Shown: positions 1-64,000 of the stretch, piece by piece
How the letters are laid out: the number at the start of each line of letters is the position of its first letter
How positions within the stretch are numbered: position 1 is the first letter of the stretch
From: a virus
IMG/VR virus record: IMGVR_UViG_3300033571_024432
Span: 52,708 to 116,707 of that record
Direction: 5' to 3' (one strand)
DNA length: 64,000 nucleotides
Notes under the pieces: generated by a model
What the model saw: only the letters and a program-made list of their open reading frames with translations
Databases searched by the model: none
What the model was told of the DNA's origin: nothing
Position numbers and translations under genes: made by a program

Positions 1-70
1 GGGGTTGGGATTTAATTAATTAATAAAATATAAAAAAAATAAATATATATAATAAAAAACAGGTATTTTT

Positions 71-1711
71 ATGATATTAAATGAAAAAAAATTAAATGAA
101 ATAATAAAAAAAGTTTTAAAGGAATCTAGATTTATTTTTGGTGATTATAAAGACGATCAAGGAAATTCTACAGATTTAAAAGCTGTTAATATATCAAAAA
201 AGTTGGGGAAACAATCAAACCCGCATGAAAGATGGACAAATCAGGATGAAAGAGAACAAATAATTGATGAAGTATATTCATTGGCAGGTCCAGATGTATT
301 TATTTCTTTTGTTGATCCATTTGAAAAAGGTGCAGATGGTTATTTAGCATCGCCTGCATTTAGTTTAAACCCGAATGCTACTTTTAATACACCTCATGGT
401 ATATATGCTTATCCTTTTGATAAAAACGATGCACAAAGATTTATAGAGACAGGTTCACCTACACCTTCTCCATTTGCTACAGGACGTAAATATTTTCATT
501 TAATGAGAATTGATTTAGCAAATCCAAATATAATTGTTTTTAATAAAGATGGAACATGTAATAGAAATATTAGTAATCAAGAATACGAGGCAAATATCGA
601 CGAAATGATTAGAATGCATTATTTGTTTTTTAAAGATGAAATAATGAATTGTGTAATGAAATATGATCGTGAATATTGGCCACGTGGTGTTAATAAGCAA
701 ACAGATAAAAATAAAAATGTTAAAATTGTTATTGATGAATATTATTTTAAAGATTCTAAAAAAGAAGAATTACAGAAATTTTTGAATAGTTTAAGATCTT
801 CAACTAGAAGCATGTATATTGATAATAATTATTATAGACTTTATAAAGCAGCATACCATTTATCAAAAAATAAATATATGGGTGATTCATCATCAGATGT
901 AAATATTGATGCCAACTTAAATGTTAAATTTTCAAAAACAAGAGAGGTAAATTCTGAATTTTTTACATTGTTATTGAATAGGATTGGTATAAAGTGTGTT
1001 ATCGATAAAGGAACAGGGGCAATACACCCAAATGAGCCAAGTCAAGTACATATTTTAACATTAGCAGATGATTCTTCTTATTATGAATATCTAGGTACAT
1101 ATCATAATAATTTAACAGCATCAGATGAATTGTTTTATTATTTCTTAAAAAATAATTTATCTGTTAATAAAAAATTTATTGCAATTGATAAAGATAAAAA
1201 AATATTTGTTTGTGATATTACAAATGCTGAGGCAAAATTGGTAACATCAGTAGAACAATATATGGTTGAACACCCTGAGGATTTTGGACATCATAAAATT
1301 AATAATGATGTTGATGTTGATGTTGATGTTGAAAATGAATATTCTAATGATCCTGATGTTATTCCATTAATAGATGAATGGGATGATGAAGATTATGAAG
1401 ATTATATTGAAACTTTCGGAATAAAGCCTACAAGAATGACAAAAAATCTAGAAAAAAAGTTCAAAAAAGAAAATTATCAAGAATTATATACATTTTTTAC
1501 TACAGAATTAGGATATCCACCAATTTTTATACCAGTCGATTGGAAAGAAATATCAAGCAAATTAAAAGTACCTTTATTGGTTTCTTTTGAGAAAAAAGTT
1601 AAAATATCTGCAATTTCAGGGTTAACATTTTTATTGAAAAAAATAGCTAAAAAATATTTTGGATATGAAAAAGTTTCGAACTCTTCTGATTCAAATGATG
1701 ATGATTTTTAA
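71..1711 (+). CDS. Leader-bearing paralogous family protein, copy 1
   Basis: A 546-residue protein of unknown function. Residues 1-18 are the recurrent leader ending L16-K17-E18 before S19. Two blocks are shared with the genes at 1755, 18779 and 22825: an N-terminal block with FISFVDP, NPNATF, TPHGIYAYPFD and FHLMRIDL, and a later block with NSEFFTLLLN, GIKCVIDKGTG and IHPNEPSQVHIL. A short VD repeat (about nt 1305-1331) and an acidic stretch precede a lysine-rich C terminus. The GIYAYPF element loosely recalls the GIYF loop of ADP-ribosyltransferases, but I cannot show the catalytic residues. It is followed 43 bases later by a paralogue, so tandem duplication is likely. Packaging in the virion is inferred from the leader. 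Confidence 0.9.
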   Translation: MILNEKKLNEIIKKVLKESRFIFGDYKDDQGNSTDLKAVNISKKLGKQSNPHERWTNQDEREQIIDEVYSLAGPDVFISFVDPFEKGADGYLASPAFSLNPNATFNTPHGIYAYPFDKNDAQRFIETGSPTPSPFATGRKYFHLMRIDLANPNIIVFNKDGTCNRNISNQEYEANIDEMIRMHYLFFKDEIMNCVMKYDREYWPRGVNKQTDKNKNVKIVIDEYYFKDSKKEELQKFLNSLRSSTRSMYIDNNYYRLYKAAYHLSKNKYMGDSSSDVNIDANLNVKFSKTREVNSEFFTLLLNRIGIKCVIDKGTGAIHPNEPSQVHILTLADDSSYYEYLGTYHNNLTASDELFYYFLKNNLSVNKKFIAIDKDKKIFVCDITNAEAKLVTSVEQYMVEHPEDFGHHKINNDVDVDVDVENEYSNDPDVIPLIDEWDDEDYEDYIETFGIKPTRMTKNLEKKFKKENYQELYTFFTTELGYPPIFIPVDWKEISSKLKVPLLVSFEKKVKISAISGLTFLLKKIAKKYFGYEKVSNSSDSNDDDF

Positions 1712-1754
1712 TTTTATTTAATATATATATATTAAAAAAAGTATATATTAAATT

Positions 1755-3587
1755 ATGATATTAACTAGAAACAAATTAAATAAAATAATAAAAAATAATT
1801 TAAAAGAAACCAGATTTATTTTCGGTGATTATGAAGAAGAAGATGTTGATTCTAATGATAAAAATTTAAAAAAATCAACAGGATTATCAGCAAAAAATAT
1901 GTCTAAAAATATAGGTTCAAAATTAAATTTCATGAAATTTAATTCTAATGAAGAATCTAAAGAATTTATAAAAAATATCGCAGGACCTGATACTTTTATT
2001 TCTTTTATAGACCCTTATGAAAAAGAAGACGCTGATTCTGATGATTCTGAATCTGCGATGAAGGTTCCGTCATTTAGTTTAAATCCAAATGCTACTTTTA
2101 ATACACCTCATGGTATATATGCTTATCCTTTTGATACTAAACACTGTGAAAAATTTATTATAACAGGACAACCTACAAATGCTGAATTTGCTATTGCAAG
2201 ACCTTATTTTCATTTAATTAGAATTGATTTAAATCACCCAAATGTAATTAGTTTTAATGCAGATGGTAGTAGTAATAAAAGTATAAATAGAAATAAATAT
2301 TTAAAAGAACTTAATGAACTTATAAGAGTTCATTGTAAATATTATAATAAAGATGAAAATGAAAAAGAAAATATTTCAGAATCAATTAATGAAAGGCTTA
2401 AAGAATCAATACATTTTCAATTAAGAGATCTAGGGATGAGTAATGATGAAAAATTTGACAAATTAAAAGAAAAATTTTTAAATAATCATTATTATAAATT
2501 ATATAAAGCAGCTTTTTATTTATGCTTTGAAAATGTTTTAAGAAAGTCATATGGATCTGAAGAAAAAAATTCAGAACTATATGCATTATTATTAAATGTA
2601 ATTGGTATGAAATGTATTGTTGATAATAATACAGGTACAATACACGAAAATGAACCAACGCAAATGCACATTTTGACATTTGGCGAAAATGATTCTTTTT
2701 ATGAATACGTAGGTACATTTAAAAATAATATAAAAGCAAATGAAAAAGAATTATCAGATTATATTTCAAATTTAAAGTATACAGATATTGTAAAATTTTA
2801 TTCAAAATTAGACGGTAGCAAATGTTTTGATAAAAATCTAATTGATACTATTTTTAATTTATATAAAAATGATGATGATATAATGTCATTGTTTGTAAAA
2901 TTAATTTATGAAAAATTAATGACATTTTGTTTCGATACAGAAGAAAGAATAGATATTATTAATAAAATAATATCACAAGACTTTGTTAATTGGTTAGAAA
3001 CTTCTGTAGTAAGTGCTAGTGGTATGAAAAATATAAAAAAATGGTTAGGTATAAACGAAGAAAATATATCAAACAAGTATACTTCTTTAAAAGACTGGAT
3101 ATCATTATTTAAAGAAAAAAGTAAAAGTCAAATTACATTTTTATTACACGAACATGTATTAAACAAATTTGATGGTCTAGAAATATTAATAGCAGCAAGA
3201 AATATAGATTTAAAAACATTTTGTTTATTATATGAAATAATAATGTATGAACATGAATTTAATAAAAAAATAACCGAACAAGATAATGCAACAAAAACTT
3301 TCCTGCTTAATACATTAAGTAATATTGATATAGATATATTTAAAAATATAATTAAAGCAACAGATATCGATTTATTTAAAGAACAAAATACTATAGAAAT
3401 GTTTATAAATAAAAACATTAATGATCTAAAAAGAATTGATATATTTTTTAATTATATTTCAAATTCTTTACCTCATATGGAAGATAAAATTAAGCAATAT
3501 ATAAAAAATAAAGTTAAAAATAAAAATGAATCATTAAAAAAATTAAAAGCGTTAATTAGATATGAATTAAAAAATATATTACATTAA
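1755..3587 (+). CDS. Leader-bearing paralogous family protein, copy 2
   Basis: A 610-residue paralogue of the preceding gene; the leader ends L16-K17-E18 before T19 and is followed by the same RFIFGDY residues as copy 1. The shared blocks are intact (GPDTFISFIDP, NPNATFNTPHGIYAYPFD, FHLIRIDLNHPNV; then NSELYALLLN, GTIHENEPTQMHIL, FYEYVGTF). The C-terminal 280 residues are helical, lysine/isoleucine-rich and not shared with copy 1. The stop codon overlaps that of the convergent minus-strand gene in the four bases TTAA. No enzymatic function can be assigned. Confidence 0.9.
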   Translation: MILTRNKLNKIIKNNLKETRFIFGDYEEEDVDSNDKNLKKSTGLSAKNMSKNIGSKLNFMKFNSNEESKEFIKNIAGPDTFISFIDPYEKEDADSDDSESAMKVPSFSLNPNATFNTPHGIYAYPFDTKHCEKFIITGQPTNAEFAIARPYFHLIRIDLNHPNVISFNADGSSNKSINRNKYLKELNELIRVHCKYYNKDENEKENISESINERLKESIHFQLRDLGMSNDEKFDKLKEKFLNNHYYKLYKAAFYLCFENVLRKSYGSEEKNSELYALLLNVIGMKCIVDNNTGTIHENEPTQMHILTFGENDSFYEYVGTFKNNIKANEKELSDYISNLKYTDIVKFYSKLDGSKCFDKNLIDTIFNLYKNDDDIMSLFVKLIYEKLMTFCFDTEERIDIINKIISQDFVNWLETSVVSASGMKNIKKWLGINEENISNKYTSLKDWISLFKEKSKSQITFLLHEHVLNKFDGLEILIAARNIDLKTFCLLYEIIMYEHEFNKKITEQDNATKTFLLNTLSNIDIDIFKNIIKATDIDLFKEQNTIEMFINKNINDLKRIDIFFNYISNSLPHMEDKIKQYIKNKVKNKNESLKKLKALIRYELKNILH

Positions 3588-5053
3588 TTATTCTTTGATT
3601 CATTAAATTTTTCTAAGTAATATTGATATATTTCGTTTGTAATATTTTCAGTTGATTCTTTTTCTAAATCAATATTTCTTTCATTAACTATTTTTTTAAA
3701 ATTTTTTAATAAAGAAATAGAAGGTTTAGACTTTTTACTATTGTCTAGTTTTAAAAATTTCCTAAAATCATACATTTTATTATTTGAGTTTGATATATTT
3801 TTTAAAAATGTTATATCATTATTAATTTTTACTATTTTTTTTCTATCATTCATTAGTGGTAATTTATTCTTTCTACAAAAACTTTCCAAGTTTTGTAGAA
3901 AATATATAAAAACATCAATAATTTGATCTGTAATTTCAGTAGGATCTGTTCCACCATGAGCTTTTTTTAATTTTTCAATAAATGATTGATAATTATTAAT
4001 AATATTATCAACTTCTGGAATATCGCCAGATTGATAATCAAAAACGTATAATTTTCTACTTTCAATCCAATTTGAATTTGGTACAATTAAATGTTTATTA
4101 AAATATGCATCTGCAATTGACCAAGCGATAAAAGATCCTATAAATTTTAATACAGGAATGAAAAGCACCTCATTTAATTTATTTGTTTTTTTATAAGATT
4201 TGACATATGATTCGGTATATGGAATAAAACCCTTTACTTTATTTGGAAGCACTTCCTCGGCAACGTCAATAGGTTTAAAAGCATCTTTAACTTTATTTTT
4301 AATAAAAGATCCTATTTTTTTAGTTTGATTTTTAGCTACACCTGGTGATACTAGACTTGTTACGGCTGTAAATCCATCTCCTTCATCACCTTCAAAATAA
4401 TCTATCCAATCTTCATCGCCTGTATAATAAGATTTTTGTTTAGAAATATATAAACTACTTCCTTCTTCATTAATAACATCAGAAATTGCATGACGTATAT
4501 ATTCAGATTCTGAATTATCTAACATTATACATATTTTCTTTTTATTTCCATTTAATAATATTTTAAATTTAGATGTTAGAATTAATTCATTATATTCTTT
4601 TTGTTTATTATTATCAATTTTATCGCCATTTGATATAGATTTAAAAAATTTAGTATATTTTTGATAATTATCTATAGGTATTTGTTTCCATTCAGTAAAA
4701 TATTTTTTTAAATTTTCATCATCTTGAGACAATTTTTCAAAACCAGATAACTTAGCAATACTTTTATTAATTTCTTTTTTAATATTTGTGTTAAAAAAAG
4801 GTAAATTATCTGTAAGAGATTTTTTTTGATTATATAATTTTTGTACAGAACTCATAATTTGATTATTTGTAATAATCTTATAACATTTTTCATAAAATAA
4901 ATTTAGTACGTCGTCTCCTATAGTTGAATCATCTTCTTGTCCTTCTTTCTCGTCATATGAATCTTCTAAATTATTTTGATTAAGCTCTTTTAAAATTTTT
5001 TCTATAATTATTTTTTTTATTTGACTTTCATTAATAATTTTTATATCACTCAT
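3584..5053 (-). CDS. Leader-bearing protein of unknown function
   Basis: A 489-residue minus-strand protein. The N terminus reads INESQIKKIIIEKILKE, a clear version of the leader (ends L21-K22-E23), which supports this start; AGGA lies about ten bases upstream of the ATG. An acidic linker (DEKEGQEDD) follows. A moderately hydrophobic stretch near residues 300-325 (LFIPVLKFIGSFIAWSIADAY) could touch a membrane. No known domain was recognised. It faces copy 2 of the paralogous family tail to tail and is followed on the same strand by another leader gene, so the two form a minus-strand island. Confidence 0.85.
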   Translation of the reverse strand: MSDIKIINESQIKKIIIEKILKELNQNNLEDSYDEKEGQEDDSTIGDDVLNLFYEKCYKIITNNQIMSSVQKLYNQKKSLTDNLPFFNTNIKKEINKSIAKLSGFEKLSQDDENLKKYFTEWKQIPIDNYQKYTKFFKSISNGDKIDNNKQKEYNELILTSKFKILLNGNKKKICIMLDNSESEYIRHAISDVINEEGSSLYISKQKSYYTGDEDWIDYFEGDEGDGFTAVTSLVSPGVAKNQTKKIGSFIKNKVKDAFKPIDVAEEVLPNKVKGFIPYTESYVKSYKKTNKLNEVLFIPVLKFIGSFIAWSIADAYFNKHLIVPNSNWIESRKLYVFDYQSGDIPEVDNIINNYQSFIEKLKKAHGGTDPTEITDQIIDVFIYFLQNLESFCRKNKLPLMNDRKKIVKINNDITFLKNISNSNNKMYDFRKFLKLDNSKKSKPSISLLKNFKKIVNERNIDLEKESTENITNEIYQYYLEKFNESKNN

Positions 5054-5168
5054 AAAACTTATATCCTATTTTTATATAAAATAAATATATTATACTTTTT
5101 TTTATTTATAAATTAAAATTGATTAATTTTCATTCTTAATCATAACAATAATTTTATTGAATTTATTT

Positions 5169-6575
5169 TTATTTTGATTGATTTAACTGTATAGTCTTTG
5201 TGTTTGGTTTATTTGAATTTGTTTGAAGTTGATTATTAGATGTTTTTTTAGCAGCTCTGTCTTTGAACATTTTTTCTAATGAAATATTGGCAGCGTCTTC
5301 TAACTCTGTTATTTTGCTTAATGCATCACTTACATTAATATTTGATTTAAGTACTTTATTTAAACCTTTTTCTTTTGCTTCTTGTAGGGATTTGTCTGTC
5401 CATTCTTTATCACTGTCAGCAATGCAATATAGGTATCTAAATAATGTTCTTGATATGACAATATATTGTGATACTTTAAACATTTGATTGCCATAAAAAG
5501 CAGCTAAATATTTTCCTAAATTATTAACATTTTTTAACTTATCTATAGTGGGTTGAAGTTTATCACTATTTTTATCGTTATTATACAAACCCACAAGTAT
5601 TTCGTTTTGCGGATTTGTTAAATAATCAGTAATTTTTGAAATTAAATCTTTATTTTCTGTAATTGGACCAAATTTTTTAATTCCTTTTTTAGCCAAAATT
5701 TGTTCAAATTTTTTAGTAGATTTAGAAGTGTCTTGTAAAGCATTCATTAATTGTGGATTTAACAAAATTTTTGCCAATTCAAAATAACCGCCATTAAGTT
5801 GAGGGATTCTAAATAATACTGGCAATTCATTACTTTCAACTGTTACGTTATTTTGATTTTGATTTTGTGTTTGAGGATTATTATTAGCAATATAATCTTT
5901 ATTATTATTAACATATTCATCATCTAAATATTTGAATACAGCACTTACGTCAATTAATTTTTTGTAAAGGTCAGATTCAGTAAATATAATTATTGCCTTA
6001 GCATCAAAAAAGTTTTTTTTCTCTGCACCGAATAACGTGACGGAATCATACTCAGTATAATAATTAACAAGATCAGAATCATATGTATATCCTTCAAATT
6101 GAGCAAATTTCTTTTGAAGTTCATCATATATATTATTATTTGACTTTTTAATCATTATTATTTTGTGCCTACCACCGTCAAAATGACTTGATTGAAGTTC
6201 GCTTGTTTTTAATATTAAAGTAGGATCAGCATCAAAAAGATTGCTTTTTGCATCTCCTTTAATTATATTATCACGATAAGATAAATTTTTGTTTGCAATA
6301 TCATCATCCACTTTTAAGTAATTTTCAATTACTCCTGCAATTTCTTTATTCAAATAAACTGATTTGTCTGTATTACTTGAATTTAAGAATTCGTTTAATT
6401 GATTGTCTGTGCTATCTTGTTGTTGATCAGCGACTGAAGTCGCTGTGTCATCTTGCTCTTCCCCAACAACGTCATCAACTTCTTCCTCTTCTTTTAATAA
6501 TTTTTTTTTATAATTTTCTATAAGCTTTGTTTTTATAATTTTTCTTATAACTGATTCGTTAATTCTTTTTAACAT
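5169..6575 (-). CDS. Leader-bearing protein of unknown function
   Basis: A 468-residue minus-strand protein. The leader INESVIRKIIKTKLIE (cut predicted after E20) is followed by an acidic, Q/D-rich low-complexity linker to about residue 60. The body is polar with no recognisable catalytic motif; the C terminus is N/Q/K-rich. It is probably divergent from the gene at 6680, with which it shares a 104-base AT-rich intergenic region. An AAAGGA Shine-Dalgarno sequence precedes the ATG. Virion location is inferred from the leader only. Confidence 0.85.
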   Translation of the reverse strand: MLKRINESVIRKIIKTKLIENYKKKLLKEEEEVDDVVGEEQDDTATSVADQQQDSTDNQLNEFLNSSNTDKSVYLNKEIAGVIENYLKVDDDIANKNLSYRDNIIKGDAKSNLFDADPTLILKTSELQSSHFDGGRHKIIMIKKSNNNIYDELQKKFAQFEGYTYDSDLVNYYTEYDSVTLFGAEKKNFFDAKAIIIFTESDLYKKLIDVSAVFKYLDDEYVNNNKDYIANNNPQTQNQNQNNVTVESNELPVLFRIPQLNGGYFELAKILLNPQLMNALQDTSKSTKKFEQILAKKGIKKFGPITENKDLISKITDYLTNPQNEILVGLYNNDKNSDKLQPTIDKLKNVNNLGKYLAAFYGNQMFKVSQYIVISRTLFRYLYCIADSDKEWTDKSLQEAKEKGLNKVLKSNINVSDALSKITELEDAANISLEKMFKDRAAKKTSNNQLQTNSNKPNTKTIQLNQSK

Positions 6576-6679
6576 AAAAATCCTTTAAATTGTTTTAATA
6601 ATAAATATATCTATGATTTAAATTTAGTTTATATAAAATAGATATATATTAATATTAAGAAGTATTTATGTGAGATGAT

Positions 6680-7129
6680 ATGATATATGTTAGAGTTGAA
6701 GATTTGTATTCTTTGATAAGAGAGAGTATATATGAAAATATGAATGTTGATCAGGAGTATTTGACTGAGACTGTATCTATGTGGTTGGATGATGAGACTG
6801 ATCATAAGATTGATGATACAGCTGAAAAGCATAATATGCCTCCTGGATCTTTAGCATCAATTTATCGAAAAGCATTGGCTAGATGGTTTAAAGTAAATAG
6901 ATATGGAGATGGTAAAGATCAGCATTTACATGCGTTGAAAGATGTGCAAAATTTTATATATAATAAAGATGAGTTTAGATCAAAACATCCTGTTGAGTGG
7001 AATCGTGTGAAAAAGTTTAGGAAGAAGAAGATATCTGATGATTTTGCACACAATATTGAGATGCGAAAGAAGCGATTGCAGAGATTGAAGATGAAAAAAA
7101 TGCGTCAGCGTATGTTAGATAATTCATAG
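6680..7129 (+). CDS. Basic leader-bearing protein
   Basis: A 149-residue protein. Residues 1-19 (EDLYSLIRESIYE) fit the leader pattern, ending I17-Y18-E19 before N20. The middle contains a compact stretch (PGSLASIYRKALARWFKVNRYGDG), and the last 40 residues are strongly basic (KRLQRLKMKKMRQRM), consistent with nucleic-acid binding inside a capsid, although this is inference. Its codons are somewhat richer in G than those of its neighbours. The ribosome-binding site is weak (GTGAGATG), so the start is moderately sure. Confidence 0.8.
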   Translation: MIYVRVEDLYSLIRESIYENMNVDQEYLTETVSMWLDDETDHKIDDTAEKHNMPPGSLASIYRKALARWFKVNRYGDGKDQHLHALKDVQNFIYNKDEFRSKHPVEWNRVKKFRKKKISDDFAHNIEMRKKRLQRLKMKKMRQRMLDNS

Positions 7130-7140
7130 AAAATATAAAA

Positions 7141-7169
7141 TAGTAAAAGTATATTTTATTTATTATAAT
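7141..7169 (+). promoter_or_regulatory. Promoter, TTGTAA-type (weak -35)
   Basis: TAGTAA (7141-7146), a 17-base spacer, then TATAAT (7164-7169), 40 bases before the ClpP-like pair. The -35 box differs by one base from the TTGTAA of the other eight sites, but the spacing is identical. Confidence 0.5.
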
Positions 7170-7209
7170 AGTATTATAAGTTTTATTTTATAGATTTATT
7201 AGAAAGAAA

Positions 7210-7854
7210 ATGAATATGAATTGTATTTATAATGTTTCTCCTAATTTAAAAGTTGTTGAATTGAGACAAGATCCGTTGATGATAAATATTACAACGATTG
7301 ATGAAGAAACAGCAGCTGAATTTAGAGATGCCATGTCCATGGCACATAATTCAGGACAAGAAGTTATTCCTATTATTATTGATAGTTATGGTGGTAATGT
7401 TCATAGTTTGTTATCTATGGTTGATTGTATTGTTGAATCTAAGCGAAAAGTTGCTACGATTGTAATAGGTAAAGCATTAGGTTGTGCTTCTATTTTGGCT
7501 GCTATGGGAAACAAAGGTTTACGTTTTGTATCTCCTAATGCATCATTAATGTTAAATAATGTAAGTAAAGAAAGTTGGGGTAAAACTGGTGATTTTAAAC
7601 CTGATAGTAGAGAAGTTGAAAGATTATATAAACTTGTATGTAAAATGCTTGACAAAAATTGTGATAAAGAAGAAGGATATTTTGAATCACTTATCAAAGA
7701 TAAAGGTGGTTGTGATTGGTATTTTGAAGCTTCTGATGCTGTTGATTATAACTTGATTGATCATATTAAACTGCCATGGATGGAAGTAAATATACAACCT
7801 GAATATCAATTTGATAATATTAAATATAAGGAGAATGTCAATGAAATTGATTAG
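7210..7854 (+). CDS. ClpP-like protease paralogue, catalytically dead (ClpR-like)
   Basis: A 214-residue ClpP-fold protein. The fold is clear from IIIDSYGGNVHSLLSMVD (oxyanion/strand region), GKALGCASILAAMGNKG and the D169-W-Y motif. In the family the nucleophile lies in GxAxSxG; here that position is G91. The catalytic His of the M-x-H-Q motif is N116. Only the Asp-type residue (D169) remains, so it should not hydrolyse peptides. The next gene is an intact paralogue, and the two overlap by 14 bases, which implies co-translation and probably a mixed ring, as in ClpP/ClpR of cyanobacteria. An AGAAAG precedes the ATG. Confidence 0.93.
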   Translation: MNMNCIYNVSPNLKVVELRQDPLMINITTIDEETAAEFRDAMSMAHNSGQEVIPIIIDSYGGNVHSLLSMVDCIVESKRKVATIVIGKALGCASILAAMGNKGLRFVSPNASLMLNNVSKESWGKTGDFKPDSREVERLYKLVCKMLDKNCDKEEGYFESLIKDKGGCDWYFEASDAVDYNLIDHIKLPWMEVNIQPEYQFDNIKYKENVNEID

Positions 7855-8449
7855 AAATATTTCTAAAAAGATTAAAGAATTAGAGATGAGATTGGCGCCT
7901 GTTATAATTTGTGTTAATGATTTTACAGAAGAGAATGCAAATCAATTTATTAAAGAAATTGGATTAGCACATAACACTGGACAGCCTATTATTCCTGTTG
8001 TAATTGATAGTTATGGCGGTGATGTATATTCATTAGGTCGTATGATTGATGCTATTAAAAATGCAACTTTACCTGTTGCGACTATAGTTGAAGGAAAAGC
8101 AATGAGTTGTGGAGCTATTCTGATGACATATGGAACCAAAGGATATCGTTATTGTAATCAAGATGCAACAGTTATGATGCATGATATTAGTGCTTCATCT
8201 TATGGTAAAATTGAAGAAATACGTAGTTCATTACAAGAAGTTGATAGATTACAAAGTAAAATTTTAGCAGAAGTTGATAGAAATTGTTGTCAGGAAAAAG
8301 GTTATTTTAATAAAAATATTCATGATAAAGGTCGAGCAGATTGGTTTATTAATCCTGATGAAGCTCTTGCGATAGGTATGTGTGATAAATTAGGAAATCC
8401 TAATTTAAATATTGATTTTAAAGTTGACATTTCGTTTAAATTTGATTGA
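7841..8449 (+). CDS. ClpP-like serine protease, catalytic copy
   Basis: A 202-residue ClpP homologue with a full triad: S89 in GKAMSCGA, H114 in VMMHD and D167 in RADWF. VVIDSYGGDVYSLGRMIDAI is the usual substrate-cleft strand. The start at 7841 is chosen because AAGGAG at 7828-7833 is seven bases upstream; the in-frame ATG at 7835 is too close to it. In ClpP systems an AAA+ unfoldase is needed, and none is visible here, so a host ClpX/A or a phage gene elsewhere would be required. Likely role: turnover of host or phage proteins, or prohead processing. The last is speculative. Confidence 0.93.
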   Translation: MKLIRNISKKIKELEMRLAPVIICVNDFTEENANQFIKEIGLAHNTGQPIIPVVIDSYGGDVYSLGRMIDAIKNATLPVATIVEGKAMSCGAILMTYGTKGYRYCNQDATVMMHDISASSYGKIEEIRSSLQEVDRLQSKILAEVDRNCCQEKGYFNKNIHDKGRADWFINPDEALAIGMCDKLGNPNLNIDFKVDISFKFD

Positions 8450-8461
8450 AAGAAAAAAAAT

Positions 8462-9157
8462 ATGGTAGAATATAATAACAAAATTTATTTATATGAAGAT
8501 AATATAGGATATGTTGAGTATATTCAACATGTTGGTAATGATTTAACAATCGTTAATGCTGCGCGTGTATCGACAGGAAAAGAATCTGTAAATTTTGAAG
8601 AGAAAGATAGGAAATTATTAGATTTTCTGATCAAATCAGGACATACATCAACTCTTGAACATAATATCTTAACTGTTAGATGTAAAGTTCCAATGTTTAT
8701 TTCTAAACAACATATGAGGCATAGAACACAATCATATAATGAAATAAGTAGAAGATATACAGCAGAAAAAATTGAATTTTATATCCCTGATTCATTAAGA
8801 CCGCAGGATAAAAAGAATCGTCAAGCAACATTGATGGAAGAATATAATCCTTTATTAGAAACAACAGGCTTTGATGCTATTAATAGTTTAAGATTACATT
8901 GTGAAAATTCAAAAAAAGTATATGATGAAATGATTCAAAAAGGTGTAGGAAGAGAAATGGCTAGAATGTATTTACCTCAGAATTTATATACTACATATTG
9001 GGCTACAGCTAATTTAAATAATTGGATGGATTTTGTATCTAAAAGATCTCATATAGATGCGCAATATGAGATTAGACAATTGGCTGAAGGTGTTGAAAAA
9101 ATTATTAGAGATTTATGGCCTTTTGCATATGAATCATATTTAAATAATAAAAAATAA
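8462..9157 (+). CDS. thyX: Flavin-dependent thymidylate synthase
   Basis: A 231-residue ThyX that converts dUMP to dTMP using methylene-tetrahydrofolate, FAD and NADPH. The family signature RHRxxSxNExSxRY is exact at residues 86-99 (RHRTQSYNEISRRY). An upstream STLEH element and the C-terminal HIDAQYEIRQLA segment also match. Length is typical. It sits 12 bases after the ClpP pair in the same probable operon and completes a dTMP route with the thymidine kinase, dCMP deaminase and dUTPase-like genes of this window. Confidence 0.97.
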   Translation: MVEYNNKIYLYEDNIGYVEYIQHVGNDLTIVNAARVSTGKESVNFEEKDRKLLDFLIKSGHTSTLEHNILTVRCKVPMFISKQHMRHRTQSYNEISRRYTAEKIEFYIPDSLRPQDKKNRQATLMEEYNPLLETTGFDAINSLRLHCENSKKVYDEMIQKGVGREMARMYLPQNLYTTYWATANLNNWMDFVSKRSHIDAQYEIRQLAEGVEKIIRDLWPFAYESYLNNKK

Positions 9158-9197
9158 TAATATTGAATAAATAGATATTAATTAAAAGGAATAAACA

Positions 9198-10919
9198 GTG
9201 TTAATATCTGATGAAAGTTTATTAAGAAAATATATTAATAATTTAATATTTGAAGGTTTTACTCCACAAAATCCTTCTATTTCTTTTGTTGATAGTAGTA
9301 AATTTATAAATCCTATTTATAATAAAATATGTAAGGAAATTTTACCATTAGTTTTAGGTGAATTAAATAAATTTTATCCTGATTTAAGTCAATTTATATT
9401 TAAATCATTTAATAATAAATATACAGTACATAAAGATAAATTATTAAATGCATTATCTGATCCTGCTTTTATTACATCAATATTGTCTAAACTTCCTGAT
9501 TTAAAAAATTTTATCGATATTAATGAAATGTTGACTCCAGATAATGTTCGATTTATAAAATTAATTAATAATAATTTAGGTGGATTTAAAATATTAAATT
9601 CTGATACTCCTTTTAATGTTCAAATATTTTTTTCAAATAATGATGCTGGTTTATGGTCAAATAATATAACAAATATAAATATCCCAAAAGACGCATATGC
9701 AGGGTTTTTTCAATTGGTCGGATATAAACAAACAGGTATAGAATGTTATATAACTTTTAATTTATTTCATTTTATATATCACTCTTTTTTTATATATTAT
9801 GTTGGTGTTACAAGAAAAAATGATTCATGGGAAAATGTATTTAATAAATATCTGAGTGATTCTATTAAAATTCAATTATTAAAAGTAATAAGACATGAAT
9901 TAGAGCACGCATTTCAGACAACAAATAATCTTTTAAATAAGATGAAAACTCGTCTTATTAATTATATAAATCCTATTTTAAAGCAGACAAGAAATAAAGA
10001 AAGAAAAATAAGGGCTAAAGATAGGTTAGCAGGTAAAAATATTGCCATACCAATTAAATCAAGTATTGTATCTTTTTTAAAAGATAAAAATACTGATTAT
10101 CTTCATTTTAAAAAATTGACGCTAATATTATTAGAAACATTACGTGAAAGTCCTTCAATATCTATACAATATAGTGTTAATAAAAAAAGAAAAGGATATG
10201 GCTTTACTAAAACAAATCCTAATATTTTAAAATATTCAAATCAAAAATATGTAAATCAAAATAATAATATTGCTAGTGATCGCGAATCTAAATTATATCG
10301 ATATGATCCAGTTGAAATAATTCCGCAATTAAATGATCTTGTAATGTCATATGTATTTGCTGCTGCTGGATTTTTTGCAAATGTAGAATCGGCAATAGAT
10401 TGGTTTTTTGAATTTATTGAATCTGATTTATTTAAAGAAAAATATGCTTTTGAAAAAGATTCAAAAACAAAAACTGATATATTAGAGGCATTTTTAAAGA
10501 ATTCTAATTGTTTAAAAAATAAAGAGTTTGTAATTGATGATGTATTAATTAATAATAAATTACCATATAAATCTTTTAATTTTACAGAAGATTTTAATGA
10601 AATAATTAATGAATTTATTAATAATTTTAATTATATAACAATTGGTCAATCAGACTTATTATTTGATTTATTATCTGTTAAATCAAATGAACGTAATATT
10701 TATTTTGATGAAAGCACACCTACAGTAAATATTAATAGATCTGAATCTGTTTTAACAGATACTGATATCTTAAACGATCCTCAAACAAAGTCAGTAAATA
10801 TTACTGATTTAAATAATTATAGAGATAAGCTTGGAAAAGAAATTAAAAATTTGTTTATTAAAAAAATGAAAAAATTGTGGCAACAAAAAAATATGTTGAA
10901 TATAAATTTAGATATTTAA
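9198..10919 (+). CDS. Leader-bearing HExxH putative metalloprotein
   Basis: A 573-residue protein starting at GTG. The start is supported by AAAAGGA eight bases upstream and by the leader (MLISDESLLRKYINNLIFE, cut after E19 before G20), which closely resembles the leader at 63187. Residues 232-239 read RHELEHAF, a zincin-type HExxH motif (H233, E234, H237). I cannot place the third zinc ligand. A hydrophobic patch lies near residues 380-400. The rest is polar and unrecognised. The stop overlaps the convergent gene at TTAA. Confidence 0.85.
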   Translation: MLISDESLLRKYINNLIFEGFTPQNPSISFVDSSKFINPIYNKICKEILPLVLGELNKFYPDLSQFIFKSFNNKYTVHKDKLLNALSDPAFITSILSKLPDLKNFIDINEMLTPDNVRFIKLINNNLGGFKILNSDTPFNVQIFFSNNDAGLWSNNITNINIPKDAYAGFFQLVGYKQTGIECYITFNLFHFIYHSFFIYYVGVTRKNDSWENVFNKYLSDSIKIQLLKVIRHELEHAFQTTNNLLNKMKTRLINYINPILKQTRNKERKIRAKDRLAGKNIAIPIKSSIVSFLKDKNTDYLHFKKLTLILLETLRESPSISIQYSVNKKRKGYGFTKTNPNILKYSNQKYVNQNNNIASDRESKLYRYDPVEIIPQLNDLVMSYVFAAAGFFANVESAIDWFFEFIESDLFKEKYAFEKDSKTKTDILEAFLKNSNCLKNKEFVIDDVLINNKLPYKSFNFTEDFNEIINEFINNFNYITIGQSDLLFDLLSVKSNERNIYFDESTPTVNINRSESVLTDTDILNDPQTKSVNITDLNNYRDKLGKEIKNLFIKKMKKLWQQKNMLNINLDI

Positions 10920-11122
10920 TCTATAATTTCATCTATAAAATGTTGCAACCAAACTAATGGTACTATATTCTTTTTACCATCTAAAAAATATTCTATTTCA
11001 TCATATCCACCGTCATTTTCAGCTAAATTTATTTTTATAAAAAGACCATATACATCATCTTTTTTAAATAATTTATTCACTAACTGTTCTTTTTTATCTA
11101 TGTTTTGTAAAACACTACTCAT
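10916..11122 (-). CDS. Small hypothetical protein, minus strand
   Basis: A 68-residue acidic protein (contains KKDDVYGLFIKINLAENDGGYDEIEYFLDGKKN). It lacks the leader, unlike the other minus-strand genes. It fills the space between two plus-strand genes and shares its stop bases TTAA with the upstream gene. A plus-strand promoter (11105-11133) overlaps its first codons, and no strong Shine-Dalgarno sequence is visible, so its reality is less certain. Confidence 0.5.
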   Translation of the reverse strand: MSSVLQNIDKKEQLVNKLFKKDDVYGLFIKINLAENDGGYDEIEYFLDGKKNIVPLVWLQHFIDEIID

Positions 11123-11133
11123 TTTATTATAAT
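11105..11133 (+). promoter_or_regulatory. Promoter, TTGTAA-type
   Basis: TTGTAA (11105-11110), 17-base spacer, TATAAT (11128-11133), 43 bases before the gene at 11177. Confidence 0.75.
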
Positions 11134-11176
11134 ATTCTATATACTTACGCTAATATAAAATTAAATAGGAGTAAAA

Positions 11177-11395
11177 ATGAAATTACATGATAATTCAATT
11201 TCGCATATTGCCAAAATTGTGCAAATGGCAATTTTAACAGGAACAGACATTGTTGATAATCTACGTTCTGTTGAATTTGATATTGAAAATGATTATTTAA
11301 AGGTAAATGAAGAATATGAAAAATCATTTGAATTAAATATTAATAAAATGATTGAAGATTTTATGAAATTACAACAAACACAAAACGAACAATAA
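11177..11395 (+). CDS. Small conserved-looking phage protein
   Basis: A 72-residue protein beginning MKLHDNSISHIAKIVQMAIL. AGGAG lies about six bases before the ATG. No domain is assigned. The N-terminal stretch resembles small proteins I associate with nucleotide-metabolism regions of other large phages, but this is from memory and unverified. It is the first gene behind a TTGTAA promoter, 12 bases before the dUTPase-like gene. Confidence 0.8.
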   Translation: MKLHDNSISHIAKIVQMAILTGTDIVDNLRSVEFDIENDYLKVNEEYEKSFELNINKMIEDFMKLQQTQNEQ

Positions 11396-11407
11396 TAAAG
11401 GAAAAAA

Positions 11408-11791
11408 ATGCAAAATTTTGATAGATTATCTGATATGTTTACTAAACGTGAATCATTTATGCATTTGTTAAGACAAAAATTCCCAAATGCTTATCCTGTT
11501 GCATGGCCAGTTGATTTAAGTAATAAAGATGCACAATCAAATATTAGAGATATTGCATTGAAAGGTGTTGAAGAAATGTTTGAAGCACTTCAGCATTTAA
11601 AAAACTGGAAATCACATAGAGAAACAGATATGCCTGATGTTAATAAGGATGAATTTTTAGAAGAAGTTGTTGATTCATTTAATTATTTTTTCTCTTTACT
11701 AATATTGGCTGGGTTTAATGAAAACGATTTTTTTGATGCCTTTAATAAAAAGGATGAAATTATCAGAAATCGTCTAACAAATAAATATTAA
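11408..11791 (+). CDS. MazG / dimeric dUTPase-like NTP pyrophosphohydrolase
   Basis: A 127-residue all-alpha NTPase. Metal-binding acidic helices are visible: ALKGVEEMFEALQHLKNWK and EEVVDSFNYFFSLLILAG, followed by the FFDAFNKKDEIIRNR helix typical of dimeric dUTPases and MazG-type enzymes. Predicted reaction: hydrolysis of dUTP (or another NTP) to the monophosphate and pyrophosphate, supplying dUMP to ThyX. Substrate choice between dUTP and other NTPs cannot be decided from sequence. A hairpin follows the stop. Confidence 0.8.
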   Translation: MQNFDRLSDMFTKRESFMHLLRQKFPNAYPVAWPVDLSNKDAQSNIRDIALKGVEEMFEALQHLKNWKSHRETDMPDVNKDEFLEEVVDSFNYFFSLLILAGFNENDFFDAFNKKDEIIRNRLTNKY

Positions 11792-11801
11792 ACCTATTAA
11801 A

Positions 11802-11832
11802 TTTTTCCTAATTATTTTAAAATTAGGAAAAA
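11802..11832 (+). promoter_or_regulatory. Stem-loop covering the next gene's Shine-Dalgarno
   Basis: TTTTTCCTAATT (11802-11813) and AATTAGGAAAAA (11821-11832) pair perfectly over 12 bp with a 7-base loop. The right arm contains the AGGAAA ribosome-binding site of the gene starting at 11836. It could end the upstream transcript or hide the start of the next gene, or do both. Confidence 0.65.
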
Positions 11833-11835
11833 AAA

Positions 11836-12522
11836 TTGTATAGAAAAAATGATAGAACAATACAAAAAATTATTAAAAACAGACAATCATGTTTTAAAAT
11901 AATAACAGAAATTTGGGAATATATTGAAACTGATTTGATATATTATTTAGGTATTTACAATGAATTTGATGCTCGTTTTGAATTAGTTGGAAATACTATT
12001 GATATTTGTTTTTTATCTAATAATGATGTTATTTTTGAAAAACAAATAGAATATGAATTTGAAAATAATAAAGAAATAGATTTTGAAATTGATATAAATT
12101 ATAAGTTAGCAGATATAAATTTTTTTGAAACATATATCTGTTATGATATAAATGCAATATCAGATCAAGGTAAAATTATTTCTTCAAAAATATTATTAAA
12201 CATAAACTATTCAGGAAATATTGATGGTCTAACATATTTTAAAATTGAGTTTATATTAAGTTTAATAAATGGAACACAAGAAATATTGAATATAAAAAAT
12301 AAAAACATAAAAGATAAAAATATTCTATTATTAGACTCTATATTAGAAGAAACGATTTGTTTAATGTTGCTTGATGATCTTATATTTCAAGATGCGATTG
12401 ACAAAATTTTTGAATTTCATAAAGGACTTTTTGATAAAATGAAGTATGAAGTTAAAGAAAAAATAAAGTTACAAATTGAAGAATTATATAATAGAATGTT
12501 TTTATTGGATTGTAAAAGTTAA
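11836..12522 (+). CDS. Hypothetical acidic protein, TTG start
   Basis: A 228-residue protein of unknown function, rich in I, N, E and D. No in-frame ATG lies near the N terminus; TTG at 11836 is seven bases after AGGA (11825-11828), so TTG is taken as the start. The Shine-Dalgarno sequence is in the right arm of a perfect hairpin. The last codons overlap the -35 box of the promoter at 12510. No domain was recognised. Confidence 0.75.
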   Translation: MYRKNDRTIQKIIKNRQSCFKIITEIWEYIETDLIYYLGIYNEFDARFELVGNTIDICFLSNNDVIFEKQIEYEFENNKEIDFEIDINYKLADINFFETYICYDINAISDQGKIISSKILLNINYSGNIDGLTYFKIEFILSLINGTQEILNIKNKNIKDKNILLLDSILEETICLMLLDDLIFQDAIDKIFEFHKGLFDKMKYEVKEKIKLQIEELYNRMFLLDCKS

Positions 12523-12538
12523 AAAATAAAATTATAAT
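12510..12538 (+). promoter_or_regulatory. Promoter, TTGTAA-type
   Basis: TTGTAA (12510-12515, inside the end of the upstream gene), 17-base spacer, TATAAT (12533-12538), 38 bases before the deoxyribosyltransferase gene. Confidence 0.75.
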
Positions 12539-12576
12539 ATTAATATAATAAAAAAACAAACAAACAAAGGATAAAA

Positions 12577-13143
12577 ATGTTAAAAAAAATTAGCGAAAAT
12601 GCATATATGTTAACTGAAAATGTTTCTGTACAAAGATCAAACAGTGAAGTTATTAATTTAAATAAAGAAAAACATACTAAAACAAGATCTGATCGTTGGA
12701 AGGTTTATTTGGCATCTGGTTGGTTTAATCCGCCAGCATTACAAGAATTATTACAACTCGAAAACTTTTTCGATGAATTAAATGAAAAGATTGAATTAGC
12801 AGCACCACGACGTATTTTTGTTTGTCCTCCTGACGCCTCTCAGTCTGTTCAAGATGATACATTTAATGGTAATTGTCATCATATTGAAACAGCAGATTTT
12901 CTATTAGTAAACACACGTGATAAAGATATGGGTACTATTTGGGAAGCTGGTTATGCATATGCTCACTCAAAGCCGATTGTTTATTATTGTTCGGGATTAC
13001 CAGCAGGATCAAAATTTAATTTAATGTTGTCTAGATCAGGAATCAAAGTTTGTACATCTATTGAAGAATTAAAAGATTATTTCAATCGTTGTTTTGAAAT
13101 GGGTGGTTTAATTGTAGAAAATTATGATAGAGAAATTGAATAA
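12577..13143 (+). CDS. Nucleoside 2-deoxyribosyltransferase-like enzyme
   Basis: A 188-residue protein. The family core is visible: VYLASGWFNPPAL at the start of the fold, an acidic middle segment ending IETADFLLVNT, and MGTIWEAGYAYAHSKPIVYY, whose E123 matches the catalytic nucleophile of the GTxxExGYA motif. These enzymes exchange or cleave bases on deoxynucleosides or deoxynucleotides. The first 40 residues are a polar extension not needed by the family. In phages such enzymes serve salvage or modified-base pathways; which applies here is not visible. It starts a short unit with the membrane protein at 13147. Confidence 0.88.
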   Translation: MLKKISENAYMLTENVSVQRSNSEVINLNKEKHTKTRSDRWKVYLASGWFNPPALQELLQLENFFDELNEKIELAAPRRIFVCPPDASQSVQDDTFNGNCHHIETADFLLVNTRDKDMGTIWEAGYAYAHSKPIVYYCSGLPAGSKFNLMLSRSGIKVCTSIEELKDYFNRCFEMGGLIVENYDREIE

Positions 13144-13146
13144 TGT

Positions 13147-13524
13147 ATGATTCATCACATTTCAGATCACGAATATTGTCAGTTAATAGAGGCTGAAATC
13201 TCTCGAAATGAAAGTGTCATTATTAAAAAAACATTTTTCAATAAAGCTATTTTAAAAAAGTGTGCGATTAGTTTTGTTTTATGTTGTATTGGCGACTTAT
13301 GGTCGTCTTTTGATCATTATGCAATTACTCATGATTGGATATATACTCAAATAGCAACGGGTTTAATTTCTCAAGCAATTTGGTTAACATCTGGGTTTTT
13401 ATTTTTTGATGCCACTGATAAGAAAGAGAGAATTGCTATTGGTATTTCAAACGCCTTAGGATTTTCAGTAGGTTCAACTTTAATGTTAATATATCTTAAA
13501 CCTTTTTTCAACTCGTTTTTCTAA
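13147..13524 (+). CDS. Small integral membrane protein
   Basis: A 125-residue protein starting 3 bases after the preceding stop. Hydrophobic segments at about residues 38-56, 68-90 and 98-117 suggest three membrane passes (ISFVLCCIGDLW, GLISQAIWLTSGFLFF, ALGFSVGSTLMLIYL). The overall shape recalls DUF2061-type membrane proteins, but this is a tentative impression. It is likely co-transcribed with the deoxyribosyltransferase. Confidence 0.8.
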   Translation: MIHHISDHEYCQLIEAEISRNESVIIKKTFFNKAILKKCAISFVLCCIGDLWSSFDHYAITHDWIYTQIATGLISQAIWLTSGFLFFDATDKKERIAIGISNALGFSVGSTLMLIYLKPFFNSFF

Positions 13525-13525
13525 A

Positions 13526-13547
13526 AATTATAATTTAAATTGTAATT
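13526..13547. terminator. Possible bidirectional stem-loop between convergent genes
   Basis: AATTATAATTT (13526-13536) and AAATTGTAATT (13537-13547) are inverted copies with one G-T pair and no loop bases, so the real loop would take up part of the arms. It sits in the 24-base gap between convergent stops. AT-only pairing makes it weak. Confidence 0.3.
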
Positions 13548-13548
13548 A

Positions 13549-13983
13549 CTAAATAGAAAATTTAAATGTGATACCTGTTTCATCATGACCTAAATCATTT
13601 TTATTTCTATATAAATCTACTTCTAAAGATTTAATAAAGTGATTATTATCTAATTTTATTTTAAATGTAGGTGTTAATAAATTAAACAAAGAATTTTTAG
13701 CTGTATCAACGCCTACTTCTTCTTTCCACGTTTGCAAAAAATTATTTTTAAATTTTTGAGTGTCAGTATTATCATATAATTGAAAATTAAAATCAAAATC
13801 TTTTAATACATCTTGCATTTTTTCTAATATTTTATTTTGAATATTAGGTGATAAATTTAATTTAATATTTTTTGATAATTGTATATCTATTTCATTTGAA
13901 AATTTATTTTCTTCGTTTTCTAAAATTTTATGTATTTCTTTAATTTTATTTTCAAACAATAATTCTTTTAATTTATAATTCAT
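13549..13983 (-). CDS. Short leader-bearing protein
   Basis: A 144-residue minus-strand protein. MNYKLKELLFE is a short version of the leader (L9-F10-E11 before N12). The C-terminal half is beta-like with alternating hydrophobic residues (FKIKLDNNHFIKSLEVDLYRN). No domain was recognised. It lies alone between plus-strand genes for a membrane protein and thioredoxin, like an inserted cargo cassette. Confidence 0.78.
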   Translation of the reverse strand: MNYKLKELLFENKIKEIHKILENEENKFSNEIDIQLSKNIKLNLSPNIQNKILEKMQDVLKDFDFNFQLYDNTDTQKFKNNFLQTWKEEVGVDTAKNSLFNLLTPTFKIKLDNNHFIKSLEVDLYRNKNDLGHDETGITFKFSI

Positions 13984-14009
13984 TTTAAATAACCTATAAT
14001 TATATAATT

Positions 14010-14038
14010 TTGTAATTATCTGTTTTTAAGTATATAAT
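14010..14038 (+). promoter_or_regulatory. Promoter, TTGTAA-type
   Basis: TTGTAA (14010-14015), 17-base spacer, TATAAT (14033-14038), 57 bases before the thioredoxin gene. Confidence 0.75.
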
Positions 14039-14095
14039 AAATAAAAAGTTAAAGCAAATTTAGAAGTCTTTTATTGATAATAAAGGTTTAATATT

Positions 14096-14437
14096 ATGTT
14101 AAATATTACAAGTGAAAATTTTGAAGCTGAGGTTTTACAAAGTAATCAAACTGTTTTGGTAGATTTTTGGGCACCTTGGTGTGGGCAATGTAAACAATTG
14201 AATCCAATTCTAGAACAATTAGAGATTGAATTTAAAGATAAAGTGAAATTTATTAAAATAGATATTTCTGATTCTGAAGGTATTGCTTCAAAATATTATG
14301 TATCATTATTACCTACTATTTTACTATTTACATCTGATGGTGTTTTGGCAAAAAGATTAGTAGGATTAAATAATAAAATATTTTTAACAAAAAACATACA
14401 AGAAACTATTGATAAAAAGATAGATGAGTTATATTAA
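14096..14437 (+). CDS. Thioredoxin
   Basis: A 113-residue single-domain thioredoxin. VDFWAPWCGQCKQLNP holds the redox pair C29 and C32, with Gln instead of the usual Pro between them (CGQC). The cis-proline region is LLPTILLF. It is a disulfide reductase, possibly serving ribonucleotide reduction or, as T7 does with host thioredoxin, the replication machinery; partners are not shown by the sequence. ATG of the next gene overlaps its stop by one base. Confidence 0.95.
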   Translation: MLNITSENFEAEVLQSNQTVLVDFWAPWCGQCKQLNPILEQLEIEFKDKVKFIKIDISDSEGIASKYYVSLLPTILLFTSDGVLAKRLVGLNNKIFLTKNIQETIDKKIDELY

Positions 14438-15039
14438 TGGATAATATACAAAACAAAATATATAAAATTTATGATATTTATGAATTTATTGATAATCAAA
14501 ACATATTATCAAAAGATAATTTTTTAAATCATTTAATTTGTTATTCAAATTTTTTAAGTTTAATTAATTTAAAAAGTGAAGAAGAAAAAAATCATGCTAC
14601 ATCAATTGCTATTATTTATTCTGTCGTTAAAGAACTATATATTAAACATTTAGAAATAATAAATATTTATAATGAGAATGTAAAGAGAAAAATTAAAAAA
14701 GTTTCATGTAAAAAATATTTATTAAATAAAAAATTGAATATAAAAAATGAACCAAATAAAAGTATAAACACTTTATGTAATTTATATCAAAGTGCTTTTA
14801 ATTGTGTATTTATTGAAACAAATAAAATATTAAACAATTACATGAATAATCAAAAAACTAAATACACAGATGATGATGAATATTTTTCTTTATTATCAAA
14901 ACAAGGTAAATATTCTGATATTTGTACATTAGTAAATCAACACAATATAACAATAAATAATATTAATTATTGCTTTTATGAATGTTATAATGATTATGGA
15001 GTTTTTTATGTATTATCAGACTTTTTAAAAGAAATTTAA
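14437..15039 (+). CDS. Hypothetical helical protein
   Basis: A 200-residue protein rich in N, I, K and Y, starting on the last base of the thioredoxin stop (TAATG). Several cysteines occur (for example TLCNLYQSAFNCVF) but not in a recognisable metal-binding order. Mostly helical by eye. No function assigned; translational coupling to thioredoxin is the only clue. Confidence 0.75.
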   Translation: MDNIQNKIYKIYDIYEFIDNQNILSKDNFLNHLICYSNFLSLINLKSEEEKNHATSIAIIYSVVKELYIKHLEIINIYNENVKRKIKKVSCKKYLLNKKLNIKNEPNKSINTLCNLYQSAFNCVFIETNKILNNYMNNQKTKYTDDDEYFSLLSKQGKYSDICTLVNQHNITINNINYCFYECYNDYGVFYVLSDFLKEI

Positions 15040-15070
15040 CCTATTAAAAATTTTAAATATTTTTAAATCA

Positions 15071-15102
15071 TACATGAATATTATAATAATTTAAATTATA
15101 AT
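15071..15102 (+). promoter_or_regulatory. Promoter, TACGTGAATA-type
   Basis: TACATGAATA (15071-15080), 16-base spacer, TATAAT (15097-15102), 47 bases before the DNA polymerase gene. One mismatch to the box consensus. Confidence 0.72.
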
Positions 15103-15148
15103 TTTTTATAATATCTTTATTACAACTCTAAGTAGGAGATAATTTTTA

Positions 15149-18100
15149 ATGTTTTCTAATTTTCAAACACCTAAACAATTTGTAGGACTTCATGCACATT
15201 CACATTTTTCTGTTTATGATGGTTTAGGTTATCCATCTGATCATATTGATTTTGTATTACAAAATGGTATGAATGCGTGGGCTTTAACAGATCATGGTAA
15301 TGCTAATGGTTTAGCACATGCACGCAGTCATACTGCTAAGTTGCAAAAGAAAGGAATTGATTATAGACAACTTTATGGTGTTGAATGTTATTTTGTTCCT
15401 TCTTTAAAAGATTGGGCGTCTGATTATGCAAATCATAAACAAACAATTAAAGATGCTAGAACTGCTGCTGAAGCTGAAAAAATTGCAAAATCTAAGGTTG
15501 ATATTGATGCAGATGATGATGTTGATGCTGGCGGATTAGTAATTGAAGATGAAAATGAATCAAAATCTTTAAATGTAATGGATGATGAATGGAAAAGACG
15601 TTATCATTTAGTTGTATTGGCACGTAATAGAAAAGGTTTATCGAATCTTTTCACAATGGTAAAAAAATCTTATAAAGAAGGTTTTTATAGATATCCTAGA
15701 ATTGATTTTGAAATGTTAAAAGAATTCGGTTCTGATCTTATTGTTTCAACTGCATGTTTAGGTGGTATTTATTCTAATCGTATTTTGAGAGGTGTTGCAC
15801 ATGGTCAATCACGTGATCAAATTCAGAATGAATTAAAAAATTTAACAGATCGTTTTCATCAATATATTGGTGAAGGATTTCATTTGGAATTACAATTTAA
15901 TAAATTAGAAAAACAACATGTTGTAAACGATTATTTAATCGAACATTCTAAATTAACTGGGATTCCATTAATTGCAACTTGCGATAGTCATTATCCAACT
16001 CCTGATAAATGGCAAGCACGTGAAATGTATAAAAAATTAGGTTGGTTAGGTAGCGAATTAAATACAGAATTACCTAAATTTGAAGATTTAAAATGTGAAT
16101 TATATCCTAAAAATGCTGATCAAATGTGGCAAGAATTTAAAACAGCATGGGAAGAATTAGATTTTTATAAAGGTAATGAAGAAATTGTTAAAAATGCAAT
16201 TGAAAGAACATATGATATTGCATGGGAAATGTGTGAAGATACATGGATTGATACAAAAGTAAAATTACCTGTAACTGATTTACCTAATAAAACAACAATG
16301 CAACAATTAACAGAATTAGTTAAAGAAGCTTTAATTAATGAAGGTCTTGCAGATAATCAAATTTATATTGAAAGAGCAAAAGAAGAATTATCTGATATCA
16401 AATACTTGGGGCATGAGGCTTATTTCTTAACAATGTATAAAATTTTTAAGGAAGCAGAAAAACATACATTTTTAGGACCGGGTCGTGGCTCAGGTGCAGG
16501 ATCTTTAGTTAATTATTTATTAGGAATCACTCAACTTGATCCTATTCCTTACAATCTTCTTTGGAATCGATTTTTAGGTCGACATCGTGTAAATTGGCCT
16601 GATATTGATACTGATGCTGGTAATCGTGATGAATTGATTAAAGCAGCACAAAAATTGTTTGGCGAAGAAGCTGTAATCCCTGTCAGCAATTTTAATACTC
16701 TTAAATTAAAATCATTAGTAAAGGATATTTCAAAGTTTTATAATGTTCCATTTGAAGAAGTTAATGCAGTAACAGGTCCATTACAAGATGAAGTAATGTA
16801 TCATGCGATGGATGAATCTATGGAAAAATCTGTGTTTGTTCTAAAACATGAAGATTGTATGGAATATAGCACGCGTTATAAAGAATTTATGGAAAAATAT
16901 CCAAAAGTAGAAGAACATATCAGAACATTATTTACTCAAAATAAATCTATTGGTAGACATGCAGGTGGCGTTATTGTAGCTGACCCTAAAGAGTTAGAAC
17001 AAACAATGCCAATGGTTGGTGTACGTGGTGAATTACAGACGCCATGGGCTGAAGGTCTTAACTTTCGAAATTTAGAAGATAATGGTTTTTTAAAATTTGA
17101 CTTTTTAGGTTTAACATTATTACGTGATGTTGAAAACTGTATTAACAGAATCTTAAAAAGAGAGAATAAAAGAAAAGCAACATTTGAAGAAATTAAAAAG
17201 TTTTTTGATGAAAAATTAAATTGTCGTTATGTTAAACAAGATGATTTAATTGTATGGAAACATGTTTATGAAATGGGACATTTTACAGGTATTTTTCAAT
17301 TTGCACAAACAGGCGCACGTAATTTTGCAATGGAGGCTAAACCACAAAATATTGAAGATTTAGCAGCTGTTACAGCAATTTATCGCCCAGGCCCTTTAAA
17401 GGCAAATGTGCATAAAAAATATGTAAAAGCTAAAAATGATGCAATGATTAAAAAACCAAAATATGCGCATCCTGTAATCGAAGAAGTTTTAGGACCTACA
17501 TATGGATTTATTGCATTTCAAGAACAATTTATGTTATTAGCACAAAAATTAGCAGGATTTAGTCCTGCAGAAGGTGATAAGTTACGTAAAACGCTTGTTA
17601 AGAAATCTGTTGAAAAATTAGATGCAATTTATAAAGAAAGGCAAGATGCTCGTGAAAAATTTATTAAAGGTGCAAAAGAAGTAAGTAATGTTCAAGAAAG
17701 TGTAGCAATTGGTTTATGGGAAGAAATTGATTTTTTTGCGCAATATGGCTTCAATAAATCACATGCTGTTGCTTATGCAATTGATTCATATTACGCTGCA
17801 TGGTTACATACACATTATGAAACAGATTGGTTATCTACAATTTTAGAAACAGAAAAAACAGATCCTGCACGTATGGCAAAAGCTATTTCAGAAGTTAAAT
17901 CTTATGGATATAAATTTAGTCAAATAGATGTAAATTATTCTGGTGATGAATGGTATTATTCAAATGATTTAAAGGCTTTTGTTCCTCCTTTATCATCATT
18001 AAAAGGTACAGGTGATAAAGCTGTTGAAGAAATTATGAAATATAGACCATATAATAATTTAGAAGAATTATTATATAATGAAAATGGTGAATGGAAACAT

Positions 18101-18730
18101 TCAAAAATGAATAAAGCTTCATTTGGTTCATTATGTAAAATGGAAGCATTTGGTTCATTAGAAGAAATGAAGAATGGGCATATTGCAAATCATAGACAAT
18201 TATACGATTTAATCATTGGAAATTATGACACTTTGAAAAAAGGAAAATATGGAATAACAGATGCAGCACGAAAAAAGATTGAAAAAAGAGGTGAACAACC
18301 ACAATTAATTATTGATGTTTTATTATCAGATATATTACAGGATCACTCAGATTGGTCACGTACGCAAAAGATTAGTAATCAATTCGAACTTAGTTCTAAT
18401 TCATCAGATGAGCTCCTGTATCCATCTGAGTTAATTGATAAGTTAAAAAAGCAAGAAATACCTAGCGCATTAACATTACCTGAAGGTAAGTTTGTTGCTT
18501 GGTTCTGTATTATGGATGGATTTGAAATTAAAAAAACAAAAAATGATAAAAATTTTATAAAAGCTGCAGTGTCAGATAATGAAGGAAATATTAGTAAAAT
18601 TAAAATATGGGGTGACATAGATACAAATGATTTTGCATATACAGTTTGGATAGCTGAAGTGAATATGCAAGCAGATTGGGGATTATCAACTAATTCTTTT
18701 AAAATGAAAAGGGTTACTATTTTTGATTAA
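15149..18730 (+). CDS. dnaE: DNA polymerase III alpha subunit (replicative C-family polymerase)
   Basis: A 1193-residue bacterial-type replicative polymerase. The PHP domain is at the N terminus (H15, H17, H19 and TDHGN near residue 50), interrupted by an acidic insertion around residues 110-140. The polymerase palm has GPGRGSGAGSLVNYLLG and the Asp cluster P484-D-I-D-T-D489. GRHAGGVIV, IYRPGPL and GYDKSHA-like FNKSHAVAYA motifs follow, and a C-terminal OB-like domain ends the protein (VAWFCIMDGFEIKKTKNDK). Size and order fit DnaE. Most phages use a family A or B polymerase, so this is notable. AGGAG precedes the ATG. Confidence 0.97.
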   Translation: MFSNFQTPKQFVGLHAHSHFSVYDGLGYPSDHIDFVLQNGMNAWALTDHGNANGLAHARSHTAKLQKKGIDYRQLYGVECYFVPSLKDWASDYANHKQTIKDARTAAEAEKIAKSKVDIDADDDVDAGGLVIEDENESKSLNVMDDEWKRRYHLVVLARNRKGLSNLFTMVKKSYKEGFYRYPRIDFEMLKEFGSDLIVSTACLGGIYSNRILRGVAHGQSRDQIQNELKNLTDRFHQYIGEGFHLELQFNKLEKQHVVNDYLIEHSKLTGIPLIATCDSHYPTPDKWQAREMYKKLGWLGSELNTELPKFEDLKCELYPKNADQMWQEFKTAWEELDFYKGNEEIVKNAIERTYDIAWEMCEDTWIDTKVKLPVTDLPNKTTMQQLTELVKEALINEGLADNQIYIERAKEELSDIKYLGHEAYFLTMYKIFKEAEKHTFLGPGRGSGAGSLVNYLLGITQLDPIPYNLLWNRFLGRHRVNWPDIDTDAGNRDELIKAAQKLFGEEAVIPVSNFNTLKLKSLVKDISKFYNVPFEEVNAVTGPLQDEVMYHAMDESMEKSVFVLKHEDCMEYSTRYKEFMEKYPKVEEHIRTLFTQNKSIGRHAGGVIVADPKELEQTMPMVGVRGELQTPWAEGLNFRNLEDNGFLKFDFLGLTLLRDVENCINRILKRENKRKATFEEIKKFFDEKLNCRYVKQDDLIVWKHVYEMGHFTGIFQFAQTGARNFAMEAKPQNIEDLAAVTAIYRPGPLKANVHKKYVKAKNDAMIKKPKYAHPVIEEVLGPTYGFIAFQEQFMLLAQKLAGFSPAEGDKLRKTLVKKSVEKLDAIYKERQDAREKFIKGAKEVSNVQESVAIGLWEEIDFFAQYGFNKSHAVAYAIDSYYAAWLHTHYETDWLSTILETEKTDPARMAKAISEVKSYGYKFSQIDVNYSGDEWYYSNDLKAFVPPLSSLKGTGDKAVEEIMKYRPYNNLEELLYNENGEWKHSKMNKASFGSLCKMEAFGSLEEMKNGHIANHRQLYDLIIGNYDTLKKGKYGITDAARKKIEKRGEQPQLIIDVLLSDILQDHSDWSRTQKISNQFELSSNSSDELLYPSELIDKLKKQEIPSALTLPEGKFVAWFCIMDGFEIKKTKNDKNFIKAAVSDNEGNISKIKIWGDIDTNDFAYTVWIAEVNMQADWGLSTNSFKMKRVTIFD

Positions 18731-18778
18731 TATTTATAATAAAACATAATTATTAATTTATAAAGAAATGGAAAATAT

Positions 18779-21505
18779 ATGTCACTAAATATATTAAAAA
18801 ATTATATTAAAATGATATCTGAGGGTAGCGCATCTACAGATTTAAGTCCTAATAAATTAAATGCAGGATATATGTCTAAAATTTTTGGAAAAAACAGAAG
18901 CAAATCTAATATCGATCAATATAATTTTAAATTACTTGCTGAAATTAATGAAAAATTAGAAAATTTTGATTATGATGAAATGCATAATAATTATAATATT
19001 GACAAAGAAGATATAAATTATAAAAAAAATTTAGCAATATATTATGCTATTTTAGGTAAATTACTAAATAATAGTTTATTAAAAAATATTTTTATAAAAA
19101 AAAATTTTACAAATGATCAATATATATACATTCCTGAAAACGCTATTTATACAACTGCTGATTATACAAATATTTCCAAAGGCGAAATAATATTAAAAAA
19201 AATAGATGAAGAAGATGAAAATTATGATGAAGAAAATTTAATAATTAATGAACTTAATAAACTTTTAAATATTTTAATGAGTGTTTACGATTTTTCTGTA
19301 CATGATACAGAAAATATAAAGTTTGATATCGATGAAAAATATTTTAATATATCAGAATTTGTGTCTGCCAAACCGAATGCAAATCAAACTAAAAAACAAA
19401 TATATGAACAACAAACAGGCGCAGATTATAACGCTCAAGTTAATTTTGCACAATTTTTATTAAATATATCAGGATCTGATATATTTATTTCTTTTGTTGA
19501 TCCATATGAAAAAAATAAAAATGGCACTTTTAAAGTACCTCTTTTAGGTATAAATCCAAATGCGACATTTGGGACTCCACATGGTATATATGCATATCCT
19601 TTTGATAAACATAATGCTTTAAGTTATATAGCTACTGGTACAGCAACTCATGCAAAATTCGCTAGAAAAAGAGAATATTTTCATTTAATTAGAGTTGATT
19701 TAAATCATCCGAATGTATTAAATATCGATGAATCAGGTAACTCAAAAATTGGTAGTAGAAAGTATGATAAAAATGATTATCAAAAAGATTTTAATGAACT
19801 TGTTAGAATGGCAAATATTTTATTTAATTTTCCTTTATCACGTAATTTTTCAGGAAATATTTTAGATTTAGAAAATAATATTACAGATTTAAAATATTCT
19901 CATACAAAAACTAGTATTTCACATATGTACACAGGCGTTACAAATAATTTAAGATATTTATTTAAGAAAGTAGCAACAGAATTAAATATTGATGCTCAAT
20001 TAACTGATAAGAAAATTAATGAAATAATAAATGATATTGCTAATTCTTGCGGTTTAACAGACTATGTTATGAAAAACTATGTTAATAAAATAATTGGTAA
20101 TAATATTGATAAAAATAATTTTGATAAAAATGCAGAGGAGCAATTTTATGATTTTGTTGAAGAATTTAAAAATATAACAGTAGAAGAGTTGCCTTCAAAA
20201 AGTAGTATTTATAGAAATTTTGTAAAAAATTATCCTCAATTTAATAATTTAATGAAAAAACATTATGATAATTATATGCAAGAAAATTTGCCTGAAAGAT
20301 ATTCAGAATTAGTTCCTGATAGTACAAATAGTATAAATATTAAAGATTTTATGACAAATAATGATGTTTTAAATGCAAAATTTCAATATAAAAAGCATGA
20401 TCCTCTAGGAAATATATCAACTAATTCAAATGCTGAATTGGCTGATAGGATACTTAGTAATATAGTTATTATTAAAGATGAATTAAATAAAATAAAAGAT
20501 TTTGGCGTCCGTATTTGGAAAGCAGCATTTTTTATATCAAGGATTTTTTCTTATAATCAAAAAAATCAAAACTTTAATATTACACGTCTAATGCATGATG
20601 CAAAAAGTAATAGTTTTATTAGTTCTCATGAAGGAAGATCTGAATTTTTTTCATTATTGTTAAATTCAATTGGCATTAAATGTGTGATTGATCAAGGTAG
20701 TGGTACTGTTCATGGAAATGAACCATCTCAAATGCATATTGCAACATTTGGAGAGGATAATTCTTTTTATGGATATATTGGCACATTTGATAACATTTTT
20801 GAATATGGAGATCAAGGTGAAGCCATAGAAGAGTTAAGAGAAAAAAAGCGTAGAGAACTTATTATTAGCGCATTAGGGGGAGAAAATATAGAAAATTTTA
20901 CTGGAACTCAACCTGCTTTTTATCTAAGAAACAAATCTCCTAAAGAATTTAAAGCAGAGAATGAAAAAAGTGCAAGAAAATTGACAGATGCATATTTAGA
21001 ATATGTCTTGAGATACAATAAACCTAAAGTTGATTATGGCCCATTGGGACCTCCAGGAAATAGATATATACCAAAAAATCCAAAGATTGAAAAGAAAGAT
21101 AAAACACAAGCACTTTCGACAGAAAACCCTTTAATATATAATCAACTAAAAGCAACAAATATTTTATCAGATATATATGAAAAAATATATGCATTAAATG
21201 ACGACATAAAAAATGAAAATTGGTATCGTGATATTGTTGAAAAAATTAATCAGAATTATTTCGATGATACTAAATATAAAGATTATTATCTACTTCAAGA
21301 TGAATATGGAAATATGCCACATGGTTATACAAACGCAATTGGTAAAAAGCCAGAAAAAGATGAAATTAAGCATTTTAAAGATGGTCGTAATATGAGGAAT
21401 ATGCCTATTGGTAAATTTCACTGGAGAAATCCTACTGTAAATGAAAATTTAAATAAAGAAATATTTAATGCTTTAAAGTATAAAAAATTAAAGTTATTAT
21501 ATTAA
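18779..21505 (+). CDS. Leader-bearing paralogous family protein, copy 3 (largest)
   Basis: A 908-residue member of the family seen at 71, 1755 and 22825. The short leader ends I13-S14-E15 before G16. The first shared block begins near residue 220 (GSDIFISFVDPYEK, INPNATFGTPHGIYAYPFD, YFHLIRVDLNHPNV), so about 200 residues precede it that copies 1, 2 and 4 lack. About 230 further residues separate it from the second block (SEFFSLLLNSIGIKCVIDQGSG, VHGNEPSQMHI). A proline-containing linker (GPLGPPGNRYIPKNP) lies near residue 765. Function unknown. Its stop shares TTAA with the convergent gene. Confidence 0.9.
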   Translation: MSLNILKNYIKMISEGSASTDLSPNKLNAGYMSKIFGKNRSKSNIDQYNFKLLAEINEKLENFDYDEMHNNYNIDKEDINYKKNLAIYYAILGKLLNNSLLKNIFIKKNFTNDQYIYIPENAIYTTADYTNISKGEIILKKIDEEDENYDEENLIINELNKLLNILMSVYDFSVHDTENIKFDIDEKYFNISEFVSAKPNANQTKKQIYEQQTGADYNAQVNFAQFLLNISGSDIFISFVDPYEKNKNGTFKVPLLGINPNATFGTPHGIYAYPFDKHNALSYIATGTATHAKFARKREYFHLIRVDLNHPNVLNIDESGNSKIGSRKYDKNDYQKDFNELVRMANILFNFPLSRNFSGNILDLENNITDLKYSHTKTSISHMYTGVTNNLRYLFKKVATELNIDAQLTDKKINEIINDIANSCGLTDYVMKNYVNKIIGNNIDKNNFDKNAEEQFYDFVEEFKNITVEELPSKSSIYRNFVKNYPQFNNLMKKHYDNYMQENLPERYSELVPDSTNSINIKDFMTNNDVLNAKFQYKKHDPLGNISTNSNAELADRILSNIVIIKDELNKIKDFGVRIWKAAFFISRIFSYNQKNQNFNITRLMHDAKSNSFISSHEGRSEFFSLLLNSIGIKCVIDQGSGTVHGNEPSQMHIATFGEDNSFYGYIGTFDNIFEYGDQGEAIEELREKKRRELIISALGGENIENFTGTQPAFYLRNKSPKEFKAENEKSARKLTDAYLEYVLRYNKPKVDYGPLGPPGNRYIPKNPKIEKKDKTQALSTENPLIYNQLKATNILSDIYEKIYALNDDIKNENWYRDIVEKINQNYFDDTKYKDYYLLQDEYGNMPHGYTNAIGKKPEKDEIKHFKDGRNMRNMPIGKFHWRNPTVNENLNKEIFNALKYKKLKLLY

Positions 21506-22764
21506 TAAAAATTTAATATATTTTCTAAAGTGCTTTTCGAAATAAATATACCATATTTTTTCCATTTTTCGATATTATCTTCTATATAATCTAAAATATT
21601 TAAATCTACATTATATTTTGAAGTGTATTCTCTTGAAAGATAAGCATTTAATAGTTCATTAATAATATTTCTTATATAATCTATTTGTGTTTCATCCCTT
21701 AATCCTGTATTATGATTAATAGGTGCTAGAGTATTAAAATTTGTTAAAGTTTTAAACTGATTTAAATCAATTAATGAAAAATATTTCATTTTATCAATAG
21801 GTTGTATGTTTAACATTATTTTTTCCAAATGATTTAAAATATTTAAACTTATTCCTGTTTTTTTATTAATTTCTATTTTTAAATTATCATTAAACTCAAA
21901 TTCTGTTTCTCCATATTTTGAGTTTAAGTAAAATGTATTATTTGAAGTAATTACGCTGGTTATTTTATTGCAATATATTTTTTCGCCAGAATTAGTTATT
22001 ATTTTTTTTAAACCTAAAGAAATTTTATTATGTCCTGATATATCGTTTTCTGGTAAAAAATAAAATATATTATCGCCGCTGAAAAAATATGTATTAAATA
22101 AATTTGAATCTAAACGAGCTGTACACCATTTTGTATCATCTTTATTATTTAAAACAATATCCTCAGCTAACCAATTTGTTCTAGCCCAAAAAATTGAAGA
22201 CGCCATATTTAATGGACAAACTACTAAAAAGCCATCAATAATATTATTATTAAATGGATAGAATGTTTTATTTTTTTTTAATAAATTTTTTTCTTCAATG
22301 ATTCTGTTTAATCCTGATATTTCTGATTTTTCTTGTATTTTTTGATAAACAAATAATAATTTTTCATATGTATTTGTTGAATATTCATAGTTATTTTTAT
22401 TATAGTTTAACATAAAATCATAAATATAATCTTTAAAAATAATACCATTTGTTGTTTTTTTAGATGTAACATCTTTTTGTTGATATAAAAACAATAATGA
22501 TGTGCATATATTTTCTATATAATATTGTATATTTGATTCATTAAATTTAGAAATATCATTAATACATTCATATAAAACATCAATAAAAAAACGTCCTGGT
22601 GAATTTTGATTATATAAAGAATATTTTATATTAATATTTTCAAATGTTTCATTAATTAAATTGAAAATAACATTTTTTTCTTTTAAATTAAATAATTTAT
22701 ATTTTGTCTCAAATAAAATATTTTCTCTTATTATTTTTTTGAAATCTGCTAATTTAATTATCAA
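21502..22764 (-). CDS. Leader-bearing protein of unknown function
   Basis: A 420-residue minus-strand protein. The leader (DFKKIIRENILFE, cut after E19 before T20) is clear and supports the start. In the middle, ASSIFWARTNWLAEDIVLNNKDDTKWCTARLDSN resembles a compact folded domain; similar WCTA-containing segments occur in phage proteins I have seen, but I cannot name a family. It is divergent from paralogue copy 4 (22825) and convergent with copy 3. Confidence 0.85.
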   Translation of the reverse strand: MIIKLADFKKIIRENILFETKYKLFNLKEKNVIFNLINETFENINIKYSLYNQNSPGRFFIDVLYECINDISKFNESNIQYYIENICTSLLFLYQQKDVTSKKTTNGIIFKDYIYDFMLNYNKNNYEYSTNTYEKLLFVYQKIQEKSEISGLNRIIEEKNLLKKNKTFYPFNNNIIDGFLVVCPLNMASSIFWARTNWLAEDIVLNNKDDTKWCTARLDSNLFNTYFFSGDNIFYFLPENDISGHNKISLGLKKIITNSGEKIYCNKITSVITSNNTFYLNSKYGETEFEFNDNLKIEINKKTGISLNILNHLEKIMLNIQPIDKMKYFSLIDLNQFKTLTNFNTLAPINHNTGLRDETQIDYIRNIINELLNAYLSREYTSKYNVDLNILDYIEDNIEKWKKYGIFISKSTLENILNFY

Positions 22765-22824
22765 TTTAATATATCCTTATATTTTATTCATAATTATATT
22801 TAAAAAAGTATAAGAGTTAGATAA

Positions 22825-23757
22825 ATGAAAGAAAAAACAATAAGATTATATATAAAAAATTTATTAGAATCTAAATTTTTAGCAATGGCTTCAGATGACT
22901 TAAATGCAGATAATATTAGTCGTTTTTTTAATCAAAGATTAAATTTTATAGATATAAAAAATGTAAATGATTTAAAAGATTATTTAATAGATATTTCTGG
23001 ACCTGATGTTTTTATTTCATTTACAAACCCATGGAATCAAAATATTCCTACTTTTTCAATAAATCCTATAGCAAAGTTTGGAACTCCACACGGAATATAT
23101 TTTTATCCCTTTGATATAAAAAATGCTATTAAATTTATAAATGAAGGTAAACCTACAAATGCTAATTTTGCAATCAGAAATGATTATTTTCATTTGTTAA
23201 AAGTAGATTTAAATCATCCAAGTGTATTGATATTAAATCAAGATGAAACAGTAAATAGAAAAGATTTATCAATTATTGAATTTAAAATATGTTTAAATGA
23301 AATAATAAGAATATGTAAAGAATACTCAAATATTGAAATAAATAAAAATGAATTATTTTTTGAATTAAAAAAATATAATAAACAATATAACAATTTTTAT
23401 ATAAAATTATATCAAATATGTGGTATAATATCAAAAAAAGTATCATTAAAAAATAATTCTGAATTATTTGGTTTATTATTAAATAGTTTGAATATAAAGT
23501 GTGTAATTGATCGTGGTTTAGGTGTAATACATCATAATGAACCTAATCAAATGCATATTTTACAATATGATGATAATGATAGTTTTTATGAATATATTGG
23601 CACTTTTAAAAATTTAATTAAAGATTACGTTTATTTTGAAGACAGAACTATTGCACAACCTAAAAAAGATTTTCAAAATATAAACAATTTATTAAAACAA
23701 AAATCATTAAATATCGATGATGTTATGAATAATCCTAATTTTAAAATTAATAATTAA
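22825..23757 (+). CDS. Leader-bearing paralogous family protein, copy 4 (minimal)
   Basis: A 310-residue, smallest member of the four-gene family: leader (L13-L14-E15 before S16), first block (GPDVFISFTNPW, INPIAKFGTPHGIYFYPFD, YFHLLKVDLNHPSV) and second block (NSELFGLLLNSLNIKCVIDRG, VIHHNEPNQMHIL, SFYEYIGTF) with little else. It therefore defines the core domain: about 120 residues, a variable helical spacer, then about 75 residues. Residues kept in all four include the H, G, I and Y of TPHGIY, the F-H-L of YFHL, and N-E-P-x-Q-x-H. Confidence 0.9.
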   Translation: MKEKTIRLYIKNLLESKFLAMASDDLNADNISRFFNQRLNFIDIKNVNDLKDYLIDISGPDVFISFTNPWNQNIPTFSINPIAKFGTPHGIYFYPFDIKNAIKFINEGKPTNANFAIRNDYFHLLKVDLNHPSVLILNQDETVNRKDLSIIEFKICLNEIIRICKEYSNIEINKNELFFELKKYNKQYNNFYIKLYQICGIISKKVSLKNNSELFGLLLNSLNIKCVIDRGLGVIHHNEPNQMHILQYDDNDSFYEYIGTFKNLIKDYVYFEDRTIAQPKKDFQNINNLLKQKSLNIDDVMNNPNFKINN

Positions 23758-23764
23758 TATTACA

Positions 23765-23796
23765 TACGTGAATATTTAAAATTTTTTATTTAAAAT
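23765..23796 (+). promoter_or_regulatory. Promoter, TACGTGAATA-type
   Basis: Exact TACGTGAATA (23765-23774), 16-base spacer, TAAAAT (23791-23796; one mismatch to TATAAT), 41 bases before the phosphatase gene. Confidence 0.65.
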
Positions 23797-23837
23797 TTTT
23801 TTATAACTACAAAATTTAATAATATTAAAAGAGTAAA

Positions 23838-24770
23838 ATGATGAATAGCATTTCAAAACTAAATAAACCTATTGAGAATAGTTATTGGGTAATACCTAAT
23901 ACATTTTTAGCTGCAGAATATCCTAGAACAATTGATGAAGATGAATCACATGAAAAAATAAAAAACATTTTAAAATCAGGTATTACATGTTTTGTTGATT
24001 TAACTGATGATAAGCATTTAAAAGAATATGAATATATTATCGATAAATATAAAAAAGAATATCCAGGTGTTAAAAGAATCAATTTTAAAATAAAAGATGG
24101 ATATACACCTAGTGTTGATTTTATGGATCAAATTTTAAATAAAATTGACGAATTATTATGTAATGGCGAAAAGATATATCTTCATTGTTGGGGCGGAATT
24201 GGAAGAACAGGTACTGTTGTTGATTGTTGGTTACATAAAAATGTTAATGGAAGAATTAATAATAATGTAGGTAAAAATAATTTTACAGGAAAAGTTGAAA
24301 GTGATCTAAATTTAGTTAAATTATGGTGTACTAATTTTAAAGCACTTAGAAAAAGAGAACCTAAAAAACCAACGAATCATAGACAAAGAATATTTGTAGG
24401 TAATTGGATTGATGAATATATCAAAAATAATAAATTAAATCAAACACATTTAAATGTAAATGAAGTTTTAAATAGAAATATAAATTTAGATTTAAATAGT
24501 TTAAATGAAAATTTATATAAAAATCTGATAAAAATTATTGATATTATGAATGTAAAAATAGAAGATAAAGAGTATTTTTGTCAAAATGTATTATTAAATT
24601 TACTTAAAAAATACAATAAAGTAAATATTGAAACGCAAAATTTTTCTTTAATTTTTCAAAATAAAAATAATGATTTTATAACTTTAAAATTTATAGATTT
24701 AAAAGAAAACAAAAAAATAAATACTTTTTTGTTTTGCAGTAATGGATTTAGACAAATAGAAGGTTTATAA
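23838..24770 (+). CDS. Dual-specificity / tyrosine phosphatase-like protein
   Basis: A 310-residue protein with the cysteine-phosphatase signature HCxxGxGRTG at residues 116-125 (HCWGGIGRTG; nucleophile C117, phosphate-binding R123). The N-terminal FVDLTDDKHLKEYE segment is like the strand preceding the DSP fold. The C-terminal 100 residues are N/L/K-rich and unrelated. Substrate may be phosphoprotein or phosphorylated metabolite. ATG at 23838 or 23841 could serve as start. It is the first gene behind a TACGTGAATA promoter. Confidence 0.88.
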   Translation: MMNSISKLNKPIENSYWVIPNTFLAAEYPRTIDEDESHEKIKNILKSGITCFVDLTDDKHLKEYEYIIDKYKKEYPGVKRINFKIKDGYTPSVDFMDQILNKIDELLCNGEKIYLHCWGGIGRTGTVVDCWLHKNVNGRINNNVGKNNFTGKVESDLNLVKLWCTNFKALRKREPKKPTNHRQRIFVGNWIDEYIKNNKLNQTHLNVNEVLNRNINLDLNSLNENLYKNLIKIIDIMNVKIEDKEYFCQNVLLNLLKKYNKVNIETQNFSLIFQNKNNDFITLKFIDLKENKKINTFLFCSNGFRQIEGL

Positions 24771-24789
24771 TTATTTAAATTTTAAATAA
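24771..24789 (+). terminator. Possible AT-only stem-loop after phosphatase gene
   Basis: TTATTTAAA (24771-24779) and TTTAAATAA (24781-24789) are inverted; a workable stem has about seven pairs and a 4-5 base loop. It follows the stop directly and precedes an A/T-rich tract. Weak. Confidence 0.25.
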
Positions 24790-24851
24790 AAAATTTTTAT
24801 AAAATAAAAAAAAATAAATAATAATAAAAATTTATAAAATAAAAGGTGAGT

Positions 24852-25415
24852 ATGATTGACCCTAAATTTATTGTATATACAGGTCCTATGTATGGATCAA
24901 AAACTACTAAATTGTTAGCGATGATTGATAGATTTGCTAGACAAAAGAAAAATGTGATTGCTTTTAAACCTAAAATAGATAATAGATATGCAGATTCATA
25001 TATACAATCTCATAATGGTGGTAAATTTACAGCATATCAAGTATCAAACGGACATGAACTATTAAATGAATTAAAAAAGCAAGAATTAAATAATAAAATT
25101 AATTATGATGTGATTGCAATAGATGAAGCATTTATGATTGATGATTGTTCAGATGCATTAATTGGATTATTTTGTAATGGTTATACAATTATTGTATCGT
25201 CTATTCAATTAGATGCACATTTTAAACCATTTACTGAAATTATGAAAATTATGCCTTATGCAACACAAATTGAAATTTGTCCCGCTGTATGTCCTATAAC
25301 AGGAAATGATGCTTACTATACAATGGCCAAATTTGATTATAAAGAAGTTACTGTTGGTGGAGACATTTTATATGAACCAAGAAGTTGGTCTGCATTCCCA
25401 ATAATCAAAGGATAA
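24852..25415 (+). CDS. tdk: Thymidine kinase, type II
   Basis: A 187-residue kinase phosphorylating thymidine to dTMP. The nucleotide-binding loop is GPMYGSKTT (residues 11-19), where the family usually has GPMFSGKS/T, so the last S and G are in reversed order. The Walker B-like VIAIDEAFMI is present, and the C-terminal zinc-ribbon cysteines appear as CPAVC. The ATG at 24852 is preferred over the GTG at 24846, which falls within the AAGGTGAG ribosome-binding site. Five bases separate it from the dCMP deaminase gene. Confidence 0.93.
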   Translation: MIDPKFIVYTGPMYGSKTTKLLAMIDRFARQKKNVIAFKPKIDNRYADSYIQSHNGGKFTAYQVSNGHELLNELKKQELNNKINYDVIAIDEAFMIDDCSDALIGLFCNGYTIIVSSIQLDAHFKPFTEIMKIMPYATQIEICPAVCPITGNDAYYTMAKFDYKEVTVGGDILYEPRSWSAFPIIKG

Positions 25416-25419
25416 AATC

Positions 25420-25824
25420 ATGACAAGACCTACTTGGAAAGAAATATGGATGAATGTAACAGAATTAATTGCACAACGTTCTCATCATCCTACATTTAAG
25501 GTTGGTGCAATTATTACATCAAATGATAATACACAAATTTTATCAATAGGTTATAATGGTAATGAAGCAGGAGGTAATAATATACCTGATAGCTGTGAGC
25601 CTGGTATGAGTGGATTATTACATGCAGAAATAAATTGTTTAATTAAATTAGATTATAATAATTATAAAGATAAAACAATGTGGCTAACGTTAAGTCCTTG
25701 TGCACAATGTGCAAAAGCAATTGTAAATGCTGGTATTAAAAGTGTTATATATAAAAATCAATATCGTGATATTGAAGGAATTAATATATTAGTAAATTCA
25801 GGAGTTAATGTCGAAAAATATTAA
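25420..25824 (+). CDS. Deoxycytidylate (dCMP) deaminase
   Basis: A 134-residue zinc deaminase turning dCMP into dUMP for ThyX. Zinc and catalytic residues are visible: H68-A-E70 (HAEINCL) and C94/C97 (SPCAQCAKAI). NVTELIAQRSHHPTFKVGAIIT at the N terminus is typical. Length fits the family. The AAAGG before the ATG is inside the end of the thymidine kinase gene, so the two are probably co-translated. Confidence 0.93.
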   Translation: MTRPTWKEIWMNVTELIAQRSHHPTFKVGAIITSNDNTQILSIGYNGNEAGGNNIPDSCEPGMSGLLHAEINCLIKLDYNNYKDKTMWLTLSPCAQCAKAIVNAGIKSVIYKNQYRDIEGINILVNSGVNVEKY

Positions 25825-25886
25825 TAATTAATATATAAGTATTGACAATATTTTATAATTAAAATATAAAAAGGAATTATGTTATT

Positions 25887-26390
25887 ATGTTTCAATTGAA
25901 TGAAAATAGTATGAAACGTATTATGCGTGAGGAATATTTTAAAAGATTAAAACATTTTTTACAAGAAGAAATGTCTATAATGTATAAAAATGGTTCAAAT
26001 GAAATAGATGTATTGTCAGATGCTTCAAAATTAAAAGTAAGAAATGATAAAAGTGGTTTAGAATATACTGTTTTAAAATTTGATAAAGCTAATAAAAAGG
26101 TTGTATTATTATGTCCTGAATTTTCTAGATTTGATTCTAGTTATAAACCTAAATCAACAAAAAAATTAACTGAGGTTGATTTTGATAATGATGGTGTTGA
26201 TGATTTAAGTATTAAATTAAACAAAATAGATAGTTTATTAGACGATGAAGATGAAAAAGATTCTAGAAAAACAACGAATGATAAAATAAAATTAATGGAT
26301 TTTAATAAAGATGATGATTCAAGCATATCTAAAAATAAAGATTATATTATCGTTGATTTAGATGAATTTATTAAAGAATATAGTTTATAA
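25887..26390 (+). CDS. Leader-bearing acidic protein with calcium-loop-like motif
   Basis: A 167-residue protein with an extended leader (LNENSMKRIMREEYFKRLKHFLQE, E27). Near residue 98 VDFDNDGVDDLSI resembles the D-x-D-x-D-G loops of EF-hand or FG-GAP type calcium sites, although no partner hand is seen. The C-terminal half is D/K-rich. AAGGA is 11 bases upstream of the ATG. First gene of a long run of probable virion genes to 39264. Confidence 0.8.
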   Translation: MFQLNENSMKRIMREEYFKRLKHFLQEEMSIMYKNGSNEIDVLSDASKLKVRNDKSGLEYTVLKFDKANKKVVLLCPEFSRFDSSYKPKSTKKLTEVDFDNDGVDDLSIKLNKIDSLLDDEDEKDSRKTTNDKIKLMDFNKDDDSSISKNKDYIIVDLDEFIKEYSL

Positions 26391-26401
26391 AAGGATATAA
26401 A

Positions 26402-27133
26402 ATGTTTGATAAAAAATTAGAAAATTTAGTTAAACAAAGCGTTATTAAAACAATGAATGAAAATAACGTTTTATTAAAAAATAGTAATATTAAAAATGAA
26501 AATGAAAAAAAATTAAATGAAGCATATGTTGCACAACCAACAAACTTTAATTTAAATACTGAATTGTTATCAGAAAAAACAAAAATAGCCCATCAGGAAT
26601 TATTTGAAGGTTATATAAAAGAATTAAATACTGTTTCTGCAAAATTAGATACAGCTGATCGTGAAAATGTTAATCCAAATAATAGTCAATTTCGTTCTTT
26701 AAAATTAGATGAAATACATAATCATAATGCTTCATTTTTACACGGTTTATATTTTCAAAATATAAGCGATGTAAATAGTGAAATAACAGCAGATAGTTTA
26801 GCATTTATGAGAATTGAAAGGGATTTTGGAAGTTTTGATTTGTGGCAAGAAGATTTTATTGCTTGTTGTATGTCTTCAAGAAATGGTTGGGCTATGACTG
26901 TATATAGTTCAACATTAAAAAGATATATTAATACTATAGTAGATTTACATGATCAACATGTTTTAATAAGTTCTTTTCCTGTAATTGTTATGGATTGTTG
27001 GGAACATAGTTATTATAGAGATTATTTAAAAAATAGAAAAGCCTATGTATATGGTATGATGAAAGAATTAAATTGGAATGTCATTGAAGAACGTTTCAAA
27101 ATAGCAGATAAAATAGGAGCTTTAATTAAATGA
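26402..27133 (+). CDS. Fe/Mn superoxide dismutase-like protein with N-terminal extension
   Basis: A 243-residue protein. Residues 50-240 follow the Fe/Mn SOD fold: LSEKTKIAHQELFEGYIKELN (H64), HNHNASFLHGLYFQN (H114), RDFGSFDLWQEDFIACCMSS, NGWAMTVYS, and DCWEHSYYRDY with D198 and H202. All four metal ligands are therefore present. The first 45 residues are a K/N-rich extension beginning with a degenerate leader (ends M-N-E). A secreted or packaged antioxidant, or a structural use of the fold, are both possible; similar SOD-like proteins are known among marine phage genes. ATGA overlap couples it to the next gene. Confidence 0.88.
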   Translation: MFDKKLENLVKQSVIKTMNENNVLLKNSNIKNENEKKLNEAYVAQPTNFNLNTELLSEKTKIAHQELFEGYIKELNTVSAKLDTADRENVNPNNSQFRSLKLDEIHNHNASFLHGLYFQNISDVNSEITADSLAFMRIERDFGSFDLWQEDFIACCMSSRNGWAMTVYSSTLKRYINTIVDLHDQHVLISSFPVIVMDCWEHSYYRDYLKNRKAYVYGMMKELNWNVIEERFKIADKIGALIK

Positions 27134-28170
27134 TCAAAAGAAATAATTTAAATTATATTGAAAAACTTTTATTAGAAAAAAAACTGCCTAGTTTAAAAAT
27201 TTTATTAGAAGACGAAGAAAAACAATCAAAAACTAAAGAATCAAAACCTGCAGAAAATAAATCTTCAAGTACTGATTCATCAAGGCAAAGTAGTTCTGGT
27301 GATAGTGCGGCTGCAGATAATAACACGGGTGGTGATACAGGAGGTACTGGTGGTGGGTTAGATGATTTATTTGCAGATTCAGGAAGTGGTGGAGATACAG
27401 GCGACGGTGAAGAAGGTGGTGGAGATGTAGGTGGTGGAGATATTTTTGCAGGTGGAGGTGGTGATCCAAATGCGCAACAAGACATTAGTCAACAGTCTGC
27501 TGATCCTGAAAAGGAAAAGGATGAAAAGGAAAAGAAAATTAAAAAAGGTCTTAAATTAGCTGCAGATACATTATATGATGTGTCTAGCGGAGGCTTTGAC
27601 CCAAATATAAGTCATCAAATTACTCAGAATTTATTTGATATTAAAAATGAATCAAGATTTTACAATAAAAATAAAAAGAAGTTAATTGAAAATATTAGCA
27701 AATTTTTATTTAAAAATGTAAAAGATTATGATATTAAAAAATATAAAAAATTATCATTAAAAGATAAAAGTTTTTATTTAAACGAAAAAAAATTATTAAG
27801 AATGAATAAAATTTTATTAGAAAATGAAACTGACGATATTATAGGTGATAAATTTTGGCAAGAAAATGCACCAATTGATGCTATTGTAAATAATGCTGTT
27901 GAATTGACGAATAATTTTATAGATAAAGTTGATATACCATCATTAATTATAAATTCTGTATCTATTAAATTTGGTAAAATGGCAGGCGAAGAGCAAGAAG
28001 AAAATAAAAATGCGCCAAATGAATATAAGCAAAAATTGGCAGATTTTATTCAAAAATATACATCAGCATTAAAAAATATACCTGATTATAAAAATTATCC
28101 TACAGATAAATTTGCAGTTAATTCAAATATTCCTGATATTCAAGCAGTTGGTGCTTCAAATAGTCAATAA
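27130..28170 (+). CDS. Leader-bearing protein with Gly/Asp-rich linker
   Basis: A 346-residue protein. The leader LNYIEKLLLE ends at E16; LKILLEDEE repeats the L-x-E theme at residues 23-31. Residues about 35-130 are a disordered Ser, then Gly/Asp-rich linker (repeats of GGD, GGG, SGSGG), visibly richer in G than the surroundings. The C-terminal half is helical and polar (ENISKFLFKNVKDYDIKK; DKVDIPSLIINSVSIKFGKM). It looks like a tethered structural protein. Translation coupled to the SOD-like gene. Confidence 0.82.
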   Translation: MIKRNNLNYIEKLLLEKKLPSLKILLEDEEKQSKTKESKPAENKSSSTDSSRQSSSGDSAAADNNTGGDTGGTGGGLDDLFADSGSGGDTGDGEEGGGDVGGGDIFAGGGGDPNAQQDISQQSADPEKEKDEKEKKIKKGLKLAADTLYDVSSGGFDPNISHQITQNLFDIKNESRFYNKNKKKLIENISKFLFKNVKDYDIKKYKKLSLKDKSFYLNEKKLLRMNKILLENETDDIIGDKFWQENAPIDAIVNNAVELTNNFIDKVDIPSLIINSVSIKFGKMAGEEQEENKNAPNEYKQKLADFIQKYTSALKNIPDYKNYPTDKFAVNSNIPDIQAVGASNSQ

Positions 28171-28209
28171 AAAATAAACATTATAAAAAAAAGAATATAA
28201 TTTTATATT

Positions 28210-28638
28210 ATGAAAGATAACAATAAAAATAAAGGATTGTCAATTCAAACAGAGGCTGAAAAATTTGGTATTGCTCAAAAATATATTATGCGAGTTAGTA
28301 CAACTCATCCTCAAATGAGATTTTTTAAATCTTTATTGGTTTTAAGAGATTTAACAACACAAGATTTTTTTCATACATTTTTTAGATTAGTAATGGATGA
28401 AGATGAAAAAATAGTTGGTTTAATTGAAGAAGCTTATAAAATGAAAAAAGACAAGAGCATATCTAGATTAGTAAATCATGATAAGGAAAATATATATGAG
28501 CTTATTGAAAAACATTCTCCAATTGATCCAGGAGGAATTGGAGAAACAGAGTATAATGAATCAGAGTGGGGACCAAAAAATTATAAACAAAGACTTAGAG
28601 TCAACAGAGAAATATGTTCAAGAGACTCAGACGAATGA
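28210..28638 (+). CDS. Hypothetical protein with long out-of-frame overlap
   Basis: A 142-residue protein without the leader (starts MKDNNKNKGLSIQTEAEKFG). Middle segment HPQMRFFKSLLVLRDLTTQDFFHTFFRLVMDEDEK is helical. The last 143 bases are also read in another frame by the next gene. A short basic helper of tail or head assembly is possible but unsupported. Confidence 0.72.
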   Translation: MKDNNKNKGLSIQTEAEKFGIAQKYIMRVSTTHPQMRFFKSLLVLRDLTTQDFFHTFFRLVMDEDEKIVGLIEEAYKMKKDKSISRLVNHDKENIYELIEKHSPIDPGGIGETEYNESEWGPKNYKQRLRVNREICSRDSDE

Positions 28639-28960
28639 TGATATTATAAAAAGAATTTCAAAAATAGAAAACAAAATATCTGAAATTGAAAAATTACAAG
28701 ATTTATCTATTAAAAATATATTGCAATTTGATAAAAATTTAAAAACATTAAATGAAGATTTTGCTTTAATAGCAAAAACAATTACTGATATTTTATATTT
28801 TTTTAATAGCATAAAGATTGTAAATTTAGATGAAGATTTAAATGAAGATTTAGATGAAGATTTAAATGAAAAAGATAAAGAAGAATCTGAAAATGATAAT
28901 AGTGAAACGATTGAAGATCTTGACGAATTTATAAAAAGAAATAAAAAAAAATATCAATAA
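28496..28960 (+). CDS. Leader-like acidic protein overlapping the previous gene
   Basis: A 154-residue protein. The start at 28496 is chosen because AAGGA (28483-28487) is eight bases upstream and because MSLLKNILQLIQEELEK then gives a leader-like helix. The centre is a coiled coil (RISKIENKISEIEKL), followed by the acidic repeat DEDLNEDLDEDLNE encoded by near-identical DNA units at about 28829-28870. No known domain. The 143-base overlap with 28210-28638 is unusually long for this genome. Confidence 0.7.
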   Translation: MSLLKNILQLIQEELEKQSIMNQSGDQKIINKDLESTEKYVQETQTNDDIIKRISKIENKISEIEKLQDLSIKNILQFDKNLKTLNEDFALIAKTITDILYFFNSIKIVNLDEDLNEDLDEDLNEKDKEESENDNSETIEDLDEFIKRNKKKYQ

Positions 28961-29026
28961 TAAAAAAATTATTTATAATTTAAATCGATAATTATTGTTT
29001 ATATAATAAAGCATCGAGGTAAATAT

Positions 29027-29521
29027 ATGAAAATTAATCTAAATGAAAAAACAGTTAGAGCCTTAGCAAGAAATATTTTATTTGAATCAAATGAAAAAAT
29101 AAATTTGCACGAAATGAGTTTATCTCCTGATAAAACAGGTGGAGGTAATAGTAATATTAATACTACTGCTAATAATCAAAAAGCAGATATTTTCAAAAAA
29201 GGGCCAAAAACTTCATCAATAAAAAAACAAAAAGAATACGGCGAAAAAGAATTTGAAGTCGATGATGAATTACCTATTAATGACAAAAAATATGGAGGTA
29301 ATATTTCTTATGAAATGTCACCAAATTTTTATGAAACATCAGAAGGTGATGTTGAAAATTATTTAGATAATGACGATTTTTATCCTCCAAAAGCAACATT
29401 ACCAACTGTTATGACAAAAATTGGTAAAGAAATTGGTAAAGAAGTTAAAGATAGTAATGTTAAAAAATATTATGATGAATTAAAATCTTTAAGCAAAAAA
29501 TATTTAAAGGATAATAAATAA
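29027..29521 (+). CDS. Leader-bearing small virion-type protein
   Basis: A 164-residue protein with a textbook leader: LNEKTVRALARNILFE, E20 before S21. A disordered stretch with GGGNSNINTT follows, then a short folded-looking segment (GGNISYEMSPNFYETSEGDVENYL). GAGG precedes the ATG. It is followed after one base by the 1269-residue gene. Confidence 0.82.
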   Translation: MKINLNEKTVRALARNILFESNEKINLHEMSLSPDKTGGGNSNINTTANNQKADIFKKGPKTSSIKKQKEYGEKEFEVDDELPINDKKYGGNISYEMSPNFYETSEGDVENYLDNDDFYPPKATLPTVMTKIGKEIGKEVKDSNVKKYYDELKSLSKKYLKDNK

Positions 29522-29522
29522 A

Positions 29523-32500
29523 ATGTTAAATAAAAAAATAATAAATTTCTTAATAGAATCTATAAACGATGATGATGATGATTTCGAAATTAATAAAGAA
29601 GAATTAGGGAAATATAGAAGTGAAATTTCATTAGTAGGTAAATCAAAATTTCTTAAATTAAAAAAACACAAAAAAAAATATTATAAAAGTGGATTATTTA
29701 CGAAAGATTTCCAAGATGCTTTAAAAGACGCGGCAGATAGAGCACAGGAAAGTACTGAACGTGGTCAAATGTCAGATGAAGAATTTGAATTACATAAGAA
29801 GTCTTTAGCTAAAGATGTATCAAAGGCACAATTAGAAATTGAAAATAATAAATTATTTTATTATATAGCATGGTTAAAAGGTAATTATTTTTGGAAAAAT
29901 TTATATATTAAATATTTAGATGCATGTGTAAAAAATTCTCAATCATATGAAAGAAATAAAAAATTTGATAAAAATAAAAGAGCGCTTGCAGACAAAGATG
30001 ATGAAGAAAATCCAACAGGTAAAGTTTTAGATTGGACTGCATCTGACTATATTGATTATGCTGTTCCTAGAAAAACAGAAGAATCTGTTAAAGAATGGAA
30101 TAGCTTTCAAGCTGCTTTTATAAAAGAATTAATAACTTTATTATATAAAGATGTTTCACAAGCTGATTATGATAGAATGTTAAATTTTAAAAATATTAAA
30201 TCAACAAACGATTCTTTTAAAGAAAAAACTTTTTCAAATTGGGTAATGAAAGATAATACAGCTATTGAGGATTATTATCTTGAAAAAAATAAAGATAAAA
30301 ACTTAATGGATTATAATTTTGAGGCTGCTAATAAATTATTAGCAGATATGTCTGGTATTGATATATCAACAGGTGAATTTGATTCAAAAAATATTACTAG
30401 CGAAGATTTGGATGAAATAAAAGAATCATTTATTAATAATCCTTATGATCAAATAGAATTTGAAATAAAAAAAGAAAATGAAAGACAATCTGATTTTGAA
30501 AATGAAACAAATGAATATAATGAATTAATGTCTACAAATAATAGATTATCTAATAATGAAGATGATAATTTATCGTATGATGATCAAGTGGCATTTAAGC
30601 AAAACAAAATGGATTCAGATTTTTATGATTTATCATTTAATAATAATCAAAATAAATTATCAATTGAAGAAAAAATTAAAAATTTTAATAAAAACAAGGA
30701 AAGAGAATTAAAAAATTTAATCGATAATATTAGATATCCATCAAATATTCAAGGTTCAAGAAAAGATGAATTTTTAAATAATAGAATAAAAGCTTTTGAA
30801 CAAAAGAAAGAAATAGAATATCAACAATTAATAAATTCAGAAAATGATATTAATGTAAGAATAGACAATTTTAATAAAAAGCAAGACGCTGATTTACAAA
30901 GAATAATTGCTGATTTAAATGATACATTTTCAAATGAAACTGAAGAATTTCGTGAAAAAATAGTCGCTGATGAAATTAAAAATTTTGAAAAAGAAAAAGA
31001 AAGAAAATTTAAAGCATTATTCTCTTCAAAATTATTGTCAGATGAAGAAAATATGAAAATGCGTGCAGAAGATTTTGAACAATCAAATGAAATGTTAGAT
31101 AAAATAAAAAATGGAGATGATTCAAATGTATATATTAGCGATTCAGAAAAGGTAATTGAATATATTGCTGCATATAATGAATTAGACAAAATGATAAATA
31201 GCGAGCAATTTTTACCTGAAAATTTAAATAAATACGCTTCTGAATTTGAAAATATTAATAATAATGAATTTGAAGAAATAGAAGATATTCAAGATGAAAA
31301 TAATGAAAAAATTTCTTCAAGGGAAATAATAAATAATGTTTTATCTAGAAAAGATAATCCAAAAAATATTGATAGATTGGAAGATATTTTTTATATATAT
31401 GCTTTATTAAAAGCTGATATTGCAATGATTACAGAACGTTTATCTAAACAAAAAAATGTTAAATATAAATATGGTGATATTACTAAAAAAATGGATGCTG
31501 CGTTAAAAGAGGTAGTAACGCAAGTATATAAAATGATTAATAATATACAATCATCTAATCCTATTGCAACAAATAAACTGGCAATGATTGCAAGAAATAT
31601 AGATCAATATAGAAATAAATTAAACAATCCTAAAAAAGATAAATTTTGGACTTTACCAGTAATGGTTACTGCAGCGGGAGGTTTATATGCAATTGATACA
31701 ACTGGAAAAAATATAGCAACATCTGGTTTACAAAGATCAATGGCTGAAATGCTTATGCAAGCAACATGGGCACAATCAATGTTAAAACAGAACAAAATAG
31801 CAGAATTACGTATTATATCAATGCAATCATGGTTAGATGATCTTGATTTAAATTATAATTTATCTTTGGGTTATGAAGAAAAATATAAAGAAGGTATAAC
31901 ATTACAAGAAAAATTAAAACAATTAGTCTCTCAATTAAGTGATTCTGAAAAAAAGAAAATTAAACCAAGAACGCAAGATGTCGTAAGAAAAGAATATAAA
32001 AAAATTGCTGTTGATAATTTAAATATAGATCCTTTATATACTAAATTAACAGATAAATATTATGAATATGAAGAAAAAATTGAAGATTTAATTGAAGAGA
32101 TGGATATCATGGGTGGTTCTGAATTAACCAGTATTCGTGAATTAAAAATACAATTAAATTATTTTACAGAAAAATATGAAAAAACAAAGCAACAAATGTC
32201 TAAAATTGAATATCAATTTGAAAGATTAGCAAAGAATGAATATTTTTCTGAACGTGAAGAAAAGAAAAAACAAATGTCTGATGAAATAATTAATCAGATT
32301 GAAAAAATACAAGATGAAATTTATGAATTAGATTCATGGAATAAAAAATCATATATAAAAGCTGGTACAGTTAAAGGTGTTAAACAATATGATAAAAAAG
32401 ACTTTGATAGTTTTATAGATAATGATATTAGAAAAGATAAAACATTAACACCTGAATATATTTTAAATCAAGCAAAGGTAGCAGATTATAATCCAACAGA

Positions 32501-33332
32501 TAAACGTCTTGAGATAAATAAAAATATGAAATCTGCGATTGAAAAATATTATAATTATCCTGATATGACTGATCAATCTGAATTAGGTGAAACATTGAGA
32601 GATATGTATTTAGATTCTATGAGGAAATCATTTGTAGGTAAAGATATAGACGTTTTTTATATTGAAAAATTAATGAATGATAATAAAAGCCCATTTTCAA
32701 ATTATCATAGAATATTAGTTAGTAAATTTTTTGATTCAGAAAAATCAGAATCATATTATACATCTGTAAATGATGCGATTATAGATTATTTAAATCAAAA
32801 TTATGGGCAAATAAATGTTGTTAGAAATAGATCAGATGAATTGTTAGTAAAATATATTAAAGAATACACATTTGGATATTCAAATTCAGAATATGATTAT
32901 TCTCTTAAAAAAACCTATATTAAACAAAATCAAAAACAATTTGTAGCTGATCTTGAAAAATATTGGACAGATAAAGGTTTTTGTAATACATTGTCTCAAT
33001 GTCAAATTGATGGTTTTTATAAATATCCACATATAAGAAAAGCATTTTGGAATGAATTGGTAAAAAGCGCTACAACTCTTTCATTTCAAAAAGAAACTGG
33101 CGAAAGAAGACCTGGCGGACAAATAGCAGCTGCTTTTTTAAAAAATATTTATGATCCAAATGTAACACAAAAATATGAAGAATTTGTAAATTCTTTATCA
33201 AAATCTGTTAGACAATCTGCGTTTAATCAATCTTTAAATGCAACTAATTTTTATTCAAGATTTAATAAAAAAGATGAACATATAATTATTGAACCTGAAA
33301 GTTATTTTAAGAGTAAAGAATTAAAAAAATAG
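29523..33332 (+). CDS. Very large leader-bearing coiled-coil protein
   Basis: A 1269-residue protein, the longest in the window. The leader is short (MLNKKIINFLIE, E12 before S13) and runs into an acidic stretch. Long charged helices with Glu/Lys/Asn dominate residues 280-600 (for example IKNFNKNKERELKNL repeats), as in a coiled coil. Near residues 710-740 a hydrophobic segment appears (FWTLPVMVTAAGGLYAIDTTG). A tape-measure or injected internal protein is conceivable by size, but the leader and charge favour internal cargo. No catalytic motif was seen. Confidence 0.85.
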   Translation: MLNKKIINFLIESINDDDDDFEINKEELGKYRSEISLVGKSKFLKLKKHKKKYYKSGLFTKDFQDALKDAADRAQESTERGQMSDEEFELHKKSLAKDVSKAQLEIENNKLFYYIAWLKGNYFWKNLYIKYLDACVKNSQSYERNKKFDKNKRALADKDDEENPTGKVLDWTASDYIDYAVPRKTEESVKEWNSFQAAFIKELITLLYKDVSQADYDRMLNFKNIKSTNDSFKEKTFSNWVMKDNTAIEDYYLEKNKDKNLMDYNFEAANKLLADMSGIDISTGEFDSKNITSEDLDEIKESFINNPYDQIEFEIKKENERQSDFENETNEYNELMSTNNRLSNNEDDNLSYDDQVAFKQNKMDSDFYDLSFNNNQNKLSIEEKIKNFNKNKERELKNLIDNIRYPSNIQGSRKDEFLNNRIKAFEQKKEIEYQQLINSENDINVRIDNFNKKQDADLQRIIADLNDTFSNETEEFREKIVADEIKNFEKEKERKFKALFSSKLLSDEENMKMRAEDFEQSNEMLDKIKNGDDSNVYISDSEKVIEYIAAYNELDKMINSEQFLPENLNKYASEFENINNNEFEEIEDIQDENNEKISSREIINNVLSRKDNPKNIDRLEDIFYIYALLKADIAMITERLSKQKNVKYKYGDITKKMDAALKEVVTQVYKMINNIQSSNPIATNKLAMIARNIDQYRNKLNNPKKDKFWTLPVMVTAAGGLYAIDTTGKNIATSGLQRSMAEMLMQATWAQSMLKQNKIAELRIISMQSWLDDLDLNYNLSLGYEEKYKEGITLQEKLKQLVSQLSDSEKKKIKPRTQDVVRKEYKKIAVDNLNIDPLYTKLTDKYYEYEEKIEDLIEEMDIMGGSELTSIRELKIQLNYFTEKYEKTKQQMSKIEYQFERLAKNEYFSEREEKKKQMSDEIINQIEKIQDEIYELDSWNKKSYIKAGTVKGVKQYDKKDFDSFIDNDIRKDKTLTPEYILNQAKVADYNPTDKRLEINKNMKSAIEKYYNYPDMTDQSELGETLRDMYLDSMRKSFVGKDIDVFYIEKLMNDNKSPFSNYHRILVSKFFDSEKSESYYTSVNDAIIDYLNQNYGQINVVRNRSDELLVKYIKEYTFGYSNSEYDYSLKKTYIKQNQKQFVADLEKYWTDKGFCNTLSQCQIDGFYKYPHIRKAFWNELVKSATTLSFQKETGERRPGGQIAAAFLKNIYDPNVTQKYEEFVNSLSKSVRQSAFNQSLNATNFYSRFNKKDEHIIIEPESYFKSKELKK

Positions 33333-33380
33333 ATATTTATATATAATAAAATATGTTTTATATAATATTATGGAAAATAA

Positions 33381-33764
33381 ATGAATATATCTAATTTAAT
33401 GAAAAATTATTTTAATGAAGAAAATCAATATATGATAAATGAGAATTTAAATACAAAAAATAAATCAATACCTATCGTTGTTTCTAAATCAAAATGGAAT
33501 ATAGAAAGTAATATTATGTCAAGAATATACGAATTTTCTGAAAAGGATCATTCAGTTTATTTTATGCAACAAATAATGCAATATATTTCAAACTCTGAAC
33601 ATAATATAGAGGTTAGGTTTAAAAAGGAAAAATGTACAGTTATTATTAGGGCTTTAGCATCTTTTATAAATGAATATGAAATAGAAGCTTGTAAATATTT
33701 TGATAAAATTTATAATGATACTAATTACATAAAATTAAAATATGATTATGAGGATGAATTTTAA
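33381..33764 (+). CDS. Leader-bearing small protein
   Basis: A 127-residue protein: leader MNISNLMKNYFNE, then a second L/I-x-E (MINE) before a compact alpha/beta-looking domain (HNIEVRFKKEKCTVIIRALASFINEYEIEACKYFDKIY). The next ATG follows the stop without a gap. Function unknown. Confidence 0.78.
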   Translation: MNISNLMKNYFNEENQYMINENLNTKNKSIPIVVSKSKWNIESNIMSRIYEFSEKDHSVYFMQQIMQYISNSEHNIEVRFKKEKCTVIIRALASFINEYEIEACKYFDKIYNDTNYIKLKYDYEDEF

Positions 33765-34148
33765 ATGAGTAATGATAAAAATATATTTTTAAGTCAAAAC
33801 TTAGTTGATTTAATAGATATCGATTATTTATATGAAGATGATAATAAAAGAAACGAAGAAGATAAATTAAATATAAATTTTGAGTTTGAAAATAGTGATA
33901 TATCTATTAGAAAAGGCAAAATACAAAAATTAATTAAAAAATCAAATGAACAAAATTATAAAATTTCATTGGATTTAAATAAAAATGAAGCACAATATTT
34001 TTTTATTAATGACGAAATAAAAAAGATTGAACTAAATTTAGACTTTGAAAAAAGAGTATTTGAATCAGATAAATATTTAATTAAATATTGTATAATTTAT
34101 AGCAATGAAAATAATTACAATTTAAAAGTAATAATTAAAGGTATTTAA
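33765..34148 (+). CDS. Hypothetical acidic protein
   Basis: A 127-residue protein without the leader. Beta-like pattern in the C-terminal half (KISLDLNKNEAQYFFINDEIKKIELNLDFEKRVFE). It abuts its neighbours on both sides, so it is read as part of one operon. No domain recognised. Confidence 0.75.
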   Translation: MSNDKNIFLSQNLVDLIDIDYLYEDDNKRNEEDKLNINFEFENSDISIRKGKIQKLIKKSNEQNYKISLDLNKNEAQYFFINDEIKKIELNLDFEKRVFESDKYLIKYCIIYSNENNYNLKVIIKGI

Positions 34149-34149
34149 A

Positions 34150-34323
34150 ATGAGCAATCAATTCGATAAATTTATGACAGATATGTTATATAATCAAAAA
34201 AGAAATAAAAATTGGCAAATGCCTATTTTAGATCAACAAGGTACTCATGAAGAATACATGAAAAGATTAAGAATGTATCGTGAAAGAGAACTTTGGCAGA
34301 ATAGAATAAATTGGAGTAAATAA
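34150..34323 (+). CDS. Small basic protein
   Basis: A 57-residue protein (MSNQFDKFMTDMLYNQ ... RMYRERELWQNRINWSK), rich in aromatic and basic residues. It starts one base after the previous stop and ends one base before the next ATG, which supports it as a gene despite its size. Function unknown. Confidence 0.72.
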   Translation: MSNQFDKFMTDMLYNQKRNKNWQMPILDQQGTHEEYMKRLRMYRERELWQNRINWSK

Positions 34324-34324
34324 C

Positions 34325-35083
34325 ATGAATATATCAAAATTTATTTCATTATTAGAAAGATCAATTAAAGAGGGTGATGTAACAGCTAATGAAAAAAAAC
34401 AACAACAATCAATTGATTTAGAAATATCTCCAAGTTTAAAAGCACCTAAAAAACAAAATAAAAACCAAGATAATAATAAAAAAAACGATAAAAATCAAAA
34501 TAAAAAAAATAATAATCAATTAGATGATGAAGAAGTTTCTGAGGATCAAGATTCTCCATATGACGCATTTGAAAAATCTGTAAAGAAAAATGATTCACAA
34601 GACGAAGATTATGAAGAATTAGATGATACAGAAGATATTGATGAAGATGATGAAGAAAAAAGAGAAAAAAAAGAAAGATCAGGATTTAAATTATCAAATG
34701 CAAAACAATACACTTATTTTAAAGATTTAGTAAATAAATTCAGAGCAGCTGAAAGTATTAATAAAAGTAATGCAGCTGAAAAATTTTATAATAAATTAAC
34801 ATTAGGCGAAAAGCAAACAATTTGTTTATTTTTTGATTCAATGACAAAAGTTTTAAATGCAAATACAGATGCAGATTTTAAAATGCCTAAGACACCTTTA
34901 CAACATGGTATTAAAATAAAAGAAAAGGTTTCTTCTAACGAAGAACATATGAAAACAATTTCAGCTGCAGCTTCAGGTGACAAAAAAGCTGAAAAGAAAA
35001 TGTCTTCAATGGCTCCTATCACAGTAGGTGAATCAATAAAAAGATTTACATCAATAGATAATTTATTAAAAGAAGTAAAATAA
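34325..35083 (+). CDS. Leader-bearing protein with charged linker
   Basis: A 252-residue protein: leader MNISKFISLLE (E11), a long K/N/Q then D/E-rich linker to about residue 115, and a compact C-terminal domain (AKQYTYFKDLVNKFRAAESINKSNAAEKFYNKLTLGEKQTICLFFDSMTKVL in pieces) that looks helical. Ends 1 base before the next ATG. No known family. Confidence 0.8.
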   Translation: MNISKFISLLERSIKEGDVTANEKKQQQSIDLEISPSLKAPKKQNKNQDNNKKNDKNQNKKNNNQLDDEEVSEDQDSPYDAFEKSVKKNDSQDEDYEELDDTEDIDEDDEEKREKKERSGFKLSNAKQYTYFKDLVNKFRAAESINKSNAAEKFYNKLTLGEKQTICLFFDSMTKVLNANTDADFKMPKTPLQHGIKIKEKVSSNEEHMKTISAAASGDKKAEKKMSSMAPITVGESIKRFTSIDNLLKEVK

Positions 35084-35084
35084 C

Positions 35085-35360
35085 ATGGAACCAGTACATT
35101 TATATGTTAATCAAATTTTATTAGAAAGCTTTCGAAAAAATATTGATCATGAACATTATATCAGTATTAATGGTGAAAGATTAAAATTTGGAAGTAAAAA
35201 ATGTATTCAAGATCTTGAATATAGAATTGGCGATGCTGTAAGGGTTAGAGATAGCTATCAAGCAAGAACAGACGGACGTGTATACTTCTCAGGTATTTTA
35301 AGAATACTACGTAGAGAACTACAAACTGCTAAAAAGATATACCAGAATTTACCAGTTTAA
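35085..35360 (+). CDS. Small leader-bearing basic protein
   Basis: A 91-residue protein: leader ending I-L-L-E14 before S15, then a compact basic body with several Arg (RIGDAVRVRDSYQARTDGR, LRILRRELQTAKK). The relatively high Arg content stands out in this Lys-rich proteome and may mean nucleic-acid contact. Function unknown. Confidence 0.78.
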   Translation: MEPVHLYVNQILLESFRKNIDHEHYISINGERLKFGSKKCIQDLEYRIGDAVRVRDSYQARTDGRVYFSGILRILRRELQTAKKIYQNLPV

Positions 35361-35432
35361 TTTTTATTTAAAATATATAAAATTATATATAAAAATAATT
35401 TCTAATCAATAGAGAAGATCCCAGGATAGTCT

Positions 35433-36038
35433 ATGAAGCATTTATACGCATGTAATATATTAAATCATCCATATATTAAAAACGAAGAAGATGTCAAAAA
35501 ATTAATACATATTTTAAACACAACTGATTCTTGGGAAATAAATGAAGGAGAATCGTATATTATAAGAAGAACTCTTTCAGGATCATGGGTATGGGATAAA
35601 ATGACAAGAAATCCAATAGATATTGGCGGAAGATTATACGAAAATAAATGGACAGAACTTTTTAATAATAATAAAATGAATCAAGATTTTTATGGTGTAG
35701 GAAGAAATCCAAATAAAGGGTTTTTAATGATAAATGATACTTTATGGGGAATAGTAACATTTGATGTTAATATTAAAGGAAGAAATTTAAAAAGATTAAA
35801 TATACCAAATGAAATATTAAATAATATTTGTGATGAAATAGGCTTCAATAAAAAAACAAAACACCAATCAACCAACCCAATCTACTACGTGGACAAAGAT
35901 GATTTTAAAACAAATTTATCAAATATTCAAAATTACTTTGATAAATTAATTGTTAATTTAAGTGATGAATTTAAAATTCCTATTTATATTTCAAAATATA
36001 AAAAAGAAAATGATCAAATAATAATGGAAGAAAATTAA
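35433..36038 (+). CDS. Hypothetical protein, no leader
   Basis: A 201-residue protein beginning MKHLYACNILNHPYIKN. It holds a mixed alpha/beta-looking centre with Trp and Gly (RTLSGSWVWDKMTRNPIDIGG, GFLMINDTLWGIVTFDVN). CAGGATAG is the ribosome-binding site. A 72-base gap precedes it without any of the recognised promoters. No family recognised. One base separates its stop from the next ATG. Confidence 0.78.
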   Translation: MKHLYACNILNHPYIKNEEDVKKLIHILNTTDSWEINEGESYIIRRTLSGSWVWDKMTRNPIDIGGRLYENKWTELFNNNKMNQDFYGVGRNPNKGFLMINDTLWGIVTFDVNIKGRNLKRLNIPNEILNNICDEIGFNKKTKHQSTNPIYYVDKDDFKTNLSNIQNYFDKLIVNLSDEFKIPIYISKYKKENDQIIMEEN

Positions 36039-36039
36039 T

Positions 36040-38526
36040 ATGCATAATCAATATAAATTAATTATAAAAAATAATATGAAAATATTGAAGGAAGATGCCT
36101 CACAATATTCTGTTGGAGATTTAAAAGCATTTGTTACAGATATTTATCAAATTGTTTCGAAAACTACAGAAGCAACAATTAGAAATTTTAGTGCTCAATT
36201 AGAATATGTCATATTAGCAACAAAAATTATTGGTTTTGCAGATATGAAAGCATTAAATGAAGACTTTGAAGAAAAATTAAAAAAATCTGCAGAATTATAT
36301 GATGCAGCAATTCCTGATAAAATTAAGGATGATGTTGATACTTTATTAAAATTTTCAAATCCAGGTGCATTTATGTTACAAAAAGCAACTAGCGCATTAT
36401 CTGAAAAAGATGGTATATTATCAGCAACACCTTTTTATAAATTTGCTAAAAGTTTAATATCAGGTGATTTTTTTAAAACAAGTGTTGAAAATTGGGGTAA
36501 AGAAGGATTATTTGGTTTACAATTTAATAATATTATTTGGTATAATGGTTTTGTGAGAAAAGAATTATTATATGATAATGTAAAATATTTACAAAAATAT
36601 ATTGACAGAGGAGGTTTAACAGGCACTTCTTTACAAATAACAGATATGAATGATTTAAGAACAAAAATGCCACTTATTTGGTATGGTATTAAATCTGCAG
36701 ATGTTTATGAAATATATAACAGAGGAACATTTACTTTTTATGATTTTTGTAAAAATTCTAATGATACAATGTTAACATATTTAGGCCGAGAAATGCAACA
36801 TAGATCAAATCCAGAACCTGAACAAGGTACTCCTGAATGGGATGTTTGGGATAGACAACAAACAGCATTAAAAAAAGATCAAGAAATCATTTTAAATGAT
36901 TTTATGACAAGATGTAATCAAAATTTATCACATTTAAATAATACTATACCTGATGCATATCGTTTAATTATGGATGAAGAATTTGAAGTATCTGACGCAT
37001 TTATGATGGTATTAGGAGCTACAAATGTTGTTGATGATATTGTTGAAGATACAACATTTATACCTTCTGCTATTTCAAATTTTGCTACAGCATCAACTAG
37101 CCCTTTTGTCACAATTGGTAGTTGGTTAGGTATAAATCCGCCTGCTGAACCTGGACAAATAAATGGATTTATACAACAAGTATTAAATATACTTGATAAT
37201 GCTTTTATAATTAATGAATCAAATGTAGCTAAATCTAAATTAATATTAAGAGGAAATAAAAAAATATTATTAGAAAATGATATGCAAGAAAAATCTAATA
37301 ATAAAAAAAAGCCAATACAATTTTTAGATGAACAAAATGAAATGATTAATGAATTAATACCTGATTCTGATAAAAGTAAAAAGTTAAAAGATTGGAAAGA
37401 ATTTATATTAAGAGTAAAAGCTATTAAACCAGGTGAAAATAAAAATAAAAAAAATAAGTTAATTCTAGAAATGATGGAATATTCTTTACAATTTTTTGAT
37501 CAGGTATTTGATGAGTTAAAAGGAAAATTAAAATTAATAGAAGATGAATCAAACGAGTATACTCAAAACTTTAATAATAAAATTGAAAAAAAATTTGGAT
37601 TTGAAATGACGCCAAAGGGTTTTGCGACAAAACAAAATTTTGATTTTGAATTAATTTGTGAAAATAGCAGATTAACAAGTATATCACATATCATGAATAT
37701 AGAAATAATTTTAGAAGAATTGAATATATTAAAAAATTTATTAATGAATATTGAAAAAAGTGAAAATAAAAATATTAATTTATTAATAAATGAATTTAAA
37801 AATAAATTGATGCAAAAAGAAAAAATTATTAATGATAATGCAACATTAAAAAAGTTTAATACGATACATTCACAAATTAAAAAAGAATTTGGAGAAAAAT
37901 CTAAAACTTTGGAAAATTTTGAAAATAATTTAAAAAAATCAAGAGAAAGTTTTAATAATTTAAAAAAGAAATCAATTCAATTTTGTGATAATATAATACA
38001 AATAGTACAAAAAAGATCAGAAATTCAAAATGAATCAGAAATTATTAATTTATTAAAAAGTATTATTAAAAACATCGAAGACAATTCAAAGTCAATGAAT
38101 GAAAAATTATATTCTAAGTTATTACCAGATTTAGAAAAAAATAAAAATTATTTCGAAAAAGATTTAAAAAAAATGAAAAATGATTTAAATCAAAAATTTG
38201 GAAAAATTTGTGAAAAAATAAATCTTGAATCTTTTGATAAAATATACAATGAAAATATACAGAAATTTTATTATGCATATAATGAATGTATAAAAATATT
38301 GAAAAAAATTGATTCTAAAAATATATTGAAAGATATATTACAAAATTTAAATAAAAAAATATCTAATCACGATATTAATTTAGATAAAAACGAAAAAGAT
38401 CAATTAATAAATCAAAAAGATATAAACAATAAAGATGATGTTAAAGACAATGATGAAGCTGTTTTATCGATATCAAATGATGAAAAGTCTTTAACACCAA
38501 TTAAAGTAAAAAATAAAGAAGAATAA
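36040..38526 (+). CDS. Large leader-bearing protein, two-part
   Basis: An 828-residue protein. Leader IIKNNMKILKE (E18 before D19). Residues 20-400 look globular and include a less charged segment (SAISNFATASTSPFVTIGSWLGINPP). At about 405-418 the sequence KLILRGNKKILLEND resembles the leader again, as if a second leader-tagged unit had been fused; from there the protein is almost entirely charged helix/coiled coil. No catalytic motif. Probable virion protein. Confidence 0.85.
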   Translation: MHNQYKLIIKNNMKILKEDASQYSVGDLKAFVTDIYQIVSKTTEATIRNFSAQLEYVILATKIIGFADMKALNEDFEEKLKKSAELYDAAIPDKIKDDVDTLLKFSNPGAFMLQKATSALSEKDGILSATPFYKFAKSLISGDFFKTSVENWGKEGLFGLQFNNIIWYNGFVRKELLYDNVKYLQKYIDRGGLTGTSLQITDMNDLRTKMPLIWYGIKSADVYEIYNRGTFTFYDFCKNSNDTMLTYLGREMQHRSNPEPEQGTPEWDVWDRQQTALKKDQEIILNDFMTRCNQNLSHLNNTIPDAYRLIMDEEFEVSDAFMMVLGATNVVDDIVEDTTFIPSAISNFATASTSPFVTIGSWLGINPPAEPGQINGFIQQVLNILDNAFIINESNVAKSKLILRGNKKILLENDMQEKSNNKKKPIQFLDEQNEMINELIPDSDKSKKLKDWKEFILRVKAIKPGENKNKKNKLILEMMEYSLQFFDQVFDELKGKLKLIEDESNEYTQNFNNKIEKKFGFEMTPKGFATKQNFDFELICENSRLTSISHIMNIEIILEELNILKNLLMNIEKSENKNINLLINEFKNKLMQKEKIINDNATLKKFNTIHSQIKKEFGEKSKTLENFENNLKKSRESFNNLKKKSIQFCDNIIQIVQKRSEIQNESEIINLLKSIIKNIEDNSKSMNEKLYSKLLPDLEKNKNYFEKDLKKMKNDLNQKFGKICEKINLESFDKIYNENIQKFYYAYNECIKILKKIDSKNILKDILQNLNKKISNHDINLDKNEKDQLINQKDINNKDDVKDNDEAVLSISNDEKSLTPIKVKNKEE

Positions 38527-38535
38527 GGTATTAAT

Positions 38536-38937
38536 ATGTCAAATACAAAATGGATTCCAAATATATATTATGAAGAAAATAAAGATGGTATTACTGGTGG
38601 ATTGCCATTTATAGACGTTCCATATGGACGTAGTATGCCAGGATGTTTATTTATTTGTGAGGCTAAGGATTATAAGGATTTATCCCAAGAAACAAAAGAT
38701 AACTTGGATTTAGAGCATCTTGAAAAAGAAATAGTTGTTCATTCTTACGCTAATATGACAATATTAAAACAAAAATTATCTCCTGAACTTTTTGATGATG
38801 TTAGACTTGCGATTGGTTTACAACCGTTACAAACTGCTTTATTAGAAGGCGCAAAAAAAACATACGAAATTCAAAAAAACATAGATCAAATGATAAATAA
38901 GATTAATGATAAAAACTCATTACAGAAAGAGGAATAA
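38536..38937 (+). CDS. Hypothetical protein
   Basis: A 133-residue protein with a compact N-terminal part (GGLPFIDVPYGRSMPGCLFICEAKDY) and a helical C terminus. It has no leader. The stop is followed at once by the next ATG. Its position among leader genes suggests a virion or assembly role. No family recognised. Confidence 0.75.
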   Translation: MSNTKWIPNIYYEENKDGITGGLPFIDVPYGRSMPGCLFICEAKDYKDLSQETKDNLDLEHLEKEIVVHSYANMTILKQKLSPELFDDVRLAIGLQPLQTALLEGAKKTYEIQKNIDQMINKINDKNSLQKEE

Positions 38938-39264
38938 ATGAGCAAGCAAAGAATTCAAAAATCACGTTTAATGGAACTTTCAGGTTTCAATAAAGGACGC
39001 GAACCCTTATTAATTACAGAATCAGGACCTGTATATGCATATGATCTAGCAGAAATGATTCAACAAGAAATTAGAAATGTTTTAAATGAAATGAAATTAA
39101 AAAATTTCCAAAGTGATATTATTACAGCACAAAATACAAAATCTGTATCAGCTGCAATGGGTTTTGTAGGACCAGGTTTTTCATCATATAATAATATTGC
39201 TGGAAATAGAATATTTAAAGGTGCTGGCGGAACAAGAAGTATGTTAGGGCCAGGCTTTAGATAA
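38938..39264 (+). CDS. Gly-rich small protein with internal leader-like helix
   Basis: A 108-residue protein. The leader-like helix is internal (YDLAEMIQQEIRNVLNEM, residues about 35-52) rather than at the start. The C terminus is Gly-rich with GFVGPGFSSYNN and MLGPGFR, a repeated GPGF. Last gene of the 25.9-39.3 kb run; a TTGTAT promoter for the next unit follows its stop. Confidence 0.75.
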   Translation: MSKQRIQKSRLMELSGFNKGREPLLITESGPVYAYDLAEMIQQEIRNVLNEMKLKNFQSDIITAQNTKSVSAAMGFVGPGFSSYNNIAGNRIFKGAGGTRSMLGPGFR

Positions 39265-39279
39265 AAATTAATTTTTATA

Positions 39280-39308
39280 TTGTATTTTTTTAATTTTTTT
39301 ATTATAAT
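39280..39308 (+). promoter_or_regulatory. Promoter, TTGTAA-type
   Basis: TTGTAT (39280-39285), 17-base spacer, TATAAT (39303-39308), 30 bases before the gene at 39339. Confidence 0.7.
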
Positions 39309-39338
39309 ATTTTTATTATATCTTTTAAAGAGGCTATT

Positions 39339-39767
39339 ATGTCATATTTATTTAAAGTTGGACAGTTTGCATATATTAATTATACAAAAAAACGATTAAT
39401 TATTCCTGTAAAAATAACTGAACAAATTATTAGAAAAACAGAAAATAATGAATTTGTTGATTGGAGTTTAATGGCTCCAGATTCAACACAATTATTATTT
39501 TCAGAATTATCAGACCCTATTTTTGCTTCATTAGATGAAGCAAAAGCTGATTTATTAAGAATAGCATCTGAAACTATTGAAAAAATGTGTGTTACATGTA
39601 TAGATATTCAAAATAAAACTTGGCCTAAAGTAGATGTTGAATTAAAAAATAATACACACGTGAATAATAATAAAAAGTTAGATAAAATTAAAGTAAAGTT
39701 ATCTGATGGTAGCTTAGCGAATGTATCAATTCCTGATTTACAAAATGTAAATGTCGAAGAAATGTAA
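39339..39767 (+). CDS. Hypothetical protein upstream of exonuclease
   Basis: A 142-residue protein (MSYLFKVGQFAYINYTKKRLIIPVKITEQII at its start, beta-like). The C-terminal segment NNTHVNNNKKLDK is encoded by DNA that is also a TACGTGAATA-type promoter for the next gene. AGAGG precedes the ATG. Function unknown. Confidence 0.78.
   Translation: MSYLFKVGQFAYINYTKKRLIIPVKITEQIIRKTENNEFVDWSLMAPDSTQLLFSELSDPIFASLDEAKADLLRIASETIEKMCVTCIDIQNKTWPKVDVELKNNTHVNNNKKLDKIKVKLSDGSLANVSIPDLQNVNVEEM
39657..39688 (+). promoter_or_regulatory. Promoter, TACGTGAATA-type, inside a gene
   Basis: CACGTGAATA (39657-39666), 16-base spacer, TAAAAT (39683-39688), 88 bases before the exonuclease gene and inside the upstream coding region. 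Confidence 0.6.
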
Positions 39768-39776
39768 AGGCATAAT

Positions 39777-40589
39777 ATGAAAACACTAATATTAGATGGC
39801 TACAATTTATTTTATAGGGCAAGATTTTCAGGTGTTAAAGATAATGAAACAACAACTGTTTTTAATTTTTTTAGAGGTCTTAGACTGATAGTTGATACAT
39901 TAAATTGTGACAATATTTTTCTAGTATTAGAAGGTTATCCTAAAAAAAGATTTGAAGCATTTCCTGAATATAAAGCAAATAGAAATTATTTAGATAATTC
40001 TGATAAGTTTAAAGAGCAAAGAAGACAAATAATAGATATTTTACAAAATTATTTTCCGATACAAATTGTAAAACATGAGAATTATGAATGTGATGATATT
40101 ATTGCTTATTTGGCTAGAAAAGAAGAACAAGAAAATAATGATGTAATTGTAGTATCATCAGATACTGATTTTATTCAATTAATATCAGATAAAATTAAAT
40201 TATATAGTCCTATTAAAAAAGAATTTACTGAAAAAACTTTATATGATTATGTTACATTTAAGTCATTAAAAGGCGATTCTTCTGATAATATTGACGGGTT
40301 TAATGGGATTGGTCCTAAAAAGGCTGAGTTATTATCTTTAGATGAAAATAAATTACAATCTTTTCTAAATGAAAATAATAATTTAGAAAAATTTAATTAT
40401 AATGTTGAATTAATTAATTTTCATAAACTATCAGATGAAGATATTTCAACAATTAATTATTTTCAAAAACAAACAGAAAATAAATTTAATGAATTACGTA
40501 AACTATTTCAAGAATTACGTTTTTATTCTTTGACAAATGATACATCTTGGAATAAATTTTTAAAAACATTTGATAAATATTTTAAATAA
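39777..40589 (+). CDS. 5'-3' exonuclease / flap endonuclease (T4 RNase H-like)
   Basis: A 270-residue FEN-family nuclease that removes RNA primers and 5' flaps. ILDGYNLFYRA carries the first acidic residue. FPEYKANR is the typical arch approach. NYECDDIIAYLA and VIVVSSDTDFIQLI hold the central metal-binding Asp residues, and GDSSDNIDGFNGIGPKKAELL is the helix-hairpin-helix DNA-binding element with its last Asp pair. Length matches stand-alone phage enzymes. It fits with the DNA polymerase III alpha homologue, which lacks this activity. Confidence 0.94.
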   Translation: MKTLILDGYNLFYRARFSGVKDNETTTVFNFFRGLRLIVDTLNCDNIFLVLEGYPKKRFEAFPEYKANRNYLDNSDKFKEQRRQIIDILQNYFPIQIVKHENYECDDIIAYLARKEEQENNDVIVVSSDTDFIQLISDKIKLYSPIKKEFTEKTLYDYVTFKSLKGDSSDNIDGFNGIGPKKAELLSLDENKLQSFLNENNNLEKFNYNVELINFHKLSDEDISTINYFQKQTENKFNELRKLFQELRFYSLTNDTSWNKFLKTFDKYFK

Positions 40590-40594
40590 AAAAA

Positions 40595-40623
40595 TTGTAA
40601 AAACTTTGTTTTTATATTATAAT
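40595..40623 (+). promoter_or_regulatory. Promoter, TTGTAA-type
   Basis: TTGTAA (40595-40600), 17-base spacer, TATAAT (40618-40623), 31 bases before the small gene that precedes the chaperonin. Confidence 0.75.
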
Positions 40624-40654
40624 AAATTATATCTTTTAATAATAAGGAAAAAAA

Positions 40655-40846
40655 ATGGAAAAAGTATTGGATGATTCAACACAAAAACAATTACGAGAAC
40701 AAAAAGTTATTGGTAATGATGAAGTAGCAATGAAGGTTGGAGATTTATTTTTAGCTGAAAATGTTTTAACTAAAACACGTAGAAAAATTGATGTTTCTTT
40801 AAAACTAACAGAACATAAATCAACATCTAGTTTACTAAAAGGATAA
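40655..40846 (+). CDS. Small hypothetical protein before chaperonin
   Basis: A 63-residue protein (includes VIGNDEVAMKVGDLFLAENVLTKTRRKIDV). It starts after AAGGAAAA and ends seven bases before the chaperonin ATG. Its place is where a GroES gene often sits, but length and motifs do not match GroES or T4 gp31, so no function is claimed. Confidence 0.72.
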   Translation: MEKVLDDSTQKQLREQKVIGNDEVAMKVGDLFLAENVLTKTRRKIDVSLKLTEHKSTSSLLKG

Positions 40847-40853
40847 TATACAC

Positions 40854-42506
40854 ATGAGCGATTTTTTATTTTTTGATATTGAAGCACAACAACATTTAAG
40901 AGTAGGCGTTGAAAAATTATATAAGGCAGTTTCTCAAACAATGGGACCACATGGCAAATTAGCATTAATTGAAAGAATGGGAAAACCACCTCATTTAACA
41001 AAAGATGGTGCTACAGTTGCAAAAAATGTAAAATTATCAAATCCTATTGAAAGTTTAGGCGCGTCATTAATCAGACAAGCAAGTGAACAAACTGCGCAAA
41101 CAGTTGGTGATGGATCTACAACAGCAACAGTCCTAACAAGAGAATTATACAATAAATCAATTCAAGCATTACAAACTGGTATTATTTCTTCAAATGAAAT
41201 GTCTAAATTATTAAAAAGTCGAGTTGAATTATTAGTAGAATATTTAAACGAAAACGCTCATAATATTTCAACTAATGAAGAAATTAGACAAATTGCAGCA
41301 GTATCAGCGAATGGAGATACAAAAATTGGTGATCTGATTGCACAAGCAATTTCAGAGGTAGGTTCTGCAAAATTAGTAACTGTTCAAAAAAGTAAAACAA
41401 CTCAAACAAATCTACAATTAGTAAAAGGTGTTAGAGTTGAAAGAGGTTATATTTCTCATTATTTTGCGAATGGTGAAGAAAGAAATAAATGTACATTAGA
41501 AGAACCTTTCGTATTAATTTTGAATTGTAAATTAAATTCTTTGTCTCAATTAATTCCTGTTTTAGAAAAAGTAGCAGCTTCAGAAAAAAGTATTTTAGTT
41601 ATTGCAAATGACTTTGAAGATGAAGTAATTCAAGCTATGATTACTAATGTAACAAGAGGCGCATTAAAAATTTGTGCAATTAAATCTCCTTTTTATGGCG
41701 AAAATAGAGCACAAATTCTTCAAGATTTGGCTGATTCATTACATAGTAAAGTGTTAAACGAAATTGATGAAAAGCAAATTAAAAATTTAAATTTAAACGA
41801 TTTAGGAACATGCAAATCTGCAATCATTTCTAATAATGAAACATTACTTGTTGAATGTGGTAAAAATAATGTTAAGAAATCAAAAGAAACAAATACCGGA
41901 GAAAGTATTAAACAAATTGACGTTTTATTACAAAACAAAGATTTATCAAAAGAAGAAGAATCATTTTTAAAACAAAGATTAGTTATTCTTAAAGGTGTAG
42001 TTGCTGTTTTATCAATTGGGGCATATACTGAAAGTGAATTACTTGAAACTTTTGATCGTGTTGATGATGCTTTACATGCAACAAAAGCTGCGATGGATGG
42101 AGGATTTTTACCAGGTGGTGGTTTATCATTATTACGAGCTGGTCAATTTTTAAGCAATATTGAATGTAGTGATTTAAAACAAAAAACTATAAATAAAATT
42201 GTTGCAGATGCTTGCATTTCACCAATGAGACAAATTTTAAAAAATGCAGAATTATCATCAGATTATATTATTGAAAAAATAAAAGATATTAATGATTTTA
42301 ATTATGGATATGATATTAGTAATGGAGAATTTTGTAATTTAATTAATGCAGGTATAATTGATCCATTACATGTTTCGATTACAGCATTAAGAAATGCAGC
42401 ATCATCTGCTTCATCATTAATAAATATTGGATGCGTTATTTTAGATAATCCACAAGAATATCAACAAGATGTTCAAATGGTGCAATTAGATGAAAATATG
42501 GAATAA
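40854..42506 (+). CDS. groEL: GroEL-like 60 kDa chaperonin
   Basis: A 550-residue group I chaperonin subunit. ATPase motifs are intact: TMGPHGKLALIE, LTKDGATVAKN, VGDGSTTATVL near the N terminus, and VDDALHATKAAMDGGFLPGGG near residue 415 with the catalytic-type Asp. The usual C-terminal GGM repeat is absent (ends QLDENME). An acidic/lysine insertion occurs near residues 335-375. It could fold the phage capsid or other large proteins. No co-chaperonin gene was identified, so host GroES or an unrecognised partner would be needed. AAGGAT precedes the ATG. Confidence 0.96.
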   Translation: MSDFLFFDIEAQQHLRVGVEKLYKAVSQTMGPHGKLALIERMGKPPHLTKDGATVAKNVKLSNPIESLGASLIRQASEQTAQTVGDGSTTATVLTRELYNKSIQALQTGIISSNEMSKLLKSRVELLVEYLNENAHNISTNEEIRQIAAVSANGDTKIGDLIAQAISEVGSAKLVTVQKSKTTQTNLQLVKGVRVERGYISHYFANGEERNKCTLEEPFVLILNCKLNSLSQLIPVLEKVAASEKSILVIANDFEDEVIQAMITNVTRGALKICAIKSPFYGENRAQILQDLADSLHSKVLNEIDEKQIKNLNLNDLGTCKSAIISNNETLLVECGKNNVKKSKETNTGESIKQIDVLLQNKDLSKEEESFLKQRLVILKGVVAVLSIGAYTESELLETFDRVDDALHATKAAMDGGFLPGGGLSLLRAGQFLSNIECSDLKQKTINKIVADACISPMRQILKNAELSSDYIIEKIKDINDFNYGYDISNGEFCNLINAGIIDPLHVSITALRNAASSASSLINIGCVILDNPQEYQQDVQMVQLDENME

Positions 42507-42527
42507 TAATTCAATTTTCACACCATA

Positions 42528-42540
42528 CCTAAATATTAGG
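42528..42540 (+). promoter_or_regulatory. Small stem-loop touching a Shine-Dalgarno
   Basis: CCTAA (42528-42532), loop ATA, TTAGG (42536-42540). The right arm overlaps the AGGAGG ribosome-binding site (42538-42543) of the gene at 42551. Confidence 0.4.
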
Positions 42541-42550
42541 AGGTAAAAAA

Positions 42551-42736
42551 ATGAATAAACAATTTATCTTAGAAGATTTAGATATTTCATTATTAAATGA
42601 AATTAAAAAGAAAAAACAAAATGAAGAATTTACACAATTACAATTAGAACTACCAATATATCAAGAAATTATAAATGAAAAAAAAGAAGACTCATGCGTG
42701 AATAATAATAATAATATTATTATAATTGAGTTATAA
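42551..42736 (+). CDS. Small hypothetical protein between chaperonin and sigma factor
   Basis: A 61-residue protein behind the strongest ribosome-binding site in the window (AGGAGG, 7 bases before ATG). It begins MNKQFILEDLDISLLNEIKK. The C terminus, CVNNNNNIIIIEL, is encoded by the promoter of the sigma-factor gene (42695-42726), which explains its odd composition. Function unknown. Confidence 0.75.
   Translation: MNKQFILEDLDISLLNEIKKKKQNEEFTQLQLELPIYQEIINEKKEDSCVNNNNNIIIIEL
42695..42726 (+). promoter_or_regulatory. Promoter, TACGTGAATA-type, inside a gene
   Basis: TGCGTGAATA (42695-42704), 16-base spacer, TATAAT (42721-42726), 63 bases before the sigma-factor gene. Confidence 0.7.
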
Positions 42737-42789
42737 TAAAAATTAAATATTAAAAATTTAAATACATTAACATAAACAAAGGCTATAAA

Positions 42790-43575
42790 ATGTCAAATAT
42801 ATTATCTGAATATCAAGAAATTATTAAATCAAATCCTTTACTTTCACGTGAGCAAGAAGTAATTCTGGCTAAAAAAATTAAGGAAGGTGATTTAAATGCA
42901 AAAAATAAAATGATTGAAAGTAATTATAGATTAGTTATTAATATGGCTAAAAAATATTATGAAAACAATAAAAATTTAGATTTTCGTGATTTAATTGCTG
43001 AATCTCAATTAGGTTTATTAAAAGCAATTGAAAGATTTGATTATGAAAAAGGTTTTAAATTTTCCACTTATGCTTGTTGGTGGATTAAACAAGCATTAAT
43101 GAGTTTTATTAATGACTCTTCATGTTTAATTAAAACACCTCAAAACAATAGAGTTATTTCTTCAAAAGCAAAAAAAATAAGAAAAGAATATTTAGAGAAT
43201 TTTGGTTATACACCTGATAATTCAGAAATTGCAGATATTTTAGGTATTTCAAATACAACATTAAATAATGTCGAAAAAAATTCTCTTAAAATTATTTCAA
43301 TTGATGAAGAATTAAATTCTCAAAGTAATAATTCTTCATCAGATGCAAAGAAAACAAGTATTGGAGATGTTATTCCATCTAATGAATCATCACAATATGA
43401 CAAGATGGTAAATCAAGAATTAAGAAAAATATTAATTGATTCTTTAAAATTACTTAGTCCTAGAGAAGAAAAAATATTAAGATTAAGATTTGGATTATAT
43501 TCAAGTGATGATGACATTGATAATTTTCCAATGACATTAAATGAACTTTTAACATTAAACGCAAGAGATAAATAA
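42790..43575 (+). CDS. Sigma-70 family factor, regions 2-3 and start of 4
   Basis: A 261-residue sigma factor. A short region 1.2-like start (LLSREQEVILAKKIKEGD) is followed by region 2 (NYRLVINMAKKYY, LDFRDLIAESQLGLLKAIERFDYEKGFKFSTYACWWIKQAL in order), with the aromatic residues of promoter melting present. Region 3 carries KTPQNNRVISSKAKKIRKEY. Region 4.1 begins (LLSPREEKILRLRFGL) but the frame ends after NARDK, without the region 4.2 helix-turn-helix. That helix seems to be in the next gene. It probably directs host RNA polymerase to a phage promoter class. Confidence 0.93.
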   Translation: MSNILSEYQEIIKSNPLLSREQEVILAKKIKEGDLNAKNKMIESNYRLVINMAKKYYENNKNLDFRDLIAESQLGLLKAIERFDYEKGFKFSTYACWWIKQALMSFINDSSCLIKTPQNNRVISSKAKKIRKEYLENFGYTPDNSEIADILGISNTTLNNVEKNSLKIISIDEELNSQSNNSSSDAKKTSIGDVIPSNESSQYDKMVNQELRKILIDSLKLLSPREEKILRLRFGLYSSDDDIDNFPMTLNELLTLNARDK

Positions 43576-43576
43576 A

Positions 43577-43867
43577 ATGACAAAAAGAAAAAGAAATGTA
43601 TCAGTTGCAAATACAACAGGCTTGTCATATACAGAAATTAGTAAAATTATGACAGATTCAGGTGATAAAATGAATCATAATAATGTTAGAGCAATTATGA
43701 TTAAATCTTTTGCAAAAATTGCTGATCATATTGGTAAATTTTATAATGTGTATCATGATAAAGAAAAATTAGAAAAAATTGTAATTAATGCAAGTTTTCA
43801 AAATAATATAATTGAAATATTAAAAGAAGAAATTTTAATAAAAGAAAACGAAAAAGGTAAAAATTAA
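43577..43867 (+). CDS. Sigma region 4.2-like protein (second half of a split sigma factor)
   Basis: A 96-residue basic protein starting one base after the sigma stop. GLSYTEISKIMTDSG ... NHNNVRAIMIKSFAKIADHI has the layout of sigma region 4.2 (first helix, turn, then recognition helix ending in the K-A-x-x-K-I type motif). The start MTKRKRNVSV is basic. The AAGAGA at 43563-43568 could start it independently; a +1 frame change near the stop would also join both. It overlaps the next gene by one base. Confidence 0.82.
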   Translation: MTKRKRNVSVANTTGLSYTEISKIMTDSGDKMNHNNVRAIMIKSFAKIADHIGKFYNVYHDKEKLEKIVINASFQNNIIEILKEEILIKENEKGKN

Positions 43868-44529
43868 TGACTGTAAAAAAAATATTGATTTATCCTAATG
43901 ATAAACTAAAACAAGCAGCAAATAAAAGTGAATTGCAAGTAGATACTTTGAGAAATGTTATTAAAGATTTGTTAGACACAATTAGGCATTATGAAGGAAA
44001 TAAATTTTTAACAACAACGCAAATTGAATCTTCTGAAAATATTGCTATATTTGATTTACAAATGATTTATTCTAAAATGTTCAGAAATGATGAACGATTT
44101 TTAATAATTGCAAATCCTGAAATTCTTGATAAATCTAATGAAACAATTTGTATTCAGGAAACTTCTGGTTCAACACCGTTTTTTCAATGTGCATCAACAA
44201 AAAGTAAAAGTGTAAAAGTAAAATTTAATATTGTTAAACTAAAAGAACAAGACACAATTGAAAATGAAAGTCAAAATGAAAATGATGTTTCAATTATTAA
44301 AGGTTTAGATATTAATGATTTTACTTTTGAAGAACAAACTGTAACATTTTGGGATGATATGTCAATCGTAATGCAGTCTGCTATAGATCAATTAAATGGT
44401 AAATGTTTTTTAGATAATTTATCTTGGTTTAATAAATCTAGATATATGAAAAAACATAAAAATCAACTTAATTCATTCAAAAAATTGATTAAAAAAAATA
44501 TGTTAAGAGGCTTTGATAATTTAAAATGA
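43867..44529 (+). CDS. Peptide deformylase homologue, catalytically dead
   Basis: A 220-residue protein recognisable as a deformylase by its order of elements: ILIYPNDKLKQAA, the Gln-ending loop, IANPEIL, a VKVKF strand, and QLNGKCFLDNLSWFNKSRYMKK. The three active motifs are changed: GxGLAAPQ reads NKFLTTTQ (45-52), EGCLSxP reads ETSGSTP (98-104, so the metal Cys is S100), and HExDHLxG reads SAIDQLNG (171-178, so both His and the catalytic Glu are lost). No metal or catalysis is expected. An acidic insert (about 126-150) is extra. Possibly a regulatory or decoy role at the ribosome. Confidence 0.85.
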   Translation: MTVKKILIYPNDKLKQAANKSELQVDTLRNVIKDLLDTIRHYEGNKFLTTTQIESSENIAIFDLQMIYSKMFRNDERFLIIANPEILDKSNETICIQETSGSTPFFQCASTKSKSVKVKFNIVKLKEQDTIENESQNENDVSIIKGLDINDFTFEEQTVTFWDDMSIVMQSAIDQLNGKCFLDNLSWFNKSRYMKKHKNQLNSFKKLIKKNMLRGFDNLK

Positions 44530-44648
44530 TAATAGGTAATATTTTAAATTTTATTTCTTTTCTAAAGAAAAGAAATAAAAAAATTGAAACAAGAAAAATT
44601 GAAAATATTTCAAATATAGATAAAAATAAAAAAGAAGAGAATAAATAA
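44526..44648 (+). CDS. Small basic protein
   Basis: A 40-residue protein with a hydrophobic N-terminal stretch (MIIGNILNFISFLKK) then a lysine-rich tail. Its ATG overlaps the preceding stop as ATGA. It could be a small membrane-associated peptide. Support is the overlap alone. Confidence 0.5.
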   Translation: MIIGNILNFISFLKKRNKKIETRKIENISNIDKNKKEENK

Positions 44649-44664
44649 TAATAAAAGAATTATT

Positions 44665-45489
44665 ATGATGCAAGAAAAAAAATTTTTATTAAATGAAAAA
44701 TTAATTAGAGAATTTATACAAATATTAGTTGAAGAAAAAAATGAAAATTACGATTTTATAAAAAATGAAATAAAAGCAATTGTACAAATTAGTTTAATTC
44801 TTACAGGTTTTATTTTATTATTAAATCCTGTTTCTTTGACAGCATCTGGTGGAATATTATCAATTGAGATTATTTTAGCAAGTATTAATGTTATACTTGA
44901 TTTAACAAATCATGAATATAATAAAAGAAAAAATAAATATGAATATTCTCCTGAATTATTTGATGCATTAATTAATATTGGCGGTGTAGGTGTTTTAAAG
45001 TTTTTAAATATTTTAAAAAATAAAAATATTTTAAATAATATTGATTTTCAAAACGAAAATAAAATAAAAATGTATAATATTATTACAAATTTAATAAATG
45101 TATCTCTAATAAGTTATGATGTTGTTGATTTGTCTAATATATTTAAAAAAATGTATAAAGAAATTAATGAAAAATATCCAGATATTAAAAATGATAATGA
45201 AATAAAAAAAACATTTGAAGAATATTCACAGTTAATAAATAATGCATCAAATACAAAAAAAATAACAAATGAAGAATTAGAAAATATACAATATTTAAAA
45301 GATGAATTATCATTAATTACAAATAATTTAAATTTACAAGAAAAAGTTAATCAAAAATATGAGATTATTATAAAAAAAATTAAAAGTAAAACAATTAATA
45401 AAAAAAACGAAGAAGATAATTCTTGGGATTTTTCTTGGCTTAAAAAAGCATTTAAGCCAATGAAAGACAAATTTAATAAAACAAAATAG
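44665..45489 (+). CDS. Leader-bearing membrane protein
   Basis: A 274-residue protein with a long clear leader (LLNEKLIREFIQILVE, E23 before E24). Residues about 38-88 hold two hydrophobic helices (AIVQISLILTGFILLLNP and GGILSIEIILASINVIL), so it likely enters a membrane, perhaps on ejection. The C-terminal half is charged coiled coil ending SWDFSWLKKAFKP. Function unknown. Confidence 0.82.
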   Translation: MMQEKKFLLNEKLIREFIQILVEEKNENYDFIKNEIKAIVQISLILTGFILLLNPVSLTASGGILSIEIILASINVILDLTNHEYNKRKNKYEYSPELFDALINIGGVGVLKFLNILKNKNILNNIDFQNENKIKMYNIITNLINVSLISYDVVDLSNIFKKMYKEINEKYPDIKNDNEIKKTFEEYSQLINNASNTKKITNEELENIQYLKDELSLITNNLNLQEKVNQKYEIIIKKIKSKTINKKNEEDNSWDFSWLKKAFKPMKDKFNKTK

Positions 45490-45546
45490 ATACATTAAAT
45501 ATTCATATATATAATATTATAATATCATAATAAGGTTATAATAAAA

Positions 45547-46512
45547 ATGTTTTCAATTAAAGGTTCTTATAAATATCTTTTCGAAAGTGAAGAAGAAAAA
45601 AAAGAAAATAAAAAAAAATCAATGTCTAAAATTAATAAAAAAAAATTATCTAACTTGTTTAAAAAATCATATCCTGAATTTGTTCCTGCTTTAGCAGAAT
45701 TAACTAGTAATGATAAATTTATGAATTCTTTAGAAGGCGATGGACAAGGAGAAGATAAATTAGTTATTGAAACAAAACAAATAAGATGTAAGGATTTAAT
45801 ACCATTACAAAATGAAATAGGTGCATCTGAAAGTTTGGATTTTCCTTTAAAAAATAGATTACCTATTGAAAAAATTATAAAAATATGCAGTAATGAAGTA
45901 TGTGATGAAAATATATATGACAGTAAAGGAAGATCAATTATAACATCAGGTGGAAAATATATAGTAGATGGTCATCATAGATGGTCATCAATTTTTATAT
46001 TAAATCCAAATTGTATTATTGAAGTAAAAGATATTGGTACATATAAAAAAGGTGTTGATGCATTAAAATTATCGCAAATAATAATCGCTACTTTATCTAA
46101 ATTAAAAGGAACTATGCCATCTAAAAAGGCAAAAGGTATAAATATAATAAAGGCTGATCGATCAGAAATAATGAACTATATAGCAAATGAAATAACAAAT
46201 GATTTTATGTTAAACTATATTAAATCTATTAATTTAAACAAAATAGGAAATAGAATATTATTAAGTAAAAAATTTCAAAATAAAGCAGGTATTATTAGAT
46301 TTATTACAGCAAATTGTATGCTTTTACAATCAAATGGAATCGATTCTGAAGCTGAATATAATGATAGAAATTTAATGCCACAATTTGATGATTCAGGACA
46401 ATACTTATCAAGAGCATCTGATGGTGAGGTTAATTTAAGTGATATTAGACTAGCATTGGATGAAAATAAATTGCAATTAAATAAATGGAAAAAATTAGCG
46501 GGTTTATTATGA
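45547..46512 (+). CDS. ParB-like nuclease-domain protein with short leader
   Basis: A 321-residue protein. The start MFSIKGSYKYLFE (E13 before S14) is a short leader. At about residues 75-165 it has a ParB/Srx-like domain: KDLIPLQNEIG, SLDFPLKNRLPIEKI, and GKYIVDGHHRWSSIFILNPNC (the DGHHR-W motif), followed by IEVKDIG. Such domains bind nucleotides or cut DNA. The rest is helical. It ends ATGA over the next gene. Confidence 0.85.
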   Translation: MFSIKGSYKYLFESEEEKKENKKKSMSKINKKKLSNLFKKSYPEFVPALAELTSNDKFMNSLEGDGQGEDKLVIETKQIRCKDLIPLQNEIGASESLDFPLKNRLPIEKIIKICSNEVCDENIYDSKGRSIITSGGKYIVDGHHRWSSIFILNPNCIIEVKDIGTYKKGVDALKLSQIIIATLSKLKGTMPSKKAKGINIIKADRSEIMNYIANEITNDFMLNYIKSINLNKIGNRILLSKKFQNKAGIIRFITANCMLLQSNGIDSEAEYNDRNLMPQFDDSGQYLSRASDGEVNLSDIRLALDENKLQLNKWKKLAGLL

Positions 46513-46850
46513 AAAAATTATCTTTAAAAGAAGCATTTGATAGTCAAAAAGGGTTTGAAGAAATTATTAATTTTTCAAATAATATTGCAGATCAAATGAA
46601 TAAAGAACATGAAAATGAAATTAATAATCAAAAAGGTAGAAATTTTGATTATGGCACACAAATGTCAGATTCAGGTGAAGGTCAAATGGCAAAAGAAACT
46701 TGTAAATCAATAATTGAAAACGCAAGACAATTAGATTCTTTTTTATTAAATGAAGATGATATACCTGAATGGTGTCAAACTTATTTAGCAGTTTGTCAAG
46801 ATAGATTAAGAACTGTATTAGATTATTTAAAATCAAAGGATATTAAATGA
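46509..46850 (+). CDS. Small protein coupled to the ParB-like gene
   Basis: A 113-residue protein; the ATG at 46509 overlaps the upstream stop, and MKKLSLKE resembles a very short leader. The body is helical (FEEIINFSNNIADQMNKEHENEIN). No domain recognised. Its stop overlaps the next ATG (ATGA). Confidence 0.75.
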   Translation: MKKLSLKEAFDSQKGFEEIINFSNNIADQMNKEHENEINNQKGRNFDYGTQMSDSGEGQMAKETCKSIIENARQLDSFLLNEDDIPEWCQTYLAVCQDRLRTVLDYLKSKDIK

Positions 46851-47029
46851 TTCATTTATTAATAACTTTTAATTTTTTATTTTTTCAAAATCAAAACTTA
46901 CAACAAAAATATGAAGATGTAATTGATGTAAATATTATAAGATTTAAACCAAAAAAATCTGAAGATGAATTGGAATTATTACCTCCTATTCAATCAGAAA
47001 GACCTGAAGCTTTATCAATGAGTTATTGA
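46847..47029 (+). CDS. Small secreted-looking protein
   Basis: A 60-residue protein with a hydrophobic N terminus (MIHLLITFNFLFF) followed by a polar, proline-containing tail. This fits a signal peptide or anchor, without an evident cleavage site. It is the first of three overlapping or near-overlapping genes that end in a lipoprotein. Confidence 0.6.
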   Translation: MIHLLITFNFLFFQNQNLQQKYEDVIDVNIIRFKPKKSEDELELLPPIQSERPEALSMSY

Positions 47030-47031
47030 TA

Positions 47032-47160
47032 ATGATAAAATTATTACAGGATATTTTAACAATTGTTTTGTTAATATCAATATTTTTTATTATATTCATT
47101 TATATTCTATTAGAAGATGTAATTATTAAAATAAAACAAAAATTAAAGGTTAAAAAATAA
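47032..47160 (+). CDS. Small single-span membrane protein
   Basis: A 42-residue protein: about 20 hydrophobic residues (ILTIVLLISIFFIIFIYILL) then a short basic tail (KIKQKLKVKK). Its start is two bases after the previous stop and its stop overlaps the ATG of the lipoprotein gene by one base (TAATG), which makes it likely to be real. Confidence 0.62.
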   Translation: MIKLLQDILTIVLLISIFFIIFIYILLEDVIIKIKQKLKVKK

Positions 47161-48887
47161 TGATAAAAATTACTTATATTTTTTTTTTAATGATATTATT
47201 TTCATGCACAAATTCTGAAAAATCATTAAATTTAAACTTAAAAGCAGAAAAAAAAGATGTGACATCTGGAGAAAATTTAAATATAAAATATGATATAAAT
47301 GAAGATATATCTACAATAAAAGCAGCATTAATTTCAGAAAACGGTAGAACAATTGAAATATATAATAAGCAAAACGCTAATGGTATATTTACAATTAGAA
47401 GAATTTTTTCAAATTTAGATAAATTAAATTATTCAAAAAATAATAAAATAGAATTTTTAGGCTTTGATAAAAATAATAATATAATTTTATCTGACGAAAT
47501 CAATATTAATTTAAATCCTTCAATAGTTATTAAATCACTTTGTGCAACTAATAATTGTGATACATTAACAGGTAATGTTATTGGAGATTTACCACAAAAA
47601 ATTAAAATAGAATCTTTCGGCTTTCAACCAATTAAATATAAATATATTGTTAATACTAAAAAAGAAAGTATTACATTTGAACATTCATATAATACACCTG
47701 TTTCTGATGATTATTTAGATAATATAATTTGGGAAAAGCCTTCAAATAATGAATCTTTTTATTTAACATCAATTATTATAATTGTATCAGATATTAATGG
47801 TTTTGAAGTTTTAAATGCTTTACCTGTTAAAGTTGTTAGACCTTTAGAAATAAGATATGACGGAACTTATGAATTAGCACAAACTTTCGAACCTGTGCCT
47901 GTATCAGGCTGTATTACAGGTTCGATTGATAATAGAATTGATTATAATGAAAGTAAATCAGAAACTCGTGAGAATTCAATTGATATATCAATTAGCAAAG
48001 ATTGGAATAAATCAATTGGTTTATCTGTATCACAGGAACTCACAGAAGGTATTCAAATTAGTCAAACAATAGGGAATTCCATTTCTTCATCTTCTGAACA
48101 ATCTGAATCAACTGAGAATGGTTGGGAGACGTCTCAATCAAAATCTAGTTCTAATGAATTTAATTGGTCAACATCAAATGGCGAAAGTTGGGAATTTAAT
48201 AATTCAAATTCAATTGGCAATTCACAAACTAATGAAACGCAAAATGAAATTAATGGAAGTGTAACTGTTGGTGTAGAAGGAGAAGGTAGTTTACCATTTT
48301 TAGGTAAAATTGGTGGAAATGTTTCAACAACAGGTGGCGTTAGAAGAGGATGGAATAATGCAAATACTAATTCTACTGAACAAACACGAGGATATAGTAT
48401 TAGCGGAAATTCTGAAAAGTCACAATCATTTGGATCTGTACAAACTGATGAAGCGACAACTGGATTAAATGGAGCTTATGTAGTAGGTAAGTCATTCTCT
48501 AATTCAATTGAAACTGCAGAGGAGCAATCAAATACTCGTGTTTGGGATATGACAAATGGCACATCTCAAGAAAATGTAGTATCTGTTGGTAATGCTGAAA
48601 GTATTAGTAAAACACAAACAATTTCAACAAGTGTGACAACATCATTAAACTTTTCAGTATTTTTGCCTAGAAATAGAAAAGGAATATTTTATCGTCAGAC
48701 TAGTCGTTGGATTAGAGAGATTAAGATTATTACATATGATTTGAATGGAACACCTAAATTGGCAGGTAAAATGTTTGCTAATGAATGGAATTGGGCTGTA
48801 TCAATGTCTATTGGTAATTCATGCCAAGAGATTAGTAAACCTAATAATATGGATATTGCAAGTTGTTATATTGAGCCATGTTTTTAA
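47160..48887 (+). CDS. Lipoprotein with long Ser/Thr/Asn-rich beta region
   Basis: A 575-residue lipoprotein. The signal peptide ends in the lipobox L13-F14-S15-C16; T17 at position +2 does not call for inner-membrane retention, so an outer-membrane site is likely in a Gram-negative host. Residues about 30-250 look like two beta-sandwich segments. Residues about 265-520 are strikingly rich in S, T, N, Q and E with alternating polarity (WETSQSKSSSNEFNWSTSNG), as in amphipathic pore-forming hairpins. A Cys-containing tail ends the protein. Host-surface exclusion or a pore are possible. Confidence 0.85.
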   Translation: MIKITYIFFLMILFSCTNSEKSLNLNLKAEKKDVTSGENLNIKYDINEDISTIKAALISENGRTIEIYNKQNANGIFTIRRIFSNLDKLNYSKNNKIEFLGFDKNNNIILSDEININLNPSIVIKSLCATNNCDTLTGNVIGDLPQKIKIESFGFQPIKYKYIVNTKKESITFEHSYNTPVSDDYLDNIIWEKPSNNESFYLTSIIIIVSDINGFEVLNALPVKVVRPLEIRYDGTYELAQTFEPVPVSGCITGSIDNRIDYNESKSETRENSIDISISKDWNKSIGLSVSQELTEGIQISQTIGNSISSSSEQSESTENGWETSQSKSSSNEFNWSTSNGESWEFNNSNSIGNSQTNETQNEINGSVTVGVEGEGSLPFLGKIGGNVSTTGGVRRGWNNANTNSTEQTRGYSISGNSEKSQSFGSVQTDEATTGLNGAYVVGKSFSNSIETAEEQSNTRVWDMTNGTSQENVVSVGNAESISKTQTISTSVTTSLNFSVFLPRNRKGIFYRQTSRWIREIKIITYDLNGTPKLAGKMFANEWNWAVSMSIGNSCQEISKPNNMDIASCYIEPCF

Positions 48888-48927
48888 TTTAATATTATGA
48901 TATATATAAAAAAAGGAAAATATTAAT

Positions 48928-49146
48928 ATGAACAAATTAAAGTTGGTAGAATATATAAAAGAATTATTAAATTTATTGGTAAAAGAAGAAAATGATAATG
49001 GAAAAATTGATTTGGATAAACTTCAAAAAAAGTATCCTGATTTTGGCATTTCATATGATGATGATGATGAACAGCAAATTGAAAAAGAAAGAGATAAAAA
49101 ATATTTTGAAGAAAAAATGAAAAGAAAAATCAGAAAAGACTTTTAA
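48928..49146 (+). CDS. Small leader-bearing protein
   Basis: A 72-residue protein almost half made of the leader (LKLVEYIKELLNLLVKE, E20), then an acidic segment and a basic tail. AAAGGAAAA is the ribosome-binding site. One base separates it from the next gene. Function unknown. Confidence 0.7.
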   Translation: MNKLKLVEYIKELLNLLVKEENDNGKIDLDKLQKKYPDFGISYDDDDEQQIEKERDKKYFEEKMKRKIRKDF

Positions 49147-49147
49147 A

Positions 49148-49348
49148 ATGAAATTAAATGAAAACAAATTGAAAAAATTATTAAAAGAATATTTATTTGA
49201 AATATATTCAGGATCATATTCAGATGAATCTTATAAAGATGGACATATTGATGATATGATGTTAGATAAAGAAGGATGGATAACTGATCCGGATGATCGT
49301 AAAAAAATTAAAAAATGGTACTTAGATATGAAATTATCTCATAAATGA
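49148..49348 (+). CDS. Small leader-bearing protein
   Basis: A 66-residue protein with a model leader (KLNENKLKKLLKEYLFE, E18 before I19), then SGSYSDESYKDGHIDD and a short helix. Removing the leader would leave 48 residues. Function unknown. Confidence 0.75.
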   Translation: MKLNENKLKKLLKEYLFEIYSGSYSDESYKDGHIDDMMLDKEGWITDPDDRKKIKKWYLDMKLSHK

Positions 49349-49382
49349 ATATATATATATTAAAAATAAATAGGTGCTTTTC

Positions 49383-50135
49383 ATGTTATTAAATGAAATA
49401 AAATTAAAAAAAATTATTAAAAATTTATTATCTGAACATTTTCTTTTAATTGAACAAGCAATCGATGATAAAATTAAAAAAGAATGGATAACTTTTCTAA
49501 AATTAAAAAACAAAATAAATTCTGATTATTTTAATAGCGCAAGCGCTGATAGTAATTCTCAAGGCAATATGTGCAATTCACGCTTTGGCGCTTATGCTAT
49601 AGCAAATCAAGCAGATAAAGGTAAAGCTTTTTTTAACGATGTATTTAATGATATAAATGTTGATGAATTAGATCTTGATATTGTTAATAAAAATATAGAT
49701 GAATTATATTCTTTTTTATTTCATCATTATATTAATCCAAATAAGGCAAATGTGAAAGAATTTATTGATATGTTTAAAAATATTAAAATACATGTTAAAG
49801 AAAGTAATAAAATGAATTTAAATTTATTCATTTCTAATGTTATTAAAATATTAGAAGCATGTAAAGGTATAAATATTTGGAATGATGAACTTATAGAAGA
49901 AGATATAGGTATTATTTCAACAATTGATGATATTTCTGAAATTACTTCAACAGATCAACTAACAGGTAGATTAAATAAAAATTATCCTGGTGAAATTATA
50001 TTTTCTAATTTAAATAGCAGAAATACACATTTAGCAAAACTTTTATCTAAAAAATTAAATGACAATGTAATTAAAGAAATAGTTTATAGATTAAAAAGTA
50101 CATTAAATTATAGAAAAAAAAATAAAAAAATGTAA
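49383..50135 (+). CDS. Leader-bearing protein of unknown function
   Basis: A 250-residue protein. The ATG at 49383 is chosen over the GTG at 49374 because TAGGTG supplies the ribosome-binding site and because MLLNEIKLKKIIKNLLSE then gives a textbook leader (E18 before H19). A small Gly/Ala segment follows (NMCNSRFGAYAIANQADKGKAFF). The remainder is helical. No family recognised. Confidence 0.82.
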   Translation: MLLNEIKLKKIIKNLLSEHFLLIEQAIDDKIKKEWITFLKLKNKINSDYFNSASADSNSQGNMCNSRFGAYAIANQADKGKAFFNDVFNDINVDELDLDIVNKNIDELYSFLFHHYINPNKANVKEFIDMFKNIKIHVKESNKMNLNLFISNVIKILEACKGINIWNDELIEEDIGIISTIDDISEITSTDQLTGRLNKNYPGEIIFSNLNSRNTHLAKLLSKKLNDNVIKEIVYRLKSTLNYRKKNKKM

Positions 50136-50240
50136 TAATAATAAAAATTTATTTAGTATCTTAAAATAATTATTATGAAACTTTTACATAAATAAATATA
50201 AAATATAAAATATAAAAAATTAAATCAAATTTAAAAAATT

Positions 50241-50269
50241 TTGTAATCTACGTGAATATTATATATAAT
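50241..50269 (+). promoter_or_regulatory. Promoter, TTGTAA-type (overlaps the next)
   Basis: TTGTAA (50241-50246), 17-base spacer, TATAAT (50264-50269), ahead of the UV endonuclease gene. Confidence 0.72.
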
Positions 50270-50280
50270 TAGAATATAAT
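50249..50280 (+). promoter_or_regulatory. Promoter, TACGTGAATA-type (overlaps the previous)
   Basis: Exact TACGTGAATA (50249-50258), 16-base spacer, TATAAT (50275-50280), 51 bases before the UV endonuclease ATG. Its box lies inside the spacer of the TTGTAA promoter. Confidence 0.75.
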
Positions 50281-50331
50281 TTAATTATAAATATTTATTT
50301 TATTTTCGCTATAATATATCTAGGAGTATAT

Positions 50332-51246
50332 ATGCCAGTTTCTTTAGGTTATGCATGTATTAATACATTATTACCATCAGCAAATTCTACTATGCGTAAA
50401 GCAACATTTGATCAAAAAGGTATTGAATATGCAGGTGAAATTGCTTTAAAAAATTTTAATGCTATTATTCCAATAATTGAATGGAATAACAAAAATAATA
50501 TTAGATTATATAGAATGTCATCAGATATGATGCCATGGGCATCTGAATACAATATGGAAGATTTACCGCAGTTTGATGAAATAAAAAAAGTATTATATAA
50601 AATTGGTGAATTATCTAAATTGTATAATCAAAGATTAACATTTCATCCTGGACAATTTGATTGTTTAGCTTCTGATAATGAAAATGTTATTAAAAATACT
50701 ATCATAGATCTAGAAATACATGGAAAAATAATGGATTTAATTGGTGTTTCTAAAACACATTATAATAAAATAAATGTTCATTTAGGCTCCTCATGTGGCG
50801 GAAATCATAAATTAGCAATGGACAATTTTTGTAGAAATTTTGATAAGTTATCTGAATCTGTTAAATCTAGATTGACAATTGAAAATGATGATAAAAAAGG
50901 TATGTTTTCTGTAAATATGTTGTATGAAGGTGTTTATAAAAATATTAAAGTGCCTATTGTTTATGATCAACATCATTGGGAATGTGGACCTCAAGATCAA
51001 TCACAACAAGATGCATTTGAGACTGCATATTTGACATGGGATAAAATAAAACCTGTTTGTCATTTAAGTAATAGTAAAAAAGAATATGAAGATAATAGCG
51101 TTGTAATAACAGCACATTCAGATTATATTTATAAACCATTTAATAATTACGATCTTGATGTTGATGTTGTTGTTGAGGCAAAAATGAAAGAACAAGCTGT
51201 TTTAAATTATTTAAAGAAATGGGATACAAATGGAAAAGAAAGATAA
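50332..51246 (+). CDS. UV-damage endonuclease (UVDE/UvsE family)
   Basis: A 304-residue TIM-barrel repair nuclease that nicks DNA 5' of UV photoproducts. Family motifs are visible: LGYACINTLLP at the start, YRMSSDMMPWAS, RLTFHPGQFDCLAS, IDLEIHGKIMDL, INVHLGSSCGG, LTIENDDKKGMFS, and YDQHHWECG, which provide the His, Glu and Asp metal ligands. Length is typical. GGAG precedes the ATG. The last 17 bases overlap the next gene. Confidence 0.95.
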   Translation: MPVSLGYACINTLLPSANSTMRKATFDQKGIEYAGEIALKNFNAIIPIIEWNNKNNIRLYRMSSDMMPWASEYNMEDLPQFDEIKKVLYKIGELSKLYNQRLTFHPGQFDCLASDNENVIKNTIIDLEIHGKIMDLIGVSKTHYNKINVHLGSSCGGNHKLAMDNFCRNFDKLSESVKSRLTIENDDKKGMFSVNMLYEGVYKNIKVPIVYDQHHWECGPQDQSQQDAFETAYLTWDKIKPVCHLSNSKKEYEDNSVVITAHSDYIYKPFNNYDLDVDVVVEAKMKEQAVLNYLKKWDTNGKER

Positions 51247-51469
51247 TTTTATCAAATTTTATACATTTTATTTATGGATACTTTTTATTATATTGGTATC
51301 TACTTGGTTTATTGGAATTAATTCAGTTCAATTAAATGCACAAGAGCATAATGAATATAAAGAATTATTAGAAGAAAATCAACGATTAAGATTAGAAATA
51401 GAAAATTTAAAGAACGATAAATTTGAAGCGACATTCAAAAGTTGTAGTAAATTTTGTAGGAGATTATAA
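51230..51469 (+). CDS. Small membrane-anchored coiled-coil protein
   Basis: A 79-residue protein: basic start, one membrane span (YLWILFIILVSTWFIGI), then a coiled coil (LLEENQRLRLEIENLKND) and a Cys-containing tail (SCSKFCRRL). The layout is like an inner-membrane spanin or a membrane tether. Its ATG is inside the end of the UV endonuclease gene, and its stop overlaps the next ATG. No partner outer spanin was identified here. Confidence 0.7.
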   Translation: MEKKDNFIKFYTFYLWILFIILVSTWFIGINSVQLNAQEHNEYKELLEENQRLRLEIENLKNDKFEATFKSCSKFCRRL

Positions 51470-51666
51470 TGACAGAAGAACAATACGTTTTTTTATATTC
51501 AACTATATCTGATATAATTCAAATAAGTTGTGATTATTTATTAAATTCAGATTTATTAATGTCTTTTCCAGATTGGAATGGGTCTTTTTTATGGGTTAAT
51601 GAACATGTTTTGAAAACATGTGAAAATTTAGGTTATATTAGCGAACATTGTGGAACAATTGATTAA
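51469..51666 (+). CDS. Small hypothetical protein
   Basis: A 65-residue acidic protein (MTEEQYVFLYSTISDII at its start), sharing one base with the previous stop (TAATG). Aromatic-rich middle (FPDWNGSFLWVNEHVL). No family recognised. Confidence 0.68.
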   Translation: MTEEQYVFLYSTISDIIQISCDYLLNSDLLMSFPDWNGSFLWVNEHVLKTCENLGYISEHCGTID

Positions 51667-51681
51667 TAAGGAAAAAATTTT

Positions 51682-52182
51682 ATGGTAGATTTAGATTATT
51701 TATTTGCAAGTAAAGAAGAAAAGCAAAAAATTGATTTAGAAAAAAAACGACAAAAAGATAAAGAATTAAATGAAAGATTAGAGAAAGATAAAGAAATCGA
51801 TCCTAATGTTGATTTTAACAAAAATCCTTTTATGTATGATTTAAAAGAATTTGATAGAAAAAGATTTATATGTTTACCTTATAAACGTGAGATTGATAGA
51901 ATTTTAAAAGAAAGTTTTCATGCTGACGCTGCGCAAGAATTGAATGAATTATATGAAAAATATATTAATATGGGTGATTTTTTAGGAGCCGATAGTTGTC
52001 GTAAAGGTTTAGTAACATTAGGTTCTCAAATGAAAGAAAAGTCAATTGATCTTTTTGCTGATTATATAAATCAATCAAAACAAATTGAATTAGATCCTAG
52101 ATATGTTTCATGTAGGAGAACATTTTTATTTTTACAAAGAAAATATCCACAAGATAAATATATTCCTTCTCAAAAAGTATAA
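51682..52182 (+). CDS. Hypothetical helical protein
   Basis: A 166-residue protein with a highly charged N-terminal helix (KEEKQKIDLEKKRQKDKELN) and a helical C-terminal domain (AAQELNELYEKYINMGDFLGADSCRKGL). AAGGAAAA precedes it. No leader, no domain recognised. Last gene of the UV endonuclease unit. Confidence 0.75.
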   Translation: MVDLDYLFASKEEKQKIDLEKKRQKDKELNERLEKDKEIDPNVDFNKNPFMYDLKEFDRKRFICLPYKREIDRILKESFHADAAQELNELYEKYINMGDFLGADSCRKGLVTLGSQMKEKSIDLFADYINQSKQIELDPRYVSCRRTFLFLQRKYPQDKYIPSQKV

Positions 52183-52235
52183 TAATAATAATTAAATGAT
52201 ATAAATATATTTATAAAATAAAAGGTTATTATAAA

Positions 52236-55200
52236 TTGAATAAAAATCAAATAATAAATGAGATGATAAAAATTGAATTATTATATCGTAAGAATCAAAG
52301 GAAAAAAAAATTAAAATTTTTAAATGAATCTAGTGAATCCAATGAATCTTCTGAAGATATTAATACTAAATTTTGGAATAATTTTTTTGATACTAATTTT
52401 ACTGATTTTTTAACTAAATCTAAATTAATTTTGTCTTCTTATAATTTAATTTTACAAAAATTAAATGATATAGGTAATCAATTTGTGCAAGGAAATTCAT
52501 TGAATATTGAAAAAAGTAAATTTGATGAATTTAAAAGTATATTATCTACTTGTTTTGATGAATCTCATTTAAATATAAAAAATGATTTTATCGATAATAT
52601 TTTAAAAAACAACAAACAACCCGGCAATATTATGAAGTTTTCATTAGAAATGCCTAATAATATTTCTGAAAATATGTTTGATATTAATTCAATAGATGAT
52701 GACTCAATAAATAAATTATATAATTTATATAATTATTTTAATATTAATGAAAAAAGTTTAGGGAATAATATAAGTTTATTTGAAATATTATCTAGAAATA
52801 TTTTGTCTGATTTGACTTTTAAATTAGAACATGCAATAACTAAAAAATTAGTAGGTAATGTTTTTCAAACTAGTAATCCTATTACTATACAAATGTGTAA
52901 TATAATATCTAATAAATTACGTAATTGTAATTTACAAGAAAATCAAGTAGCAGAAGTATGTAATAAATTATTTACAAACAATTTAAGTATAGATAATTTT
53001 TCTTCAATTTTTAAATTTCCTTTTTCAGCATATAATAAAGATGATTTGCAAAAAGATAATAGTCCATTATTTAAAAAATTATCTGATAAGAATTTTAGAA
53101 AAAACTTTTACGCCAAAACTATTTATAATGTTGTAGCGCCTAGCGGAGCAACTAATTATAATACAGGTAAAGGTGAATTTTTATTATTATCATTATTGGA
53201 TAATTTTACATCTGGTGGAAGTAGAAGTGTAGATTTAATTTCTAAGGATAGATCTTTTGAGGTTGAAGTAAAACAAGTTGTTGAAAAAGCAGTGGCGGGT
53301 TCTTCTGATAAGGTTATTCTTTCAACTAATTCTAAATTTAGAATATCTTTAAGACAAAATAAAAATTCTACAAAAACAAAAACAAAGTTTTTCGATAAAT
53401 TTAATGATTTTGTTAAAAAGTTTTCTCAAAATACAAAAGGTATGAATAATTTATTAAAATTAACTGATCAATTGGAAACAATTGCTTTTAATGAAAGTAC
53501 AATGTTATTAAATGTAGGCAAAGATTATGGTCCAAGTCCTGCACAAACATCTGATAGCGATATTTCTAGATTATTAGATATTGATGAAATTGACGCAGCA
53601 AAAATAAAATCAATTATATCTTATAGTGGAAAACCAGCTGATTCAGCTGTTAAAGAATTTGTTGTTGCTTTGGATAAAGAATATGCAAATTATGCCAGTG
53701 CTCCTGGATCTAAGCAAGCTAATAATAAAATTACACAAGCACTTGCTAATCTAGATGGTCAAGGTAAATTTATTACAAATCAAAAAATAGATTTAGATAA
53801 TGTCAAAGGTTTATTTGATTGGTTTAAGGCAAAAACGCCAGAAGATTTAAATAAATTAAAAAATAGTAATAAAAAGTTTTTTTTATTTAATAGTTTAGTA
53901 GGCACAAATGGTACTATAAAAGGTGGAACTATATATGATGAAAAAAATCCTACTCATAAAGAATATGAAAAATGTTTTGTATCAGCATATGATGTATATA
54001 AAAATCTTAAAAAAAGTGTAGAAAGTTTAAATATATATGGAGATTTAACATCTTTGAATGATATTACATCTACGCAAATTGATATATTAAATGTTTTCTT
54101 TTTTAATAATATTGTTAATAAATATTTAGCATCATTAATGTTATACAATGATTTTTTAAACAATATGTCTAAAAATTTTGAAAATTTAACTAATAATGTT
54201 TTATCTAGTAATAATGAACAAAATGAAATAAATAAATTATGGGCAAATATAAAATTTGATGTTGTAAATAAGATAAAGGAAATGAATTTATCAAATTTAG
54301 ATTTATCAGAACTTAAAGATCCTTTACAAAAAGAAACATTTAAAGATTTATTAAAATACAAAGTATTTACAGAATTTTCAGAAAGTTTAGGACTTAATGA
54401 CGAAGAAATAATAGTCACATTTAAACATTTAGATTCAAATAAAAAAGTTAAAAGTATAAAAAAAGTGATAAATAAAATAAATCCAGATAATTTAAATGAT
54501 GAAAATAATGAATTTAATATTTTAGAGCCAAATGCAATTACAAATATCGATCAATTTTTTAATGATAAAAATAATAAACAATTTACAATAAAAATAAATA
54601 ATGATGAATTAACAGACGAACAAATTGAAAATATTTTAAGTAATAAATCAATGTTTTCATTCTTTTCTAAAAGTAATTTGACTAAAAAAGAAAATGATAG
54701 TGATTTAAAAGTAGTAGAACCAATAAATAATGATAATGATTTAAAAGTTGTAGAACCAATAAATGATTCATTTATTATAAAAAATAAAAACATATTAAAA
54801 GAAGATTTTGAAAAATTAATTAATGAAAAAAATAAATATATTATTGATTATTTAGATGGTGTAATAAAAACATTAATAGAATTACATGAAAGTATTCAAG
54901 AAGATTATTCTAAAAATGCTGTATTAATATTAAGTGAAGAAGATTCTGAATCTTTTAATCGTTTTAGAATTATGTTTGGACCAAATAATAAAACAAATTA
55001 TAGTGATATTAAATCTGATGATGAAGTAATCGAAAAATTTGCATCTGGAAAAGCTCTTTTTATTACAAGTATAAAACATAATGAAATAGTATTAATGCAA
55101 AATCCAGAAAGTGAAGCTGATTCTTTTGAAAAAAGAAAAGACGTTATACTTCTTTATAGATTTTTAAAATTAAAAAAAGATTTAAATGCAACAATTAATG

Positions 55201-55328
55201 AAATCGATGAAGTTAAAAATGATATTAGAAATAAATCAAAAGTTTTAATGAAAGTTTTTAATTTAAATAAATTTAGTGAAATTCCTAAATATTTAAATAG
55301 TATTAATCAGAATAAGACAGGAGTGTAA
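52236..55328 (+). CDS. Large leader-type protein with PD-(D/E)XK-like nuclease core
   Basis: A 1030-residue protein starting at TTG, 11 bases after AAAAGG; no better ATG is near. The basic start ends K-F-L-N-E before S, a longer version of the leader. Around residues 308-348, GKGEFLLLSLLDNF, SVDLI and FEVEVKQ reproduce the G-x-G-E / D / E-x-K pattern of phage-type PD-(D/E)XK nucleases. The other parts are N/K/S-rich. A 30-odd base duplication encodes DLKVVEPIN twice near 54705-54765. The nuclease reading is inference from motifs only. Confidence 0.82.
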   Translation: MNKNQIINEMIKIELLYRKNQRKKKLKFLNESSESNESSEDINTKFWNNFFDTNFTDFLTKSKLILSSYNLILQKLNDIGNQFVQGNSLNIEKSKFDEFKSILSTCFDESHLNIKNDFIDNILKNNKQPGNIMKFSLEMPNNISENMFDINSIDDDSINKLYNLYNYFNINEKSLGNNISLFEILSRNILSDLTFKLEHAITKKLVGNVFQTSNPITIQMCNIISNKLRNCNLQENQVAEVCNKLFTNNLSIDNFSSIFKFPFSAYNKDDLQKDNSPLFKKLSDKNFRKNFYAKTIYNVVAPSGATNYNTGKGEFLLLSLLDNFTSGGSRSVDLISKDRSFEVEVKQVVEKAVAGSSDKVILSTNSKFRISLRQNKNSTKTKTKFFDKFNDFVKKFSQNTKGMNNLLKLTDQLETIAFNESTMLLNVGKDYGPSPAQTSDSDISRLLDIDEIDAAKIKSIISYSGKPADSAVKEFVVALDKEYANYASAPGSKQANNKITQALANLDGQGKFITNQKIDLDNVKGLFDWFKAKTPEDLNKLKNSNKKFFLFNSLVGTNGTIKGGTIYDEKNPTHKEYEKCFVSAYDVYKNLKKSVESLNIYGDLTSLNDITSTQIDILNVFFFNNIVNKYLASLMLYNDFLNNMSKNFENLTNNVLSSNNEQNEINKLWANIKFDVVNKIKEMNLSNLDLSELKDPLQKETFKDLLKYKVFTEFSESLGLNDEEIIVTFKHLDSNKKVKSIKKVINKINPDNLNDENNEFNILEPNAITNIDQFFNDKNNKQFTIKINNDELTDEQIENILSNKSMFSFFSKSNLTKKENDSDLKVVEPINNDNDLKVVEPINDSFIIKNKNILKEDFEKLINEKNKYIIDYLDGVIKTLIELHESIQEDYSKNAVLILSEEDSESFNRFRIMFGPNNKTNYSDIKSDDEVIEKFASGKALFITSIKHNEIVLMQNPESEADSFEKRKDVILLYRFLKLKKDLNATINEIDEVKNDIRNKSKVLMKVFNLNKFSEIPKYLNSINQNKTGV

Positions 55329-55330
55329 TT

Positions 55331-56053
55331 ATGAAAAAATTAAATGAAAGAGAAATAACTAAAAAATTTATACAAAATAATTTATATGATGAAATTAGAA
55401 ATGATAGAAAAAATAATTTGTTATTAAAAGAGGCAGGATTTTCAATTGGAGGTATTGGCTTTGGAAATTCTGGTAATGGTTTTGGTTCATCACCTAATAT
55501 GACTATTCAATCTTGGTCTGATTTTGATGATGAATATGATGAATCATCTGAAGATTCTTTTTATGATGAAAGTGTTGAATCATTAGGAGATGAAGAGCAT
55601 AATGTTTATGGTTTTAATGCTGGAGATCATTTTGATACATCACATATGTTTGGAACTGAAAGTGATTATTATATGAATGGTGAAAAAGGTGCTGCTGAAA
55701 AACCTCCTAAGTTAGATAGAAATGGAAATATTTCACCTGCTGAATTACATAGACATTTCGATTTAGATGGTGATGGTGATGTAGATATGTATGAATATAC
55801 AGAACATATTGATTTTCATTCAAAACATCCTGATTTATTATCTCAATGGCGTAATGCAAAAAATACAAATAGGAAAGCATGTAAAGATTATGATTCTTAT
55901 TGTATGGTAGGTGATTCAATTATGGATAATTATGATGATTTAACTAATTTTATAGATGATATTATGTGTAAATCCGGATCTACATGTACAGATTCAACAG
56001 TAAAAGCATTAACAGATGTAATTAATATTTTAAAAAAATCAGGAATTATCTAA
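55331..56053 (+). CDS. Leader-type protein with EF-hand
   Basis: A 240-residue protein starting two bases after the previous stop. The basic start runs to LLLKE34 before A35. Gly-rich GGIGFGNSGNGFG follows, then acidic residues. At about 144-155 DLDGDGDVDMYE is a canonical EF-hand loop (D1, D3, D5, G6, V8, E12); DRNGNISPAEL just before it looks like the partner hand. Calcium binding is likely. Cys residues in the tail (DIMCKSGSTC) could pair. Virion role inferred. Confidence 0.83.
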   Translation: MKKLNEREITKKFIQNNLYDEIRNDRKNNLLLKEAGFSIGGIGFGNSGNGFGSSPNMTIQSWSDFDDEYDESSEDSFYDESVESLGDEEHNVYGFNAGDHFDTSHMFGTESDYYMNGEKGAAEKPPKLDRNGNISPAELHRHFDLDGDGDVDMYEYTEHIDFHSKHPDLLSQWRNAKNTNRKACKDYDSYCMVGDSIMDNYDDLTNFIDDIMCKSGSTCTDSTVKALTDVINILKKSGII

Positions 56054-56060
56054 AATAATT

Positions 56061-56099
56061 TTTTTATTTCCTAAATATATTAAAAAAAGGAAATAAAAA
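56061..56099 (+). promoter_or_regulatory. Stem-loop hiding Shine-Dalgarno and start of lysis-region gene
   Basis: TTTTTATTTCC (56061-56071) pairs without mismatch to GGAAATAAAAA (56089-56099); loop 17 bases. The right arm holds the GGAAA ribosome-binding site and the A of the ATG at 56099. Confidence 0.65.
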
Positions 56100-56497
56100 T
56101 GGAAAACTTATTAAATGAAAAATTAGTTGAAGCAATTATAATGTCAGCCTCAGTAGGTCAATTTGCTCAACAATTATGTGAAGAAACATTTAGCGAAATT
56201 TGGAAAAGCTTTGATAAAGCAAAAACGCAATTGGTTAATACATGTGTATCAGGTTTTGGTGCATTAAGTATTTATTTTTTTACACAAGATCAATTTGTAG
56301 CTAAAGCTGCTGGCATTTCTTTTTTAAGTGGCGTATTTGCCACAACAGCATTAAAAATGTTGAAAAAGAAAAACGAAACAGCAAATGAAAAGACAGCACA
56401 ATTAGCTGTAAAATTACATAAGCAAGAAATATCAGAAAAAAATCAAATAATAAAAGATTTAGAAGATAAATTAAAAAAACAATCAACTGGCAATTAA
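56099..56497 (+). CDS. Small membrane protein, holin candidate
   Basis: A 132-residue protein with two adjacent hydrophobic segments at about 43-58 and 64-84 (CVSGFGALSIYFF and AAGISFLSGVFATTAL) and a charged coiled-coil tail (KLHKQEISEKNQIIKDLEDKLKKQ). MENLLNEKLVEAII resembles the leader. Membrane topology and neighbours (membrane protein, M15 peptidase, transglycosylase) suggest a holin-like role, which is inference. Its start is covered by a hairpin. Confidence 0.72.
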   Translation: MENLLNEKLVEAIIMSASVGQFAQQLCEETFSEIWKSFDKAKTQLVNTCVSGFGALSIYFFTQDQFVAKAAGISFLSGVFATTALKMLKKKNETANEKTAQLAVKLHKQEISEKNQIIKDLEDKLKKQSTGN

Positions 56498-56498
56498 A

Positions 56499-57173
56499 AT
56501 GAAAAATTGTATAATAAATGAACCAATGTTATTTGCAATAGGAGAAAGTGGAACTAAATATCTTTATTTAAAGAATTCTAAATATTATGTAAAAATGGAC
56601 GACTTAATTAATTGTAAATTTGAAGATGGGGCTAAATTTATTTTTTATACAAATGATGAATCACCACCTAAAAAAAAGGATATGAAAAAGGAAAAAGAAT
56701 ATGAATATATTCATAATATTAGAAATGACATTTCGTTCATTAATAATAATAATTATTCTTTATCTCCTTCAAAATTAAAAATAGAAAGAATTGTTTTACA
56801 AAATCAAAAAAATGAAGAAAGATTCCCTAAAAATATTGATTATATATCTAATAGCATTAGTGATTTTTTTATTGGTGGAATTGCATCGATTGCTTTATTT
56901 CTTTCTATCTTTAATCAAATAAAACAAAAGAAAAAAGATATTGAAAGTAATAATTGTTGTATAAACAATAAAACCGAAATAGAAAATATAAAAGTTGAAA
57001 TTGAAAAAGCAAAGGAACAAATAAATAAAAACAATCAAAATTCAAATAAAGCAATTTACGCTGAAATGATTGAACATTATAAAGAATTAAAAGAAACAAA
57101 AGATGATTTAAATAATGTTAAAGATATTTTAGAAAAAATAATTGACAAAAAAGGAGAAAAAAATGTCAAATAA
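56499..57173 (+). CDS. Membrane protein with coiled-coil tail
   Basis: A 224-residue protein. One membrane span lies at about residues 124-140 (FFIGGIASIALFLSIFNQI), followed by a long coiled coil (KTEIENIKVEIEKAKEQINK). The N-terminal 110 residues may be a small beta domain. The end overlaps the M15 peptidase start by 11 bases. A spanin-like or holin-antiholin function is possible by context but not proven. Confidence 0.75.
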   Translation: MKNCIINEPMLFAIGESGTKYLYLKNSKYYVKMDDLINCKFEDGAKFIFYTNDESPPKKKDMKKEKEYEYIHNIRNDISFINNNNYSLSPSKLKIERIVLQNQKNEERFPKNIDYISNSISDFFIGGIASIALFLSIFNQIKQKKKDIESNNCCINNKTEIENIKVEIEKAKEQINKNNQNSNKAIYAEMIEHYKELKETKDDLNNVKDILEKIIDKKGEKNVK

Positions 57174-57588
57174 AATGTTATTGAAGGAAGAAAAAACGAA
57201 TATACAAGTAACAAAAAATTTTAACATTTCAGAAATGGAATATTATGATCGTGTTCCACCTGCATTAATTGCTGCTGCAACAGAATTACTTACAAATTTG
57301 CAAGTATTACGCGAAGTTTTAAATAAAGGAATTAGTATTATGTCCGGATATAGAAGTCCTGAACGTAATGCTACTGTAGGAGGTGCTAAAAACTCGCAAC
57401 ACATGTATGCAAATGCTGCTGATATACAGGTTTCAGGTGTATCACCAAAAATTGTTTATGATACATGCGAAAAGTTAATTAAGGAAGGTAAAATGAAGCA
57501 AGGTGGTTTAGGTATTTATGATACTTGGGTACACTATGATACAAGAGGAACAAAGGCTCGTTGGGACGAAAGAAAAATTACTAAGTAA
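57163..57588 (+). CDS. M15-family murein peptidase
   Basis: A 141-residue zinc peptidase of the D-Ala-D-Ala carboxypeptidase/YcbK type that cleaves peptidoglycan cross-links. SGYRSPERN, then H80 in SQHMYANAADI with D87, and H124 in TWVHYDTRG give the zinc and catalytic residues. AAGGAG six bases upstream fixes the start at 57163. MLLKE near the start could be a remnant leader, so virion packaging as a cell-entry peptidase is an alternative to an endolysin role. Confidence 0.9.
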   Translation: MSNKMLLKEEKTNIQVTKNFNISEMEYYDRVPPALIAAATELLTNLQVLREVLNKGISIMSGYRSPERNATVGGAKNSQHMYANAADIQVSGVSPKIVYDTCEKLIKEGKMKQGGLGIYDTWVHYDTRGTKARWDERKITK

Positions 57589-57615
57589 CTGTATATGTTA
57601 CACATTTCAATTTAA

Positions 57616-57644
57616 TTGTATTTATTTTGTTTTTTATATATAAT
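57616..57644 (+). promoter_or_regulatory. Promoter, TTGTAA-type
   Basis: TTGTAT (57616-57621), 17-base spacer, TATAAT (57639-57644), 24 bases before the gene at 57669. Confidence 0.7.
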
Positions 57645-57668
57645 AATATAAATGAATAAGGAATATTT

Positions 57669-57869
57669 ATGTATTATAAAAAAGGTGATAAAGTATCTCA
57701 TTTTATGTCAACTAACAAAATAGGGACAGTCGTTGATATAATTCAAGAAAAAACAAATGTATGGACAACATTAGGCGTTCCTGATTTAAAAACTATTCTA
57801 ATAGTTGAATATAGTGATAAATCATTACATAAAATTATTACAAGTGACGCTATAAAAGTATATCAATAA
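57669..57869 (+). CDS. Small hypothetical beta-rich protein
   Basis: A 66-residue protein (KKGDKVSHFMSTNKIGTVVDII, then LIVEYSDKSLHKIITSDAI) with the alternation of a small beta barrel such as an SH3/KOW-like fold. Behind a TTGTAA-type promoter, followed by the transglycosylase. Confidence 0.72.
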   Translation: MYYKKGDKVSHFMSTNKIGTVVDIIQEKTNVWTTLGVPDLKTILIVEYSDKSLHKIITSDAIKVYQ

Positions 57870-57883
57870 GAAAGGATTTAAAA

Positions 57884-58414
57884 TTGACTTTACAAGCTAT
57901 TGCAATTTGTGCATTTTTTTATTTATCTGATGAACATAAATTAGATATTAAACCAGAATCTGTAGATTTAATATGTAAAAACGCAGAATTAATAGTTGAA
58001 TATAGTATAAAAAATAATATATATCCTGAATTAATGTTAAGTTTAATGTGGAGTGAATCTCGATTTCAAACAGATGTTATATCAAATCATGGAGCATGTG
58101 GTATGATGCAAATAATTCCTAAATGGTCTGATAATAAAACGTGTAATCAATTAAAAATACCTTTAGAAACAATTATAGAAGGATCTAGACAATTAAATTT
58201 TTGGATTTCAGAATATGGTAAAGGATCTATTGAAAAAGGATTATGTGGATATGCAGCAGGATATAAATGTAAAGAATCAGGAAAGGCAAAAAAATATGCT
58301 AAAATGATTAATAATAAATCTAAAAAGCTTAGAAATAAAATTAATAAATTAATAATTTTATTGTCTGAAAAAAAAGAATTTCAAAAGTATTTAGTTAATA
58401 AATACAAATTATAA
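57884..58414 (+). CDS. Lytic transglycosylase (SLT-like), TTG start
   Basis: A 176-residue murein lyase. Catalytic E58 is in SLMWSESRF, followed by GACGMMQI and CGYAAGYKC, the order of SLT/goose-lysozyme-type domains. AAAGGA seven bases before TTG at 57884 fixes the start; there is no nearby ATG. The N-terminal 15 residues are hydrophobic (LQAIAICAFFYL) and may help export. With the M15 peptidase nearby, glycan and peptide bonds could both be cut. Confidence 0.88.
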   Translation: MTLQAIAICAFFYLSDEHKLDIKPESVDLICKNAELIVEYSIKNNIYPELMLSLMWSESRFQTDVISNHGACGMMQIIPKWSDNKTCNQLKIPLETIIEGSRQLNFWISEYGKGSIEKGLCGYAAGYKCKESGKAKKYAKMINNKSKKLRNKINKLIILLSEKKEFQKYLVNKYKL

Positions 58415-58435
58415 AATATAATTAAAACTTTTACA

Positions 58436-58467
58436 AATGTGAATATTAATAATTTCTAATATATAAT
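58436..58467 (+). promoter_or_regulatory. Promoter, TACGTGAATA-type
   Basis: AATGTGAATA (58436-58445), 16-base spacer, TATAAT (58462-58467), 49 bases before the gene at 58517. Confidence 0.68.
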
Positions 58468-58516
58468 TCTTATTAAAAAAACTAAATCTATATCTAATCT
58501 AATACGTGGACAAAAA

Positions 58517-59002
58517 ATGAAAGCAAACAAAAAAGAAAAATGTTTTACTAAACAAATTGAAATTGTGCATGATTTTATTAAACAGAATGGTTATATTGTA
58601 AAATGTAACGAAGATAACGAAGATGAATTTTATCCTTATTTAAAAACAATTTTTATAAAGAAAAGACTTGATAAAGAATTAGAATTGTTTTATTTATTAC
58701 ATGAAACAGGACACTTAATAACTCATATTAATATACACAAATGGCGTTTTGAAAATTTGCCTTATACAATAGAAAAAGGCGTTGATGAAAAGAAAGAAAT
58801 GAAAAAAGCTTTATGGCAAGCAGCATCATTATCTGAAGAACATGAAGCTTGGAAAAATGGTAAAATATTATCTATGCAATTAGGCTTATCATTTGATAAT
58901 AAAAGATATGAAAATGAATGGGCAGATTGCATTAAAGATTATATAAAATTTGCGTATGATAATTTATTTTTACCAGATAATGGCCAGAGCAACCAAGATT
59001 AA
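58517..59002 (+). CDS. HExxH zinc peptidase-like protein (ImmA/IrrE-like)
   Basis: A 161-residue protein with LLHETGHLI at residues 60-68 (H62, E63, H66), preceded by a beta segment (KTIFIKKRLDKELELFYL) as in ImmA/IrrE peptidases. EEHEAWKNG further on could give the third ligand (E or H). Such peptidases cleave repressors; in a phage this could mean host reprogramming. Substrate unknown. It lacks the leader and has its own promoter. Confidence 0.8.
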   Translation: MKANKKEKCFTKQIEIVHDFIKQNGYIVKCNEDNEDEFYPYLKTIFIKKRLDKELELFYLLHETGHLITHINIHKWRFENLPYTIEKGVDEKKEMKKALWQAASLSEEHEAWKNGKILSMQLGLSFDNKRYENEWADCIKDYIKFAYDNLFLPDNGQSNQD

Positions 59003-59073
59003 AAAATAATAAGTACATATAGATTTATTTGTTTATTATTTTAAAATAAAACGTGATAAAAGAAGGAGTTAAA

Positions 59074-59412
59074 ATGTCAATATCTTTATCAAAGAATTTA
59101 AATAAAAAAGAACTTAATAAATTAAAACAAAATCTGAGAATTGCAGTTAAAGATATAACTCATGAAAAAAAGTTGGAATGGAATTTAAAAGAAGGAGAAT
59201 TGGTTACAACTAAAATAGACACAATTTGTTACTATAAAGATGAATCAGGATATATACATTCCATACAATTAGAAAAAGATTCAATATTGATCGTCTCAAA
59301 ATATCCTAATCCTGGTTCAAATGATTATTATTATAACAATAATCAAAATATTTTTTGTTTATATGATGGCAAAATTATATTTATGAATCCACTTAATTTA
59401 TTAAAAATATAG
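59074..59412 (+). CDS. Hypothetical protein
   Basis: A 112-residue protein. The ATG at 59074 is chosen over the GTG at 59053 because AAGGAG (59063-59068) is five bases upstream. Charged N-terminal helix, then a beta-rich section (LVTTKIDTICYYKDESGYIHSIQLEKDSI). No family recognised. Confidence 0.75.
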   Translation: MSISLSKNLNKKELNKLKQNLRIAVKDITHEKKLEWNLKEGELVTTKIDTICYYKDESGYIHSIQLEKDSILIVSKYPNPGSNDYYYNNNQNIFCLYDGKIIFMNPLNLLKI

Positions 59413-59447
59413 ATTTCATTATCTTTATATGATTTATATTTTTTACA

Positions 59448-59479
59448 TACGTGAATAATAAAAAATTTTAAAGTATAAT
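59448..59479 (+). promoter_or_regulatory. Promoter, TACGTGAATA-type
   Basis: Exact TACGTGAATA (59448-59457), 16-base spacer, TATAAT (59474-59479), 58 bases before the MoxR gene. A second TATAAT-like run follows shortly. Confidence 0.75.
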
Positions 59480-59537
59480 TTTAGTATAATTTAAACAATT
59501 ATAAAAATAAAATATTTTAAACAAACGAAGGAAAAAA

Positions 59538-60629
59538 ATGAATATCAATACTTTTTTATCAGTTGCAAAAGTTCTTCCACCCAATAAATCAGTATTACTT
59601 CGTGGTTCTACTGGTATTGGTAAATCATTTGTTGTCAAAACATTGGCAAAAGAATTTGGTGTTGAAATGATTGATGTACGTGGTTCAACAATGTCTGAAG
59701 GTGATGTTGCAGGTTATCCTGATCTTGAAAGTATGAAGAAAACAGGCGTTATGACATTTTGTATGCCCTCATGGTTTATGGCTGCATGTAAACGACCAGT
59801 AGTTCTTTTTCTAGATGAATTTAATAGAGCAACGCCACAAGTTATGCAAAGTTTTTTCCAGATTGTTTTGGATAGAGAGCTTGGAAATGATGAAAATGGT
59901 AGACCATATAGACTACATCCTGAAACTCGCGTTTATGCTGCTATTAATGCTGGTAATGAATATAGTGTAAATGATATGGATCCTGCATTACTTAATCGTT
60001 TTGCATCTTTTGAATTGCAATCTTCTAAAGATGATTGGATTGATTGGGCTAAAAACAACAATGTAAACAAATATATTATTGAATTTATCAATACACATTC
60101 TGAACAACTTGCAGTTGATGTTTCAAAAATCCAACCAGGTGAAGTATTTTCAACACCTAGATCATGGGCATCATTCGATGATTGTTTAAAATATGCAAAA
60201 ATAGATTTAAATGATATTATTGGTACAAATGCACATACTGCATTAATTAATAATATTGCTTGTAGTTTGGTAGGTCAATCACCTGCTGCTGAATTCACAA
60301 AATTTGTAAGAGACTATAAAATCTTATTAACGCCTGAAGATATTTTAAATCGATTTGATGAAAATATCGAAAGAATCAAAAAATGCGAAAACGATCATTT
60401 AAATGCTTTAATCAATAAATTAGTTGATCATGCAAAATCAAATGATTGGACAGTTGATCAATCATTAAATGCATCACAATTTGGATTAATTTTGCCTGAT
60501 GAAATGTTAGTGTATATGTGGAATCAATTATCTAAATGTAAGAAAATTGAAAATATTCAAAAAGTACACAAATTTATTGGTAATAAATTATTACAAATTA
60601 TTAATAATAGCAAATCAATATCAAAATAA
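59538..60629 (+). CDS. MoxR-type AAA+ ATPase
   Basis: A 363-residue AAA+ protein. Walker A is GSTGIGKS near residues 23-30, Walker B VVLFLDEFNRA near 88-98, then ATPQVMQSFFQIVLDREL and the sensor-like YAAINAGNEYSV, with ALLNRFASFEL containing the arginine-finger region. Such ATPases remodel protein complexes together with VWA partners. The partner is the next gene, 33 bases on, so the two probably act together. Confidence 0.93.
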   Translation: MNINTFLSVAKVLPPNKSVLLRGSTGIGKSFVVKTLAKEFGVEMIDVRGSTMSEGDVAGYPDLESMKKTGVMTFCMPSWFMAACKRPVVLFLDEFNRATPQVMQSFFQIVLDRELGNDENGRPYRLHPETRVYAAINAGNEYSVNDMDPALLNRFASFELQSSKDDWIDWAKNNNVNKYIIEFINTHSEQLAVDVSKIQPGEVFSTPRSWASFDDCLKYAKIDLNDIIGTNAHTALINNIACSLVGQSPAAEFTKFVRDYKILLTPEDILNRFDENIERIKKCENDHLNALINKLVDHAKSNDWTVDQSLNASQFGLILPDEMLVYMWNQLSKCKKIENIQKVHKFIGNKLLQIINNSKSISK

Positions 60630-60662
60630 TTATAAAAAAGATTAAAATCAAAAGGAATCAAA

Positions 60663-61994
60663 ATGTCTAAAAAACAATCACAAAAAACAACTGAACATGA
60701 TTTATTACATTCGAATGAAATTGTTGATCCAATTAAATTAAAGAATTTTGATTTATCTAGATATTTAATTGGATTAATTAGTTATGAACCATTTTATTCT
60801 AGAATTTTGCGATCTGTTAATAAGGTTGAAACAACTTCTGTTTCAACAGCAGGTGTTTCAACAACAGTTGATAAAATTACATTATTTTGGAATAGAAATT
60901 TTTTAGCATCATTAGAAGACAAACAAGTTATTGGTGTTTTAAAACATGAATGCTTACATTTATTATATGACCACACTACATTTAGAAAAAGAGATCCACA
61001 TATTATTTGGAATTATGCAACAGATCTCAGTATTAATACTTTATTAAATCCTGATGAATTACCAAAAGGTGGTTTAATACCAGGAGTTAAATTTGATGAA
61101 TTACCAGATGAAAAAATTGCTAATATGACATCTGAACAAATTGAAAGATATAATAAATTATCTGAACTAATTGGTAATTTTCCTCCGGAAAAATCTGCAG
61201 ATTGGTATTTTGAAAAATTAATGAATGATGATACAATCAAAGATATGATTGAAAAAGGTGAACAGCAATTAAATGAATTAAAAGAATTATTAGGTAAAAT
61301 GGATGATCATGATTCTTGGGGAGAAATGAGTGAAGATGAGCGTGAGCAAATTCAACAAAAAATTAAAGAAATCATCAAAGACGCTAATATTGAATGTCAA
61401 ACAAAAAACTCATGGGGTTCAGTACATCAATCAATTCAAAAAGAAATTAGGAGATTATTACATAAAGAAATCAGTTGGAAGGATGTATTAAAAAGATTTA
61501 TTGGTTTTAGTTCTAGAAATGAAAGAACTCAAACTGTAACTAAATTAAATAGAAAATATCCAGGCGTACATGCAGGTATTATGAAAGAATATAAACCAAA
61601 AATCGCTGTGTATATTGATGAATCAGGTTCTGTTGATGATGGATCATTAGAAAAATTCTTTGCTGAATTACATAATTTATCTAATTTTTGCGATTTTACT
61701 TTATTCAAATTTGATACAGCAGTTGATGATTCTACAAAATTAGAATTTTCAAAAGGCAAAAAATATAATTTAAATAGACAATGTTCTGGTGGCACTGATT
61801 TTAATGCACCTACTTTACATGGAAATAAAAATAGAAATGAATTCGATGGCATGATTATCATGACAGATGGTGACGCTCCTAAACCTGAAAAATCACGTAT
61901 TAGAAGATGTTGGGTATTATGTAATAATAACGATTTATATTTTGGTAATGATCAAGCAGATACAAGAGATTTTATAGTGAAAATGTCAAAATAA
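60663..61994 (+). CDS. VWA / HExxH protein, partner of the MoxR ATPase
   Basis: A 443-residue protein with an N-terminal putative metallopeptidase domain (LKHECLHLLYDHT; H95, E96, H99), followed by NYATDLSIN, a charged helical middle, and a C-terminal VWA-like domain (IAVYIDESGSVDDG with the D-x-S-x-S metal site near residue 319, then FDGMIIMTDGDAP). This matches the two-domain VWA-like predicted metallopeptidases paired with MoxR genes in bacteria. Function in phage unknown. Confidence 0.92.
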   Translation: MSKKQSQKTTEHDLLHSNEIVDPIKLKNFDLSRYLIGLISYEPFYSRILRSVNKVETTSVSTAGVSTTVDKITLFWNRNFLASLEDKQVIGVLKHECLHLLYDHTTFRKRDPHIIWNYATDLSINTLLNPDELPKGGLIPGVKFDELPDEKIANMTSEQIERYNKLSELIGNFPPEKSADWYFEKLMNDDTIKDMIEKGEQQLNELKELLGKMDDHDSWGEMSEDEREQIQQKIKEIIKDANIECQTKNSWGSVHQSIQKEIRRLLHKEISWKDVLKRFIGFSSRNERTQTVTKLNRKYPGVHAGIMKEYKPKIAVYIDESGSVDDGSLEKFFAELHNLSNFCDFTLFKFDTAVDDSTKLEFSKGKKYNLNRQCSGGTDFNAPTLHGNKNRNEFDGMIIMTDGDAPKPEKSRIRRCWVLCNNNDLYFGNDQADTRDFIVKMSK

Positions 61995-61999
61995 ATGTT

Positions 62000-62028
62000 T
62001 TGTAAAGTTATAATAATTTTTATATAAT
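62000..62028 (+). promoter_or_regulatory. Promoter, TTGTAA-type
   Basis: TTGTAA (62000-62005), 17-base spacer, TATAAT (62023-62028), 42 bases before the gene at 62071. Confidence 0.75.
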
Positions 62029-62070
62029 AATAATATAATAAAAAATAAATTATCTATGAAAGGTAAAAAA

Positions 62071-62364
62071 ATGGCAAGTTTTAGTCAAAATAATAAAGTA
62101 AATAATAATAATATTTGGTTTGATGAAAGAGATCTAAGAAACTACAATAGAGCTCAAGTAACATGTATGAGATCAGGTTTGTCAGATGATGAGCAATCTT
62201 TAATTCCAAATATCTTTAATGCACAAGATTTAAATGAAATGCTTAGGGCTACAAATTCATATCTAAACTCATACAATAGACAAACATTTAGATGCAGTTA
62301 TAATACAAAGTTCTTTCTTGAAGCATTAGCTACAAGTATCGAAGCTGATTTATCAGGTGTTTAA
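62071..62364 (+). CDS. Small hypothetical protein
   Basis: A 97-residue protein. The ATG at 62071 is preferred because AAAGG lies seven or eight bases upstream; the ATG at 62056 would place this ribosome-binding site inside the gene. N-rich start (NNKVNNNNIWFDERDLRNYNR), helical end. Function unknown. Confidence 0.75.
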   Translation: MASFSQNNKVNNNNIWFDERDLRNYNRAQVTCMRSGLSDDEQSLIPNIFNAQDLNEMLRATNSYLNSYNRQTFRCSYNTKFFLEALATSIEADLSGV

Positions 62365-62389
62365 TATTTAAATAATAAAAGAAAATAAA

Positions 62390-63142
62390 ATGAAATATAA
62401 AACATTATTTGTATCAGATATTCATTTAGGTCATCCATCATCAAAAGCAGAACAATTATTAGAAATTATAGATAATAATGAATTTGAAAATATATATTTA
62501 ATTGGTGATATAATAGATTTATGGTATCTAAAAAGACACAAATTAAAATTTTATAAATCTCATACTAGACTTATAGAAAAAATAATACATTTGTCTAATA
62601 AAAATACAAATGTGTTTTACATAATTGGTAACCATGATGAAAGTTTAAGAAGTTTTTTAAAAGATAATAAATTTAATTTTGGAAATATTTCTTTATTAAA
62701 CGAAACTGTTTATATTTCTAATAACAAAAAGTTTTTAATTACGCATGGCGACAAATATGATTCACTAACATATAGTAAATCAGGTCGTTTTGTAATGTTA
62801 TTTGGCGATTTTCTATATGATTTAGTTTCATTTATCGATAGAATTCAATTATCTTTTCGTAAATTATTTAAAATGAAATATTGGTCATTATCTGGATTTT
62901 GTAAGAAAGTCGTAAAAGGTGCTATTACATTTATTCAAAATTATGAAAAGATAATTACTCATGATGCAAAAGAACTAGGATATGATGGCGTAATTTGTGG
63001 TCATATTCATCACCCTAAAAAGGAGATTATTAATGGAATATTATATCTCAACGATGGCGATTTTATGGAGTCATGTTCAGTGCTAATAGAAAATGAAAAC
63101 TCAGAATTTTCATTTATATTTAATGAACCGAAATACAAATAA
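62390..63142 (+). CDS. LpxH-like metallophosphoesterase
   Basis: A 250-residue calcineurin-type phosphoesterase. Metal motifs in order: D-x-H (SDIHLGH, residues 10-16), GD (IGDIIDLW), GNHDE, THGDKYD, and CGHIHHP. The order and the GDxxDLW element match UDP-2,3-diacylglucosamine hydrolases and relatives. In bacteria LpxH makes lipid A precursors; in a phage it may alter the envelope or hydrolyse a nucleotide. The substrate is not proven. Confidence 0.88.
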   Translation: MKYKTLFVSDIHLGHPSSKAEQLLEIIDNNEFENIYLIGDIIDLWYLKRHKLKFYKSHTRLIEKIIHLSNKNTNVFYIIGNHDESLRSFLKDNKFNFGNISLLNETVYISNNKKFLITHGDKYDSLTYSKSGRFVMLFGDFLYDLVSFIDRIQLSFRKLFKMKYWSLSGFCKKVVKGAITFIQNYEKIITHDAKELGYDGVICGHIHHPKKEIINGILYLNDGDFMESCSVLIENENSEFSFIFNEPKYK

Positions 63143-63186
63143 AAATATTTTTAAAAACATATATAGTATAAAATAAAGGATTATAT

Positions 63187-63784
63187 ATGTTAATATCTGA
63201 AAGAAATTTAAGAAGTATTATTCAAAATATTATTTATGAAGCAAGAGCAACAGGTAAAGGATCAAGAGGACCATATAAAAAACATCCAAAAAAAAGAACT
63301 TCCACCTGAGCCACCTATTAGATGGGCTAAAGGATATGGTCCTGATTCATTTGAAATAGATCTTGATGCAGAAGTTGAAAGAATTAATGCTGAATCTGCA
63401 GAACTTGAAAGAAGAAGAAATTTAAAACCAACATACGTTAAATCTGTATCATATGACTTTAAACCTCCAAGAAATAGTAATGGTTATTATGATACAAATA
63501 CCTTAAATAACGAAGATTGGAATTCAAATTATTCTAATAAAAGCGAAACATATGGAACTACATATCCTGGAGAAGATATAGAAGATTTTAAAGGAGAAAG
63601 TTTAAACAGCACAGGATATTCAGATACTATAGGTGAACAATGTTGGGAAGAACAAAATCCTGGTGTATTACCTATAGACGGTGATATATGTTCTAATGAA
63701 GTAGGAACTTTTGAATATTTCAATAATAGATGGAATATTATGAATACATTAAAAAAGAAAATAAAAAGAACAAATGTTAAATAA
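63187..63784 (+). CDS. Leader-bearing gene with apparent frameshift at A8
   Basis: The first reading frame (63187-63309, 40 codons) gives a model leader, MLISERNLRSIIQNIIYE, E18 before A19, then a basic stretch and a stop. The following bases continue as an open frame in +1 (from about 63290 to 63784: ELPPEPPIRWAKGYG, DAEVERINAESAELERRRN, then a Gly/Asn/Thr-rich tail). The frame change falls on the eight-A run after CC (about 63287-63294). Seven A would join the frames. Either a homopolymer error, a broken gene, or slippage is responsible. The body without the leader is about 160 residues, of unknown function. Confidence 0.72.
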
Positions 63785-63842
63785 AGATTTTAAAAAACAA
63801 AAAAAGTCTTTATAATAAATTAAAAAGAAAGAGATCAATAAA

Positions 63843-64000
63843 ATGGAACAAGATCAATTATTAGTTGTAGATGCAGGATTAGTTGACGCAACAACAGAAC
63901 AAACAGACTTATCAGCAGGTACATCAGCAGGTGTTGAAGCAGGTACATCAGCAGGTGTTGAAGCAGGTACATCAGCAGGTGTTGAAGCAGGTACATCAGC
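63843..64000 (+). CDS. Repeat protein, cut by window end
   Basis: The first 52 codons of a gene without the leader: MEQDQLLVVDAGLVDATT, followed by tandem octapeptides GTSAGVEA. The DNA unit is 24 bases, exact from 63918 (63918-63941, 63942-63965, 63966-63989) and still running at the window edge. Each octapeptide is itself two G-x-x-A halves. A repetitive fibre or surface protein is plausible; the rest is outside the window. Confidence 0.75.
   Translation, partial: MEQDQLLVVDAGLVDATTEQTDLSAGTSAGVEAGTSAGVEAGTSAGVEAGTS
63918..64000 (+). repeat. Perfect 24-base tandem repeat
   Basis: Three full identical units plus 11 bases of a fourth, in frame, encoding GTSAGVEA repeats. Repeat number beyond the window is unknown. 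Confidence 0.9.

Follow-up and report, generated by a model that had tools for sequence, protein, structure and literature searches.

A recurrent N-terminal leader on unrelated proteins of an uncultured giant phage is probably a T4-type capsid-targeting propeptide

Why do proteins with no other evident resemblance begin with the same amphipathic helix? The question is raised by the window analysed here, a 64,000-nucleotide stretch of a 116.7-kb viral contig, for which the first-pass annotation had proposed one common leader on 25-30 unrelated proteins, acting as a capsid-targeting signal similar to that of phage T4 but longer. In T4, propeptides span 7-65 residues and gp21 cuts after L/I-x-E (PMC9026906), and capsid-targeting sequences (CTS) measure 10-20 residues (PMC5694885), so that the proposed signal is not longer than those already known. 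In T4 IPIII, replacing the P1 Glu by Asp stops the cut but still allows loading (PMC9026906). The T4 review merely suggests such a tag as a general way of loading cargo for T4-like phages (PMC9026906). No earlier description of the present leader was found in the literature searched.

The leader and its statistical support

The leader can be written approximately as (N/T)-E-x-x-(L/I)-(R/K)-x-I-(I/L)-(K/N)-x-x-L-x-E and recurs on otherwise unrelated proteins (Table 1). Using a leave-one-out (LOO) position matrix, 20 of the 126 N-termini of the contig score above a 99% threshold derived from 648 internal windows as an internal control, where 1.26 are expected, and 20 shuffled sets taken through the same procedure yield 0-6. 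The N-terminal leader on this contig is real, with about 14-20 secure leader genes, and the amphipathic helix motif noticed earlier is borne out by the matrix test. Leaders also occur on the same contig outside the window (L001:200, L001:1949, L003:358, L003:1521 and L003:2453), and G003 has 22 leader N-termini as against 2.8 expected, with the matrix trained on the window's contig. An unsupervised EM motif search fixed on the start Met and was discarded.

Table 1. Leader and leader-like genes of the window (↓, predicted cut; LOO, leave-one-out matrix score)
Position	Strand	Product	Leader	Evidence	Support
71..1711	+	leader protein, 546 aa	MILNEKKLNEIIKKVLKE↓SRF	LOO 21.4, no control window as high; no Pfam match	best
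1755..3587	+	leader protein, 610 aa	MILTRNKLNKIIKNNLKE↓TRF	LOO 20.7	best
3584..5053	-	leader protein, 489 aa	MSDIKIINESQIKKIIIEKILKE	LOO 11.6	best
5169..6575	-	leader protein, 468 aa	MLKRINESVIRKIIKTKLIE↓N	LOO 14.6	best
9198..10919	+	leader protein, 573 aa	MLISDESLLRKYINNLIFE↓G	GTG start; LOO 17.1	best
13549..13983	-	leader protein, 144 aa	MNYKLKELLFENKIKEIHKILENEE	LOO 15.0	best
21502..22764	-	leader protein, 420 aa	MIIKLADFKKIIRENILFE↓T	TTG start; LOO 8.2, FDR 0.057	next-best
22825..23757	+	leader protein, 310 aa	MKEKTIRLYIKNLLE↓S	LOO 20.9	best
25887..26390	+	leader-like protein, 167 aa	MFQLNENSMKRIMREE	homologs with similar N-termini in G016, G018, G020	
26402..27133	+	leader + linker + predicted Fe/Mn SOD-fold domain, 243 aa	predicted cut after E40 (KLNE↓AYV)		
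27130..28170	+	leader protein, 346 aa	MIKRNNLNYIEKLLLE↓K	LOO 7.8, FDR 0.065	next-best
29027..29521	+	leader protein, 164 aa	MKINLNEKTVRALARNILFE↓S	LOO 11.6	best
33381..33764	+	leader-like N-terminus + predicted PCD/DCoH-fold domain, 127 aa	MNISNLMKNYFNE	relatives, Foldseek	
36040..38526	+	828-aa protein	MHNQYKLIIKNNMKILKE↓D	weak alone: LOO 4.4, FDR 0.26	
44665..45489	+	leader protein, 274 aa, TM-like stretch	MMQEKKFLLNEKLIREFIQILVE↓E	LOO 16.8; KD19 max 2.08	best
49148..49348	+	leader protein, 66 aa	MKLNENKLKKLLKEYLFE↓I	LOO 15.4	best
49374..50135	+	leader protein, 253 aa	MLLNEIKLKKIIKNLLSE↓H, from the start at 49383	LOO 25.4	best
55331..56053	+	leader-like protein, 240 aa	MKKLNEREITKKFIQNNLYDE; second site LLLKE↓A at 34	LOO 9.3, FDR 0.039	next-best
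63187..63309	+	40-codon ORF, clean leader	MLISERNLRSIIQNIIYE↓ARATGKGSRGPYKKHPKKRTST (ARATG... after cut site)	translation	

In each of the 12 best window genes, (L/I)-x-E falls within residues 12-25, a partly circular count, and the predicted cut sites of the leaders lie at residues 14-40; some leaders have no clear cut site, or their Glu is followed by a bulky or charged residue. The Glu had been placed at exactly residue 18 in the best cases, which is true of the genes at 71, 1755, 36040, 49148, 49383 and 63187, whereas elsewhere it is found at 14-24 or later. Likewise, the following residue is S, T, G or A in part of the set only, I, H, D and N being seen as well. Among the 18 genes listed as weaker forms, 13 have (L/I)-x-E at residues 12-25 compared with 12 of 43 unlisted genes (p=0.0017), a comparison with some circularity, since the genes were picked by eye, and most of the 18 fail the matrix alone. 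The recurrence on unrelated proteins stands, but the figure of 25-30 includes many weaker forms that are non-significant by themselves. Three of these (25887, 26402 and 33381), together with the gene at 29027, are backed by relatives.

Most leader proteins have no match in Pfam, and a homolog search of IMG/VR found no relatives of the protein at 71. Homologs were found for 5 of 21 leader genes as against 57 of 90 others (p=0.0013), which indicates a quicker turnover of leader genes, as expected of host-specific cargo. Among the genes with counterparts, 25887 adjoins the SOD gene, as in relatives; 29027 has a leader-bearing homolog in G016 and look-alikes in G018 and G020; and G018 and G020 encode proteins similar in size to the 36040 product, with LxE N-termini.

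Unrelated folds behind the leaders

The domains that directly follow leaders belong to unrelated folds, namely SOD, PCD, HAD and P-loop kinase. The 26402 product is predicted to adopt the Fe/Mn superoxide dismutase fold, based on matches to Pfam Sod_Fe_C (1.5e-20) and, using Foldseek, to 1coj (1.2e-13); its AF2 model has a helix at residues 4-20 and pLDDT <50 at 24-34. In 19 distinct phage sequences of this SOD-fold family, the junction Glu (E40) is present in 19/19 and is the only invariant leader residue, located between the predicted helix and the folded domain, with L/I/V at P3 in 19/19 and A/S at P1' in 18/19. The putative metal ligands H114, D198 and H202 are kept in 17/19, all four ligands being lost in two relatives, and the first His (H64) is one residue off the 1coj ligand, column 63 never being His. 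For the 33381 product, a PCD/DCoH fold is indicated by the best Foldseek matches (2ebb, 1.3e-4, prob 1.00); this protein has five homologs and a low-confidence N-terminus up to about residue 35. The earlier view that housekeeping enzymes lack the leader applies to 10 of 10 enzyme-type genes (ThyX, thioredoxin, PolIII alpha, DSP phosphatase, TK, dCMP deaminase, 5'-3' exonuclease, Cpn60, sigma factor and AAA/MoxR), but it does not extend to the enzyme folds at 26402 and 33381, which do carry one.

This diversity bears on whether the leader genes could be a single fast-evolving paralogous family with an ancestral N-terminal domain, their likeness reflecting descent or base composition and no signal. 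The genes at 71 and 1755 are indeed alike beyond the leader, with RFIFGDY common to both after it, and tandem arrays in relatives, one of which has 17 consecutive leader genes, suggest local duplication. However, such a reading is strained by the same leaders standing before four different folds, and kinases that are 59% identical have different leader types. A composition artefact is ruled out by the shuffles, the internal controls and the presence of leaders in relatives with 51-54% G+C, and we consider descent from one family very unlikely. A repeated DNA or RNA element at gene starts, such as a translation enhancer or recombination site with the peptide as a by-product, is hardly credible: an upstream stretch is common to some genes too (71 and L001:200), but 54% of shared leader residues have different codons across phages, and the element was rejected on this codon diversity.

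Prohead protease and head genes in relatives

The 116.7-kb contig has tail genes, but the S77 protease and head genes were not found on it, and the link between leader and protease hence rests on relatives, in which the prohead protease sought is encoded. The remainder of this phage's genome is predicted to hold a head cluster with S77. Near-complete relatives (211-280 kb) combine leaders with a whole T4-type head cluster that includes a gp21-type (S77) protease, and the close relatives G018 and G020 encode an S77 protease; leader enrichment in these two was not clear with a broad regex, which was too permissive. In nine head clusters inspected, a leader protein is encoded 1-3 genes downstream of the S77 protease. 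Of 13 leader contigs that are 120 kb or longer, all 13 encode the protease, a count that has no base rate for large contigs: two control patterns tried for this purpose matched no more than 11 and 8 stretches, and almost all of these were on small contigs. No leader expansion was seen in immuto and RM378, though both have an S77 protease. Separately, LR756508 has an array of ADP-ribosyltransferase-like leader proteins, and a profile of this array gave no match in the genomes studied.

The capsid proteins of the relatives, whose mature part is homologous to T4 gp23, have propeptides ending in LLENQAxQVL(K/R)E↓S/A, that is, with the same (L/I)-x-E↓(S/A) site as the leaders; the leader at 71 ends in VLKE↓S, identical to the end of these propeptides. 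In 109 ORFs with MKIT-type leaders, I-x-E is found at residues 12-14 in 93%, and a further site at 17-26 in 66% versus 16-23%.

These observations also weigh on the possibility that the leader, neither removed nor packaged, serves as a helix that docks the protein onto something else, for instance a phage-encoded chaperonin, a membrane or a compartment made by the phage. An amphipathic helix may have many partners, a Cpn60-type chaperonin is encoded in the window, and the N terminus of the T4 head protein reportedly directs proteins to GroEL (a work cited in PMC10052503). Docking, though, leaves unexplained why (L/I/V)-x-E↓(A/S) is invariant where leader and SOD domain meet, why this motif recurs in the capsid propeptide and why a leader protein is encoded beside the protease, and we regard it as unlikely. 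Capsid targeting, in contrast, gains independent support in the relatives from the S77 protease, the capsid-propeptide site, the head-cluster leader protein, the junction Glu and the leader swaps. Judging from these sequence comparisons, the leader is most likely a T4-type propeptide that targets proteins to the capsid and can be removed. The first-pass proposal of a T4-like signal, an L/I-x-E cut and a large modular cargo set fits all that was found, shorn of its extra length and fixed Glu-18.

Comparison with known systems

Like T4-type propeptides, the leader is a short N-terminal segment with an L/I-x-E end, and the same site is found in the capsid propeptide of relatives. The gp21-cut T4 proteins IPI, IPII, IPIII and Alt (PMC9026906, PMC5694885) likewise have a short N-terminal propeptide, an L/I-x-E site and cargo unrelated in sequence, and the S77 protease lies among head genes both in T4 and in relatives of this phage. 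T4, however, has few tagged proteins, whereas here there are tens of putatively tagged ones per genome, with several leader types and tandem islands; the predicted cargo is also unlike that of T4, comprising SOD, PCD, HAD and kinase folds in uncultured giant phages. Giant phages of the SPN3US/phiKZ type similarly have a prohead protease that processes numerous proteins inside the head (PMC5694885, PMC10052503), but their propeptides are mostly >100 residues and most of their head proteins are uncut, unlike the short leaders with a recognisable common motif seen here. The DarA/Hdf proteins of phage P1 are anti-restriction proteins associated with head morphogenesis and related to defence (PMC12810830). 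The leader system is most likely the T4 capsid-targeting system in a greatly expanded form, for which we infer packaging, cleavage and injection.

Proposed mechanism and implications

We hypothesize that the N-terminal amphipathic helix binds the scaffold or core of the growing prohead and would bring the attached cargo protein into the head, where the gp21-type (S77) prohead protease would cut after (L/I/V)-x-E, where the helix, or a linker following it, ends. The mature cargo would remain in the head with the DNA, and would then be released into the host at infection. More broadly, there is perhaps an even chance that, throughout a clade of uncultured giant phages related to T4, each virion is loaded with tens of different proteins by means of exchangeable leaders in cassette islands, with metalloenzyme folds, RNA-repair-type phosphatases and kinases as cargo delivered into the host with the DNA. 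If this is true, the injected proteomes of uncultured giant phages would be predictable from the genome, which is at present impossible, and the tag would help to find proteins for host takeover and anti-defence among 'hypothetical' genes. Foreign proteins could also be loaded into phage heads with the leaders as natural tags that are interchangeable, and the system as a whole would be the phage equivalent of an effector delivery system, with cargo that can be listed from sequence.

Distribution of the leader on the contig

Genes were called over the whole 116,707-bp IMG/VR phage contig (G000), of which the window forms positions 52708-116707. A simple regular expression for the amphipathic leader helix, approximately (N/T)-E-x-x-(L/I)-(R/K)-x-I-(I/L)-(K/N)-x-x-L-x-E, matched 15-16 N-termini against about 3 in shuffles. 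When N-termini were scored leave-one-out with a position matrix anchored on the Glu, and the cut-off was set so that 99% of 648 internal windows fall below it, 20 of the 126 G000 N-termini exceed the cut-off (1.26 expected), and shuffled N-termini put through the identical procedure give 0-6. Thus, about 14-20 of the contig's genes carry a real leader, against the 25-30 genes on which the first-pass annotation had placed it, and many of the weaker forms proposed there do not reach significance individually. A Glu at residue 18 followed by S, T, G or A is frequent among the best examples but is no fixed rule.

The folds found directly behind leaders include superoxide dismutase (SOD), pterin-4a-carbinolamine dehydratase (PCD/DCoH; gene start 33381), HAD phosphatases and P-loop kinases, and in Flavobacterium phage immuto a leader is present on a HAD gene annotated as 5'-3' deoxyribonucleotidase. 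Two kinases that are 59% identical over their length carry different leader types (MKLLLEGWRKYLNE versus MKITNKQLRQIIKEELNRVLRE), and the domain of gene 46485 bears an MKIT-type leader in the related contig G003 and none in G018 and G020. Turnover is faster in leader genes than in others, with homologs found for 5 of 21 in a hand-picked leader set versus 57 of 90 (p=0.0013). A second leader type, approximately LLxxWRxFLxE and likewise closing on (L/I)-x-E, occurs four times in G018 and twice in G020, versus 0.3 in shuffles.

Candidate cut site, capsid propeptide and prohead protease

The SOD-fold protein of the window has relatives at 21 IMG/VR loci. Comparison of 19 distinct sequences shows that neither the helix nor the linker at the N-terminus is constant in sequence or length; the sole invariant residue ahead of the SOD domain is the Glu of (L/I/V)-x-E↓(A/S) (arrow, candidate cut position), which lies directly at the domain start in 19/19 and is followed by A or S in 18/19. 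The AlphaFold2 model, matched by Foldseek to 1coj, predicts a helix (residues 4-20), a low-confidence stretch (24-34) and then the SOD domain. The SOD-like protein of jumbo phage MIJ3 has no recognisable leader of this kind. Two relatives (loci L121 and L122) have lost all four metal-ligand positions together and keep the leader and cut site.

In T4, gp21 cleaves after L/I-x-E; the propeptides it takes off are 7-65 residues long (PMC9026906), a range that leaves the proposal of a signal longer than that of T4 unsupported. In relatives, the first 60 or so residues of the capsid protein end in ...LLENQAxQVL(K/R)E↓S/A, and VLKE↓S, the exact end of the leader at window 71, matches this ending. The leader resembles a T4-type propeptide in length, in its L/I-x-E site and, in relatives, in sharing the capsid-protein site.

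G000 contains tail sheath, neck and baseplate-type genes, and no portal or capsid gene was seen among its ORFs. It is probably a fragment of a larger genome, since close relatives reach 211-240 kb. Relatives recruited via the sheath and SOD genes have a head cluster of terminase, portal, gp21-type S77 prohead protease, scaffold and gp23-type capsid protein; Pfam identified the protease and homology the capsid protein, and most names were given by inspection and gene position. The prohead protease is present in the relatives' head clusters but was not found on G000. In nine head clusters a leader-bearing protein of about 130-155 aa, with an N-terminus of MAKVSRSMLKSIVKECLVELLAEG or similar, lies 1-3 genes downstream of the protease; the prohead core genes of T4 are located in this same neighbourhood. 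Of 22 leader contigs of at least 80 kb, 15 encode S77, as do all 13 of at least 120 kb, counts that stand without a base rate for comparison.

Several further loci were noticed (table), those of the ribonucleotide-reductase region by inspection only.

Coordinates of leader-related and neighbouring features
Location	Feature
Window 26402-27133	SOD-fold protein
G018:52622, 112914, 113170, 201929	Second-type leaders
G020:83810	Second-type leader
Window 59538-61994	MoxR-type AAA ATPase, then 443-aa protein of phrog_1314; in phage RM378 an ATPase gene and one for a 428-aa protein annotated as HNH have this order just before the capsid gene
L003:11161-12973 (G000 49161-50973)	GIY-YIG-like ORF, then ORF opening with intein-like C-terminal part NNQNFFANNMLIHNC preceding ribonucleotide-reductase-like sequence; arrangement also in G018 and G020
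L308:14784-19474 (LR756508, 484-kb phage)	Diverged paralogs in tandem, close downstream of the capsid gene

Spread among phages and in cellular assemblies

A DNA pattern for MKITxxxLRxII is found in at least 120 IMG/VR stretches versus 11 for a codon-permuted control. Among 109 non-redundant MKIT-type ORFs, I-x-E falls at residues 12-14 in 93% and a second site at residues 17-26 in 66% (control windows, 16-23%); 54% of shared leader residues have differing codons. Expansion is strong in G000, G016, G003 and G056, moderate in G018 and G020, and low or absent in immuto and RM378. The paralogs of the LR756508 array carry short leaders (MRLKEILLE↓N, MKLKGILKE↓A) and an (L)YRG motif reminiscent of ADP-ribosyltransferases; Pfam gave no match for them.

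In bacterial and archaeal genomes totalling 257 Gb, a strict pattern matched seven stretches on four contigs. Among these, NHDW01000006.1 (L310, L315, L318-L334), a 305,838-bp contig of a Methylococcaceae MAG, encodes the S77 protease and 39 strict leader genes, including a run of 17 consecutive ones. Its ends repeat 280,180 bp apart, so it is apparently a complete, terminally redundant giant T4-like phage genome, which was therefore probably misbinned into the MAG or derives from a cell under infection. The short MAG contigs L312 (DJKT01000044.1) and L313 (PBIO01000025.1) have an MKIT-type leader on nearly every gene.

That the leader works like a T4-type capsid-targeting sequence is well supported, and the simplest account is a capsid-targeting propeptide of T4 type that was multiplied and placed on many cargo proteins. 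By analogy with T4 (PMC9026906, PMC5694885), the leader protein would bind the prohead core after translation, the leader would be cut off in the prohead and the cargo would then be delivered.

Follow-up and report, generated by a model that had tools for sequence, protein, structure and literature searches.

Gene content of the locus

The window analysed in this study, a stretch of 64,000 nucleotides, covers bases 52708–116707 of a virus record of 116,707 bases. Within it, genes for GroEL, a sigma-70-like factor, a small HTH-like protein and a homologue of peptide deformylase (PDF), here termed P0001, lie on the same strand (Table 1), with the ATG of P0001 overlapping the stop codon of the HTH-like gene by one base. 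The sigma gene is the conserved upstream neighbour of phage PDFs and has 107 distinct relatives, 85 of which are followed by the HTH-like gene. The sigma gene ends after region 4.1 and the next gene resembles region 4.2; with this pair recurring so widely, the sigma factor of these phages would seem to be split. In the window, the region-4.2-like stretch of the HTH-like gene reads 'SYTEISKIM...MNHNNVRAIMIKSFAKI'. The relatives found through sigma or GroEL are large viral contigs carrying a block of exonuclease, small gene, GroEL, sigma and HTH gene.

Several further features of this neighbourhood were observed. In relatives, a small gene follows the HTH gene (L012:10958-11353, L020:11081-11419, L165:10883-11275); its product exhibits an N-terminal motif of the 'FYxxRRK' type and a charged tail, and it is absent between the HTH gene and the PDF in the window. 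At 46485-46850 the window encodes a small protein without a strong family match, the core of which ('GRNFDYGxxxSDxxEGxMAK') recurs in 17 related loci. At L020:12663-14552 a gene that appears DnaK-like by eye lies directly after the PDF, and chaperones and PDF may thus cluster in these phages. Promoter and terminator scans gave no signal above shuffles. A tail-structural role for P0001, considered on account of a match to the 'tail adaptor' 9gb5 (E 0.007), was discarded: 9gb5 is absent among the fold-search matches listed, and the neighbours with family matches are exonuclease, GroEL and sigma, with no tail genes.

Table 1. Features of the P0001 locus (positions in the window).
Feature	Position	Strand	Details
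Phage GroEL	40854..42506	+	PHROG 5725, E 1.5e-131; member of the conserved neighbourhood
Sigma-70-like factor	42790..43575	+	Pfam regions 1.2, 2 and 3; stops after region 4.1
Small HTH-like gene	43577..43867	+	96 aa; directly after sigma; region 4.2-like by eye
Pseudo-peptide-deformylase gene P0001	43867..44529	+	220 aa; Pfam PF01327, AF2, fold match
Degenerate motif I, NKFLTTTQ (relatives GxGLAAPQ)	43999..44022	+	Residues 45-52; Gln52 kept; alignments
Degenerate motif II, ETSGSTP (relatives EGCLSVP)	44158..44178	+	Metal Cys replaced by Ser100; alignments
Insert of about 25-30 aa	44245..44319	+	Residues about 127-151; alignment, AF2
Degenerate motif III, QSAIDQLNG (relatives QHExDHLxG)	44374..44400	+	Residues 170-178; alignments
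Basic C-terminal helix	44425..44517	+	Residues 187-217, predicted; position of the E. coli PDF ribosome-binding helix

P0001 is a PDF homologue with a lost active site

P0001 is clearly a PDF homologue beyond chance, as had been claimed from its sequence: the Pfam family PF01327 (Pep_deformylase) matched with an E-value of 1.7e-20 and 73.7 bits (gathering cut-off 22.8), the PDF score in a search of its own record was 73.9 bits, and the best match to a solved PDF in the PDB (phmmer) had an E-value of 2.1e-12. P0001 falls below the NCBIfam equivalog cut-offs (TIGR00079, 53.8 bits vs 103.95; NF009484, 62.3 vs 190). Codon usage in frame amounted to 0.276 log units per codon, compared with 0.26–0.35 for the other genes of the phage and -0.9 to -1.4 for the other frames of P0001. 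Neither a second PDF, the intact copy that the original prediction had suggested looking for, nor a formyltransferase homologue was found in the 116,707-base record, which is possibly an incomplete genome.

When P0001 was aligned to E. coli Def and to 25 phage PDFs, the three motifs fell exactly where they had been read before (NKFLTTTQ, ETSGSTP and SAIDQLNG), with none of the four metal and catalytic residues (metal Cys, two metal His, catalytic Glu) remaining. The motif II core ETSGS (residues 98–102) keeps Glu98 and Ser102; in motif III, His171 is changed to Ser, Glu172 to Ala and His175 to Gln, and Gln170, Asp174, Leu176 and Gly178 are retained. Both motif I glycines that shape the peptide site are also changed. 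An alternative genetic code or a misreading as the source of these changes was rejected on inspection, because the remainder of the P0001 ORF does contain Cys and His codons. Since the metal and catalytic residues are lost, P0001 should be incapable of acting as a metal deformylase, and to judge from its sequence it is almost certainly without deformylase activity.

Predicted structure and the C-terminal helix

An AlphaFold2 model of P0001, built with 25 phage homologues aligned, reached a pLDDT of 87 and a pTM of 0.82. Foldseek matched it to 161 PDB chains at E <= 0.001, the best 50 of which are PDFs, and superposition with V. cholerae PDF (3qu1; VIA-align) gave a Z-score of 23.4 and an rmsd of 1.9 Å over 167/167 residues. 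The prediction thus matches the deformylase fold (Z about 23, rmsd about 2 Å), on which the original claim had been staked, although fold and homology are not fully separate lines of evidence, because PDFs were part of the alignment behind the model. In comparison to E. coli Def (1icj; Z 23.1 over 168 residues), P0001 matches over its whole length with the C-terminal helix in the same position, whereas sequence identity is 25%, the active-site C, H, E and H are replaced and an insert of about 30 residues is present. This insert sits in the hairpin before motif III, is the part of the model with the lowest confidence and is missing from nearly all aligned phage relatives; L078 has a partial one.

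The C-terminal tail of P0001 has a net charge of +10. In E. coli PDF the C-terminal helix binds the ribosome at the tunnel exit, with contacts through L149, K150, R153, K157, K160 and R163 (PMC12690207). By alignment, P0001 keeps the equivalents of R153 and K157 and has changed the other four, a weak indicator given that the helix is Lys-rich. Basic tails are common in this setting: phage PDFs in the same syntenic position carry 40–86 residues after motif III that are rich in Lys/Arg, with net charges of +9 to +29. Long Lys/Arg-rich ends were seen on the active PDFs of L008, L009, L015, L020, L027, L031, L033, L034, L040, L200 and others, which sets them apart from the truncated viral PDFs of PMC5591237. 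The retained basic helix of P0001 mildly favours a possible role at the ribosome exit, as far as can be read from the sequence.

Active PDFs are the rule in related phages

Scans of viral and genome contigs with P0001 alone found no relatives, and tblastn of P0001 against isolate phages returned four weak matches only. Two of these were inspected, MT836420 and the 'Listeria phage LM' contig, and rejected as phage relatives: both look like bacterial contamination, because an intact PDF adjoins fmt. We counted PDFs within 3 kb downstream of the sigma gene, which gave 29 distinct sequences, or 28 without L042 (a fragment copy of L043); these counts are limited to loci reached via sigma or GroEL, because a scan with a PDF pattern is biased to an intact motif III. 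All motifs, with the metal and catalytic residues, are intact in 26/28 of these syntenic PDFs, the exceptions being P0001 and the copy at L165. Active PDF is hence what this phage group conserves and P0001 is an exception, so that the 'conserved inactive form' of the original prediction finds no counterpart here: no close relative of P0001 turned up in viral or genome contigs, its substitutions are not kept in related phages (those of L165 differ), and most phages that come closest in GroEL and sigma have no PDF. Among the latter L043 is excepted, with an intact copy. Because these closest phages often carry no PDF, the function appears dispensable in them. The GroEL-bearing contig L250 (G064, 255937-256446) has a PDF match containing three stop codons, which may point to a genuine pseudogene, to fused frames or to a different reading of the code.

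In L165, the PDF (11385-12026) likewise follows sigma and the HTH gene, and its ORF is intact. Its motifs read RKVVSAPE, QTCHT and QKSMDFIYG: H is replaced by K, E by S and H by F, and the motif I Gln by Glu, with the metal Cys kept. The PDF fold is also predicted for this protein (pLDDT 90; Foldseek E 1.7e-12), its C-terminal tail has a net charge of +20, and by alignment the ribosome-contact equivalents L149, K150, K157 and K160 are retained. The sigma factors of L165 and L222 share about 80% identity, and the PDF of L222 is intact. P0001 and L165 have long branches in the PDF gene tree, where a grouping of the two could not be rejected; as this tree placed neither of them, the sigma tree was used instead. 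There, L165 is nested in an active clade (support 100/100); the window belongs to another clade (100/99), so that two changes to the dead state are required. Transfer of a dead copy is conceivable instead of separate losses.

Maintenance or decay of the inactive copies

Under a neutral model with the base composition of the phage, the P0001 ORF would stay open with a probability of about 1e-5 at 0.3 substitutions per site and of about 1e-7 to 2e-7 at 0.5 substitutions per site; this estimate ignores indels and is compatible with a recent loss of activity. Of the conserved columns outside the motifs P0001 keeps 11/17, in agreement with the earlier claim that fold-determining residues were retained, and L165 keeps 13/17, compared with 13–15 of 15–17 in active copies. 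Once sigma divergence is matched, P0001 and L165 show lower similarity outside the motifs than active PDFs do (z -3.9 and -3.1, respectively). P0001 is the sole known sequence of the window type and so offers no measure of selection after the loss, and pairwise dN/dS of L165 against its kin was not used because synonymous sites are saturated. In both proteins the fold would thus seem to be held under a looser or changed constraint, a pattern that fits a new binding role and a relic alike.

Interpretation

The fold of P0001 is known from phages: active phage-encoded PDFs have been described from Vp16, from cyanophage S-SSM7 (3uwa/3uwb) and as the marine 'Type 4' form (PMC5591237; also PMC7162821 for active phage PDFs), and the S-SSM7 enzyme superimposes on the P0001 model with a Z-score of 23.2 over 148 residues. 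These PDFs keep the three motifs and have a short C-terminal region without the ribosome-binding part, as reported for the Type 4 marine viral PDFs (PMC5591237); P0001, in contrast, lacks an active site, and its C-terminal helix is long and basic. Inactive homologues are already known in bacteria, where Type 3 or accessory PDFs show motif substitutions and weak or no activity (PMC12690207), comparable to P0001. Those are described as altered in motifs I and II, whereas in the phage protein all three metal ligands and the catalytic Glu are gone. A further parallel is offered by the syntenic active PDFs of related marine phages (L033, L031, L043, L222 and others), with a P0001-like place after sigma and HTH gene and basic tails; they differ from P0001 and L165 in their intact motifs. 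In a limited literature search, no published phage PDF that lacks a metal site came up.

The reading that we put first, as a serious possibility short of a probable one, is that P0001 has become a catalytically dead PDF whose retained use is binding, and that it plausibly docks at the tunnel exit by its basic helix. An ancestral active phage PDF would have stood in the conserved block of exonuclease, GroEL, sigma, HTH gene and PDF; the window lineage would then have lost the metal site, with gene, fold and basic C-terminal helix staying behind. The dead protein would since have been retained for binding, presumably maintained by selection after the loss: docked through its C-terminal helix where PDF binds next to the tunnel exit of the ribosome, it could, in the infected cell, compete with or displace the host PDF or further factors of the exit site.

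The main alternative is that P0001 is a functionless relic, an ex-enzyme under relaxed constraint in a phage that no longer needs its own PDF, and heading for loss. The gene is missing from sister phages within its sigma/GroEL clade, both dead copies diverged faster outside the motifs and several residues near the motifs of P0001 have changed too, all of which would be expected of decay; yet an intact ORF of 220 codons in a genome of 24% GC is improbable even at 0.3 neutral substitutions per site, codon usage is normal, and the fold residues and basic helix are retained. Phage genomes, moreover, usually lose useless genes fast, and we consider a relic somewhat unlikely. The retained fold would also suit a partner subunit or inhibitor which, with no contact to the ribosome itself, binds the host PDF or nascent chains that carry a formyl group and changes how these are processed. 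PDFs usually act as monomers, and in P0001 both motif I glycines that shape the peptide site are changed, which makes such a role improbable in our estimation, even though dead paralogues that control active partners are known, the deoxyhypusine synthase of trypanosomatids being an example (PMC3663545).

A factor acting with the neighbouring sigma or with RNA polymerase could be imagined from the overlap of the P0001 start with the HTH gene stop and from the shared strand with sigma, and the original prediction had taken this adjacency as a hint in the direction of RNA polymerase. In 26 relatives, however, it is an active PDF that takes this place behind sigma, separated from it in most cases by other small genes: the adjacency is inherited and no sign of a new role, and a link to transcription is accordingly most improbable. 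Of the original prediction as a whole, a PDF fold whose active site is entirely gone has stood, and its suggestion of the ribosome exit is the functional guess with the best support, whilst the conserved inactive family and the hint from sigma have found no support. That P0001 might still be enzymatic through different residues or metal ligands appears to us the most remote of these readings: three Cys and several polar residues are left and motif conservation is an imperfect guide to activity (PMC12690207), but the aligned metal positions hold no Cys or His and all four residues were lost at once.

The proposal of a dead PDF kept for binding can be extended, in a form that we regard as rather unlikely, to one clade of large marine phages in which PDF was repeatedly turned into a non-catalytic ribosome-exit binder controlling nascent-chain processing. 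In this scenario, the starting point would be an active PDF extended by a basic tail for ribosome binding; separate lineages would later have dropped the chemistry and kept the docking. Were P0001 a relic instead, it would offer a view of an auxiliary phage enzyme on its way from use to loss. PDFs rank with the most frequent translation-related genes of phages, and the usual account of their benefit is enzymatic, namely the processing of nascent proteins during infection (PMC5591237, PMC7162821). The finding of two separately inactivated yet intact copies in the same genomic place suggests that part of this benefit may be binding, not catalysis.
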